Notes under the pieces: generated by a model | What the model was told of the DNA's origin: nothing | What the model saw: the letters and a program-made list of their open reading frames with translations, nothing else | The model's database searches: none | In this document: piece by piece, positions 1-64,000 of the stretch | How positions within the stretch are numbered: position 1 is the first letter of the stretch | How the letters are laid out: each line of letters starts with the position of its first letter | Made by a program: the position numbers and the translations under genes | Source of the DNA: Mytilus galloprovincialis | Taxonomy: Eukaryota; Mollusca; Bivalvia; Mytilida; Mytilidae | Direction of reading: 5' to 3' | Length of the DNA stretch: 64,000 bases | Assembly: GCF_965363235.1 (NCBI RefSeq) | Contig: NC_134844.1 | Coordinates: forward strand, 78,647,244-78,711,243

Positions 1-374
1 GTACACAATGTTTGAAATCTTTAATTTGTGCTTCTGGTGATCATTTTGCAAATTGCTATTGTTCAGAGCTTTGCAAAGTTTCATTATTTAACAAGAAGAA
101 GACAACTCCTTTATTCAGTCAGATTTCAATTTCAAACAAATTTGTCTGCCCATTATGCGTACCTTTTTTTTCAATAAAATAACACAGCTTTGTAGATATT
201 GGGCATTGTTTTGAAAAGTAATGATAAAAATCATTTTCAGATTTTATTATTCATATTAGAATAAATCTTTTAGACAAATATCTCTTTTAACTAATAAGTA
301 CCTTTGTTATAGTTATCACTTTATATTGTAAATTAAAAGTGATATTTCAAAGATCAGCACAGTATTAAAGTTAA
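1..374. other. No gene recognised; probable intron 3 of copy 1
   Basis: AT-rich DNA with no long open frame. Exon 4 of gene copy 1 begins at 1863 behind a splice acceptor and the expected exon 3 is not found between 1 and 1862. This stretch is therefore probably intronic, with exons 1-3 lying left of the window. Intron 3 in the other copies is 0.6-2.1 kb, so an intron of more than 1.8 kb is plausible. Confidence 0.4.
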
Positions 375-1056
375 CTTTAAAGGGGCACTAGCTGCCAAAT
401 TCATGTTCACTGATTTAACTCAAATTCTTATATTTTGTTTATAACAATGTAAAACATTTTTCTAAACTACCAAAAGTATAAATTAAATAATTTACAGCAC
501 ATGGTCTCAATAAGATGTAGCTTCGTTTCGTGTAAATTTTAACCAAGACGCTATCTAATTAACTATCGAGTTGACCGTATATGACAATATAAGCGATGTA
601 AACATAAACATAGATATACATAGATTAAGCAACTCGTGCAATTGGATTTTTATAGGTCTGTTAAATTTTGTAATATAGATTAAAAATGTATGTTTATGGT
701 AGTTTTTACTTTTAAAAGAATAATTTTGTGTGGATCGAATCAGTAAATCAAATTATTTACCTTTGTTTCACTTTCCACGGGACATTCCTTTTCTTTCGTT
801 CACGGACAATGTATGCGTTATTTTATCTCTTTCTACGCGTTTAAATAGGAGTTCACAAGAATTGAATGAGGTCAAATTATTCACTTGCAAGTGAATAATT
901 CATTATCAAAGTTTATTAGCTTAATTTAACAAAATTGAACCATTTTAGCTGATAAAAGCAAATTATTATTTCACTTTCTCACATTCATTAATGATTGAAT
1001 AATAAAAATCATATTTTTGATATTTTATATATCTTGTAGCTAGTGCCCCTTTAAAG
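375..1056. mobile_element. TIR element (MITE-like), about 680 bp, TTAA-type ends
   Basis: The left end, CTTTAAAGGGGCACTAGCTG at 375-394, is the reverse complement of 1037-1056 with at most one mismatch over about 20 bp. Both ends carry TTAA next to AGGGGCACTAGC, as expected of elements that duplicate TTAA targets. There is no coding capacity, so it would be non-autonomous. A perfect 26-bp palindrome sits inside at 875-900. Confidence 0.65.
875..900. repeat. Perfect 26-bp palindrome
   Basis: The sequence is self-complementary about the centre 887/888, with core TTCACTTGCAAGTGAA, and the symmetry breaks at 874/901. It lies inside the 375-1056 inverted-repeat element. Confidence 0.85.
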
Positions 1057-1470
1057 GTATTCAACATAATGTACTTCTTGTGACAAACCTGAAATGTTAA
1101 CGAAGTTAAGACTAATATTAACAGGTAACAAAAAAATAAATAATTTCTGAATAAGTAAATCGTGCATTCACTAGATTAAAAGTCAGTTGTAAAGAGGTTG
1201 CACCGTTAACTTATTAGTATCTATTTCACTGTTTTCTCTCAATAATATAATAACTATGATTACAATTTACTGACATAATGTGTTAGAAGAAAGTATTGAA
1301 AATAAGAGTATGACGTGAACTTAATATTTCTACAATTAAAGTAGTATTCAAAACATCTATTTCCTTAAATAAAGGTATTTGATTTGATCATATTATTGTT
1401 TTTTAAAGGGGGGATGCTGAAAATGTTGAATGGTATGATATCATCGTAAATATGCTTTCTCGTTTTGTTT

Positions 1471-1670
1471 ATATAGATTAGACCGTTGGTTTTCCCGTTT
1501 GAATGGTTTTACACTAGTAATTTTGGGGCCCTTTATAGCTTGTTGTTCGGTGTGAGCCAAGGCTCCATGTTGAAGGCCGCACTTTAACCTATAATGGTTT
1601 ACTTTTTAAATTGTTATTTGTATGGAGAGTTGTCTCATTGGCACTCACACCACATCTTCCTATATCTATA
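1471..1670 (+). repeat. Dispersed repeat family F1 (short form)
   Basis: It runs from ATATAGATTAGACC to a tail reading TTGTCTCATTGGCACTCACA followed by CCACATCTTCC. A close copy of the same 200 bp lies at 59094-59293, where a paralogous empty site defines its ends. Longer relatives occur at 25868-26178, 27135-27490 (minus strand) and 55757-56103. It is probably a SINE-like or other short non-autonomous element; I see no ORF. Confidence 0.7.
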
Positions 1671-1862
1671 TAAGCTATTAAGAAGAATAATATAATTGTA
1701 GCGAGACGATGCATCAGTTTTTATATATAGTTAATGGACAAAAAAGCGAAAAACACAAGCTTCTACGTTTGTAGTCTTTTTCAAATTCACCCCCAATATG
1801 ACATTATTCAACAAATGTTCAATAGTTTACGGATTGTTTACAAATATTGTTTAATGTTTCAG

Positions 1863-4800
1863 ATAATATAAATGATTTAATCAACACATGGAGGAAAGAT
1901 GACGAACCTTATTTTGTGACTAGAGCTACAAAACAGGTATATGACATTTTAGAATCTGAAAACATTGTCATGGTAATTGGTCATTCTGGATCAGGTAAAT
2001 CAGCAGTTGCTCGAAATGCGGCCTTAAAATATCATTCTTGCGGTTACGATGTTGTTCCAGTGGAATATGTTGATAAAATTTTAGATTATCGATGCAAATT
2101 AACAAAACAATTTTTTGTGATAGACGATGCAGTTGGAAAATACTCCATAGACGGGTCGTGTTTATATCAGTGGGAGAGACTGGATTCGAAACTAAAGGCA
2201 TTATTTATTGATCATAATGCGAAATTAATTTGTACATTGCGAAAAGTCTTGGCAACTGATTCAAAGTTCAGGGCAACAAAAACTCTATTGAGCGAAAAAG
2301 CTTATATTATTGATTTAGACCATGAAAACAATTATCTTTTAAGCGAGGAAAAAATGTCAGTTTTGATAAATCATTTAACTTGCACTGGCAGACAAGGGGA
2401 TCTTAGCGACGAAGAATGCAGAGAATGTTGTAAATCTAATTTTGCCTTCCCACTTTTATGCAATGTTTTTACAACAAGTGATGGATTGTTTCAACGCAAA
2501 TCAAGTTTCTTTCGAAAACCTTTTAGTTTTTTAAATGATGAGATTACAAAATTACATCAGCAAAATAAGGAAGCATATTGTTCATTAGTTATATGCATGA
2601 TTTATTATGGGAAGTTAAGTACAGATATATTTTCTGATTGTGATAGATCTAGAGATGAACAAGACAAAATCGATCGTATTTTAGGCATGATTTCCGAAGC
2701 GTGTGGTTTACATCGAAATATTTCAAGACAGATATTAATTGACAGTTTGATTTCTGTTGAAGGCGTTTATATCAAAATTTGTTCTGGAAATATTAATTTT
2801 TTACATGATTCTTTTCTAGAAGCTGTTAGTTTTCATTTCTCAAAGGTGAATATATGCATTCTTTTAGAATTCTGTAATATTGAATTTCTTAGAGAAAGAA
2901 TTAGGATTATTTCACCTAATGTTGATGATGACCAAAATGTTATAGTTTTAGAAGAGGAATCGTATTTCCATTTAGCCTGCCGATTCATTGCCGAACTCAA
3001 GAAGGGTTATTTTTCAGATATACTATGGAGCCAACCTATTAGACAAGACAGATTTATAAAAGTTATGAGTAATGTTATTGACTGTGGTCGCATAATAACG
3101 AAGCAAAAGCTCTTGAAACTTTCTTGTCACACTAATTGTGATGGGACTTTTTTTGCTCCTGTAAATAAACAAAGCGATGGTATAAAACAATTTGGAACAA
3201 CCATGGTACGTTTTCCTGCAGATAACACATTAATTCATTGGGTCATATGCGCAGGATGTCATAATTTCTTTGATTATTTATGGAAAATCATGTCACAAAA
3301 GACACGAAATAGATATGTTCGCGGAGATAAGTCTATTTTCCCACTATCATTATTGAGTGGTTGCAAAAAAATAATTAAACTAATGCTGGAATCGGGTGCT
3401 GATGTCAAATCTCCTGCAAGTCAGTATGCCTTACAAAATTTATTGAACAATGAACAAAATACTGAATTAATGGAGCTTTTGTGAAGAAATGGAATCGGAA
3501 TGAACTTTAAAGACTATAATGGGAAATCTCCGCTTTATTACGCAATAACAAATAAGAATTTGACAATTCAAGCGTTTTTAGTAGAAAAAGATTCACAGCA
3601 AAATCCTCTGCACGAAGCTGTTTATAATTCAAACATTCACAAAACAAAATATCATCTTTGTAGTCGTAACATACGTTTTGTTTCAAATAACGGTTGGTCA
3701 ATGTTTCATTTTGCTGTATACAATAATGACATACCAATGATGGAGCTTATATATAAAACTGCACTGAAAAGATGTAAAACTTTATATAGAAATATTTCAA
3801 AAACTGATATTGTGTTTGCCGTCGATAAAAGAGACAACATTGGATGGACTCCTCTTCATCTCGCTATTGTTTTGTGTAAATACGAAGCTGTTGATTTTCT
3901 TATAAACAAAATCACAACTTCTCATTCCGTTGACCTCGATGTAAAAACATCATTAAATATGTCTAGTAATGGACTGATAACTCGCTCTTTATTAGAAAAA
4001 AACAATCATGCAAAACAACATACACTTAAAGAATGCATCAATCCAGTTAATGACGAAAGGCGTACATTAGTGGTCGAAGATGTCGTGAAGGAAAATACGG
4101 AAAATATGAAAAACTGGGAGCCAACCTTATTTTCGTTGATCTATGTAACATTCATGAATATTCTTTTCTTCTGTTTTTCTATTGTAATGTTTCGAAAGAA
4201 AATTGATATTCCAGAATGGAAAGGTAACACACCTCTTCATGCTGCTGCAACTATGGTAAATGAAGATGATATCATAGTATGTGTAAAAATGCTTTTGAAA
4301 AGAGGTGCTAACCCCTTATTTTATAATATTAATGGTGACTTACCAGCTGATGTTTCATTCTACCGTAGTCCTTATAAAGTAAAATTTTTATTTGATACAT
4401 ATTCAAGAAATGCAGTTAAAAGAAGTATGTGGATTTTAGTTATAATTTCAATTTTGATATTCCTTCTTGCAGTATTTCTATGTCTTGCTCCTATCTACGT
4501 TTCTCCTGGCTATGTAAATGTAAATGTTGATGTTAATAACAATTCGTACGATGCTTCTACCTGTAACTTATATGATTATTCAAATGGAAGTTTACATGGT
4601 GATGTTAATCTTATTTCGTACAAGTTTGATAATTTAGCCCTCGAAAATAACTCTGCAGACAATCAGCATGCTAACTTTCTACTGTTATATGTAATTCATT
4701 TCATAACAATTTTATGTGTTTTGTGTCTTGATATAATTCTGGCAATCGGTAAAAAATTACTTTTGAGACAAACATATCATTTTGAAAACATTTACATTTA

Positions 4801-5536
4801 TGTACATTCGTTAACACTTATACGTGTAATGTTTATCTGTTTCCCTTTCCAGTCAATAGGAAAAGTGATTAAAGACCTTATTGTTTTTGTCTTTGTAATG
4901 TACCTATACGGGTTAGGGTTTGCTAAACTTGTAATGTTAACCAAAAGATACAACGCAGGATGGTATATTATGACGACTGTTTTCTACAAGATCATGTGCT
5001 ATATCATTTTTCCAGCTTTGAGTTTAATTTTTCTCTTTTTTTTCGTTGTGTTATTGTCTAAAATATCCTTTATGTTAGAAACTCTGTTCAATTTTTCAAT
5101 GATGTCACTTTTTTCAACATTCATCGTAACTTTTATTGGTATGTATATTTATATGAATGTCTTTTCTAGTTGTGCATATTTGATTTTTCTAAAAATAACG
5201 GACATGCAAGGTCTTTGTAGAACCCGTAATACTTTCCATATAATTACTAATATCTTCCCTTTTATGAAAAGTTGTATGGGGCATATAATTTTCAAATTTT
5301 GTCTTCTGTTTATTTTGCTCATAATTGAAACTATTGCTTTTTATGATACATACCAAGAAGGATTTTTCTTTTTGAATAAAACGAAACCCATTGACATTAT
5401 GGTCATATTTAGCATAATTGACCAATTTTCCTATTTAGATTTTTTAGTTAAAATATTGCATTTTATTTTAGCAGTAGGACTATTGAAAAAATTGCAAAAA
5501 TATATAATGTTCACAACAGACCTTCTTATCACTTAA
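1863..5536 (+). pseudogene. Copy 1 exon 4: nSTAND3-like NTPase, ankyrin repeats, multi-TM; one in-frame TGA
   Basis: The exon opens after the acceptor TTTCAG at 1857-1862 in the same phase as the other copies, so exons 1-3 must lie left of the window. The frame reads a P-loop GHSGSGKS (1979-2002), a Walker-B-like FFVIDD (about 2109-2126) and ICTLRK, matching a STAND NTPase. It is interrupted by TGA at 3482-3484. The same frame continues at once with ankyrin repeats (WTPLHLA, GNTPLHAAA), a hydrophobic segment near 4114-4194, and a membrane domain from about 4423. The Asn-rich loop after the first membrane helix has several N-x-S/T sequons and cysteines. At the stop, copy 3 reads TTG GTG AGA where this copy reads TTG TGA AGA, so the lesion is local and no reading frame is lost downstream. 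It could be a recent pseudogene, an allele, or an assembly error. Confidence 0.75.
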
Positions 5537-6009
5537 GAAGTTATTAGGAAATTTTACTTAATTACAGATTCATGAACGATACAAGTACAAATTATAATTT
5601 GAGTCAACGACACGATGATAATGGTCGAACCATATGAATATGGCGATATGTAAACAAAATATAAATACAATTTTAACACCTCTGTGATCACGAAAATTAA
5701 TAACTGGGACTTACATTATCCATTCGAATATAGTTTTGCTGCCAAAAAAGGAATGATGTGAAAAGTATTTTCTTACAGGTTTCGAAGCACGGTGTTCTTC
5801 TTTTTTTCAGCGGAGAAACAATTTTTACTAGGTAAAAAGAAATATAGATGTGGTCAGAAGTGGTTTATTGTCTATCTATTTGCGAATCCAATACAGCTAA
5901 ACAAAAATGTTGAAGTGATGCTTTGTTTCCAGTTTAGTTCACTGGTTTTGGCACTATACCTTGCCTTTCCATACTGACTATGCTGAATAAAATATATAGA
6001 AAAGCGCAT
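5537..6009. other. 3' flank of copy 1, with a candidate poly(A) signal
   Basis: AT-rich and without a credible gene. AATAAA occurs at 5986-5991, about 450 bp after the stop codon. A second one, at 6335-6340 in the context AAAGATAAATAAAG, is conserved at 35501-35513 downstream of copy 3 and may be the real 3' processing site. Confidence 0.3.
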
Positions 6010-6170
6010 TGCCTGATAAAAAAAAATTAATGGGCCAGCTGAAGGATGCCTCCGGGTACGGGAGTTTCTCGCTACAATGAAGACCCATTGGTGGCCTTCG
6101 GCTGTTGTCTACTCTATGGTCGGGTTGTTGTCGCTTTGGCACATTCCCCATTTCCTTTCTCAATTTATAT
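6010..6170 (+). repeat. Dispersed repeat family F3
   Basis: This is an inverted match to 36605-36755. Shared words include GGTCGGGTTGTTGTC and the CCTCCGGGT block. Two copies in opposite orientation at unrelated sites mark a dispersed element. There is no coding capacity. Confidence 0.6.
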
Positions 6171-6529
6171 ATATATTTATCTTTTAGTTCGTCAGTACAT
6201 ATATAAATAATTTATTTACTGCGTGTATGAATGAAATATTATCTTAATTATGTGTTATGTTCGATGTGTTTTTATGATTATGATGAAGTGGGCAATTTTA
6301 TTATAACTGATTATCTCTTCAAACAACAAAGATAAATAAAGACAAAAATAAAAAGACTTTTGGGTTATTATTTCACCACTAATTTATATTATAACAATAT
6401 TCTATGATATGTATGAACTTCACGATAACTGTAATACTTTAATGGTCCCATTCTTAACTAACCAGATGCTCATTTCGACAACTAATTTTTTTTCAGTTGT
6501 ACTCGCGCAAAATGAACTATGTCCAGTGC

Positions 6530-7712
6530 ACGATGTTTTGTCGATATTGTCAACATCGCAATGTCAACTTTATAGTGTCGTTATAGTGTTTACATTGTAT
6601 CCTATCAATATGTTCTATACCTTTCTGTTTACATCGTTCACATCGTATACATCGGGATGTTGACAATATCGGTTCGACATCATGTTTATATTGTATATAT
6701 ATATAGAGTCTATAGCTTTCTGTTTACATCGTTCACATCGTATACATCGCGATGTTGACAATATTGTGTCAACATCGTGTATATATAGAGTCTTTACCTT
6801 TCTGTTTACATCGTTCACATCGTATACATCGCGATGTTGACAATATCGTGTCAACATCGTGTTTATATTGTATTTATATATATAGAGTCTATACCTTTCT
6901 GTTTACATCGTTCACATCGTATACATCGCGATGTTGACAATATTGTATCAACATCGTGTTTATATTGTATATATATATATATATAAAGTCTATACCTTTT
7001 TGTTTACATCGTTCACATCGTAAACATCGCGATGTTGACAATATTGTGTCAACATCGTGTATATATAGAGTCTATACCTTTCTGTTTACATCGTTCACAT
7101 CGTATACATCGCGATGTTGACAATATCGTGTCAACATCGTGTTAATATTGTATTTATATATGTAAAGTCTATACCTTTCTGTTTACATCGTTCACATCGT
7201 ATACATCGCGATGTTGACAATATTGTGTCAACATCGTGTTTATATTGTATATATATAGAGTCTATACCTTTCTGTTTACATCGTTCACATCGTATACATC
7301 GCGATGTTGACAATATCGTGTCAACAACGTGTTTATATTGTATTTATATATATAAAGTCTATACCTTTTTGTTTACATCGTTCACATCGTAAACATCGCG
7401 ATGTTGACAATATTGTGTCAACATCGTCTATATATAGAGTCTATACCTTTCTGTTTACATCGTTCACATCGTATACATCGCGATGTTGACAATATCGTGT
7501 CAACATCGTGTTAATATTGTATTTATATATGTAAAGTCTATACCTTTCTGTTTACATCGTTCACATCGTATACATCGCGATGTTGACAATATTGTGTCAA
7601 CATCGTCTTTATATTGTATATATAGTGTCTACACCTTTCTGTTTACATCGTTCACATCGTATACATCGTAATGTTAACAATATAGTGTCAACATCTTGTT
7701 GTTGTTGTATAT
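6530..7712. repeat. Hairpin-forming minisatellite, about 12 units of 82-101 bp
   Basis: The word GTTTACATCGTTCACATCG recurs at 6627, 6722, 6804, 6901, 7002, 7084, 7181, 7274, 7371, 7453, 7550 and 7641. Spacings are about 95, 82, 97, 101, 82, 97, 93, 97, 82, 97 and 91 bp, which suggests a higher-order repeat. Each unit has the palindrome ACATCGCGATGT and the dyad GATGTTGACA-(6)-TGTCAACATC, followed by a TATATA tract. Open frames through the array are by-products of the repeat and are not annotated as genes. Confidence 0.9.
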
Positions 7713-7799
7713 ACATTTTTTTTCGTTCTTTTTTTTTTAAATAAGTTAACATGGTTAAACAGTTAGTTATATAGTTAAAATTGTTTTCCATTTTTCATG

Positions 7800-7935
7800 T
7801 CGGCGTCTTTTAGTGTTAACTATGCCATATAAACTTTGCTCAATGTTAAAGGCCATACGGTTATCTATAGATGTTCCAGTTAGTATGTATGTGCTGGAAA
7901 TTTTACTTATTTGCAATCATACCACTTCTTTTTTT
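7800..7935 (+). repeat. Decayed F1 repeat fragment
   Basis: Shared F1 landmarks are TTTGCTCAATGTT, GGCCATACGGTTA and the tail TTTGCAATCATACCACTTCTT, with substitutions and gaps relative to 25868-26178. Confidence 0.45.
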
Positions 7936-8059
7936 ATAAATACCTTTCTGTTTAAATTGTTCACATAGCAATGCTAACAATATTGTGTCAAAATCGTGTT
8001 TATATTTTATATTAAGTCTATGGTACGTATATAAACGTTAAACTAACTGCATTTGTTTC

Positions 8060-8335
8060 CACATGTCCTTAGTCAGGAATCTGTCGTTCAGTAGTTGTCG
8101 TTTGTTGAATTGTTCATACGTGTTTCTGGTTTCATGTTTTTTTTTACATTAGACCTTTATTTTTCCTGTTCAAATAGTTTTACACTAGTGTTTTTTTTTT
8201 GTGCCTTTCATAGCTTGCTACTCGATAAAAACCAAAACTCCGTATTAATGTCAAACCTATAGGGGTATACTTATAAAAGATGTAACTTGAATAAAAAGTT
8301 GTCTCATTTGAACTTATACCGCATCTTCTTATATG
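8060..8335 (+). repeat. Decayed F1 repeat between the two minisatellites
   Basis: The order of F1 words is kept: GTCAGGAATCTG, GTAGTTGTCGTTTGTT, TTTTACACTAGTG, TTCATAGCTTGC, AAAGTTGTCTCATTTG. It ends with CCGCATCTTCTTATATG. It is an older, more diverged copy. Confidence 0.55.
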
Positions 8336-8870
8336 TATACATCGCTATGTTAACGATGTCAACTATGTTAACAATATATAAGAGTTCAAACAATGTTAAC
8401 AAAGTTGACTAGATATCGGTTTAATATTGAGTACATCGCGATGTTAACGATGTCAACGATGTAAACAATATATAAGAGTTTAAACAATGTCAACGATGTT
8501 CACACGACATCGTTTTAACCTTGTAAACATCACGATGTTAACGATGTCAACGATGTAAACAATATATAAAAGTTCAAACAATGTCAACAATGTTGACACG
8601 ACATCGTATTTACATTGTATACATCGCAATGTTAACGATGTCAACGATGTAAACAATATATAAGGGATCAAACAATGTAAACGATGTTGACACGACATCG
8701 TGTTAACATTGTAAACATCGCAATGTTAACGATGTCAACGATGTAAACAATATATAAGGGTTCAAACAATGTAAACGATGTTAACACAACATCGTTTTAA
8801 CATTGTATACATCGCGATGTCAACTATGTATACATTATATAAGGGTTCAAACATTGTAAACACTGTTGAC
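8331..8870. repeat. Second minisatellite, about 6 units of 94 bp, inverted relative to the first
   Basis: ACAATATATAA recurs at about 8371, 8465, 8559, 8653 and 8748, with a diverged copy near 8832, giving a spacing of about 94 bp. Units contain AACGATGTCAACGATGTAAAC and dyads such as GTTGACACGACATCG. The reverse complement resembles the 6530-7712 unit, so the two arrays form a large inverted pair. Confidence 0.8.
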
Positions 8871-8991
8871 TTGCAGACTTTATGATAGTGTGTCATTTTA
8901 TTCCATTTTAAATAACCGTAAAAGACTCTGCATTGATCATATAAAGCATGACATAGGCGTTACATATATAATTCTTGTATAAACAAACTTA

Positions 8992-11186
8992 TTTGGATTT
9001 CAAATATTTTGGCCACGAGCATCACTGAAGAGACATGTATTGTCGAAATGCGCATCTGGTGCAAGGAAATTGGTACCGTTAATTTTATTACTACCACTGG
9101 GTCGATGCCTCTTCTGGTGGACTATTACTGAGGGTATCACCACCCCAGTAGCCAGTACTTCGGTACTGGCATGAAAATACAGAATTTTTGTGTTATTAAA
9201 ATTTACTGTTACAAAATGATAGAAATTATTATAAATTAAGGAATGTATCTCCCTCATGCAAAGCTCTGATTCCTTTCACGGATTTGGCTATACTTTTTGG
9301 AACTTTCGGATTATAGCTCTTCATCTTTATATAAGCTTTGGATTTCAAATATTTTGGCCACGAGCATCACTGAAGAGACATGTATTGTCGAAATGCGCAT
9401 CTGGTGCAAGAAAATTGGTACCGTTAATTTTATTACTACCACTGGGTCGATGTATCTGCTGGTGGACTATAAGTCCCCGATGGTATCACCACCCCAGTAG
9501 CCAGTACTTCGGTCCTGGCATGAAAATACGGATTTTTTGTGTTATTAAAATTTACTGTTACAAAATGATAGAAATTATTATAAATTAAGGAATGTATCTC
9601 CCTCATGCAAAGCTCTGATTCCTTTCACGGATTTGGCTATACTTTTTGGACCTTTTGGTTTATAGCTCTTCATCTTTTATATAAGCTTTGGATTTCAAAT
9701 ATTTTGGCCACGAGCATCACTGAAGAGACATGTATTGTCGAAATGCGCATCTGGTGCAAGAAAATTGGTACCGTTAATTTTATTACTACCACTGGGTCAA
9801 TGCCTCTGCTGGTGGACTATTAGTCCCCGAGGGTATCACCACCCCAGTAGCCAGTACTTCGGTACTGGCATGAAAATACGGATTTTTTTGTGTTATTAAA
9901 ATTTACTGTTACAAAATGATAGAAATTATTATAAATTAAGGAATGTATCTCCCTCATGCAAAGCTCTGATTCCTTTCACGGATTTGGCTATACTTTTTGG
10001 ACCTTTTGGTTTATAGCTCTTCATCTTTTATATAAGCTTTGGATTTCAAATATTTTGGCCACGAGCATCACTGAAGAGACATGTATTGTCGAAATGCGCA
10101 TCTGGTGCAAGAAAATTGGTACCGTTAATTTTATTACTACCACTGGGTCAATGCCTCTGCTGGTGGACTATTAGTCCCCGAGGGTATCACCACCCCAGTA
10201 GCCAGTACTTCGGTACTGGCATGAAAATACGGATTTTTTTGTGTTATTAAAATTTACTGTTACAAAATGATAGAAATTATTATAAATTAAGGAATGTATC
10301 TCCCTCATGCAAAGCTCTGATTCCTTTCACGGATTTGGCTATACTTTTTGGACCTTTTGGATTATAGCTCTTCGTCTTTTATATAAGCTTTGGATTTCAA
10401 ATATTTTGGCCACGAGCATCACTGAAGAGACATGTATTGTCGAAATTCGCATCTGGTGCAAGAAAATTGGTACCGTTAATTTTATTACTACCACTGGGTC
10501 GATGCCTCTGCTGGTGGACTATAAGTCCCCGAGGGTATTACCACCCCAGTAGCCAGTACTTCGGTACTGGCATGAAAATACGTATTTTTTGTGTTATTAA
10601 AATTTACTGTTACAAAATGATAGAAATTATTATAAATTAAGGAATGTATCTCCCTCATGCAAAGCTCTGATTCCTTTCACGGATTTGGCTATACTTTTTG
10701 GACCTTTTGGATTATAGCTCTTCATCTTTTATATAAGCTTTGGATTTCAAATATTTTGGCCACGAGCATCACTGAAGAGACATGTATTGTCGAAATGCGC
10801 ATCTGGTGCAAGAAAATTGGTACCGTTAATTTTATTACTACCACTGGGTCGATGCCTCTGCTGGTGGACTATTAGTCCCCGATGGTATCACCACCCCAGT
10901 AGCCAGTACTTCGGTCCTGGCATGAAAATACGGATTTTTTGTGTTATAAAAATTTACTGTTACAAAATGGTAGAAATTATTATAAATTAGGAATGTATCT
11001 CCCTCATGCAAAGCTTTGATTCCTTTCACGGATTTGGCTAAACTTTTTGTACCTTTTGGATTATAGCTCTTCATCTTTTATATAAGCTTTGGATTTCAAA
11101 TATGTTGGCCACGAGCATCACTGAAGAGACATGTATTGTCGAAATGCGCATCTGGTGCAAGAAAATTGGTACCGTTAATTTTATTA
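8992..11186. repeat. 351-bp tandem satellite, about 6.3 copies
   Basis: Units starting TTTGGATTTCAAATATTTTG begin near 8992, 9337, 9687, 10038, 10388, 10738 and 11088, so the period is 345-351 bp. Units are nearly identical and the last is cut after GTTAATTTTATT. Each monomer joins a segment like family F2 on the minus strand (GCATCACTGAAGAGACATG with GCGCATCTGGTG) to a segment like family F4 (ACCACTGGGTCGATGCC with CAGTACTTCGGTACTGGCAT). The 72-81-codon frame in each unit is repeat-borne and is not supported as a gene. Confidence 0.92.
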
Positions 11187-12193
11187 TTCTGAGTTTAATA
11201 TGCATTATTAATAGATGCATTTAAAAATATTTTTTTATATGTTGCATGCTATTGCAGGTCTAAAAATATACACGATCATCGATTGAAACTGGCTAGTACG
11301 TCATATGATATACTTACAAATGTATTGATTATATTTTACATTACGAAAATTTAAAACATATACATTTCTTTTGTGATTGAAATGTGTCTCGATTGGATAC
11401 ATGGTTTGTGTTTATAAATATTTAATCGTACAAATATGATCAGTTAAGTAAAAGGGACTGAGTGGGGTTTATAAAATTAAAAGTTAAGTTGAAAGTTCAG
11501 AATTTAAAACGTTCAAAGATCAAAGAAAAGATAGAATTATGCAGAAACATAAAGCATTATGTATAATTGGGTCCTATTATTTGATAAAAAACAAGAGAGT
11601 ATTGGGCAAAAGGTATTCAGAGTAGTATAGAATTGCACATAATTTAAAGAATACAGTATCGAAGGACTCAAGTCCAAACCTTCACGTATAGAAAGGTAAA
11701 AGGCCAGAAACGAAAAGACTTGTGTTAAATATTGACGTGGGAGCACTGGAAAATGCAATAAAATCAGAAGCGGTGTTCTTCAGGAATGAAGTGTTATATA
11801 TGAATTATTTCATTTGTTTTCACGACTATGGAAATGATAAAAGATAAACTATAATGCCTGTTTTTTTATTGAATGACATTCAACATATACAGTTTATAGC
11901 AGATTAGATATATGTGTGCCAGTTGTAGACTCATATTTCAGCTACAGATACTAGCTGAAGTGACTACGGTAAAAGGAAGAGTGAATTCATTGTGGTTGTC
12001 AAAGATTATAGTCCTTACGTAAGTAACTCAAAAAAAGATGTAAGCTCTATGATTTGTATGAGGTAAAGGAATAATTATTAAATGAAAGGCCGTTTTATTT
12101 TATTAAAGTGTGAAACAACATTTTTCTATATCATATTTTCGTTTGACTTGAAAGAAATTGTTGTATTTTGTTTCGTACGAATAAAAACTGCAA
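11187..12193. other. Upstream flank of copy 2, homologous to the upstream flank of copy 4
   Basis: No gene is seen. About 11250-11830 aligns in order with about 38310-38830. Shared blocks include ACGTCAT...ATATACTT, ATTATATTT and TACATTTCTTTTGT/TATATTTCTTTTGT. They continue with TCGATYGGATAC, GTAAGAGGG/GTAAAAGGGACT, GTGGGGTTTA/ATGGGGTATA, ATTCAGA and CTCAAGT. A promoter for copy 2 may lie here, but none could be fixed. Confidence 0.45.
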
Positions 12194-12721
12194 TTAAGGT
12201 GGCTCGGGACTATTCGACTGCGCATAATTTCACGCATGAATTTCAAAAGTATTTGTCGTAAATTCGATATAATTTTTTTTAAATATTTGATTGATTAGAA
12301 ATGTTAAATCAATATAGTTATGTCACTAATAGCATATTTTCGTTATTATCCCTATTTGTTAAAGGGTCAAAATGACATTTCACCCATTTTGAAAAAACAA
12401 ATTCCCTTATCGATGACCTATGTTTTTTATTTCTTCAATCTTTGAGGCTATATTTCAGCTTTTTATATTATAGTTTTGGACCAAGTGTCATAGAACGTTT
12501 TTTTGATATTTCGATAAAAAATATGTCAACACCTCTATTTTCCCTATCATTTCATTGAAAATGATCCCTTTTACAAACCTGTTTAAAAGTAAAATGTTCA
12601 GCTTAAATGGTCCGTGACCCCCTATTTTTTCGACCAATTTGATTCACTTTCTGTAAAGAATAAAATAACAAAGAATACGGCACTTCTGATAGAAACTTCG
12701 AATAGGCCCGAACCTCCTTAA
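12194..12721. mobile_element. TIR element (MITE-like), about 528 bp, TTAA-type ends
   Basis: TTAAGGTGGCTCGGGACTAT at the left is mirrored by ATAGGCCCGAACCTCCTTAA at 12702-12721, with about 3 mismatches. The TTAA at both outer edges fits a TTAA target duplication. The interior is non-coding and AT-rich. Confidence 0.65.
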
Positions 12722-13272
12722 GCTAGTAGGATGAAAAATACTGACAATTAAATCCTGAAAAATCAACAGATACCCGAAAAACTAAAATTCTGTTATTTAT
12801 GAGGGACACTTGTATTGAGCACCTGAGGTCACTTCAATGTTTGAATAGAGGTCGTGTGGAAATTTTCCCGTAACCTAAGGCATTTATATAAAAGGCGTTG
12901 TACCAAGATCATGCATGTTTTGATTAGGGATGAATCTTGTACATGTTTCAACCCTTTCCGTTATGATAGAGATGAATACCAAATAATTCTTGAAAAAAAT
13001 CAATGAGCTATTACAATCAGTAATCCATATACTAAGGGGAAATACATTTAAATATCTTAAAGGAGTATTTTTTATTTCTTCTAATAATTTAACTTGTAGA
13101 TTGCTTCAATGGTTAGAAATTAGTTGATAGCCGATTTTTAACGAAATAAATCTTTTGAAATCAATTAAAGTCATTTGCAAATGACAAGATTAACTTACTT
13201 GAAAATTTATATTTTTGTATTCAACTTTCTTTTAATTTGCAACTGAAACCAGAATTTATTAAACTTATCTCA
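12722..13272. other. 5' flank / 5'-UTR intron of copy 2
   Basis: There is no ORF of note. It ends in a pyrimidine-containing acceptor (TTATCTCAG, 13265-13273) just 4 bases before the copy 2 start codon, so at least its 3' end is probably an intron in the 5' untranslated region. Confidence 0.4.
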
Positions 13273-13277
13273 GAAAA

Positions 13278-13551
13278 ATGGCCGTGTCTACACTCAAACT
13301 AACTGTTGAGGAAAAGAATTACTGGAAATTTTGCATGCTTAATGTCAGGGTTGTACCAGATGCACTTCGTATGTACTTTGACGGTCTAATACCACCTACT
13401 AGCCTGGCCACCACAATCAACCAAAACTCCACGACAATTGTTTATCTTGTTAACAGACGAGTTATCAATTCAGCCCAGCTTGATATATTGCAGAGAATAC
13501 CTGGCACACTATAGCCACTAAGATGTCCTATCGTAGCAACTGGATCTAATG
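13278..13551 (+). pseudogene. Copy 2 exon 1 (HEPN N-half) with nonsense codon
   Basis: It is 274 nt, exactly the length of the intact copies. It starts MAVSTLKLTVEEKNYWKFCM and reads cleanly to codon 78, then TAG at codon 79 replaces the conserved Trp. The donor is G|GTAAAT after 13551. Confidence 0.85.
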
Positions 13552-14210
13552 GTAAATACTAAAATTCGTACAACTGGTATATTCAAATCATTCAATCATA
13601 TAAATATTGATTTTGTGTTAGCCAAAACCTTATCACTATGCAAATGGCTATTTTGATTTTATTTATCTCCATTTGTGTCTGTTTATACCTAATGTGACCT
13701 CGTTTGGTTAATCCAAGTAAATTTAAACATGAATCACAATATGCATAAATAGTTTATTCTTATTTTTATAAATTTCAGATTGATCGAGTATTACATAAGT
13801 TGAATAGTTTAAACAAGGTCGATTAAATACGCCTATCACCTTTTAAAAATTAAAATGCCTCTGCATTAAAAAAATCCCTGGTACCTAATTTAATAGTTTA
13901 TTCAATGGTTGTCGTTAATTGCTGTCTGAAATATGTTCGTAGGCTTATTGTTTAGACCCATTATACTTCTTGTTTGATAAAGTCAAAAGGAATGTTACTA
14001 TACATTTGTATAACGGATATGACTAGTTGTACTGCTAGTTTAATTTTTGCAACGGATATCCAGTGTTATGGCAGGAGCTCATCGGCTCACATTATTCCTC
14101 AGATTTACTCAACAAATTAAAACAATGGTTATATAGAGTGTTTATACACCACCAATCAATTAAACTAAACAAAGAACCACTTATATTACACAGGGCGTCT
14201 TATTTTCTAG

Positions 14211-14441
14211 CTTCTTCTTCGGCAGATTTTGACGTAACCTTGATGGTGTGTTTACTGCGAAATATATCATTACCAGGGATATATCAACCTGCATCCGGGT
14301 TTGAATAATTTACCTATCAATGAGACAACGCCAGGTGCCTACCTTTCAAGAATAAAGTACTATCGAAATGAGATAGCACATTCAACTGAAAACAAATTGA
14401 ACACCTTGGACTTCCAGGATAAGTGGAAAACAATCAGCGAG
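14211..14441 (+). pseudogene. Copy 2 exon 2 (HEPN C-half), frameshifted
   Basis: It is 231 nt rather than 233. It opens in frame (SADFDVTLMVCLLRN) and then hits TAA after a 1-nt gain near 14306. The RNEIAHS coding DNA survives near 14362-14382, but not in the opening frame. Confidence 0.82.
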
Positions 14442-14609
14442 GTTTGTATATACTTCTTTTAGTTGTTACGAATGGAATGATATTTCAAAAGCGTATATCA
14501 TTTTGGACTTTGGACATATGCGATAAGATCGGATAACTCGTTTGCGCTGAAATACTTTCTTAATATTTTTGCTTAGTGCTATAAGATAGAATTTTGCTAT
14601 CTATTTCAG

Positions 14610-14847
14610 GCAATAACATTCTGTAATGGTGGGCATTGTCCGAATGCAATTATGGAAATTTTGCATTGCGACTTGGGTGGTTCGCGGAATGGTGTAAATG
14701 TTACTTGCTTAATGACAGAGATCGAAGCTGTTAAACGAGACTTCATACTGGTTGAAGGGGATCTCCAAAGAACTGAACTTCAACTAGAGAATGTTCAAAG
14801 TGACTTTCACTTTTATAAGGATGGTCACTTGCCAAAAAATATTTCAG
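14610..14847 (+). pseudogene. Copy 2 exon 3 (coiled coil), 7 codons shorter
   Basis: It is 238 nt versus 259 in other copies. An in-frame 21-nt loss removes one heptad-length of the coiled coil (between LVEG and DLQRTELQLE). The donor at 14847/14848 is repeated 51 bp downstream by a tandem duplication. Confidence 0.8.
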
Positions 14848-14927
14848 GTATTATTTTAAACATATTGTGCATCTGACACTTGCCAAAAAACATTTCAGGT
14901 ATTATTTTAAACATTTTGTGCATCTGA
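14826..14927. repeat. 51-bp tandem duplication across the exon 3 donor of copy 2
   Basis: Units 14826-14876 and 14877-14927 differ at about two or three positions. Each contains the last codons of exon 3 (CCAAAAAAYATTTCAG) and the GT donor, so two equivalent 5' splice sites exist 51 nt apart. Confidence 0.88.
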
Positions 14928-15269
14928 ACTGTATGATTTAATTATTATGCAAGACTATTTAATATTGAATTCTAAAATTAAAAAAAACATGTAATCGAGG
15001 TACCTTACGTTCGTTTAACAACAAAAATACAGAGCGACACATTAATTGAATGGAAACTAAGAAATTATCAAGACAATCAAAAAAGACAAGTCGTCGAAAA
15101 TTAAACAAAAGACATCAGACAGGTAGTAAATCGCAAATTTAGTAAATCACAACATTGATAACTCAATATTTAGCAATATGAAATAAACTATGTATGAACT
15201 TATGTGTTCCAAAAATACGTTACTATTTTCTTGCGTAAAAAATTATAATCCTGGTACCTTTGATAACTA

Positions 15270-15375
15270 TATACACCACTGGGTCGATACCACTGCTGGT
15301 GGACGTTTCGTCCCCGAGGGTATACGTATCACCAGCCCAGTAGTCTGCACTTCGGTGTTGACATGAATTTCAATT
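15270..15375 (+). repeat. Dispersed repeat F4 (single copy of part of the 351-bp satellite)
   Basis: CACTGGGTCGATACCACTGC, GTCCCCGAGGGTAT, CACCAGCCCAGTAGTC and CACTTCGGTGTTGACATGAA match, in order, the F4 half of the satellite at 8992-11186. It lies in intron 3 of copy 2. Confidence 0.7.
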
Positions 15376-15550
15376 ATATGGTTATTTTAATAAATTTCCT
15401 ATTAAAAAACTCTGATTTTTTCGAAAAACTAAGGATTTGCTTATCCCAGGCATCTATTAACTTAAGTAACCATATTTGGTAAACCTTTTTGGGATTTTGT
15501 GTCCTCGATGCTCATAATTATGGCTAGTAATTATAATTCAATATTTTTAG

Positions 15551-18500
15551 ATAACATTCATGAGTTAATCAACAAATGGAGAATAGACGACAAACCATTT
15601 TTCTTCACTAGAGCAGGAAAACTGGTATACGATATGTTAGAATCTGACAATATTGTCGTCTTATTGGGCAATCAGGCTCTGGGAAATCTGCAACTGCTCG
15701 AAATGTAGCCTTAAGATGGATTACATACGGTTACGATGTTGTTCCAGTGGAATCAGCTGGACAAATATTGGAATATAGATGTAAAGAAACAAAACAAATC
15801 TTTGTGATAGACGATGCAGTTGGAAAATATTCAGTAAATGGATCGTATGTTAATCAATGGGAAAGACTAGATTCGAAACTAACGACCATATTTATTGATA
15901 ATAATGCGAAACTAATTTGCACATTACGAAAAGTTGTGGCTATTGATACAAAATTCAAGACAGCCAAAACGTGTTTGAGTCACAAAGCTTCTATCATAGA
16001 TGTAGACCATGAAGACAACTGTCTTCTTCTCGAGGAGAAAATGTCAATTTTGAAAAATCATTTGAATTGCACTGGTAGAAAAAATGATCTTAGCGACGAG
16101 GTGTGCAAAGAATGCTGTAAAGCGAACTTTGCCTTCCCACTCTTATGTCATATTTTTATAACAAGTGATGGACTGTTTAAACGAAAATCCAGTTTCTTTA
16201 GAAAGCCTCTAAGTTATGTAAATGATGAAATTGCAAAATTACATAAACGAAACAAAAAAGTATATTGTTCATTAGTTATGTGCATGATTTATTCGGGGAA
16301 GTTAAGTACAGATATCTTTTCTGTTTCTGAAGACTCAAGAGAGAAACACGACAAGAGCGGACGAATTCTAGGCATGATTGCCGAAGCATGTGGCCTACAT
16401 CGAAATATTTCAAGACAAACATTACTTGACAGTCTGCATTCTGTTGAAGGTGTTTATGTAAACATGTCTTTTAAAAAAATCAAGTTTTTACATGATTTTT
16501 TTCTAGAAGCAATAAGTTTTCATTTCTCAAAAGTAAATACAAGTGTACTTTTAGAATGTTGTGATAATAACTTTCTTGTGGAACGAGTAAGGGTTATTTC
16601 GCCAAATGTTAACGAAGACCAAAATGTTATAGTTTTAGAAAAGGAATTCTACTTTTATTTAGCCAGCCGATTTATTGCCGAACTCAAGAAAGGATTTTCT
16701 TTACATATTCTATGGAGTCAACCAATCAGACATGCCAAATTTTTAAAAGTTATGATTAAATTAATCGAAAGTGGTCATATAATAACAAAACAGAAGCTCA
16801 TGAATTCGGAATTCTCTTGTGAAAACGCTTCAGATTTGAGATTTTATACTCCTGTAATAAGACATGGAGTTGAAACGACCTTAGTAGTGTTTCCTTCTGA
16901 AACAAACATTTCTTCACTTGATCGTATGCACAGGGTGCCATAAATTCTTTCACTATTTTTGGAAAACTATGTCGAAAAAGCAACAAAGAAGATTGTTCGC
17001 GCAGATAATTCTCTCTTCCCTCTGTTTTTTATTAAGCGGATGCAAAGAAATAATTAAACAAATGTTTGAATCAGGTGCTGATGTGAAGTCTCCAGGGAGT
17101 CAATATGCCTTAAAGTATTTAATAAAAAATGAAAGAAATACTGAATTAATTGAGTTTTTGATAGGAAATGAAGTAGGAATGAATTTTATAGACTATTAAA
17201 AGGAAATCGCCGCTTTTTTACGCAATAATATATAAGAATATGAAAATTCTTGCATTTTTTGTTGAAAAAGATTCAAAGCAAAATCCACTACATGAAGCTG
17301 TATATAACTCAAACATTCATAAAACAAAACATTTGCTACGGAGTGAAAGCATAAAACTGGTTTCAAACAACGAATGGTCGGTATTCCATTTTGCTGCACA
17401 CAATAATGACGTCGCAATAATGGATATTATAATTGAAAATGCAATAAAATGCTGTCAAAACCTACATCAAAGTATTGTGAAAACTCTTAAGTTTACCGAT
17501 ATAATATATGCCATTAATACTAGAGATAAACTTGGCTGGACTCCTCCTCATCTAGCATCTGCTTTGTGTAAATATGAAGTTGTGGATTTTCTAATGAGAA
17601 AAGGTGCAGATGCTCATTTAGTTGACCTTGATGGAAAAACACCTTTTCATTTTGCCAGCAATAAACGGATTGCTAGCTTTCTATTCAAACAGAGCCATTG
17701 TACAAAAGACCTGTTCAGTAAAGAATCCATCAAGACATTTAAAAATGAAAGGCATTCACATGAAGACGATGATTTCGTGACAGAAGTTCATGATAATATG
17801 AAGAACTGGCAACTCTCTGTCATTTCGTTAATCTATGTTACATGTATGAATTTTCTTTTCTTATTATTTTCAATTGTAAAGTTGTGAAAAAAAATTGATA
17901 TACCTGATAGTAAAGGTAACACACTTCTTCATGCTGCTGCAAAGATTAAAAGTGAAGATGACAGCATAGAATATGTACAAATGCTTTTAGGAAGAGGTGC
18001 TAACCCCTTATTTTATAACACGAGCGGTTACCTGCCAAATGATGTTGCCTTCAATCGAAGCTCGTACAAAGTAAAACGCTTCCTCGATATGTATACAATG
18101 CATGCAGCAAAAAGGAGTATGTGGGTTCTAGTTATAATGTCAATCATAACATTCCTTCTAGTCATATTTCTTTGTCTAGTTCCTTTTTACGTTTTTTCAA
18201 GCTATGAAAATAATGATGTTTTTAACAATTCATATTACATGGATACTGCCACTGCCTGTATCTTATTCAATTATCCAAATAGAACTTCACAAAGTGATTT
18301 CAATTTTATCCAGTACAATATTTTAGCCGTTAACCAAACCAATGCAGACAATAAACAAGGTTCCTTTCCACTTTTATATATATTTCACCTATTGTCAATT
18401 TTATGTGTTTTAAGTTTTGATATACTTCTTGCAAAACTGTAAAAAAAACTACTATGGAGACACTATTGCTTTTTCGAAAATATGTATATCGGTGTACATA

Positions 18501-19215
18501 CGACGACGCTTTTGCATGTAATGTTCATCTGTTTTCCTTCCCAGTCAATACTGATAGTGTTGAAATACATGATCGTTATATTTTTGTTAATGTACCTAAC
18601 CGTGTTAGGATATGAAAAAGTAACAGTCTAGGATTGTTAATATTCTCTACTGGTTACTTCAAGTTTTTACATATTTTCTATACTATTATTCCAGTTTTAA
18701 GTATATATGTTTGCTTTTTATACGTTATGTTTTTGTCAAAAATATCCGTTATGCTATTCAATTTCTCAGTGATGTCACTATTGTTACCATTCATCTTTAC
18801 TTTTATTGGTATTTATATTTATATGAATATCTTTTCTGGATGCGCATATTTCATTTTTCTGAAAATATTGGAAAAATATATTACTTTTCCTCACCTTTCA
18901 GATCGTTTTCAAATTAAAACCTCTAAACTGCTTTATTCTTTACGTATCCTAATAAAAGCAACACCCTTAATTTCATGGCATATAACATTCAAATTTGTTT
19001 TTCTCTTTATTTTGCTATTTACCGAATCCCTAATTTTTTACAATGCATATCAAGATAGATTTTACTTCAGGAACTTGTTAAATAAATCGAATCCCGTTAA
19101 TCTAACAGTTGAATATTCCTACACTGACTTATATAACATTCTAAATATATTTTTTGATATTTTTCTTTTCACTATATCTATACAAACTTTTAAGTATTTG
19201 CAAAGATTGAATTAG
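15551..19215 (+). pseudogene. Copy 2 exon 4 (NTPase-ankyrin-TM), at least six lesions
   Basis: The acceptor TTTTTAG ends at 15550. Conserved blocks appear in order across three frames: NIHELINKWRIDD, QIFVIDDAVGKYS, ICTLRK, ISRQTLLDSL, SQYALK, WTPPHLAS and RSMWVLVIMSII. The membrane domain then runs to a stop at 19213-19215. The P-loop deletion alone would abolish NTPase function. Confidence 0.85.
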
Positions 19216-19554
19216 TGTAGACATTGGATTGTTGTCAATATGCAATTGTTTTTTTTTTTAGAAATTCGTCAGAACATTGATCTCGGTCTATTTCTGAAAT
19301 TTATTCTTACATACTTTTGATTTTTTATCCCTGTATGCTAACATTGCCTATGTAAATTTTAAAATTGTTTGTATGCACATTGAACAACAAATTTATGTGA
19401 CGTACAAAATTTTCTGACGTCAGACACTCAAATCAATGAAAGTAGATGTTTTTGTTTTCTGTTTAATTGTCCCTTTTAAAATTGTTATACGATGATGACT
19501 GATGTACCCATATTTTGACTATTTTGTTTATTGTGTCTGTTTATTTAACGCATC
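19216..19554. other. 3' flank of copy 2, nothing recognised
   Basis: AT-rich with homopolymer T runs. There are no ORFs, RNA genes or clear repeats. Confidence 0.3.
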
Positions 19555-19810
19555 AATGTAAATATAACGGAATTTGATGAGATTGTCATTAAAGTGAGAG
19601 GGTTAGCGCTATAGAACCAGGTTCAATCCACCATTTTCTACATTTGAAAATGCCTGTACCAAGTCAGGAATATGACAGTTCTTGTCCATTCGTTTTTGAT
19701 GCGTTTTGTTATTTGATTTTGCCATGTGATTATGGACTTTCTGAATTGATTTTCCTCTAAGTTCAGTATTTTTGTGATTTTACTTTTGACTAATATTAAA
19801 ATGATAGAAA
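19555..19810 (+). repeat. Dispersed repeat F5
   Basis: It begins near GGGTTAGCGCTATAGAACC and contains ATTTTCTACATTTGAAAATG followed by CCTGTACCAAGTCAGG. The latter half recurs at 51478-51660 (TGTCCTGTACCAAGTCAGGC, GTTGGTATC/GTTCTTGTC, GATGCGTTTT). It is non-coding. Confidence 0.5.
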
Positions 19811-19934
19811 GCACCAGTATTATTTCTTCAACAGTATAAGCAGCGATTATAATCATATACTTTGATCTGGTTTATATCAACACCACATGTCCATATCCTC
19901 GACCAGCATGTTGTTGATTAAAAATAAGAAAATA

Positions 19935-20160
19935 AACTGATCATAGATACCAGGATTGAAATTTTCTGTTTGCGCTTCACGCACGTTTTGTCTACAAAAA
20001 GACTCATTAGTGACGCTCGAATCCAAAACAATTTGGAAAGGCCAAATACAGTACAAAGTTAAAACAAAACATTGAGGCCAAACAATTCCTTAACTTTCGG
20101 TAAATATAGCTAAGTTAACCTATGTCTGAGGTAGACAAACCTTGGTATTTCAAACATTAA
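19935..20160 (+). repeat. Dispersed repeat F2
   Basis: ATAGATACCAGGATTGAAAT is followed by GCACGTTTTGTCTACAAAAA and GACTCATTAGTGACGCTCGA, then AAAGGCCAAATA. The same string of words occurs at 29435-29590, 37795-38060 and 56930-57110, and in reverse at 58105-58190. Confidence 0.65.
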
Positions 20161-20919
20161 AAAATTCAAAGTTTTGTAATAAGGTTATATATAATTATGA
20201 CCATATCAGTAATAACTCATGTCAACACAGAAGTGCTAACTAATGGGCTTGTTTTGAGGGTTTTATGTTATGTCACAGGAAAAGGAGAGTGAAAAAGCTT
20301 TCCCATTCACTGTTGACCTAGCAGTATTTTGTAAAAATTATTGTTTGGCATTGTACGGGAAAATGTGTTGATACAACATGCATTTTTGTTTAACATTCTG
20401 GCTGCTGAGGTAATGCAAAAAAGTTTGTTTGAGCACATGGATCTTATTGAACTTCGAATGAGATATCCTTTAAGTTTAAAATGTTGTCTCTTTTGAATAG
20501 AGTGAAAATTTGATATTTATACATATTGCGCTAATGTAACTTTTCCGGTGAGATGAGGTGAAGAGTAAATACTAATACATAACGGGCAGGGACATGCTTG
20601 CAAGCATTATATATGTTTACCTCTTCCACACACACACACCAGGTCAGTAGAAGATTGCGTTTATGGTATCTAACGCATTGCAATTACATTATGAACTGAT
20701 GGTTCTTTATAAAATTATACTCGTTAATCCATCTTTCAAATGCATACTGCTGCAATGAACTGTCAAATTTTCCGGTTTGTCAATTATGTACGAAATTACA
20801 AATATAACACAAACATGACAAAGGTGTCATAATTGAATATTCTTATAAACGTATCTAAATTTTAAATCTGATTTAATTTTTCTGAAATGTATATATGTAT
20901 ATATCAATTTAAATCTTAT
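20161..20919. other. Intergenic, nothing recognised
   Basis: No ORF of note. A very short CA run lies near 20628. There is no other structure beyond AT richness. Confidence 0.3.
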
Positions 20920-21060
20920 ACAAATATAGCCTTTGTATGAGGTCGATACAAAGATATATTGACCTGAAAGATGTATATTGACCGAGGACGAAGTCCGAGG
21001 TCGATATACTTCTTTGCGTCGATATATCCTGTATTGACCTCATACAAAGGCTATATTTGT
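20920..21060. mobile_element. 141-bp foldback palindrome
   Basis: ACAAATATAGCCTTTGTATG (20920-20939), continuing AGGTC, is perfectly complementary to 21036-21060. Weaker complementarity continues inward (GATACAAAGATATATTGACC with CGATATATCCTGTATTGACC) toward a GGACGAAGTCC tip. It is probably a small foldback/MITE; the termini also hug AT-rich flanks. Confidence 0.7.
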
Positions 21061-22452
21061 TATATTATTAATTTCCGATCATATTTGTATCAAAATCGTC
21101 ATTTAGGTTTGTTGGAATTTTATAGATATTACATTGTCTCCTTGACAATAAAAACATATTAGTTGCTATTTCATTTACTTTTTTTTTGGACATCTTATGT
21201 ATTTGAAGATTTTTTTCGTCAGATAATCGATCACATATATCATGTGTTTTAAAACGTTAAACAATATCCTGTAATTCATTACATGACGTCTCAAAGTATA
21301 TCGGTTTTTAGATATTCAAAAAAATAACCGTGCATCTCGAAAATATAGTTTAACATGTGACTATCCCAAAACCAATCAAATTTGTTAAAATATACGAATT
21401 AATTATATTAATGGATACTAAAGTAATGATAACTTTCTATCATATTCAAAGTATATAATCCATAGTATTCATATTTATTTTTTATTATTTTTTGGATAAA
21501 AAAATCAGGCCTTTGGTTATCTAATTTGAATTTCATTATGTTTATACATACAAGGGCCTTTCATAATTTGTTATACGATACAAGTTTGGCACATTGTTAA
21601 AACCCGTAGGGTAATCTTCAGTTGCTAACATGTATGTCATTTGAGTTTTGTTGTCACATTGACAATCATTAACTTATTTTATTTTTTGTAAAGAAAATCT
21701 GGTCCACATAAATAAAATGAATACATGACATTTCGAATCTTATGAATTTTTTTAAAGTTTTATTGATTTTGATTTCTTTTAAAGAATATTTGGCCTATTT
21801 TAATTTAAATTCTCTTTAAATATGCATGTGTTCAATAGCAACTAGTAAATATTTATTGAAAACGCAATAACCTTACATTTTAATATATTGACTGCTTTTC
21901 GTGTTCATTTAAACTATTGAGTAAATTGAAAGTTGTAAGGAATCCATAAGATTCTTCATACGCAGTACAAAATTTCAATTAAACGATTCACTCTCTGATC
22001 AAAATTAATAGTTAATAATACTGATAATCATAACTGGACCATGAAAATTTGTTTTTAAATTTCTTGTGTTAGATAATTTTGATGAATATAATTTTATTTT
22101 CATTCTCCTTTAAATTTTTCCTCTTAAATTTTTACACACATATAGAAAAAGAGAATTAATAAAAGGTTATAATATTTGTATCGTATGATAATACCACACT
22201 TGTTAATTCTTTTTCTTCTTTCTATTTTGATTTCCAGCCGAATTTGTTAGATTGTGATGCGACCAAGGATATGTTTAATGTTTATTAATCAGTGATTCAG
22301 TACTGACAAGAACTGATAACAAACTTTTTGTAATGTTCCTGTGGTATCTATGATAATTGAAATTGAAAATGAAAATAGTGAATGTGTAGTAGAGACAAGT
22401 TACTCATAATAAAAAAAACAATAACAAAAACCGCATTTTTAAACATCTCACA

Positions 22453-24178
22453 TTAAGCTGGAGTCACACATTCACGATTTTTACCGCCGTCCTTGACAGG
22501 ACCATTCCCGATTAAAATTTATTAAAAGTCTGATCAAGATCCTATGAATCGTGGATGGAAATTCAAACTTAAATTAAAATTTGTAAAAAAAAATATTTAA
22601 TCACGACAACAATCAGATATTGTCCAGGAAGCGTCGATATTCAACCGTTTCCAAGCGAATTTATCCCGATAATCCCGTTCTAAATCCGTTTCTAATCCGA
22701 TTTGTATCTTTCGCCAGGTAAAATTCGACCAAGTCTGTCACGACTGCGTCCCGATTCTACCGAATGTAATCCGACAGAGATCAGATAGTGACAAGACAGT
22801 GAACCGACGCTGACGGAAGTTATCCGTTCGAAAACTGTCGGCATACTCGGGATGATCAGGTACTGTCGGAACGTAATCCTATCACGGTCCTCTCTATCGT
22901 ATTGCAAACGGCTTTGTCTGGTCTCAGTCGTATTGTGTTCTGTAATTGTCGGGACTCTGACGTGGGTATCATTGACGAATTTAGAATTTATAACGGGACT
23001 GTTTCGGAACGGTTTCGGCAAAAACGGTTCGCAATCGACAAGGTCTGGATGCAATCTGGACTCAATCGGCAGAAAAACAGCAATGAAAAATTTCTCCAGA
23101 TCATTCCCGTTCCACAGGACACCGTCCCGAATACACAGAACATTGTTAGGAATTCGATCCGATACAGCAGAATCTGTCACGACATAGGCACGATTGTAAT
23201 CCGACTAGACAAAATCGGCTGAGTTTCCCCGAATGTTACGGGACGCACCTGACTGTCGGGGTGCTTTGCCGAACTATTCGGACCCTTCCCGACCAGAAGG
23301 AATCTGTTATGCGGGGTTCACACATTGCCGATTATTACTTCCGTTTGAGATCAGACAGCGATACGACACGAAAAGTGAAAAAGTCGGATTAGTATCCTCA
23401 ATTATCTGGAATGTCCTATTATTGTCTGAACGCAGTCGTTTTAGTTCGTAACAGATTCCTACTGGTCGGGAAGGGTCCGAATAGTTCGGCAAAGCACCCC
23501 GACAGTTAGGTGCGTCCCGTAACATTCGGGGAAACTCAGCCGATTTTGTCTAGTCGGATTACAATCGTGCCTATGTCGTGACAGATTCTGCTGTATCGGA
23601 TCGAATTCCTAACAATGTTCTGTGTATTCGGGACGGTGTCCTGTGGAACGGGAATGATCTGCAGAAGTCTCGACAATAACAGAATACAATACGACTGAGA
23701 CCAGACAAAGCCGTTTGCAATGCGATAGAGCGGACCGTGATAGGATTACGTTCCGACAGTACCTGATCATCCCGATTATGCCGACAGTTTTCGAACGGAT
23801 AACTTCCGTCAGCGTCGGTTCACTGTCTTGTCACTATCTGATCTCTGTCGGATTACATTCGGTAGAATCGGGACGCAGTCGTGACAGACTCGGTCGAATT
23901 TTACCTGGCTAAAGATACAAATCGAATTTCCATCCACGATTCACAGGATCTTGAACAGACTTTTGACAAATTTTAATCGGGAATGGTCCTGTCAAGGACG
24001 GCAGTAAAAATCGTGAATGTGTGACCCCAGCTTTACGAACTGAAACGACTGCGTTCAGACAATAACAGGACATTCCAGATAATTGAGGATACTAATCCGA
24101 CTTTTTCACTTTTCGTGTCGTATCGTTGTCTGATCTCAAACGGGAGCAATAATCGGCAATGTGTGAACCCCGCATTAA
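22453..24178. mobile_element. 1.7-kb palindromic TTAA element (L-S-L'-S' arrangement)
   Basis: It is bounded by TTAA at 22453-22456 and 24175-24178. The ends are similar: GAGTCACACATTCACGATTT at the left, and, read inward, GGGGTTCACACATTGCCGAT at the right. Arm L (about 22453-23310) is the reverse complement of L' (about 23452-24036). A spacer S (about 23311-23451) between the arms reappears inverted as S' at the right end (24037-24178). The paralogous site near 58440-58480 lacks the element. Open frames inside are mirrored between arms and look like repeat by-products. It is more GC-rich than its surroundings. Confidence 0.8.
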
Positions 24179-24956
24179 GAAAAGACACTGTGCTGTATAT
24201 TTTTGTTATATTATAAACGCGACAAACCGTGTCTTAAACTAACGAAGAAATATGAAAGTAAGTAAATTAATATAATATGATTAATGAATTATCGATCCAA
24301 ATTATAAAAACAAATACAGTTCTGATCTTTATAATTGATGAAATATCTAGTGATTTAGGTTTCTAAATATACAAAGAAAACTTTTTGCACTATATAAACA
24401 ACAATTACAATTCTGTTTTTCAAAGTGCATGTGCAAACATAGCAACTGATAAACATTTTAACGTAACATTTAAATTCATTCAACAAAATAAATGTTGGAT
24501 AGGATATAAGCGACTTTATAAATTGTAATAATACAACCTGTGAAAATATACCTTTAAATCCTTTCAACCGAAAACGTTTTTCAGTTAATTAAAGACTTTA
24601 TAACTGTATGTATCTGATATAACCAGTTAAAATATTCAATTACATCCAATCAGCAAACTAAATGTGTATGGTAAATTGAATAAGCAACGCTGTAAATGGT
24701 AATGTTACCACCAATTAAAATTAAATACCGTTCAAATCAATATAGTAAAAGACATGTCTCTAAAAATGTAGTATGGCACGACATGCTATCTTCAGTAGAA
24801 TAGAAAAGAATCGTATTACACTAGATCCGGAGTTAAAATCTATATATTGAAAACTATCAATGTTATTGACTTACATAATTGATTGCGTTAGTGCGATTTA
24901 CTCAGATAATGATTCTTATATAATTATATTTATCAAAGTAAAATGATAAAAAGATT

Positions 24957-25364
24957 TTCTCTTATTTTTGGGCTATTTTCACATTTCCTGACCAGTGTGA
25001 GAAAAATATTTTCCCTCACTAGTGAAAAATCTGTTCTCGGCAAATGATTGGTTGAAATTTAATTGTGACTTTAAATTTTCTTGTTTTCTTCTGAATTTTC
25101 TTATTGTGACGTCATGAAAAAAACGACCAAGTCTGATGATTTCACCTCAAAAGTAAACAACTTTATTCAAATCTTTGAAAAGGAAGGATAAAACCAGTAG
25201 AGAAACAGATTCCACCACTGTTACTCGTGTATTACGATATTTCTCCACTCTTAACAGTTAAATTTTAATTATGATAGAGCTCGGCAAGCCTCGCGCTTTA
25301 AATATTGAAATTTCGAGTGGAGAAATATCGTAACACACTTATTGCAGTTGTGGTATCTATATAT
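24957..25364. mobile_element. 408-bp insertion relative to the copy 5 flank
   Basis: Copy 5 reads ATGATAAAAAGATT directly into AAACATACCATTTT (near 59320-59345), whereas here about 400 bp separates them. The insert holds a strong inverted repeat: TATTACGATATTTCTCCACT, continuing C (25229-25249), pairs with GAGTGGAGAAATATCGTAAC from 25315. It is either an insertion here or a precise loss in copy 5. Confidence 0.6.
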
Positions 25365-25867
25365 AACATACCATTTTCATGCATCAGATGTTTTACCAGC
25401 CCCGGTCCATTACAGTCCTCGACCCTTCGGATGTTTGGAAATAATGCATTTGTAATCATATTCTTTAAATGACCATTTTAATAAATGATAAAAGTGCTGT
25501 TTGATAAAATGTTGTGAAAGTGTATAACTTCTTCAAAACAGTGTCACAGGCGGTTACACCATTTTATTGATCAGTTTCTATGATCATAATCCCAATAAAA
25601 AGGTGTTTTTTTCTTTCTAAAAACCTATATTGAGTGATTTATTAACCCTTTTTATATTTAGAATTGGCTTGTATTCATATTTTAACATTCATATCTTATC
25701 ATTATAAAAGAATTTTATAAGGGACATCATCGTACGTCTCTAAATGAGTTTTAAAAATCTTTATCTGAAATTAGGGGTGTTAAGGAGAGGTACAATTTAT
25801 GTACTTTGAAAAAATGAATTCGGTTTCTAATTAAATATTTTTTAACATCATTAATCAGGAAATGTGT

Positions 25868-26178
25868 TTAACTCCGCCACATTATTTATGTATATGCCTG
25901 TCCCAAGTCAGGAGTCTGTAATTTAGTGGTTGTCGTTTGTTTATGCGTTACATATTTGTTTTTTCATTCATTTTTTTTTATATAAATAAGGCCGTTAGGT
26001 TTCTCGTTTGAATTGTTTTACATGGTCATATCAAGGCCTTGTATAGCTGACTATTCGGTATGGGCTTTGCTCATTGTTGAAGACCGTACGGTGACCTATA
26101 GTTGTTAATGTCTGTGTCATTTTGGTCTCTTGTGGATAGTTGTCTCATTGGCAATCATACCACATCTCCTTTTTTTAT
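25868..26178 (+). repeat. Dispersed repeat F1 (long form)
   Basis: It runs from CTCCGCCACATTATTTATGT through GTGGTTGTCGTTTG, AAGGCCGTTAGGTTTCTCGT, GGTATGGGCTTTGCTCATTG and ACCGTACGGTGACCTATAGT to TTGTCTCATTGGCAATCATA followed by CCACATCT. The copy 5 flank lacks it between TTAATCAGGAAATGTGTTTA-like and CAGGTAACA-like sequence (near 59570-59632), so it inserted after the flank duplication or was lost from the other side. Confidence 0.75.
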
Positions 26179-26499
26179 ATTTAGTTTATTATTTTCATAA
26201 AAAAAAGAACAATGCTGATTTAGCAATACGAACAATCACAGGTAACAGCCAAGTCAACTGGAATGTTAGGCTAGTACATCTTATCTTTCCAGTTTTAAAT
26301 GGAACTTCAAATTTACTATTGATTTTATTTCAACTGACGTAAATGTAAAATATACTTGTTATATTTCTATAATACTAGTACATTAAATATGAGACGTCTC
26401 GGACGATTATACATTTTAAATAGAAAGCATTGAACATACAATGTGTGTTAACAAATTATCGCATGTTTATACAAGCATATTTTTTTTAAATACCTGTCT

Positions 26500-26570
26500 T
26501 GTTTAAACGACATCTTTTTAATATGTTCAGGATTCTGATTCTTATTACTAATAATTGAATTTCAAATGAG
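26500..26570 (+). promoter_or_regulatory. Candidate non-coding leader exon of copy 3 with a conserved donor
   Basis: GATTCTGATTCTTATTACTA...TTGAATTTCAAATGAG runs into a consensus donor GTAAGTG at 26571. The paralogous flank of copy 5 has GATTCTGAATCTTATCAATT...CAAGTAGG followed by GTAAGTG at 59966. Since exon 1 of both genes starts right behind an acceptor, a 5'-UTR exon must exist upstream. This pair is the best candidate in the sequence; the exon start is a guess. Confidence 0.38.
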
Positions 26571-27134
26571 GTAAGTGTGATTTTTTTATGATAATTTATG
26601 ATATATTATATACATGTACGTACAATGTTGAATGCATATATAGATAGTATGTCAAATACTAAATCACATATATTCTATAGGTAGGTGTTCTATTTCGCTC
26701 ACTGTGATCAATTAGAAATTAGAAAAGTCAATTTCCGGTTTACATGGTTTAGTGTGGCTTAAACCCCATCGAAACATTGGGATCATCTCAGACCTGTGAT
26801 TCTTGGAGTACTCAAATTTTGCTCCAAATGTGACACCTTTAAATTCTTATCATGAATTGAGACTTAAATTAAACGTGAACTACGGAACACATACAATCTT
26901 GTAGGTAAATAGGTCTTTGCATCACGGAAAATAAAAAGTAAAATCGAACTGCAAGGGAAAATCCTACGTGTAAGTCCTTTATAGAATAGCAAAATCAAAA
27001 CCTCATACACATCAACCGAATGGAAAAGTAATATCATAAACTTTTATCTAACGTGGCATTGCTATTAGCTTAAACCTCGAGTTACCTAACAGATACTACT
27101 TTGGTTATATTGTGTAGAATCTGATATACCACAT

Positions 27135-27490
27135 ATATAAAAAAGAAGATGTGGTATGATTGCCAATGAGACAACTGTCCACAAGAGACCAAAACGACAC
27201 AGACATTAACAAATATGTCACCGTACGGCGTTCAACAATGAGCAACGCCCATACTGCATAGTCAGCTATACAAGGCCCCGATATGACAATGTAGAACAAT
27301 CCAAAGGAAAAAACTAACGGCCTTATTTATATAAAGAAAAAATGAACGAAAAACAAATATGTAACACATAAACAAACGACAATCACTGAATTACAGGCTC
27401 CTAACTTGGGACAGGCACATACATCAATAATGTGGCGGGGTTAAACATGTTACCGGGATCCCAACCCTTCCCCTAACCTGGGACTGTTTT
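27135..27490 (-). repeat. Dispersed repeat F1 (long form), minus strand
   Basis: AGATGTGGTATGATTGCCAA, CAGACATTAACAAATATGTC, ACCGTACGGCGTTCAACAAT and ATAATGTGGCGGGGTTAAAC, then GGATCCCAACCCTTCCCCTA and ACCTGGGAC, are the reverse complement of the copy at 55757-56103. It sits in the presumed 5'-UTR intron of copy 3. Confidence 0.75.
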
Positions 27491-27958
27491 ATGTGGTTCT
27501 TCAAAAGGCATTTAGCTAAATCTTATTTGTATTCGTAATTGTAAAACGCGAAAAGGAGTAAAAGTCAATCGTCCCAAATGTCTTCTCTAACGAAACCTTT
27601 ACTATTTATTATTTATTTGTTCAATTTTGAAATAATCACTACAGTGAAATCAATCAGCATAGCAAACACCAATCAATCAATTATCCCAATATTTTTTTAA
27701 CATCTTTTTCTTTTTGTTTCATAATCGACAATTTCTTTAAAATATTTATCGAAATTGTTATTGATGACAACTAATTCAATTATGTCAAAGGACTTACTAC
27801 TGAACACTCAAAATAATATGTATCATTGGACAATATTGAAACCTGACTGGTTGATCTATATATTATTGAATCACCGTTTTTCTTTATGTAATAGATTATT
27901 AACCACACTTAATTGCTGTTCATTTAGTGTAGACACTTGTGATTAATTGTAGACGAAA

Positions 27959-28232
27959 ATGGCAATGTCTTCACTGCGACTTACGGTAGAAGAGAAGAAC
28001 TACTGGAAATTTTGCATGCTCAATGTCAGGGTTGTACCAGATGCACTACGAAATTACTTTGACAGTCTTATACCATCTACAGGTTTAGCTACAACAATCA
28101 CCAGATATTCAAGTACAATATTAAACCTTGTAACCTGGAAAGTTATCAATGCTGCACAACTCAACATACTTCAGAGAATACCTGGAACAATATGGCCACC
28201 CAAAGTCACTCCAGTATCAATAGGATCTACTG
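27959..28232 (+). CDS. Copy 3 exon 1: HEPN N-half
   Basis: The start ATG lies 6 bases after an acceptor (TTAATTGTAG), so the 5' UTR is spliced. It encodes MAMSSLRLTVEEKNYWKFCM and ends at ...CTACTG|GTATCT in phase 1. The K-V-I-N and PPKVTPV blocks are shared with copy 5 and not with copies 2 and 4. Confidence 0.9.
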
Positions 28233-31200
28233 GTATCTATATTTGTGTATCATGAAAATGTATATTCTGTTTCCTTAGTTCGTATATCGAATATAGTATC
28301 TTTTATACGGTATTGTGAAAAGCTTTTTTCTGTTTCTTTTACATAACATTCAATACGTACAAAAGTTATTACTCAAATTTACTCGGAATATTTGTAGTAA
28401 TATTTACCGGTGTCGATAATCTCGACCAGGAGTTGTTTAAAATATTGTTGCTAAATAAATAATAATAATGATAAAATCTTATTTTATCTCAATTTGAATA
28501 CTAAACCCACTCAGATAGAATTTGTTTAGAAATATCTCAAATATAACTTATCAATCCTTGTTTAAATCATCACATTTAAAAGTATCAATACAATTGCTTT
28601 GTGTTTTAAACAGTGTCCGCGTAATCTTAATTTTTTAAAGATTTTTCATTTAAAATTTGCCACTGCCATTTCGTCTCGCCTTGAGTCTAAACCGACCATT
28701 ATAGGGATAATAAAATGATGCCTTACATGTGTCTTACCTACTAGCATACTTTCATACATCTTGTTAAGGGAAAGTGTATGTCGAAATTATTCACCAACGT
28801 TCTATAGATAAAATATGTAAGAACGGACATACATTTGTCATGATTTGAATATATTATTTTCGAGTTCCAATTACAAATGTTTGCAAATAAACAAAAAGTA
28901 ACGATTGAATTTTGCCTCCTAAAATTTAACATTTTTCACTTGCGTAAATAAAAATAATACAGCTGAATTATCCATACTTGTTAATGAATTCATGTCCTGT
29001 AGATCAAATCATATCTACATTTCTTTGTTAATTGTTAACAACGATGCATAATATATTGTTTCCTTTCAGATACGTCCTCAGCCCATTTTGATGTGACCTT
29101 GATGGTGTGTTTACTACGGAACATTCCATTATCAGGAATATTCCCACCAGTCACAGGATGGGATCATCTCCCTTACCCTCATGATAAATCTCCAGGGGCG
29201 TATTTAGCAAGAATAAAGTATTATCGCAATGAAATAGCACATTCAACTGAACATAACATGAATACCTTGGATTTTCATGACAAATGGCAAGCATTGAGCG
29301 AGGTTTGTTTTTATGCAGACAGCTGTGAGATAGCAAAGTATTGCGCATGCGATTGATGTTTTAAGTTAAATAATCATAAGAGCCTCAAAGCCCTAACAAA
29401 TACATATTCAATTGGAACATGTAAATAAACTAATCTTAGATATGCACCAGACGCGCATTTCGTCTTCAAAGGACTCGTCAGTGACGCTTGAATAAAAAAA
29501 TGTTAAAAAGGCCAAATAAAGTACGAGGTAAAAGAGCATTAAGGATGACACATTCCTCAAAGTTTTGCCGAATACATCAAAGGTAATACAGCTTAGATAG
29601 AAGATGTATTGTATGAATTATTTATTTTTTTACATTAAATCATGTATTCCATTTTCAGGCAGTAAAATTCTTTAATGGTGGACATAGTCCTACGAGCATT
29701 TTAGAAATTTTGCATTGTGACCTGGATGGCTCATATAATGGTGATGTTGTTTTAGACTTGTCGACTGAGATTGATGAAATCAAACGTGACCTGACATTGG
29801 TTGAAGCCAAAAACAATCAAATGAAGAAAGACCTCACAAGAACTGAATTACAACTTGAACATGTTCGAAGTGACTTTGAACTTTATAAGGATGGCAGCTT
29901 ACCAAAAAATATTTCAGGTTGGTTTAAATATATATTAAGACAAGATGGTTTTGACAGGAACATATGGTCGGGAAAGTATTCATTTCAATAGGTGGAATAA
30001 AAAAAAAATGTAAATTTTGTAATTGATTTTTTTTATCATAGCGTCACTAATTTAGGTAAGAGCTTTACAAAACTATATATTTGGAAAATAAACGGAAAGG
30101 GAAGAACCTTTATCAAACGTTATTATACGCTACAAATTAATAAAGGAATCGAATCTGATTGCCCGTTAGACAACTCTACACCAGAGAACACATGACGTAG
30201 ACATTAGCAACTATATGTTACCGTATAGCCTTCAACAATAATCAAAACCCATACAGCTGGGTGAAAGCTTCTTGTTAAATTTTCGGAGAGAAATTGAGTT
30301 TAAACGATATTGGCTACTACAATTATAAATAGGCAAAGTCATATTTATTGGTCGTATCGGTAAAAATCCTTATTTCAAATCTCTAACACGTTTGATAAGT
30401 TTAAATATACGATGCTAACGGGACTCAAATACTGCTACTTTCGTTGTCGTTTTTGCAGTTTTGATTTATATAATGACATACATGTACATACATTTAAATT
30501 ATTGTGAATAGATTTTTAATAATGTTTCAGATACTATCAATAATTTAATCAGCCAATGGTGGAAAGACGACGAAGTTTATTTTGTCACTAGAGCTACAAA
30601 ACAGGTATATGATATGTTAGAATCAGAAAACATCATCTTGATTATTGGCCATTCTGGCGCAGGAAAGTCAGCAACTGCTCGAAATGTAGCCTTAACATGC
30701 CATTCTAACGGTTACGATGTAGTTCCAGTGGAATCTGTTTATAACATTTTGGATTATCGATGCAAAGACAAAAAACAAATCTTTGTGATAGATGATGTAG
30801 TTGGGAAATACTCAATTAACGGGACGTGTTTATATCAGTGGGAACGACTGGATTCCAAACTAATGGCCGTATTTGTTGATCCTAATGCAAAACTGATTTG
30901 TACATTACGAAAGGTCTTGGCAACTGATCCAAAGTTCAGGCAAACAAACACCCTATTTAACAAAAAGGCTTATGTCATTGATTTAGACCATCAAGACAAT
31001 TATCTTTTAAGCGAGGAAAAAATGTCAGTTTTGAAGAATCATTTAAATTGCACTGGTAGACAAAATGATCTTAGCGATGAGGAACGCAAAGAATGTTGTA
31101 AAGCGAACTTTGCCTTCCCACTTTTATGTAATGTTTTTACAACAAGTAGTGAACTATTTAAACGAAAATCCAGTTTCTTTCGAAAGCCTCTTTGTTATGT

Positions 31201-34195
31201 GAATGGTGAAATTGCAAAATTGCATAAACGAAACAAAGAAGTATATTGTTCATTAGTTATTTGTATGATTTATTCTGGGAAATTAAGTACAGATATCTTT
31301 TCTGTTTCTGACGACTCAAGAGAGGAACAAAACAACAGCGGACGTATTCTAGGCATAATTTCCGAAGCATGTGGCCTAAATCGTAATATTTCAAGACAAA
31401 CATTACTTGACAGTCTGCATTCTGTTGAAGGGGTATATATTAACATGTCTTTTGGAAAAATTAATTTTGTACATGATTTTTTTCTAGAAGCAATTAGTTT
31501 TCATTTCTCAAAGGTGAATATATGTGTTCTTTTAAAATGTTGTGATAATGACTTTCTTATGCAAAGAGTCAGGGTTATTTCACCCAATGTTAACGATGAC
31601 CAAAATGTTAAAGTACTAGAAGAGAAATCGTATTTCCACCTAGCCTGTCGATTCATAGACGAACTGAAGAAAGGCTCTTTTTTTAAAGTTTTATGGAGCC
31701 AACCAATTAAAAAACACAAATTTTTAAATGTGATGTTTAATTTAATTGACCGCGGTGACATGATAACTAAGCAAGAGCTCATAAAATCGAAGCTCTCTCG
31801 TCAAAATGTTGGGGATTGGAATTGTTTCACTCCTGTAATTAGAAATGGAGTTCAAACGACCATAGTAGTTTTTCCTTCAGAAAAAACATTTCTTCACTGG
31901 GTCGTCTGCCATGGTTGTCATAATTTCTTTGACTATTTTTGGAAAAGCATGTCTAAAAAAGAACAAAAAAGATTTGTTTGTGCAGATAGGTTTATCTTCC
32001 CTATATCTGTGTTAAGCGGTTGCAAAGAAATTATAAATCAAATGTTTGAAGCGGGTGCTGATGTGAAGTCTCCTGAAAGTCAATATGCCTTACAGATATT
32101 AGTGAATACTGAAAAAAATACTGAACTAATCAAGTTTTTGGTGAGAAATGGAATCGAAATGAATTTTACAGATCATTATAGAAAATCGCCGTTTTATTAC
32201 GCAATAACAAACAAACGATTGACAATTCAGGCGTTTTTAGTTGAAGAGGATTCAAAGCAAAATCCACTACTGGAAGCTGTATTTCATTCAAACATTCTCA
32301 AAACAAAAGAATTGCTCAGTTATTTGAACATTAGATTGGTTTCAAATAACAGCTGGTCGGTGTTTCATTTTGCTGCTTACAATAATGACATTGCAATGTT
32401 TGAAATGATATTTGAAACCGCAATGAAAAGGTGTAGAAAGTTAGATCAAAATATTTTAAAAACACTGAAGATTAGCGATATATTGTATGCCGTTAATAAA
32501 ACAGACAAATCTGGCTGGACACCCCTTCACCTAGCCTCTGTCTTGTGTAAATATGAAGCTGTTGATTTCCTAATAAGAAAAGATGCAAATATTAATTTAG
32601 TTGACCTTGATGGAAACACACCTTTACATTTATCTAGTTCTAGACAGATAACTGCATCTCTATTACGACAAAACCATTTTACAAAAGAATTGCCACATGA
32701 AGAATGCTTGAAGACAATTAATGATGAAAGGCACTTAATTGAAGACGATCCATTCGTGAAAGACTTTCCGAAAATATTGAAGAAATGGCAACACTCTGTT
32801 ATTTCTTTGTTCTATGTTACCTGCATGAATATTCTTTTCTTTTGTTTTTCTATAGTAAAATTACGCAAGACAATTGATATTCCAGATAATGAAGGTAACA
32901 CACTACTTCATGCAGCTGCCGCGATAGAAAATCAAGATGAAAGCATAGAATCTGCAAAAATGCTTTTGGAAAGAGGTGCCAACCCTTTATTTTATAACAA
33001 CCTTGGTTATCTACCCGCTGATATTGCCCTTCTTCTAAGCTCGTACAAAGTAAAACGCTTCCTAGATATGTATACAATGCATGCAGCGAAGAGGAGTATG
33101 TGGGTACTTGTTATAATTTCAATCCTAACATTCCTTCTGGTCATATTTCTCTGCCTATCTCCTCTCTATATATCTCACGGGATTGCAAATGGTGATGCTG
33201 ATATCAAATCTCATACTAACTTCAACTCATATAATTATTCCAATAACTTAAATATTGATGTTTGTCCTATTTCGTACGAACTGAATAGTTTAGCTCAAGA
33301 AAACGAAACTGCAAAACATCTACACGCTAACTTACCACTGTTATATATAATTCACCTATTGTCAATTGTGTGTGTTTTGTCTATTGATATAGTTCTAGCA
33401 GTCTGTAAAAAACTTCTATGGAGACAGAATTGTTTTTTCGAAATTATTTACATGGGTGTACATTTGATTACGCTTTCGCACGTTGTGTTCATCTGTTTTC
33501 CTTCAAGGCCAATATGGATAGTGTTGAAAGACATGATAGTTGTATTTTTGTTAATATACCTATTCGTGATAGGGTGTGGAAAATTTGCAATTTTGATCCA
33601 AACATTCAGACTAGAGTGGTTGTTATTCACTTCTAGATCATACAAATTTGTATATACTTTCTGTATTATTCTATCAGCTGTTAGTCTATGTGTTTTATAT
33701 TTTGACGTTATGTTTCTGTCAAGAATATTATTCATGCCAGGAAATTCATTCAATTTTTCAATGATGTCACTTTTTTCGGCAATCATTTTCACTATTATCG
33801 GTATCTATATTTATATGAATGTTTGTTCTGCATCTGCGTATTTAATTTTTCAAACAATATGGGGGAAATCTCACAGTTTTCGCCAGTTCACAAATCGTTT
33901 GCAATTTAAACACCCAAATGCTTTATTTAACCTTATAGATCCCAATCTTTTAACTTCAAGGCATATTATATTCAAATTTTTATTTCTATTTTTTTTGCTT
34001 TTTATTGAAACTATTAATTTTTACGATGCATACCAAAATGAAATTTTATTGGCGAACTTGCTGAATAAATCGAATCTTTTTCATTCTAGGAATAAAAATT
34101 CATTTCTATATAACTTTATAGCTATAATTTTTGACACGCTTCTTTTAACTCTCTTTACGTATTTTAATAAACATCCATATATTAGATTTATATAG
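27959..34195 (+). CDS. Copy 3: intact HEPN / coiled coil / nSTAND3-like NTPase / ankyrin / multi-TM protein (1476 aa)
   Basis: Four coding exons (27959-28232, 29070-29302, 29659-29917, 30531-34195) join in frame with phases 1-0-1 to 1476 codons plus TAG. Residues 1-169 form a DZIP3-like HEPN domain with the RNase-type motif R144-N145-x3-H149. About 205-245 is a coiled coil. The P-loop GHSGAGKS lies at 295-302, IFVIDD (Walker B) at 339-344 and ICTLRK near 378-383, as in STAND NTPases of the nSTAND3 type. Ankyrin-like repeats run from about 730 to 1100 (SGWTPLHLAS, GNTPLHLSSS, GNTLLHAAAA), interrupted by a hydrophobic stretch at about 1010-1030. Seven or eight hydrophobic segments follow from about 1112 to 1468. 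The loop after the first carries sequons (NYS, NET). The domain order suggests a membrane-bound sensor with an N-terminal RNA-directed effector; that role is inferred. No close vertebrate homologue is recognised. Confidence 0.9.
29070..29302 (+). CDS. Copy 3 exon 2: HEPN C-half with RNEIAHS
   Basis: The acceptor is TCCTTTCAG and the donor is GAG|GTTTGT. The split codon G|AT gives Asp92. It carries FDVTLMVCLLRNIP, then GAYLARIKYYRNEIAHS. The R-N-x3-H spacing matches the catalytic motif of HEPN ribonucleases. Confidence 0.9.
29435..29590 (+). repeat. Dispersed repeat F2 in intron 2 of copy 3
   Basis: Words are TAGATATGCACCAGACGCGC, ATTTCGTCTTCAAAGGACTC and GTCAGTGACGCTTGAATAAA, then AAAGGCCAAATAAAGTACGA. 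It is colinear with 19935-20160 and 56930-57110. Confidence 0.7.
29659..29917 (+). CDS. Copy 3 exon 3: FNGGHSP block and coiled coil
   Basis: It is 259 nt, phase 0 in and phase 1 out (ATTTCAG|GTTGGT). A conserved opening (FFNGGHSP, EILHCDLDGSYNGD) is followed by a charged heptad-like stretch, STEIDEIKRDLTLVEAKNNQ through TRTELQLEHVRSDF, then LPKNIS, which splices to D of exon 4. Confidence 0.88.
30170..30265 (-). repeat. F1 repeat fragment in intron 3 of copy 3
   Basis: GACAACTCTACACCAGAGAA, GACGTAGACATTAGCAACTA and GTTACCGTATAGCCTTCAAC are followed by CAAAACCCATAC. They match the reverse complement of the 3' half of F1. Confidence 0.55.
30531..34195 (+). CDS. Copy 3 exon 4: NTPase, ankyrin repeats, membrane domain
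   Basis: It starts behind AATGTTTCAG, not at the ATG at 30614. The 27 codons upstream (NNLISQWWKDDEVYF...) are open and conserved in all copies. The single 3.7-kb exon encodes every domain after the coiled coil. Approximate membrane segments by residue are 1112-1138, 1190-1213, 1227-1246, 1250-1277, 1295-1319, 1329-1353, 1399-1419 and possibly 1448-1468. Confidence 0.9.
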
Positions 34196-34484
34196 ACAAG
34201 GGATTTTTATTAGTCTGTACTTTACAATTTTTATGTAAGAAAATCGCCATTGAAATGCTAAAAGAACCGACCGGTATCATTTTTACACTAGCATGCTGCG
34301 CATGATTTGGATCATTTATGTCAATCAGATTCCTTTCCGTGCCACATATCATGTTCCGAACCTACAGATGGTTGAGCCAATTTAAAATTGACTTTTAGTA
34401 TATCTCTTCACTAAAATTCATTTTCTAATTGTACTATTGTAACCTAATCGTAACCTGGTATGTTTTCGTTTTACTCACATTGAG

Positions 34485-34490
34485 AATAAA
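34485..34490 (+). terminator. Candidate poly(A) signal of copy 3
   Basis: AATAAA lies 290 bp after the stop in an AT-rich flank. A second AATAAA at 35508-35513, in a context conserved with copy 1, is an alternative. Confidence 0.35.
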
Positions 34491-35868
34491 ATTCGTTTAA
34501 TGGAATATCCTTTTATATACAAATGATGTAAGTATCATGAATTTTGAAAATTTAAATATTCTTTATAAGATATAAATGACAAACACAAAAAACCTGCCGA
34601 CAAAACTAAATTATATACCAATATGTAGACATTCGTCCAGTACTCCGTCGTCATTAAAAATAAAAACCGTTTTATATAAAAGTGTGTTAATCGTAAAATA
34701 TTTTATTAATTTACTTTACAAACGGACAAACAACAAGTTAGCAATGTTTTTTTCCCCGGTTCTTTCAAAGATTCTTTCAAAGATTTCAAATCAATGAACA
34801 TTGGAGCAAATTAACAATATTTATATATCTAATTCTTGATAATGTATTCAGCCGTTGCAAATAGATGAATGTCTGTATATAAGTGTTTGCAACTCGGCGT
34901 TTATACATTTCAAATTAAAAGCACAACGTGATGATTTTAGTGTTCCATTCATTATATTCCACACTAATATAAAATAAGCATATGACAAGGTGATAAGAAG
35001 GATATTTTATATCAAGATTAGTTTTAAAAAAGCATATTTATTCACAGACTGTGTTTATTATTTTAATTGGTTTTTTTTTGTTAATTAATTACGATATGAC
35101 GTTGCTCATCATACCAACTGCTCGCAAAAGTTCCTTCGCTTAACAAACACAGGTGAAAAATAGGTACATTCAATTACTATGTGAACGCTTCATCATTGCA
35201 ATTATAATGCTTTGTTATCAGAAGGGAAAATGCCAGTACCCTTATCTATGAACATTTAAAACAAACTGCATTATTGCAATGTATTGTTTTGCTACCGTTG
35301 TTTTTCTGATTTCTTTTGTTTTGATCTATCTCTGTTGAAGTATTTATAATTTTATTAAAATATACTGACAATTATATATTTTGTTGTGTTAATGTATGAG
35401 AAATTATCTTGTTTGTGCTTTATTGTTATTTATGATTTAAAAAGGGAAATATCTGTACTCTTATTTAGACTGATTCCTTTCGATTGTCTCTTCCAACAAA
35501 AAAGATAAATAAAGTTCATATAAAAAAGAGACGGTTGGATTAATATTTCACTACTTATGTATGTCATATCAGTCTGGTGATATGTAAGAAGACAACTGTT
35601 ATACCATTAACGGTAACACAGTTTACTTAACTAGATACGAAATTTCGACAATTGATGTTACTTCAGTCGTGCTCTTGGCAAAATATTTTTAATCAAAAGC
35701 ATAAGACAACCGTTAAAGGGCCGATTAAAATAATATGGACCATTTTTGTGTTTTTTAAATAGGATTGTGGGAATACTTCAAATGACTATTGAAATCTAGT
35801 TGCCTTGTGTTAGACTTTTATGTTATGCACACCAATATTTTATCGAAATAAAAGCAAGCAGAAGTGGT
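34491..35868. other. 3' flank of copy 3, partly homologous to the 3' flank of copy 1
   Basis: No gene is seen. About 35490-35700 aligns with about 6315-6520. Both have AAAGATAAATAAAG, a GGTT/GGAT...ATTATTTCAC block, TTAACTAGAT/TTAACTAACC and TTTCGACAA, then TTCAGTYGTRCTC. Confidence 0.45.
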
Positions 35869-36000
35869 ATGAATGTCAAAGAGACAGCTTCCACAAAAGT
35901 GTGTCACCGTCCGAAACAATGAGCAAGACTTATTCCGTATAGTAATATAGAGGAGGCTTCGACATGGCAACATTTATTAAAAAAACGTTGATGACTTCAG
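35869..36000 (-). repeat. Decayed F1 repeat, minus strand
   Basis: GTGGTATGAATGTCAAAGAG with ACAGCTTCCACAA, GTGTCACCGTCC, CAATGAGCAAGACTTATTCC and GCTTCGACATGGCAA follow the minus-strand F1 order with many changes. Confidence 0.5.
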
Positions 36001-36604
36001 GGTCAAATGACAAAATTATGTATATGAGCTGATAAACATAACAACGTCAGCCAATCAGTAGAAGCGTGACATCTAAAATTAAATTATTTCAAAATAGAAC
36101 AACTTATTTACGACACATCAAATATGGTAGACAGCAATGAACTACAAGCTGTTGATTTGGGAAATGCTAATATACATGTATATAATGTGGCGTGGATAAA
36201 CGTGTTTATCTAAACTCTCTCAAAGCTTCAACAACACAGAAAACAAAGTGGAAATTAGTTTAACTTGATTCATTAGTTCGACAAACACACTTACAAAACT
36301 GAGATGTATACAGAAATATTCCAAATGCCAATCTTAAAAAACTCGCATTGACTGAAAGCTAGTGAAAGCAAATTACAACTAATGAATGAATCATTTGGTC
36401 CTAGACAAAAACACCAGTCAGTGCACATCCAATGGATACATTTTAAGACGTTCTATAAAGGTGAACCGACATTGTTTTTGCAATGCCACTATATAAGTAA
36501 CTTTTATCGAAAGGTTGAACGATCATGGTTTTTTTTTAGATATTTAGTTACAAGTATGTACCATGTATAGTAATATACAAATCCTTGCTATGACATAACA
36601 ATAA

Positions 36605-36755
36605 GATTAAAATTGAAAATGGAAATGGGGAATGTGTCAAAGAGACAACAACCCGACCATAGAAAAAACAACAGCAGAAGGTCACCAACAGGTCTTCAAT
36701 ATAGCGAGAAATTCCCTCACCCGGAGGCGTCTTTCAGCTTGCCCCTAAATAAATA
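36605..36755 (-). repeat. Dispersed repeat F3, minus strand
   Basis: GGAAATGGGGAATGTGTCAA, AGACAACAACCCGACCATAG, AACAGCAGAAGGTCACCAAC and ACCCGGAGGCGTC are the reverse complement of 6010-6170. Confidence 0.65.
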
Positions 36756-37794
36756 TATACTAGTTCAGTGATAATTAACCCATTTTAACATTTTAAAACT
36801 CAATTAGCAATGTAAATGTTTATAAAGGAGGACGATTATTAATCGTCTATGCTTCATGAATAAATAATCCAACTAAATAAGTGACATCTCTAATATTTTT
36901 AAATTCTGTTTTCGAATCCATATGCACCCATGGCAACAATTAAATATTTAATGAACACGGGATAAACTTTCATTTTACTTTTTTGACTAATTTCAGCATT
37001 CATACAAAAGAGTTAAAGTCTAATCAGCAATATGCGTGTTTCCTTACAAGCAGTTCAAAGTTATCTTTAAATGTCCACTATCTCATTAGAGATCACATAT
37101 GCTAATAATATTCTTATAACACAAGCTTGTGTTGGCTCACGTTAGTTTTTATTTTATTGTAAAAATATATTTGATAAATTTTGCTTTTGTTCTAGGTTCA
37201 CTTTGGATCTCGCGTTTTTTAGTTGTTATGCAATCTTAACTTTCTAATGTTAGGTTGAGCGTTTCTTGTGTAGATCCGCAAAAGCGATTCGGATGCACGA
37301 TACGTATTAACATTTAAAAGAAATGCAATACAACAATATATATTTTATATATAAGCTACTGTACTGACGAAGTTCATGCTTCTTCTAATAAGTGATCATT
37401 TTGAATAATATAATATTTCCAAAGGTTTATAACGTCTTCTTTCAATATTGAGAATGATTGTAAATAATATGACAAGCCGTTAATGAGTTCATTTTAAAAG
37501 AAAATCCAATGTAAGATTTCAAATATTGTTATTGATATGATAAAACAATACACAATGTGTGGGTCCAAGACTCTAAATACACCTTTTGAAATAGATATTT
37601 GTGTGTGACACTTCTGCGCTTTATTTATTTATCTAAGCATGTAATTCATATTCTTCGTGATTCTAATTTCGTATATTTGTCATTTAAATGGACTCATAGC
37701 CATAGCCATTTTGTTGCTGAGTTGCATAGGAAGAGAGGTTTCTATACAAAACAGTGCGCACCTTTGAATAAGTACACACATTCAATAGTTATCA
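36756..37794. other. Intergenic, nothing firmly recognised
   Basis: AT-rich. A block near 37190-37310 (TTGTTATGCAATCTTAACTT, GGTTGAGCGTTTCTTGTG) resembles part of 54180-54260 and may be another dispersed repeat. There is no credible gene. Confidence 0.3.
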
Positions 37795-38060
37795 AAAGTA
37801 CCAGGATTATAATTTTATACGCCAGACGCGCGTTTCGTCTACATAAGACTCATCAGTGACGCTCAGACCAAAATAGTTAAAAAGCCAAATAAATACAAAG
37901 TTGAAGAGCATTGAGGATCAAAAATTCCTAAAAGTTGTGCCAAATATGGCTAAGGTAATCTACTCCTGGGGTAAGAAAATCCTTAGTTTTTCGAAAAATT
38001 CAAAGTTTCAACATTTGATTTTGAAAATCAAAGACAGTTCGAAAAAACAGAGTAGATGTT
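37795..38060 (+). repeat. Dispersed repeat F2
   Basis: AAAAGTACCAGGATTATAAT, TATACGCCAGACGCGCGTTT, CGTCTACATAAGACTCATCA and GTGACGCTCAGACC, then AAAAAGCCAAATAAATACAA. This is among the least decayed F2 copies in the window. Confidence 0.75.
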
Positions 38061-39791
38061 CTTTTCAAAATAGTTATAATTGATAATTCATATTCAATCT
38101 ATTTCATATCAAATCAATAACTGTCCATAAAATAAACTTATAAATCAAAAGACTCTCTGTCGTTTATATAACGCATGACTAGGTATAAAATATTTTCTAG
38201 TATAATAAAAACTATTAGTTGGGTATGCATTATAAATAAGATCATTTAAAATTTTGTTTAATAAGTATTTGCATGATTAAACAGATCTTCAAATACATGA
38301 TCATCTTTTTGAAAGCGGGACTTTGTACGTCATTTAATATACTTCGACATGTATTAATTATATTTCGAATAACGATATTGTAAAACATTTATATTTCTTT
38401 TGTTAATAAAATACGTTTCGATCGGATACCTGCATTGTAATTATTTAGTATTTAATCTTACAACATATGATCACACAAGTAAGAGGGTCTAGATGGGGTA
38501 TAGAATAGAACATAACGCACAAAAAGTGTAGAATTTAAAATATGAAATGATAAATGAAAAAAGAAGAATAAGCAATCATACATAAAGGTTTATTTAACAA
38601 GGATTGCATAGATATAAATGGTAGAGAAAAATATGCAAACATTCAGAAGAATAGAGAAAAATGGCTTAGAATTTGAAAATACAGAATAGATGACCCCTAT
38701 CCAACCAGATCCTCAAGTAAAGTGATACAAAAGACCCGTAAAGCGCGACAACTTATTGGAGTTCAACCTTGTAGTTAGAGCAGTGAACATTTGTATATTC
38801 GAAGTGTTTCGAAATGCAGGGGTTCAGTTAGAGCTTCTAGTCACACGTTCATTATTAAATATAAGAAAGAATTCATTTAGTTTGTGTAACGATCAAGGAC
38901 ATGACCATAGTTAAAGAAAATCGTTCGACATTGAATAGCAAAAGATCTCATTGTCTTTTAAATATGTTTGTTGCAATTGTGGACATTGGGATCAAGTTAA
39001 AGGTTTCTATAAACACAACAAATTATAAATCCCACCTTCTTGGAAATATAGTTTGTTTTAATTGATGTATGTGACAATCGAAAAAGAAATAGTTATGATT
39101 ATCACAGATATTAGTCGTTCATGTGAAAATAACTACAAGAGTCTCTACATATAATCACTAATTGTAATCTGAAAGAGTTGTATGCAATATAAGAGGGATT
39201 ATTAAATGCAGGGACATTATCATTATAACTGAAAGTGAGTAACGGAATTTTGTTTAAAGTTATTTTCTTCTTGTCTTTTAAAGTAAATCAACTTTCTTAT
39301 AACGAATCAAAACACCAGGTAGAAAAAAAAGGTGAACAGCATCGACAATAAAATCCACCATTTTCCACAAATACATAAAAAAACATCCTGCAGTACACGT
39401 GAAACACCGTTGTCATGGTTATTGTGCACCTGTATTAACCTTAAGGTTTGGTGAAGTTCTCATGATTCAATCCAATGGTCTGTGTAGTGTTGAATTGACC
39501 TTTCTTTTCCTTTTTTTACCCGAAACCTATAGTCATCTATAAAAGACCTCGGCAGATAAATACGTGAAACAATTAAAATGCGATAATACTATATTAACGT
39601 TAAATCTATAAACCAAGAAAAATATGAGATAGAGGCAAGTATAGAACTTGCGGTGTTAAACTTGGGCATGTTGGGAGGAGGCGCTAAATTATGGCACAAA
39701 ACTGAGACAGTTAATTCATTAGTAATCTTTTTTATTAAAGAAATTTTTCCTGAATTTAATGTAATTTAAATGATGATTTCTTATAGATAAA
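38061..39791. other. Upstream flank of copy 4, homologous in part to that of copy 2
   Basis: About 38310-38830 aligns with about 11250-11830. No leader exon could be fixed. The last bases (TTTCTTATAG, ending 39786) form an acceptor 5 nt before the start codon, implying an intron in the 5' UTR here too. Confidence 0.45.
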
Positions 39792-40065
39792 ATGGCAGTG
39801 TCTACACTGAAACTAACTGTAGAGGAGAAGAATTACTGGAAATTTTGCATGCTTAATGTCAGGGTGGTACCAGATGCCCTTAGGAAGTACTTTGACAGTC
39901 TTATACAACCTTCAAACTTGGCCACCGTAATCAATCAAAACTCTACGACCATTTCCTATCTTTTTAGCAAGAGAGTTATAAATGCAGTACAATTTGGCAT
40001 ATTGAAAAGAGTTCCTGGCACGATATGGCCACCAACAGGCCTCCCAGTAGCAACTTCATCCATAG
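39792..40065 (+). CDS. Copy 4 exon 1: HEPN N-half
   Basis: It is 274 nt, starts MAVSTLKLTVEEKNYWKFCM and ends CATCCATAG|GTAATT in phase 1. It differs from copies 3 and 5 after GTIWPP (TGLPVATSS). Confidence 0.9.
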
Positions 40066-43000
40066 GTAATTAGATATCAAAATGTGCGTAACTTATCTAA
40101 AACATTGTTTTCCGAGTGTAGACTTTTTTTTCAAAAAAATTGATGAATATTGATATAAATTGTTACCTAATATATTGATTTGACCAACTTATTGTAAATT
40201 GATGTCTTGATTTATGACATAAATATTCAGAATTCTCTGTTCATTAATTAAGAAGTTATTAAGAAACGACGGTTCTAACTTTCTTCAGCAAAAGAGCTTC
40301 GGCTGCATCAAATATAGACGATATCATATTCATTATGAAAAATAGAGCACTCATTCTACAAATTAATAATAATAACTTTTTTTAATATTTCAGTTTAGTT
40401 GTTTTAGATTTGTATATACTAACGCCTTTGATTATACTTCATATATAAAACTCAATATCAAAACTAATATTTCTCTACCAAAAAAAAAGAATTAACCGAT
40501 ATTCTTGTACCAACACTTCTGTAAATCCAGACATGATTGTGATTTTTTTATTAATGCGAAAAAAGCGATTAGGTGGATATCGAAATAATAAGATTGCATT
40601 TTGATATCTCATACATTCCCTACATGTATTTTTCCCCTAAAATCGCGATAATAATTCTCGCATTTTGTTCTTTCTACTAAAAAAAGTAACATAACAATAA
40701 ATGCACCCTATAGTACCTGACTTTACAATAAATCAATATTAAATGATTTATACTTAAATGACAAATACGGTCGATCCTCGCTGAGTAGAACTCAGTTGTG
40801 TCGAAAACTTGGATGAGTCAAATTGATTTATTTGTCCTGGCAAAACAGTATACACTCACTTTTTTCTTTCACCTGAGACAAAAAACAAACAAAATGAATT
40901 TTAATGACTAAACCTAGATATCTATTAAATAAATGATTATAATTAAAACTTATTAAATGCAATAAATAAAAGTATGAACACATTAATGATAAATTCATGA
41001 TGATTTAATTATGTGAAGTACACGACCTCATGAAAGACCGTTCAGAACTTACCTCGTTCCGCGAGTGATTTCCTAATTTGGAGTGACTGACCTTTGTAAA
41101 TCTTTGTGTATGCTGTTAGTTTTATTTGTCCGTGATTTGTCTCTGTACTTGTGTGTTTAATCATAACGAAAGATAAAAAATGGAGATTGAATACACAATC
41201 AAAAAGTGTCATATAAAGGCACATCATTCATTGTAACTAGATCTCACATACCACAGACAGTATTTCTTGCATTTCAAACTAATGACGACACACTTGATTT
41301 CGAATGAGTCGAATGCTTTAGTCCGATCCCTTCGACTTCGGCACAACGGTGTTCAACTGTACGTCGTTATTCCATTTCAGCTACGACTTCTGCAGATTTT
41401 GATGTTAGCTTTTTGGTGTGCTTACTTAGGAATATTCCATTACCAGGAATAAATCCACCAGGAACAGGATGGGATAACTTACCTATTCCAAATGATTTAT
41501 CTCCAGGGGCATATTTAGCACGAATAAAGTACTATCGAAATGAGATAGCACATTCAACTCAGAACAACATGAATTCCTTAGATTTTCAGGACCGGTGGAA
41601 AACAGTAAGCGAGGTTTGTATACGCCAAACGCGTGTTTTGTTTTCATACATGTCAAAGGACTCATCTGTTGCGCTTGAGGAACAGTTGAAAGGTCAAATC
41701 AAATACAAAACGTTAACCATATATACGTCGATTAGTAAATTCGGGGAGAGGTAGAAAAAAACTTATTAATTTGAATAATGAAATATTCTATACACAATAA
41801 ATTAACAGAAAAAATACATGTTAAAATTAAGCTGGTATAAGATGAAATGGGTGTTTATCTATAAGCCCAATGTTATAGTACGCTTTATGTAAATTAATTC
41901 AGTATTTTGATTATCTTAATTTAAGGCCATAACCTTCTGTAATGGTGGACACACTCCGAATGGAATTAAAGAAATTTTGCAGTGCGATTTGGATGGTTCA
42001 CATAATGTAGCTCTTGTTGCTTCCTTGTCAATAGAGATCGAAATGATTAAACGAGATTTTGCATCGTTAGAAGGTGAAAAAACAAAAATGGAAAATGACC
42101 TCAAAAGAATCAAATTTCAACTAGAAATTGTCAAAAGTGATTTTAACTTTTATAAGGATGGTAACTTGCCAAAAAACATTTCAGGTAAATCTTTTTAATG
42201 TTGAACTTTATAATACAGTAGCAATAGCACATTTCTAAACTTAAATCGGAGAAAAATTGGTTTACGAAATATAAGTATAACGTACGATAAACACACAAAA
42301 CGAAGAAAAACACGGTTTTTGTAAGTCATTATGAAAACAAGATAACCAAAGGGTGAATAAAACATAAATCACAGAACAGATCAGGACAGTCAACATCTTT
42401 CGAAAAGAATAGATACAGTAAGCCGTATCATGAATGACCTTGAAGGAAAAGACAAATAACAATACTAAAAAACACAATATAGAACATAGATAACTTAAGA
42501 TTGTTAATATGGACCAAACCAAACCTCAAGGTACTCTAGACGAGTAAGCAGATCCTGCTACACATGTAAAATCCTCCGTGCTACTTCTATAAAATACGTT
42601 ATCAAGTGAATAGGATTGGATCAATAATAGATTGGTAATTGACTTTTAATCTTAGTCTTTGACATTACCAATTCATAAACCATTTGTCATGTTAAGATTA
42701 TAATACTGAAACTTAACTGAATGTGAAATTTAGAAACATTTTTTCTAGACGAAAGATAGACAAGACTTACGCTGGTTAAGATGGTATGGAAGTCTTAGAT
42801 AGATAAAAATGGTAGAATTTTTTGCCAAAACGTAGTATCTATTGATATATGTTCAAAAATATAATTAAAAAAAATAGGTCACCGCGCATTTTATCAAGCT
42901 ACAGGTCGCGACAAAATGACACATTTTGTATGGATTATATAGGGGGCACCAACATTCTGTGACTTAGAAACTAAACTAAATGATTTAATTGTAAAATAAA

Positions 43001-46000
43001 TTACAAAAATATATCTTTTAGACAATGCTTTGAGAATAACAAAAGAAAAGATAGGGTCACCGTACATGTTTTCCGGCTGAAATACAAAATAGGAAAATTC
43101 CATTTAGATTCCTTCAGAAAATATACTGTTTCAGAGTTACCTCCCCTTAAAATGACAATTTAAAAACATTAAAAACCAACCAGACATAACCTTCACTTGT
43201 AAAAATATTAATATCTATATTCTTATATATAAATTGGTTCTGTTAAATGAAAATACATTTAGTTTTATGCATTCCTGTATCAAATTTTGCTAAATTGATT
43301 GCTAATCTGGACCTTATGTTCTCTGTATTTTACAAGTCAAGATGGCGAAAGACACTCATACCACCTTAACCATAAAATGCATACAAAAAAAAATGAATAA
43401 CAAGCATAGACTGTCTGTAAATTTTGATTTAAAAAGATATAAGTGAAATATTGGAAACCTGGAAAGATAATAAATATTTTGAAATCAAACATTATCTATA
43501 TTAACAAAACTTCAGCCAATTCTTAATACATGAAGGTTTGCCAATTTAATTGATGTGAAACAGAGTTAAACACTAAAACCTTATTGTTTTGTAACTGCAA
43601 AAAGTTATATCAGCAAAATAAGGTAAAGAAATTTATAGAAAAACAATGTTTTTATTATCATGACTAGGTTGCCTTGGAGATTTTCGATCATAAAAAAGCA
43701 TCTATCCAACTTAATTGAAATACCATGACAGTTTGACAACGTTATTGGTTATAAATTATTAATCCTTGTAGACGACGTCGACGCAAATGACATAGAAGCG
43801 AAAAAATACTTGTAATAAACCTCTTAGTGTTTAAGTTATTCATACATCCCAAGCTATTCATTGTTCATGGTTGAAAGTAAAATCACAAAAAGACTGAACT
43901 GATGCTGGGCAAGCATTTCGTCATCATAATCGAATAACTCGAATAAAACGCTTTGAATGCCAACACAATAAGTTAACCGGTTGCAAAGAACCTTATCATT
44001 ACGAATACATTTTTTTAAATGTCTAGCCTCATGATCATTCAAAAAAAGTTGTACATGTGTTCATAAAACCCATACTTCAGCATTATAATTTAATGTGTCT
44101 GTAACAACAACTAGTCAGGCTAATGCTAAATTCCTTTTAAAGTTTGGTAAAATGCTGTTGGTTTCTTACGAGGCATATATTTTGTAGATTATATCATATC
44201 TTTCTTTTTTTTTTTGGCATTTGATACATAATGTTTGATCTATGATGAATCACTTTAAAATACTATTTTAGATAACATTTATGACTTAATCAACAAATGG
44301 AGGATAGAGGACAAACCATTTTATGTCACTAAAGCTGGGAAACACGTATATGATAGGTTAGAATCTGAAAATGTTGTCATGATAATTGGGCATCCTGGCT
44401 CGGGAAAATCGGCAACTGCCCGTAATGTAGCCTTAAAATGGATGACATACGGTTACAATGTTGTGCCGGTGGAGTCTGTTGAAAAAATGCTGGAATATAG
44501 ATGTAAAGGAACAAACCAAATGTTTGTGATGGACGACGTACTTGGCAAATACTCAATTATTAGGTCGTATGTCAATCAGTGGGAGAGATTAGATTCTAAA
44601 CTCGCGGCTTTATTTATGAACAGTAATGCAAAACTAATTTGCACATTGCGGAAAGTTTTGGCTACCGATGAAACAATCAAAGCAATGAAAATGATTTTGA
44701 CCGACAAAGCTTCGATCATTGATTTAGACAAAACTGACAACTGTCTTCGATACCAGGATAAAATGTCAATTTTAAAAAATCATTTAGTTTGCACTGACAG
44801 ACAAAATGATATAAGCGAGGAGGAATGCACAGACTGTTGTAAAGGAAGTTTGGCTTTTCCATTGTTATGTCATCTTTTCACAACAAGTGATAGTCTGTTC
44901 AAGTATAAATCTGATTTCTTTAGAAATCCCTATAACTTTTTAAATGATGAAATTACAAAATTATATAAAAAAAACAAAAGAGTGTATTGTTCATTAGTAA
45001 TATGCATGATGTTTTCTGGTAAGTTAAAAGAAGATTTGTTTTCTATCTCTGATGACGAAGATGAGAACCAAGAGCAAAACGAACGCATTTTTCGTATGTT
45101 ATTTAAAGCATGTGGACTTAATCGAAATATTTCAAAACAAACATTGCTTAAAAGCCTGCTATCCGTTGAAGGTGTTTATATAGAGAGACACTCTGGCATA
45201 ATTAGTTTTGTACACGATACTTTTCTAGAAGCTATTAGTTTTCATTTCTCAATGGTGAATGTACGTGTATTCTTAGAGTGTTGTGATAGTGCCTTTCTTA
45301 TGAACAGAGTAAGAATTAATTCTCCACAAGTGAATGACGATCAAAATATAATTGTTTTACCAGAAAATTATTTCTGTTATTTAGCAATACGGTTCATTAG
45401 AGAATTGAAGAATGGTCATTTTATGGATGTGTTATGTAGCCAACCAATTCAAGAAGAGAATTTTGTTCAAGTAATGGGTAAATTAATCCACCATGGACAC
45501 TTAATAAATATAAAACAGCTAATGGATACGAAAATCAATTGCTTACGTTTTTGGAACCTGACGAGTTTTCATCCAGTTTTAAGAAAAGAGAACAGTTTTG
45601 AAGCAGTTTCAGCAATAATGGAAATTTTCACGGACAAAAATAAATTAATCCACTGGATCATAGCCACTGGTTGTCACAGTTTCTTTGACTTTTTCTTGGA
45701 TGGCCTGTCACAAAAGCAACATGAAAAATTTCTTCGTTCAGATAAATCCTATTTTGCATTAGCTTTATTAAGCGGTTGTGAAGAAATAATTATACCAATG
45801 ATTGAAAGAGGTGCAGATGTTAATTCTCAAGAAAGTCAATATGCTTTACAGAGACTAGTGATTAATGGCAAAACTACTGCATTACTGGAATGTTTAATGC
45901 ATCATAGAATTAAACTGAATAATATCGACTACAATGAAAAAACACCGCTTTTCTATGCAATAACGACCAAGAATTCGAAAATTCAGACATTTTTAGTTGA

Positions 46001-47963
46001 AAGAGATGCAATGCAAAACGAAATGCATGAAGCTGTTTATAATTCAAACATTGAAAAAACTAAAGATATTCTGAGTAGTTATAACATAAATTTGATTACA
46101 AATTACGGTTGGTGTGTGTTTCATTTTGCTGCGTATATAAATAGCACAGCAATGATGAATATTATTTTCGAAACAGCTATAAAATCTGATCAAAATCGTC
46201 ATACAGATCGGAAGTATAATGATATTTTACTTGCAATCAATAAACGGGATATAATTGGCTGGACTCCTTTACATTTAGCGTCTGTCTTGTCTAACTATGA
46301 AGCTGTCAATTTTCTCATGAGCAAAGGAGCAAATGCTAATTTAGTCGACCTTGATGGGAAAACACCTTTACATTTGTCTTGTAGTGAACGGGTAACTTGT
46401 TCTTTATTGAAAAACAAACATAATGCAATAGAACCGAATCCTAAGCAATACACGAAGACATCGACTTCAAATCGACATCATAATACAGATGATTTTACGA
46501 AAAATATCACTAAAAAACACTTTCCAGCAAAACGTATGGGGAATATTCCTATTGAAGTGATACACGCAAACTTATACTCACACGAAGTAATGGATGAAAA
46601 TAACATCTACTTCAAAGAAGGTAAAGATAACATTTGGACGCCGTATATAAATGGTTATCTAGTATACGAAGGTTTAACAATAGAAATTCCTCAAAATATG
46701 AACAAGTGGCATCCGCCTTTATTGTCGATGATCTATGTAACCTGCATGAATATTCTTTACTGGAGTTTTTCCATTGTTAAATTCCGAAAGGATATAGACA
46801 TACCCGATAAGGAAGGCAATACACCATTACATGCTGCTGCAATGATTGAAAACCAAGGTGATAGCATTGCATCTGTTAAACGACTTTTGGAAAAAGGAGC
46901 TAACCCGTTATTGTACAACAATAACGGCTGCCTGCCTTCTGATGTCGCGTTTTACAAAAGGACATACATAGTGAAGCATTTCCTCGATATTTATGCGATG
47001 CATTCAGAAAACAAGCGAATTGGAATTCTGGTTCTTATTTCAATCATTACGTTCGTTTTGGTCTTATCTCTTTGTTCGGTCGCTCACAGTATTTGTCCAG
47101 GCTACATCAATGGTTTTGGGAATGATAATTTAAATAGCGCTTCAATCTGTAACTTACAAAGTTTTTCAAATGACACTTTATATTGTGACATTGATATGAA
47201 CTTGCACAGAAAACTATCTGTGGAAAGGACTGAGTACCTTCCACTTTTTAGTTTCATTCATCCTGTGTGTATGTTTGGTGTACTGTATCTTAATTTAGTC
47301 TGGGCATTAGGTAAAAAACTATTATGGAGACAAAAATGTTTCCCGTCCGAAGGTGTATATTTTTTCTTTGTACATTTGACAGCTATTTTAAAACTTACAT
47401 GTATATGTTTCTCTAATCGCAAAAGAGGTATAACATTCCACTACATTAATTTTGATTTCTTCGAAGCAACCCTCGTGTTTTTTATAATCGATATATATGT
47501 TAGTTTTAAACAAAGATATCATCCAGAATGGTTGATGTTCCTTCCATTTCCTTTCCGGTTTATTTCATACTTTTGTGTCATATTTTTTACTGTTATTTTA
47601 CATGATCCCTTAAGCAAGCTAATATCAAAGATATATCTTATAAGCAGTATGTTAGACAGTCTTTCAAGTTTTTCAATGATGTCCTTGTTATTAAGTTTTA
47701 TTTTGACATTTGTTGCTTTTTATATATATATCAATGTTTTATCTTGCTGTGCATACCTTATTTTGTTAAAAATATGGGGGAAATTCAAATATTTCCGACA
47801 AATTTCTTATTGTTTGCAAATTGGCATATTTGAAAAACAAATTCAAAGCCATGCTAATTTCTTTCCTCTTATAGACAACCCTTCATTTAAATGGCAAATT
47901 TTCTTCCAATCTATGCATATTTTAATTTTGCTTATTTTTGAAACAATCGTGTTTTATAATTGA
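39792..47963 (+). CDS. Copy 4: intact HEPN / coiled coil / nSTAND3-like NTPase / ankyrin / multi-TM protein (1485 aa)
   Basis: Exons 39792-40065, 41381-41613, 41926-42184 and 44272-47963 join in frame to 1485 codons plus TGA. The HEPN motif is R144-N-E-I-A-H149 and the P-loop GHPGSGKS is at 295-302. FVMDDVLGKYS and ICTLRK follow. Ankyrin-like units include GWTPLHLAS, GKTPLHLSC and GNTPLHAAA. Compared with copy 3 it has an extra segment of roughly 45-50 residues between the ankyrin blocks (near the KRMGNIPIEVIHANLYSHEV stretch), and it stops about 40 residues earlier, right after the last strong membrane helix (IFETIVFYN). Exon 1 pairs it with pseudogene copy 2 (INQNSTTI, RVIN). Intron 3 is the longest of the set (2.1 kb) and holds a MITE-like element. 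A membrane sensor role is inferred as for copy 3. Confidence 0.9.
41381..41613 (+). CDS. Copy 4 exon 2: HEPN C-half with RNEIAHS
   Basis: The acceptor is TCCATTTCAG and the donor GAG|GTTTGT. It reads ADFDVSFLVCLLRNIPLPG, then YLARIKYYRNEIAHSTQNN. The catalytic R and H are kept. Confidence 0.9.
41615..41710 (+). repeat. Decayed F2 fragment in intron 2 of copy 4
   Basis: TACGCCAAACGCGTGTTTTG, AAAGGACTCATCTGTTGCGC, TTGAGGAACAGTTGAAAGGT and CAAATCAAATACAAA follow the F2 order with changes. Confidence 0.5.
41926..42184 (+). CDS. Copy 4 exon 3: coiled coil
   Basis: It is 259 nt. It reads AITFCNGGHTPNGIKEILQC, then SIEIEMIKRDFASLEGEKTK and MENDLKRIKFQLEIVKSDF, ending LPKNIS in phase 1. The acceptor TTAATTTAAG is pyrimidine-poor compared with other copies. 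Confidence 0.86.
42774..43371. mobile_element. TIR element (MITE-like), about 600 bp, in intron 3 of copy 4
   Basis: GGTTAAGATGGTATG at the left is complementary (one mismatch) to CATACCACCTTAACC at 43357-43371. TTAA lies next to the GATGGTATG end on both sides. The interior is non-coding. Confidence 0.55.
44272..47963 (+). CDS. Copy 4 exon 4: NTPase, ankyrin repeats, membrane domain
   Basis: The acceptor is CTATTTTAG at 44263-44271. The 35 codons before the ATG at 44379 (NIYDLINKWRIEDKPFYVTK...) are open and conserved. The exon reads through to TGA with no lesion. The membrane part begins with KRIGILVLISIITFVLVLSL, followed by a loop with NDTLYC and ending after about seven hydrophobic segments. 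Confidence 0.9.
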
Positions 47964-48094
47964 TACAAAATTGACTATATAGTATAACTTATAGATGGAA
48001 TTACCCTCTTCGAATAGGAATTGACGCAATTAGAATAATTTCAAATGTTGAAGCACGAATTTTTATCATTGAGAGTTTAAGCTTTAACTTTTTA

Positions 48095-48780
48095 ATATGC
48101 ATCAAAAGGAGTAGATCCGGTAAGGGCCGATTTTGGCCTCAAATTGCAGGTTCATCTAACGAAAGTTTTTGGACACTTTTTAAACACTTTAGTGTCTATT
48201 TCAATTGATTTGGTTAGTTAATGTGAAAGATTTTAATTGATTTAGTCATTAAAAACGCTCTGATTGAAGCTTAAATATGAACAATCTATCAAATATGCCA
48301 AAAAACGTCACTTTTCAGATTTGTTTTGTCAAAAATGAAAGAGGCCGCATCCGTGTTCATTCTCAACCTTTATATATGTTTTGTATTATCATCAAATACA
48401 ACTAACATTTCCATATTATGAATGAACACGAATGCGGCACTTTTATTTTGTTTCTGTTATTCGCTAATGACAGGTTGTCAATCTTATGGACGCCATTAGG
48501 GATTGTTAAGGAATACGTTTCACAAAATTGTAAACGGGTGTGTTCAAATTGTGGTAGCTACAATCCCATCCGCGATTATGACTACCGATTTAGACTCATC
48601 ACCGGGTTTGTAGAAACATTAGTAACACGATCTACATGTGAAGTAAGATCTGGTAACATTGCAGAGGCACATGAAACCCTTACCCCCGGTTTTTTTAAGG
48701 GGTTCGTGTTGTTCAGCTTTCATTTTTCTATGAAATGTTCTGGATAATAAGTAAAAATGGCAATAAAGCTGAACTATAAA
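48095..48780. repeat. Possible dispersed element with internal inverted repeat
   Basis: GGAGTAGATCCGGTAAGGGC opens a block that looks like a dispersed repeat rather than gene sequence. AGGCCGCATCCGTGTTCATT (48342-48361) pairs with AATGAACACGAATGCGGCAC (48419-48438). A 109-codon frame at 48418-48747 overlaps one arm, has no recognisable domain and is not called as a gene. Confidence 0.35.
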
Positions 48781-49267
48781 ACAAAGATTGATTAATACTT
48801 AGAAAATCATGTAAATTAAATAAAACGAATGGAAAACAACTGTCATATTATAGATCTGGTGCAGGCATTTCTTAAGGTGTTTAATATACTGTTGCATGTT
48901 TGTCGTTTTTCAGTCTTGGCGTTGTCAGTTTATTTTCGACTAAAGATTTTTGAAAGTTCTTATGGCATCATTCGCGACTCTCATTATTTAATATTTGACA
49001 AAACAGGGAAATGAACTTGCAGAAATGTCATAAATGTGTTTCATTGTTATAAAATGTGTTAATAATTATATACAATATTATCAACAAGAATGATAACGCA
49101 AAAAGAAAATGAGATTCAATTTGGAATCCTACGTTAGAAACAGTTGGTTGACGTTTATAGTCAATTGTTACCATAGTTCTCTGATCTGCTAGATGGTCTA
49201 TAGCTTAAATTGCATGTTAGCTATACATTGTTAAGGACATCTTTAGTTTAAGGGATATTTAATTTAA
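48781..49267. other. Intergenic, nothing recognised
   Basis: AT-rich flank between copy 4 and the long-TIR element. There is no ORF or repeat that I can support. Confidence 0.3.
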
Positions 49268-50694
49268 TAGGCGAGTGACTTATTTCAAAAAGACGCTTAG
49301 TTAACGACTTTAATGCACCCACCTAACATACGGCTGTATTATATATCATTCGAAAGCTGTTAATCTGTACTTTCTGATTTGCCCGGTCGTAAAAAAATCG
49401 TACGGTGCAATTGTTGTTAAATCAAGGTCAAAGGTCATGAAAAAAAATTCCAATTTTTGCGATTACTAAATAAAACGCCATTTTCTAATTCTTGTACCAT
49501 CAAATTTTCCAGAAGATCATATGAACTTTATGGAACATGATACATAATTTCCAAATCAAACAAAAAATAAGAGATTTGATGCGCAAAATTTCCCGAAAAT
49601 TGAAATTTATCACAAATCCTAACAAAAATGAAAAATTATTCAAAAAGCAAAATAAATCTTGGGGAATCGATATTTGAATGCTAAAAAAATAGATAAATGT
49701 ATATGTTTTAGGTCAAGGAATATTTGTTTTGTAATTTTAAGATGCAATTATTAATTATTGTTCATGGAACAGCCTTCTATTGAAGTGTTTGCAGTTGCCC
49801 AAAAATCTGCCATCTGCAAATATCGATCATTTTGTTAATCTATGTTAAAATAGCACATAGCTAATTGTGAATATCAGGGAGGAGAATGATTTTCCATAAT
49901 AAAAGAAGGGGTATTTAAAGTAAGAAAAGAATATATGCGAGGTAATTGAGGTTAAAATATGTTTTTTACGAAGTCAAACTGTTTTACTTTTTGTAATCTT
50001 GTTTAAATGCAAACATTACTTTGCGACTAAATCGTAGGCAACATTGAAATAAGTAACCTTGTTTAGAAACACTTGGTTGTCTAAAGCGGGATATAAACGA
50101 ACTAAATAAATTGCGGCTGCTTCTTATTTAGTTTAAAATCGTGTTATAGTAAGTCATATTAAATGTGTTTAGAAGTTTTATCGCTTTAATTATTTGAATA
50201 AGATACGCTTTGAGTATTTTCTACATAAGCTTTAAAAATACAAATGCATGTCATTGTGTATGTAAAACACTATAAGCAGTTGTGAAATAACAAAATGAAA
50301 AAGTTAAATACCCTTCCTGACCTCATAAGATCATTCGCTGTTTTAGGAGTGTTCGTTTTCATGGTATGCTGAGTTTTTTGGACTGTTGTTCATCTCTTGG
50401 ACTATAATCTTATTTTGTTCATGGTTTTAATTAACTTTATTTGATTCATGGTTTGAGATGTTGATTGTCCCTTTGGTATTATTTTACTTTAAACACATTA
50501 ACTTGCAGTAATGAAAATCAGCCAAAAAATCACCTCAAAGTAAAGTGAAGAAGATTAACGCAATAAGACAAATATCCGCGAAAATAACTTAATTTGCTCA
50601 CGATGATATATATGTAGAACCAAATCGTTATCATGATACATTTAGCTACACTGATCTACAATTTTTAAACCTTTTACTACTTAAATAGTGACGA

Positions 50695-50900
50695 AATATA
50701 TCAAAGGGACATCACACTCATAATTAAAAACGAACTGACAAAGCCAGGCAAAAAACGAACAAGAAAAGCAACAGTATACAAAACACAACATATAAAAATA
50801 CAGATTGAGTAACACAAACCCCAGAAACATTTTTTGAGTGAACTCAGGGGCTCCCGAAGGGTAGGCAGATCATGTTCCACAAGTGACACCCGTCTAAGTT
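50695..50900. repeat. Unclassified repeat-like block inside the 3.8-kb element
   Basis: AAAGGGACATCACACTCATA with CGAACTGACAAAGCCAGGCA, then CTCAGGGGCTCCCGAAGGGT, has the look of a dispersed mussel repeat and abuts the SINE at 50945. There is no second copy in the window, so this rests on recall only. Confidence 0.3.
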
Positions 50901-50944
50901 TAAACATATATATAGTGGATTGGGAAACAAGTTTTGCAACTTAA

Positions 50945-51247
50945 ATTAATCGCTTTCCACTTTGCGGGTGCGAGTGCTGCCTTGTAGCGGCATTAGCCTG
51001 CTCTTTTTCGAAATCTACAAAGGTATGTTTAACGTGCAAGAGATATGGCTCTCTCTTAACACGGGTCAGCCATTTATCGTCCCCTTCCGACGGACTTTCA
51101 TCGTTTCCTCAAGACCATACTCACAAATGGTGTCAAGGAAGAGCCGAAAATTCAGTCCGTGAAATTTTCATCACGGAACGGAAACGAACCAGGAACCTTT
51201 GTGTTAGTAGTCCGATGCACTAACCACTACACCACAACTCTCTTTTA
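50945..51247 (-). mobile_element. tRNA-derived SINE, minus strand
   Basis: On the minus strand the head (from about 51247) carries a box A, TGGTGTAGTGG (51234-51224), and a box-B-like GGTTCGTTTCC (51190-51180), about 34 nt apart, as in a tRNA. The body then reads GGACGATAAATGGCTGACCC, GTGTTAAGAGAGAGCCATAT and CTCTTGCACGTTAAACATAC. This resembles the central domain of animal MetaSINE/CORE-type SINEs (recalled, not verified). The anticodon arm and 3' end are not those of a working tRNA. Confidence 0.65.
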
Positions 51248-51477
51248 CCCGTCTTGTTGCTCATGTATTTCCTAACTCGGTGCCAAGCCTTATTCGGTTG
51301 GTGAAATTCACGGCAGAAATGACGGCAATTTGGTTACGTCCATGGAACTTATCAGTCGTCATCTGGCGAAACAGATATCTCATAATTGCAACCAACTCGT
51401 AGTGGCGTCCATGAAATTTTCAAAGGGATGATATCAACTTTGCATTTGAACTCTGTTTTAAAACATGTTTAAACCAC

Positions 51478-51660
51478 CATTTTTCTTCAAATGTCCTGTA
51501 CCAAGTCAGGCATATTGCAGTTGGTATCGAATAATCTGTTTCTTTGTATGTTAGCGTTTGTTTTTGTAGCAGTTCTGTGTTTCTGTTATATCGTTGTGTT
51601 CCTCTTATAGTTGATGCGTTTTCCTAGTTTTTGCTTTGTGACCCGGATTTATTTCAGTTA
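51478..51660 (+). repeat. Dispersed repeat F5 inside the 3.8-kb element
   Basis: TGTCCTGTACCAAGTCAGGC with GCAGTTGGTATCG and GTTGATGCGTTTTCC parallels 19640-19700 at lower identity. Confidence 0.4.
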
Positions 51661-53093
51661 CTAGTAAATCGATTGATGACTATTTAATAGCGGTATACTA
51701 TAGTTGCCTTTATTTCAGAGGAGTTGAGGCTCATATCGGTCTCTCCTTTAGTAGTATAGATATGCAGGCGTTGCTATAATGTTGTTACATAGAAATGAAA
51801 AGTTTATAATTTGGAAGTAAGGGGTGTTTTTATGGGTTGTTTTATGCTCATCTCTTTTGTCGTAAAACTTGTTCTAAACCAACCCTCATCATCGATATCA
51901 AGATACGTGATAGAGTAAACTGTATCTTTTGAGTCTTTTATTTTTATTGAAAATACGAGTTTCAAGATAATGATAGCTTCTTTTCAGTCGTCATCAGAAA
52001 CTTTTGCATGAAGTCATCCTCGTATGAAAAATGAACTAGTCATTCAAGCTATTCAGGAAGTCTAGTTGTAACTAGAATCGTTGCGTATTAATGGATATTT
52101 TTTCTTCAAAATTATTCTTATTTGACGAATTAATGCATGTAAACAATGAACAACGCAATTTAAGCAATCAAGTAGTCAAGTTTTATAATGTGTTTACTAG
52201 TTTTTGAAATTCTTTGAAATTTCAATTTTCATCAATTTATTTTCTATTTAATTTGGTCTAAATTTTCTATTCACATTAAATTAATAAAAGGTCTTTTCAC
52301 TACATCAATACTTATAATGAAGCTACAAATCAAACAATTAGAAAAGTCGAAATATGTTTATTTCAGTCTGGTAGTTACAATGCAGATTGCAATCTCTTAG
52401 TTTCAATCCCTTTATTTCAAGCAATCAAATGATTCGCGCACATATTTTTTCTACTCTAATTTTTTCAGATTCTTAAGAATTTGTTTATTAAATCTTATAT
52501 TGACCACATACAATGTTTAAATAGGAAGAAATGCTTAAAAGCTGTTTTTTCGCAGATGGCGGTATTTTGGGCAACTGTATGAGTTCTTATGATTTGCTGT
52601 TTGATTAGAAGTAAGCATAATTTTAGGAAATTTTATAATGTCAAAAACTTCTTTGATAGTCATTACAGGGTTTTACTTAGTTTTAATTGATTAGCATTTG
52701 CACCAGAAAGAAAAATTTGGGTTTTCACACATTTTGTTAACTTTTACTCGAAGTTCAGGAAACATGTGCTATCTGTCAAAAACACGCTTTAAATATTAAA
52801 AAATGCATTTGAATAATGACTGTTAATCTCTCTGCTAAAAAGTTTAAATTGTTTGCATATGTGAATTTAGTATATAAAAGTCATATTATGCAATCAGGCT
52901 GAAATCTTAGAAAATATGCACTTATTCTTCCTTGGCCTTTGATCTTGATTTGACGGAAATTGCACCGTACGATATTTTTACGACCGGGCAAAACAGATAG
53001 TACAGATGTGTAGCTTTCAAATGATATATAATTTAGTCGTGTGTTAGGTAGGTGCATTAAAAATTCATTTTTATGGTTAAAGTCACTCGCCTA

Positions 53094-55756
53094 TAAGTCT
53101 CATTTGACGGTTCGACTCCTTTGTATTCTTATTTGAAATATTGAGTAATAGAAATTTTACAGAGTTTCGTTCTCTCTAGGTGTATAAATACTCATCCACT
53201 TTGAAGCTCTTTGTGTGTTTATTTTGCGAATACAAAGGTTATGTTCGCTGTTTGATACAAAGTTTCGAACAACCCACAAATGATAGTGGTCTTAAGTTTG
53301 ATGAACATTTCTGTAGGCCTGTAAATGATAAAGTTTTTAAAGTTTTACAATATCAATACAGTCAAATAACAGTTAAAAGTGACATGTCATTTTGTACATA
53401 CTCCAAAGGGAAATGTTGTCCAATACTGTTGAATAAATAAAAGCAAGAGCAGTATACAGGGGTTCATTGCATTCAAATTCGAAAATGGGATTTGGTTGAA
53501 AATAAGGTCAACACTTTTCCCAAAACAAACACAGACTTTATAAGAAATGTTTGTTTAAAAGTTGAAAACACATAATACTCGCTTGTTTGTTCATGGTATG
53601 TTAGTGTTTATCATCTAAAGAAAATACTTAAACAACCTTGATTCAACAATGAATGTAACGACATCAAACAATTTTCACAAAAAAATATGTTTTTATATGA
53701 TATTACGAAAACGTATCACTTTAGTTTTTAGTTTAGAAACATTTATAAATGATGTTCTCTTATTGAATCATGTAGACAGTATCTACGATAAATAAGCCAA
53801 AGTTTCGTCCTTGTTTATCTTCAAAACAAAACAAAGATAAGAATATTTCATCATTCGACTTACAAAAAACAAACAATCGTTTGTATGGTTCAGTATTGGT
53901 ATAGAATATCCTGATAAGATTATATATTTGAAGACTAATCAGTAAACCGGTAAAGGAAGACTAAGTCGATATTTAACATACATATTGTTAAAAGCACACT
54001 TCGCATCCTTATATACTGTTCATTGTATAAAATCACGCAAAATATTTTCACGATATACATATAAGTGTGCCCGGACAATACACAGCTAGATAATCAGACA
54101 GAGTTATACAGTAACTAAATTTCTATCTCCGGCAAGAGAAGATGATTTAGATAGATTTTGCTATTTTTATTACCTTACTAGTGATATAGCTCTTCAATTG
54201 CTTCGGTTCTTATGCAACCTTGACTTTCACATTTTCAACTGTGAACGTTCTTGGTGAAGTTAGTCTAGGAAAGCGCATGGAATTTATACCGTGTTGTTTT
54301 AATTTTTACATCACTGCGTCGATATTTTCCCCGTTGGGCATTCAGCTCAATGTTTTATAAGAAAGCTTTCTTAGATTGTCTGATTACAAATTTGGAAATA
54401 ATGAATAAACTGAGGTTTCAATTTCCTCAGCCAAAATTGGTAATAGATAGATTTGGCTTTTTTATGTCCTTTCCGACATAAAGCTCTTCAATTGTTTCTA
54501 ATCTTATACATCGGAATATTCGGCTTTGCGCGTTCCTGATTAAGGTAAACACAGGATAGCGTTTCATATGCATGTTATTTATAACGTTTTGTTTGTATTC
54601 TTACATATTACTTTAAGACTATCGCCCACGAAAATATGTTCATCTTTAATTCACTTATAGTTTTGTCACGGGTTTCAAATTTTGTGAAAACTGTATATAA
54701 TCAGCTATAAATAATATGTATAAAAATAATAAATCAACATGACACAAATATGATACATTTTACAAGAAAAACCAATGACCTTAATAATAAAATTAAACAG
54801 CCAAATATGGGTGTGAGCGTTCAATCCTCTCCTACTTAGGGACAGTTTAATTACCAGATGGAACTGACTTGACCGATCATATTTGCGAATTATCTAAACA
54901 ACATATCGACATATATTACAAAGAGCCGTTTTAAGTGTACTTTCTGTTGCTGAAAACTAGTTCAAGCCCAATAGAACTATTACAATATCATTTTCTCGCA
55001 GACTATAGTACAGGCAAAACAAATATGACACCAACCTATTTGATCAGATCAACTGTCGATAAAATATTTTTAAACTCATGGTTGGTTCATTCATCCTAGT
55101 TTGACAGACTTCAACTTCAAAAGATTGTCAACATTTTGGCAGGAAAAAATCAATTTTTTGTAGATATGAAACTGTAACGAGTTATCATTACAGTGAACCA
55201 ATTCTCGTTCAAAAAATATTTCATATGATTTTTACCTGATATTGACTTTAACTTTTAAATTTTCATGCATTTCATCAAACCCTTTTTGTTATGGATATAG
55301 TATCGTACGTTTTGGTCCTTACTTATTTCCCATTAAGGGGATTCATTCTGGTCGAATCATTCCATTAAAAATAGAATGGAATAACGCATACAACGTACAC
55401 CTCTTGACAGAAATCGTTGGTTTTTCGATTAAGACATTACTATAATGATATGGTAACTAAATGATAAAAAGAATAAATTGAATTAATCACATTTTTTTTC
55501 AAATAAAAAAATAATATGGTTTCTGTGCGCAAAACACGTATTTCTCAGATAAGCCCAGCGTGGCATATTACATAAAACTAATGAGTGTATTTTCCTGGGG
55601 ATAATTTGTGTTATAAACGCCACATCTCAATAAAAAAAATCATCAGCGTTGAAACTAACCTACCGGGCGACGTCCACTTGTATTTTTGTCCATCTGATGA
55701 GTTAAGCCTTTTTCAACTGATTTTATTAGTTCGTTCTTATGTTGTACTGTTATACC
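53094..55756. other. Intergenic, two loosely similar blocks, no gene
   Basis: The largest gap without a recognisable gene. Blocks 54140-54310 and 54430-54620 resemble each other: AGATAGATTT, an AAGCTCTTCAATTG/TAGCTCTTCAATTG match, TCTTATRCA, CGTTCYTGRT and ATAGCG/AAAGCG. They may be decayed copies of one dispersed repeat. The small ORFs here have no family signature. Confidence 0.35.
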
Positions 55757-56103
55757 ACTGTCCCAGGTTAGGGTGAGGGTTTGGGTCCCGCTAACATGTT
55801 TAACCCCGCCACATTATTTATGTATGTGCCTGTACCAAGTCAGTAGCCTGTCATTCAGTAGTTGTCGTTTGTTTATGTGTTACATATTTGTTTTTCGTTA
55901 ATTTTTTTACATAACTAAGGCCGTTAGTTTTCTCGTTTGAATTGTTTTACATTGTCGGGGCCTTTTATAGCTGACTATGCGGTATGGGCTTTGCTCATTG
56001 TTGAAGGCCGTACGGTGATCTATAGTTGTTAATGTCTGTGTCATTTTGGTCTTTTGTGGATAGCTGTCTCATTGGCATTCATACCACATCTTCTTTTTTA
56101 TAT
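55757..56103 (+). repeat. Dispersed repeat F1 (long form)
   Basis: TGTCCCAGGTTAGGGTGAGG opens it, then CCGCCACATTATTTATGTAT, TCAGTAGTTGTCGTTTGTTT, CGGGGCCTTTTATAGCTGAC, GAAGGCCGTACGGTGATCTA and CTGTCTCATTGGCATTCATA followed by CCACATCTT. It is the reference full-length copy for the family in this window. Confidence 0.8.
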
Positions 56104-56404
56104 ATTCTTAACACACTGTTCCGAATAAAAATTACCCTTTTTGTCACACTTTTGATATGACATGCCTTGCTAGATTACAAAAACTGTACTACACTGAAGT
56201 ATTATGCTACTGCCATTTTGTCATTAGTCACTGTTGTCAGCAACAAGTGGTGCGAAGTTTTAGATTATATTATAATACATTATAGGTCATGTAGTTGACT
56301 TGTTTGCCTTCTTTTTCTTTTTTTACTTTTTTCATTTCCTTACATTGTCTAGATTGATAGTGACAGCCATATTTCCATGTACTGTTGTGCATATAGATAT
56401 CAAA

Positions 56405-56480
56405 GGTACCAGGATCATAATTTAATAAACCAGACGTGTCTTTCGTTTTAGAATAACCTTAAAGTCATTTAAAGATGAAA
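56405..56480 (+). repeat. F2 fragment
   Basis: AAGGTACCAGGATCATAATT, AATAAACCAGACGTGTCTTT and CGTTTTAGAATAACC match the 5' third of F2. Confidence 0.5.
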
Positions 56481-56929
56481 GACAAGAATATGACACAATG
56501 ACTTTTACCTCATGAAGTCTTGTCTAGATAGATTATTGGAGACAACGATACTGTTGTCTTATTGTGACTATTTGCACTTGAAAGACTGGAAGTATTTAGG
56601 ATAAACAAATTTGTCTTGTGCTGTTATTGAGATCAAGATTTATTTATATTTGCTTTAAAATGACAACGACACATTATAAGTGTCGTGCGTCCGAAGCGTT
56701 TATTTTAAATTTACCTTCACCAGGACCGCTCAAAGTCGAATATTTAAAAACATTTTAAATCATCAGAAACAATTGAAGTTCACAGCTCAAAATCTAAAAG
56801 ATTTAATGCCAATTTTCCTGAAATATAATTCATTCAGAGGGTTTCCCATATTACCGTGTTTAATTGGAGAATAAGTAATCAAAACAATAAGTGTATATAC
56901 GGTTTTATCATACAAGTACAAGTCATTAT

Positions 56930-57110
56930 AGATACCAGGATTGAAATTTTAAATTTACGCCAGACGCGCGTTTCGTCTATAAAAGACACATCAGTGACGC
57001 TCGAATAAAAAATGTTAAAAAGGCAAAATAAGGTATACGAAGTTGGAGAGGATTGAGGACTAAGGTAATCTATTCCTGAGGTAGAAAAATTGCGAAATTT
57101 CTTCAGCAAT
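56930..57110 (+). repeat. Dispersed repeat F2
   Basis: ATAGATACCAGGATTGAAAT, TTTACGCCAGACGCGCGTTT, CGTCTATAAAAGACACATCA and GTGACGCTCGAATAAAAAAT, then AAAAAGGC, with GAGGATTGAGGAC at the 3' part. Confidence 0.75.
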
Positions 57111-58104
57111 ACAATAATATCAACAAAAGGAACAATTTGCAAAATATAACACTAGAAAAAAATCTATTATTTGATACAATTCCAATGTTTCCCTGAAATT
57201 GAGAATGCTTCAATAGTGGAAGGTCGTTGATTTGACCATAGCTTGGCAAGATCTAACTAAATTCTAAGCAAGCAAAATTGATAATGTCTTGCGTTAAAAT
57301 AATATGTCTTGGAAGGATTAAAGAAAGGTATTCAAACAAGGGCTAAATCAAAAACAATACTAAGGTGCCATAACGAAATATCTTATATACATAAATATTT
57401 CTTGAATTTAATTATCAACATAAACCTTAACGTATACAAAAAGAAGTATAATATCACATTCAAAGTATATAATCCATAGTATTCATATTATCTTTAATTC
57501 GTTTTTGTACATAAATTAGACTTTTGCTTATCTAATTTGAATGTCATTACGTATAAGCGCTTTCATAATTTGCTATACAATTTTTGGCACCATTGTCAAC
57601 AACCGTAGAGTAATCATCAATTGCTATCATGCATGTCATTTGAATAACCTATAGTTTGAATTTTCTTTAAAAATGCATGTGTTCAATAGCAACTAGTAAA
57701 TATTTATTGAAAACGCAATAACCTTACATTTTAATTTATTGACTGCTTTCTATGTTTATCTAAACATTCTAAAGGCGAATTAGACTATTGAGTAAATTGA
57801 AAGTTGTAAGGAATACGTAAGATTTTTCATACGCAGTACAAAATTTCAATTCAACGATTCACTACCTGATCAAAATTAATAATTACTAATGAGATTAACC
57901 ACAGCTGGACAACGACTCGTTTTTTACTCTTTTTTTAAGATAATTTTGATGAATATATCTTGATTCTCCTTTATTCAGTTTGTTAAAATAACCAAATCTT
58001 AGAAGCAGTTTGTGTGTGTCATTCTCTACCCTTGATGTTTTACACTCATAGAGAAAATGAAAATAAAATCAGTTATCATATTAGTTCGTACTTTTTTTTT
58101 TGCC

Positions 58105-58190
58105 TTTTTAACTTTTTTGGATTCGAGCGTCACTGATGAGTCTTTTGTAGACAAAATACAAAATTTAATCCTGGTATCTATGATCAGTTT
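58105..58190 (-). repeat. Dispersed repeat F2, minus strand
   Basis: TTGGATTCGAGCGTCACTGA, TGAGTCTTTTGTAGACAAAA and TTTAATCCTGGTATCTATGA are the reverse complement of the F2 head. It is absent from the copy 3 flank at the matching place, as far as I can align. Confidence 0.6.
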
Positions 58191-59093
58191 ATTCATATCT
58201 TCTTATATTACAACACTTGTTATTTTTCTTTATTCTATTATGATTTTCAGCCGAATTTGTTAGATTGTGATGTGAACGAAGATATGTTTAATGTTTATCA
58301 ATCAATGATACGGTATTGACAAGAATTGATAACAAACTTTTTGTTATGTTCCGGTGGTATCTATGATAATTAAGATTGGGAATGAAAATATAGATTATGT
58401 CAGATAGAAGTAACTCACCCTAAAAAAAATAACAAAAACGCAATACTAAAAAAAAAAATTTAAACACTGTTACAGTACTGAATATTTTTGTTATATAATA
58501 AACGTGACATGCTTTGTTATAAACATAACAAAGAAATGTGAAAGTAAGTAAATTTATAAAATAAGATTTATAATTTATCGATCCAAATTTTGAAAAAAAA
58601 CAGTTCTGATAAAAGATTAAATATATATTGATTTTAGTTACTAATTTACAAGAGACCAAAATGAATAAAAGCAACAGTAGTATACCGATGTTCAAAAGTC
58701 ATAAATCGATAGACAAAAACAAATCCAAAACAAAATATACCTTTAAACCTTTTCAACCAAAAACGTTTGTTAGAATGATTAGTGACTTCATAACTATTTA
58801 TTATACAACCAGTTAAGATATACCATTAAATCCAATCAGCAAACTGAATGTGTATTGTAAATTAAATAAGCGACCTTATCAATGATAATAACTCAACCAA
58901 TTAAAAAATACCTTTCAAATAATTAAAGTTAAAGAAATGCCTCTTTAAATACAGTATGGGAAGAGTTGCAATATTCAGTAGAATAGAGAAGAATCGAATT
59001 ATACTAGATGCAAAGTTAAAATCTATATATTACAAACTATCAATGTTATTGACTTATATACTTGATTGCGTAAGTGCGATTTACTTACAAAAC

Positions 59094-59293
59094 ATATAGA
59101 TTAGACCTTTGGTTTTCCCGTTTGAAAGGTTTTACAGTAGTAATTTTGAGGCCCTTTATAGCTTGTTGTTCGGTGTGAACCAAGACTCCGTGTTGAAGGC
59201 CGTACATTGACCTATAATGGTTTACTTTTATAAATTGTTTTTTGGATAGAGAGTTGTCTCATTGGCACTCACACCACATCTTCCTATATCTAT
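59094..59293 (+). repeat. Dispersed repeat F1 (short form) with paralogous empty site
   Basis: The copy 3 flank runs from GATTGCGTTAGTGCGATTTA straight through a short AT stretch to TTATCAAAGTAAAATGATAA (24880-24950). Here 200 bp of F1 sits between the same two blocks. Confidence 0.8.
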
Positions 59294-59929
59294 TTTATAA
59301 TAATATTTATCAAAGTTAAATGATAAAAAGATTAAAACATACCATTTTCAAATCAGATGTATCATCAACCCCTGGCTCATTACAGTCCTTGATCCTTTAG
59401 ATGTTTGGCTGATAATGTTTTTATAATCATATTCTTTTATCGTTTGTCTCTAAATGACTTTTCAACACCGCTCGCTGAAATGTTGGGATTTTAGGTTCGG
59501 TACAATTTATGCATTGCGGTAAATATGGTTATTTGTTTTCTTGTATTTTTTTCTATACGTCATTAATCACGAAATTTGTTTATTTTATTATCTGACTTCC
59601 CAAAAGAAGCGCGCAAATAAAGAAATACGGACAGGTAACAACCGTAAGCTCAGTCAAGTCAAACGTTAGGCTAGTACAATCTATTATACCCGTGTTCAAT
59701 GAACTTCAAATTTGTAATTGAGTTTTTTACATCTGACGTAAATGTAAAATATATTTCTATTGTATTTCTGTAATGCATAAAATATAAGACGTCTCGGATG
59801 AATATACATTCTGAATAGAAATCATTGACATTTCAATGATAGTTTTACATGAAATCAAATTTGATTATAATCATGATGTGTTTGTTCAAAAACCTGTCTT
59901 GCACAATGGACATACGTTTTAAGATGTTG

Positions 59930-59965
59930 AAGATTCTGAATCTTATCAATTGAATTTCAAGTAGG
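59930..59965 (+). promoter_or_regulatory. Candidate non-coding leader exon end of copy 5 with a conserved donor
   Basis: GATTCTGAATCTTATCAATT...TTTCAAGTAGG followed by GTAAGTG at 59966 is the counterpart of 26540-26577 upstream of copy 3. The AG|GTAAGT donor is the most conserved stretch between the two flanks in this neighbourhood. Confidence 0.38.
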
Positions 59966-60495
59966 GTAAGTGAAATTTTTAAATTAAGATTACTAATATG
60001 AATCGATATATATACTTAATTCTCTTTATTATATAGGTATTCATTTTGTTTTGCACACTTTGATCATTTGATGATCAATTCAGTCAAAAAAAGTGAATTT
60101 CCAGTATAGTGTGGCAGTATATTTATTCGAGTTAAACATGTGAGTGAAAATTGAATGTTCTTGATCTCTAAATTGAGCCTTTAATTAACTGCGTAGCATT
60201 TTACACCAACTCACATGCTAGTCACATATCCAAGATGAAAGTGCCTGGTCAAATGTAAATGAATGATAATGAATGGACTAGAAATGATCATGGCGATATA
60301 TTAAAAATTCGGAGACATAAACTAAAGACCTAAAAAAGGACCACACATACAAATTGAAATATTCTCTGAATGTTGGCATATTCTTGACAAAAGGTAACAC
60401 CCGTAGACATTTATTATGGATTGTGAGTAAAACATCTATATGTATAATACAAAAATAGATTTAGATTCCAGTTGGAAGACATCGAGTTGACCTCA

Positions 60496-60728
60496 GATGA
60501 CCATATTTGTTTTTCGTTCATATTTGTACATAAATTAGGCCGTTATTTGTCTGATTTGAAATGTTTTTCATTTGTCATTTCGGGGCCTTTTAAAGCTAAC
60601 TATGCGGTATGCAATTTGCTCATTGTTGAAGGTTGTACGATAACCTATAGCTGTTAATATATGGGCAATATGTGCAATATGACCTCTTGTGAATAGTTGT
60701 CTCATCGGAAATCATACCACATTTTTTT
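60496..60728 (+). repeat. Dispersed repeat F1 directly upstream of the copy 5 exon 1 acceptor
   Basis: TTTGTTTTTCGTTCATATTT, AAATTAGGCCGTTATTTGTC, CATTTCGGGGCCTTTTAAAG, GCTCATTGTTGAAGGTTGTA and GTTGTCTCATCGGAAATCAT, then ACCACATTTTTTTTG. It ends about 20 bp before the splice acceptor. Confidence 0.7.
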
Positions 60729-60755
60729 TGTATATTTATATTCATTTAGAAAGAC

Positions 60756-61029
60756 ATGACAGTGTCTTTACTAAGACTAACTGCTGAGGAGAAAAACTAC
60801 TGGAGATTTTCCATGCTTAATGTCAGGGTGGTACCTGATGCACTTCGAAACTACTTTGACAGTCTTATACCTCCTACAAGCTTAGCTACCACAATCAACA
60901 GATATACATCGAAAATCTCAAATCTTGTAAAAAAGAAAGTTATCAACGCTACACAACTGAATATATTACAGAGAATACCTGGAACAATATGGCCACCCAA
61001 AGTCACTCCAGTACCAATTGGACCCACTG
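60756..61029 (+). CDS. Copy 5 exon 1: HEPN N-half
   Basis: The acceptor TTCATTTAG ends 6 nt before ATG. It contains VVPDALRNYFDSLIPPTSLA and ends GTIWPPKVTPVPIGPTG in phase 1 at CACTG|GTATCT, the same donor context as copy 3. Confidence 0.9.
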
Positions 61030-64000
61030 GTATCTATATTATATATATTGGAGTTCGCTATACGAAATCTAGTATCTTTGATAGTTTATTGCAAAAAGAA
61101 AAACTATAAGGCTTAAAGACATATCCGCTTGCTACTTAAGGTCAAGTAAATTACATTACATAACATTAAATGGACAAGGGATACTTTCGCTCATTACACA
61201 TTAACTGAAAATTTAATAAAAAGAAGCATTTATCACTGTCTTGACAAAATTGTTGATTGAATTCTTTCAGGGTATGTGAACATTTTCATGTAAAGCATGA
61301 AAACTGCAAAAACATTCTAATATTTGTCCTACATTCATCACATCTTTAGTCACTAATGCATAAATATTTCGTTAAAAACTGACAAAATAACATTATAAAA
61401 ATGCATATCAATATAATTAATACACTCAATACCCAGACATTGAGTTGGCTTACAATTATAATTTAATCGTTATATAAAAATGTAGGCTCACATGTGGTTG
61501 TTTTAAGCTCTAAATATTATTAAAATATTGTCAAATAACGGTATTGAAAAAAGATTTATGAATCAACAATAAATTTAACGTTCTCCTTAAAAGTGTTGCT
61601 TTCTACAAAGCTGTTCGCCAGGGATGGAGAAGGTATGCAATTGTTTTCATACTTGTAATATTTAAAATTGTACAATTAGACACGTTTAACTTGAATGAAT
61701 AAAAATGGACATACGTTTCATAAAATTAATATCATTCGCTACTTGTCATTGTGACTTGTTAAAATGAGTAATACGACATATTGTTTTCCTTGTAGATACG
61801 TCCTCAGCAAATTTTGATGTGACTTTAATAGTGTGTTTGCTAAGAAATATACCATTACCAGGGATATATCCACCAGTAACAGGATGGGACAATCTACCTA
61901 ATCCAAATGACAAATCTCCGGGGGCTTATTTAGCACGAATAAAGTACTTTCGCAATGAGATAGCACATTCAATTGAAAACAACTTGAATAACATCGATTT
62001 TCAGGACAAATGGAAAGCATTAAGTGAGGTATGTACTTTATACAGATAGCTGTGTGATTATAAATGTGTTTGAAATCAAAGTATTGCATATCTTTATCGA
62101 TATTTTAAGTTTTAAAAAATTATAGGTTATAATGAACTTGATTTATTTATTTAATAGATTTTTTTGTTAATATTTCGAATTCTTTTCATCCCATTATACT
62201 TGACAATTGCAGGCAATAATATGCTTTAATGGTGGACACAGCCCTCGTGGTATTATAGACATTTTGCATTGCGACCTCGATGGCTCGTATAATGGTGATA
62301 TTGTGACATCCTTATCGACTGAGATCGATGAAATGAAAAGTGACCTCACATTGGTTGAAGATGAAAACAATCACATGAAAAAAGTACTCAGGAGAACTGA
62401 ATTACAACTAGAAAATGTTCGAAGTGACTTTTACTATTATAAAGATGGCTATCTACCAAAAAATATATCAGGTTGGTTGTAATAAGATAGTAAGATACAA
62501 CTGTAGACAAAATAGCTTTTTAAGAGGAACATGTTGTTGTGATCAATTTTTATCGTTTGAGCTTCAGTCCCTTTAATTATTGTTCAGATGAGTTATAATA
62601 CTATCCAGTTTGTACTTAAATTGGACTTTAAATCGTTTTCATTAGACACTGATGCGTATATTGTAGACAAAATGCACGTCCGGCGTTTAAAACAGTGGCA
62701 TTAAATTTGTAGCTTTGGAACTAATTAACGATAGATACACTTAAAAACATATGATACATTTGAAGAAAAAAAAACAAGTACAAAGTGAGTACAAATTTCA
62801 GGATCAGAAAACTTGCTGAATCTGTCAGTTGTTTGTCAAGTTGACACATTATTTATGATGTTATGAGTGTATGGTGCTTAAGATTTCCTGAAAGTAATAA
62901 TAACTAATTCAGAAACCGAATAAAGATTTTTTGAGTTCTAAACAGTTTCTCTAATTCCAGATCTTAAGATTTCTGCTGGTACACAAATTAACAGTGATAT
63001 ACTTATGCATATATAATACATTGATAAACAATAACAACAACAATTGAAAGTATTTTGCATGTTTCACCGAAATAAACTTCTACTGAAGATAAAGACAAAT
63101 ATTTGCAGGTTACATAAAACAATTAATTGGTTTTAAAAATATTGTCAATTTAAGGTATAATTTGCAAAAGTACTATTTTTGTCCATTGTTATCTTTCTAA
63201 AACAGGTTCTTCTAACAGGTTCCACATCTTAATATATATTGGGAGGGGTTGGAGGTCAGTAGAAATGCCAATAAAACAATCAAATATCGTTAAGGAAAAC
63301 AAGAACTTTTCGTTTTGAATTTTCTTTGGGGTTCGGTATGTTTATTATCTTATTTTTCAAAGGGTTTCAATGACTACAATATTATAGTGTTTAAAACACA
63401 CAAAGTTCTATTTGATGAACATTTCGACAGGAACTAAAATCCCTAACACGTCTAAAACAAAAACTAAATTAAATAGATACTAACAGGGTACAGATCCATC
63501 AAAGCAAACTTTTATTAGATTTCAATAACATTTCAGATAATATTAAAGATTTGATTAACAAATGGAGAAAAGATGACGAAACTTTTTTTGTGACTAGAGC
63601 TACAAAACAGGTATATGATCGGTTAAAATCTGAAAATATTGTCATGATAGTTGGTTATTCTGGTTCGGGAAAATCTGCAATGGCTCACAATGTAGCCTTA
63701 AAATGGCTTACATTCGGTTATGATGTTGTTCCAGTGGAATCTGTTGAACAAATATTGGAATATAGATGTAAAGAAACAAAGCAAATCTTTGTGATGGACG
63801 ATGCAGTAGGGAAATACTCAGTAAGCGATTCCTATGTCAATCAATGGGAAAGACTAGATTCGAAACTATCAGCTTTATTTACTGACAATAATGCAACACT
63901 AATTTGTACATTGCGAAATGTTTTGGCTATTGATAAAAAATTCAAGTCGGCGAAAACTATTTTGAGCGACAAAGCTTATGTCATGGATTTAGACCATGAA
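60756..64000 (+). CDS. Copy 5: HEPN / coiled coil / nSTAND3-like NTPase gene, 3' end beyond the window
   Basis: Exons 60756-61029, 61796-62028 and 62213-62471 are complete, and 63537 onwards is open to the window edge. Phases are 1-0-1 and lengths 274, 233 and 259. It encodes MTVSLLRLTAEEKNYWRFSM, then YLARIKYFRNEIAHS (HEPN motif kept), a coiled coil with ENNHMKKVLRRTELQLENV, and a P-loop GYSGSGKS with FVMDDAVGKYS. Within the P-loop helix it has MAHNVAL where others have TARNVAL. Exon 1 pairs with copy 3. In exon 4 the first part (DDETFFVTRATKQVYD) is copy-1/3-like, while from KWLTFGYDVVPVE through EQILEYRCKETKQIFV and SYVNQWERLDSKL it is copy-2-like. Ankyrin and membrane parts are expected to the right but are not seen. 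Confidence 0.87.
61796..62028 (+). CDS. Copy 5 exon 2: HEPN C-half with RNEIAHS
   Basis: The acceptor is TTCCTTGTAG and the donor GAG|GTATGT. It reads ANFDVTLIVCLLRNIPLPG, then GAYLARIKYFRNEIAHSIEN. All motif residues are present. Confidence 0.9.
62213..62471 (+). CDS. Copy 5 exon 3: coiled coil
   Basis: The acceptor is ACAATTGCAG. It reads AIICFNGGHSPRGIIDILHC, then STEIDEMKSDLTLVEDENNH, ending LPKNIS in phase 1 at ATATCAG|GTTGGT. Intron 2, at 184 bp, is among the shortest. Confidence 0.88.
62640..62700 (-). repeat. F2 fragment in intron 3 of copy 5
   Basis: GACACTGATGCGTATATTGT, AGACAAAATGCACGTCCGGC and GTTTAAAAC follow the minus-strand F2 core with substitutions. Confidence 0.4.
63537..64000 (+). 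CDS. Copy 5 exon 4, 5' part (NTPase)
   Basis: It begins behind ACATTTCAG and is open for all 154 codons to the window end. It covers NIKDLINKWRKDD, the P-loop GYSGSGKS (about 63653-63676), FVMDDAVGK and ICTLRNVLA, so Walker A and B and the ICTLR segment are all present. Confidence 0.88.

Follow-up and report, generated by a model that had tools for sequence, protein, structure and literature searches.

Organization of the Gene Array

The 64-kb stretch of mussel DNA analyzed here (the window) harbors five paralogous genes on the same (+) strand. Exon-sized direct repeats were each found again at three to five places in the window, and a tblastn search of the window with the copy-3 exons located exons 1, 2, and 3 at four places each and exon 4 at five. 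The features are as follows:

1863..5536 (+), copy 1 exon 4: nSTAND3, helical region, ankyrin repeats, and predicted membrane domain, with an in-frame stop at 3482-3484
13278..19215 (+), copy 2, degraded: exon 1 at 13278, exon 2 at 14211, exon 3 at 14610, exon 4 from 15551
27959..28232 (+), copy 3 exon 1: N-terminal part of the HEPN region
29070..29302 (+), copy 3 exon 2: HEPN core including RNEIAH (Rx4H)
29659..29917 (+), copy 3 exon 3: helical linker, modeled as long helices in the homologue P0013
30531..34195 (+), copy 3 exon 4: nSTAND3, helical/winged region, ankyrin repeats, predicted membrane domain, and stop
32786..34192 (+), copy 3: segment h1, last ankyrin repeats, and predicted membrane domain (eight segments)
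39792..40065 (+), copy 4 exon 1
41381..41613 (+), copy 4 exon 2: HEPN with RNEIAH
41926..42184 (+), copy 4 exon 3: helical linker
44272..47963 (+), copy 4 exon 4: nSTAND3 through predicted membrane domain, and stop
46707..47960 (+), copy 4: segment h1, last ankyrin repeats, and predicted membrane domain (seven segments)
60756..61029 (+), copy 5 exon 1
61796..62028 (+), copy 5 exon 2: HEPN with RNEIAH
62213..62471 (+), copy 5 exon 3
63537..64000 (+), copy 5 exon 4: start of nSTAND3, continuing past the window end

When spliced, copies 3 and 4 give open frames of 1476 and 1485 amino acids, respectively. Their introns have GT donors and AG acceptors with phases 1, 0, and 1, and the exon joins are consistent with gene models from three Mytilus species. 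The frame of copy 5 is open up to the window end, which cuts off the rest. Copy 1 carries a single in-frame stop, and tblastn with copy-3 exons 1-3 found no counterpart of these exons for it within the window. Copy 2 is decayed by stops and frameshifts. The five paralogues with a giant last exon described in the initial annotation were thus borne out by the repeats, the tblastn matches, and the open spliced frames, with only copies 3 and 4 being demonstrably intact within the window. An Rfam scan gave no matches, and a phage DNA search using a 3000-base piece of copy-3 exon 4 likewise gave none.

HEPN, nSTAND3, and Ankyrin Domains

Pfam searches identified an N-terminal HEPN_DZIP3 domain in copies 3, 4, and 5 (E-values of 5.8e-24, 1e-26, and 3.1e-27), the corresponding scores for PF18738 (DZIP3/hRUL138-like HEPN) being 85.0, 93.9, and 95.6 bits against a gathering cut-off of 27. 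The Rx4H motif, present as RNEIAH in these copies and in exon 2 of copy 2, fits the Rx4-6H motif of the family. The nSTAND3 domain was detected in copies 3, 4, 1, and 5 (E-values of 3.8e-27, 1.9e-27, 1.5e-25, and 1.7e-26, respectively; PF20720, 90.1-96.3 bits, cut-off 27.2), and all four contained the Walker A and Walker B motifs. The ankyrin repeats scored 90.6 bits in copy 3 and 93.2 bits in copy 4 for Ank_2 (cut-off 27.3). The DZIP3-like HEPN, nSTAND3-type NTPase, and ankyrin repeats proposed earlier are therefore all confirmed well above the Pfam cut-offs.

The proteins do not qualify as NLRs in the strict sense (NACHT plus LRR), as NACHT remained below its cut-off of 26.7 (15.1 bits in copy 4, 14.9 in copy 5, none listed for copy 3) and no LRR family was listed in the Pfam scans of the copies. 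The module expected of an NLR-type switch, combining a nucleotide-binding domain with helical and winged-helix parts, was found, and the structure model of a homologue placed the switch near NLRC4, Apaf-1, NOD2, and NLRP3. Profiles and this model together support the assignment of the predicted switch to an NLR-like STAND fold, as had been suggested from the sequence. In PADLOC, the candidate bacterial defense model PDC-S73 matched the NTPase with E-values between 4e-12 and 5e-11, the remaining rows being weak or ankyrin; the NCBIfam scan returned only ankyrin, P-loop, and other families, with scores far under their cut-offs.

The C-Terminal Hydrophobic Region

The 7-8 hydrophobic C-terminal segments noted initially were recovered, with seven past the ankyrin repeats in copy 4 and eight in copy 3. 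The totals become eight and nine with h1, a segment upstream of the last ankyrin repeats, and omit a peak of 1.51 in the helical region of copy 3 (residues 572-590). In copy 4, h1 reaches no more than 1.5. On argument only, h1 is disfavored as a true membrane span because the ankyrin repeats would then lie outside and a sequon-bearing loop inside, the sides of the loops having been assigned using the very data later quoted in their support. The hydrophobic segment pattern of the tail agrees with the proposed membrane anchoring, which stands as a prediction from sequence patterns.

The tail follows the ankyrin repeats in the same frame in copies 3 and 4 and in the database proteins P0001, P0003, P0004, and P0006; a Mytilus coruscus protein among those with a tail has only its start. 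A Pfam search of six tail sequences at an E-value of 10 returned ankyrin families and one weak row at chance level (FAM163), with no channel transmembrane rows. The PDB sequence profile of the tail without ankyrins gave a single row, a non-channel succinate dehydrogenase subunit (E 0.64). When the last ankyrins were kept, matches fell at ankyrin positions only (best 60 of 255 rows), and among the matches listed the coverage of TRPA1 and NOMPC was likewise limited to these positions. Modeling the ankyrins together with the tail gave a poor structure (pLDDT 45); comparison of this structure found ankyrin domains at residues 18-166 and is uninformative on the tail. The tail of 7-8 predicted helices, without a Pfam or PDB sequence match, is the distinctive part of these proteins.

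Distribution of the Architecture

HEPN_DZIP3 and nSTAND3 occurred together in 10 of the 31 proteins listed (six of the 31 being query members), with ankyrin repeats in six of the ten and Rx4H in nine, P0022 being the exception. At a threshold of at least 1.9, none of the ten showed a hydrophobic segment, five (P0002, P0013, P0014, P0015, and P0024) being models of insufficient length to judge. With the threshold lowered to 1.7, P0018, P0020, and P0022 had one isolated segment each, none of them C-terminal. P0002, from M. trossulus, stops short of the membrane domain. As the relatives long enough to judge have no C-terminal hydrophobic cluster, the tail is not a general feature of the HEPN-nSTAND3 architecture.

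Among database proteins, the HEPN-nSTAND3-ankyrin arrangement is also present in another mussel gene family and an oyster. M. trossulus LOC134692355 and Saccostrea cucullata LOC134272844 share with the array the same three domains, their order, the Rx4H motif, and Walker A, but proteins of this type have 24-26% identity to P0002 and, unlike the array, no C-terminal hydrophobic cluster. The earlier remark that this order is not familiar as a described system overreaches for the three-domain part, already present in database mussel and oyster proteins. Among the matches listed in the literature searched, none described this exact order ending in a multi-helix membrane tail; in one paper, HEPN appears solely in the reference list (PMC7773633). 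A table for M. chilensis contains a gene named "HEPN domain," given without sequence.

Selection Between Copies

Pairwise dN/dS between copies (Nei-Gojobori, over whole domains) ranged from 0.17 to 0.44, below 0.5 for every domain. For the ankyrin repeats and tail, copies 3 and 4 form the sole intact pair, other pairs relying on copy 1 after its stop was disregarded. Values for HEPN (0.17-0.28) were among the lowest of the domains, and that of the tail was 0.30 (copy 3 vs. copy 4). The dS values of 0.41-1.47 mean that the copies are old and in part near saturation. The description of the cluster as fast-evolving is unsupported, as whole-domain dN/dS gave no sign of positive selection.

Comparison With Known Systems

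HEPN-NACHT NLR-like proteins have been published from the pearl oyster Pinctada fucata (PMC9646362). Like the array, they have an N-terminal DZIP3-like HEPN with Rx4-6H, a central STAND NTPase, C-terminal repeats, and clustering; however, their NTPase is termed NACHT, the repeats are LRR, TPR, or WD40, and the accessible text mentions no membrane domain. The receptor-like TRADD-N proteins of Crassostrea, another bivalve, are membrane-linked and combine a membrane helix with variable parts that can include STAND NTPase, HEPN, or ankyrins (PMC8195603). Compared by description, they differ in their DED-TRADD-N core and in carrying one membrane helix, preceded by a Cys-rich N-terminal part that is extracellular. 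Bacterial Avs5 (SIR2-nSTAND3-repeats) differs in its SIR2 effector and TPR/Sel1/PPR repeats, with no membrane domain mentioned in the accessible text (PMC12931631). RNase L, IRE1 (KEN), and C6orf70 combine a HEPN-superfamily domain with ankyrins (RNase L) or a membrane segment (IRE1 and C6orf70), but they have no STAND module, KEN comes after a kinase domain, and full-length homology is not claimed (PMC3710099).

Proposed Function and Alternatives

These proteins may act as membrane-tethered NLR-like switches of mussels whose assembly pairs HEPN RNase domains, a reading to which we give about even chances. The C-terminal domain of 7-8 helices would anchor the protein in the membrane, leaving its HEPN, NTPase, and ankyrin parts cytosolic. 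A trigger would be sensed by the ankyrins together with the helical region, which would keep the nSTAND3 module closed until then; NTP exchange would follow, and the NTPases would oligomerize at the membrane. The HEPN domains at the N-termini may thereby come together in pairs that act as RNases on nearby RNA, much as in RNase L or IRE1. An immune role would be consistent with such a design.

HEPN may instead be an RNA-binding or dimerization module without RNase activity, signaling to other partners through STAND oligomerization. The same-architecture relative P0022 has no Rx4H, and the motif is described as "mostly conserved" in this HEPN family in the accessible part of a review (PMC3710099). 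This appears somewhat unlikely given Rx4H in nine of ten relatives and in all four window copies having exon 2, as well as the low HEPN dN/dS.

Alternatively, the membrane domain could itself do the work, as a channel or a receptor, and the ankyrin-STAND-HEPN portion would regulate it from the cytosol. Plant ACD6, an immune protein, likewise has ankyrin repeats and then a multi-helix membrane tail. So does the wheat membrane ankyrin resistance protein LR14A, which its authors liken to TRPA1; as compared by description, it differs in having six membrane helices, and HEPN and NTPase are not in the accessible description (PMC7878491). The position of the array tail after ankyrin repeats and its dN/dS below 0.5 would suit this reading, but it is unlikely considering the Pfam and PDB profile results, the confinement of TRPA1 and NOMPC to ankyrin positions, and the unusable model.

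The natural product might be a soluble HEPN-nSTAND3-ankyrin protein, the tail being untranslated or removed by splicing, as P0002 and longer relatives outside the clade could suggest; the tail dN/dS and the frame shared by tail and ankyrins in six sequences make this distinctly improbable. A decaying, presently functionless array, to which the broken copy 2 and the stop in copy 1 might point, is highly improbable, as copies 3 and 4 keep an open frame for ∼1480 codons, copy 5 is open as far as read, and pairwise dN/dS among these three is 0.17-0.41.

To our knowledge, the best known NLRs (NLRC4, NOD2, Apaf-1, and NLRP3) have no multi-helix membrane domain. In this clade of mussels, a STAND switch fixed in the membrane by a multi-helix domain and bearing a HEPN effector at its other end, as preferred here, would widen the range of NLR-like designs. 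Crassostrea is already known to have receptor forms with a single helix and STAND or HEPN parts (PMC8195603); what sets the array apart is a conserved predicted membrane domain with concrete coordinates, unmatched to the described families searched. A mussel lineage may even have combined an RNase switch of NLR type with a new domain working as a channel or receptor, so that ion flux, a lipid, or a ligand at the membrane would lead to the cleavage of RNA. This is unlikely; if true, one protein would merge the plan of RNase L/IRE1 with that of the NLRs.

Organization of the array and integrity of its copies

The window, with 31.6% G+C over 64 kb, harbors five paralogues arranged head to tail on the + strand. 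The initial annotation had described an array of five NLR-like HEPN-STAND-ankyrin genes; the array is real, the outline was right, and the NLR-like label holds. In tblastn searches of the window with the exons of copy 3, exons 1, 2, and 3 were each found at four places and exon 4 at five. The copies are as follows:

1863..5536, + strand, copy 1 (exon 4): single in-frame stop at 3482; exon 1–3 match not found in the window with the copy-3 queries
13278..19215, + strand, copy 2: frameshifts and stops
27959..34195, + strand, copy 3: open frame of 1476 codons once spliced
39792..47963, + strand, copy 4: open frame of 1485 codons once spliced
60756..64000, + strand, copy 5: frame open up to the window end

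The database protein P0001 is an open relative of copy 1 (91 and 88% identity in two pieces). Introns in copies 3 and 4 begin with GT and end with AG, in phases 1, 0, and 1, the exon-3 acceptor of copy 4 being without a clear pyrimidine tract. Two ungapped repeats (27950–28243 and 29059–29308) cover almost the same intervals as exons 1 and 2. In copy 2, a 51-bp tandem duplication (14826–14927) doubles the end of exon 3 and its splice donor. Copies 1 and 2 are separated by satellite-like tandem arrays at 6614–7700, 8334–8829, and 8992–11186, the last with 6.3 copies of a 351-bp unit (97% match). Between copies 2 and 3 lie long inverted repeats (22455–24175 and 25858–27454; arms of 110–263 nt, 87–99% complementary), perhaps foldback or non-autonomous transposons.

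All three predicted exon joins read straight through in P0002, P0013, and P0014, gene models from three Mytilus species; as these are annotations rather than reads, they support the splicing of exons 1–3 to exon 4 indirectly. In the models P0005 (M. galloprovincialis) and P0038 (M. edulis), one paralogue's end is joined to the HEPN of its neighbor, which suggests a head-to-tail order at these loci also and renders the annotation of such Mytilus arrays unreliable. In M. coruscus, the contigs recorded for P0013 and P0037 have identical lengths (556,675), as have those for P0012 and P0038 in M. edulis (4,265,647). Presence–absence variation is massive in mussels, with enrichment for survival and immune domains; HEPN is absent from the main text of that study (PMC7653742).

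Known architecture and the predicted membrane tail as its addition

Among the matches listed with a species label, the closest relatives were Mytilus proteins (M. trossulus, M. coruscus, and M. galloprovincialis), with M. trossulus LOC134684883 showing 60% identity to copy 3. The database protein P0006 showed 96% identity to copy 4. An architecture search used a profile built from eight sequences, and six of the 31 matches listed were query members. PF18738 (HEPN) and PF20720 (nSTAND3) occurred together in 10 of these 31, including the query member P0002; six of the 10 also contained ankyrin, among them two from M. trossulus and one from Saccostrea cucullata. In Ostrea edulis, HEPN and nSTAND3 were found, ankyrin not being among the listed domains. 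No hydrophobic segment of at least 1.9 was detected in any of the 10, five of which are too short to be informative on the tail: P0015, P0024, and three close relatives of the genes in the window, P0002, P0013, and P0014. At a threshold of 1.7, one segment each appeared in P0018 (residue 766), P0020 (509), and P0022 (14). Hence, the domain order, new to the initial annotation, is already represented in bivalve proteins up to the ankyrins, and the novelty is the predicted membrane tail added to it.

The whole tail was present in four of 10 proteins among the matches listed (P0001, P0003, P0004, and P0006). A tail profile search, which demands shared words and similar length, ranks a candidate list of limited size, and could thus let distant relatives escape, listed three proteins: P0036, with the tail in part; P0037 (M. 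coruscus), with the hydrophobic segment h1, ankyrins, and first membrane segment followed by unlike sequence; and P0038, matching in the ankyrin part only. Among the listed matches with a species label, tail sequence was thus confined to M. coruscus (the beginning, in P0037).

Animal DZIP3-type HEPN domains are reported in fusions with ankyrin, NACHT, DEATH, and LRR and are expanded in oyster, and a HEPN protein of the ER membrane is predicted in C6orf70 (PMC3710099). In the pearl oyster genome, HEPN and NACHT genes are clustered, more than 50 NACHT proteins have an N-terminal HEPN, and the Rx4-6H motif occurs in 194 of 202 (PMC9646362). Crassostrea TRADD-N proteins, as described, have an extracellular domain, a single membrane helix, and a variable C-terminus in which STAND NTPases, HEPN, or ankyrins are possible (PMC8195603); linking such parts to a membrane is therefore not in itself a novelty among bivalves.

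Sequence and predicted topology of the tail

The end of exon 4 encodes h1, about two further ankyrin repeats, and then the hydrophobic domain, for which copy 4 has seven segments and copy 3 has eight; the length of the sixth would allow two helices. Hydrophobicity peaks fell at shared columns in the six aligned tails. K+R content was higher in loops assigned to the cytosol (9/85 to 12/72) than in outer loops (3/96 to 8/91) in all six, and 20 of 20 loop sequons lay on the assigned outer side; since the sides were assigned from these same data, this denotes consistency with the topology, not proof. For the tail, comparison of copies 3 and 4 gave a dN/dS of 0.30, and comparisons with copy 1 gave 0.37–0.44. 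Pfam returned no family beyond ankyrin for the tail save one chance-level row, PDB sequences gave no match below E 0.64, and structure prediction (pLDDT 45) was too poor to use. The seventh segment is the last one in copy 4 (end at 47960–47963) and in P0006. Copies 1 and 3 (copy 3 end at 34192–34195) and P0001 continue for ∼60 residues including an extra hydrophobic segment, which would place the C-terminus on the other membrane side.

Proposed mechanism and domain constraint

In general, the working unit of HEPN RNases is a dimer, and a trigger causes STAND proteins to assemble. In the simplest chain of events, a trigger received in the ankyrin/helical region, or else at the membrane, would open the nSTAND3 module; the opened proteins may then assemble in the membrane plane, pairing their HEPN domains for RNA cleavage. 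This function is a prediction. The dN/dS values were lower, indicating more constraint, for HEPN and linker (0.17–0.29) than for ankyrins and tail (0.30–0.44), a modest contrast that would fit a conserved effector paired with a sensor that varies more. nSTAND3 is also predicted in bacterial Avs5, where immunity was lost when Walker A was altered; of two alterations in Walker B, one abolished immunity and the other did not (PMC12931631). A resistance protein of ankyrin-membrane type is known in wheat, LR14A (PMC7878491).
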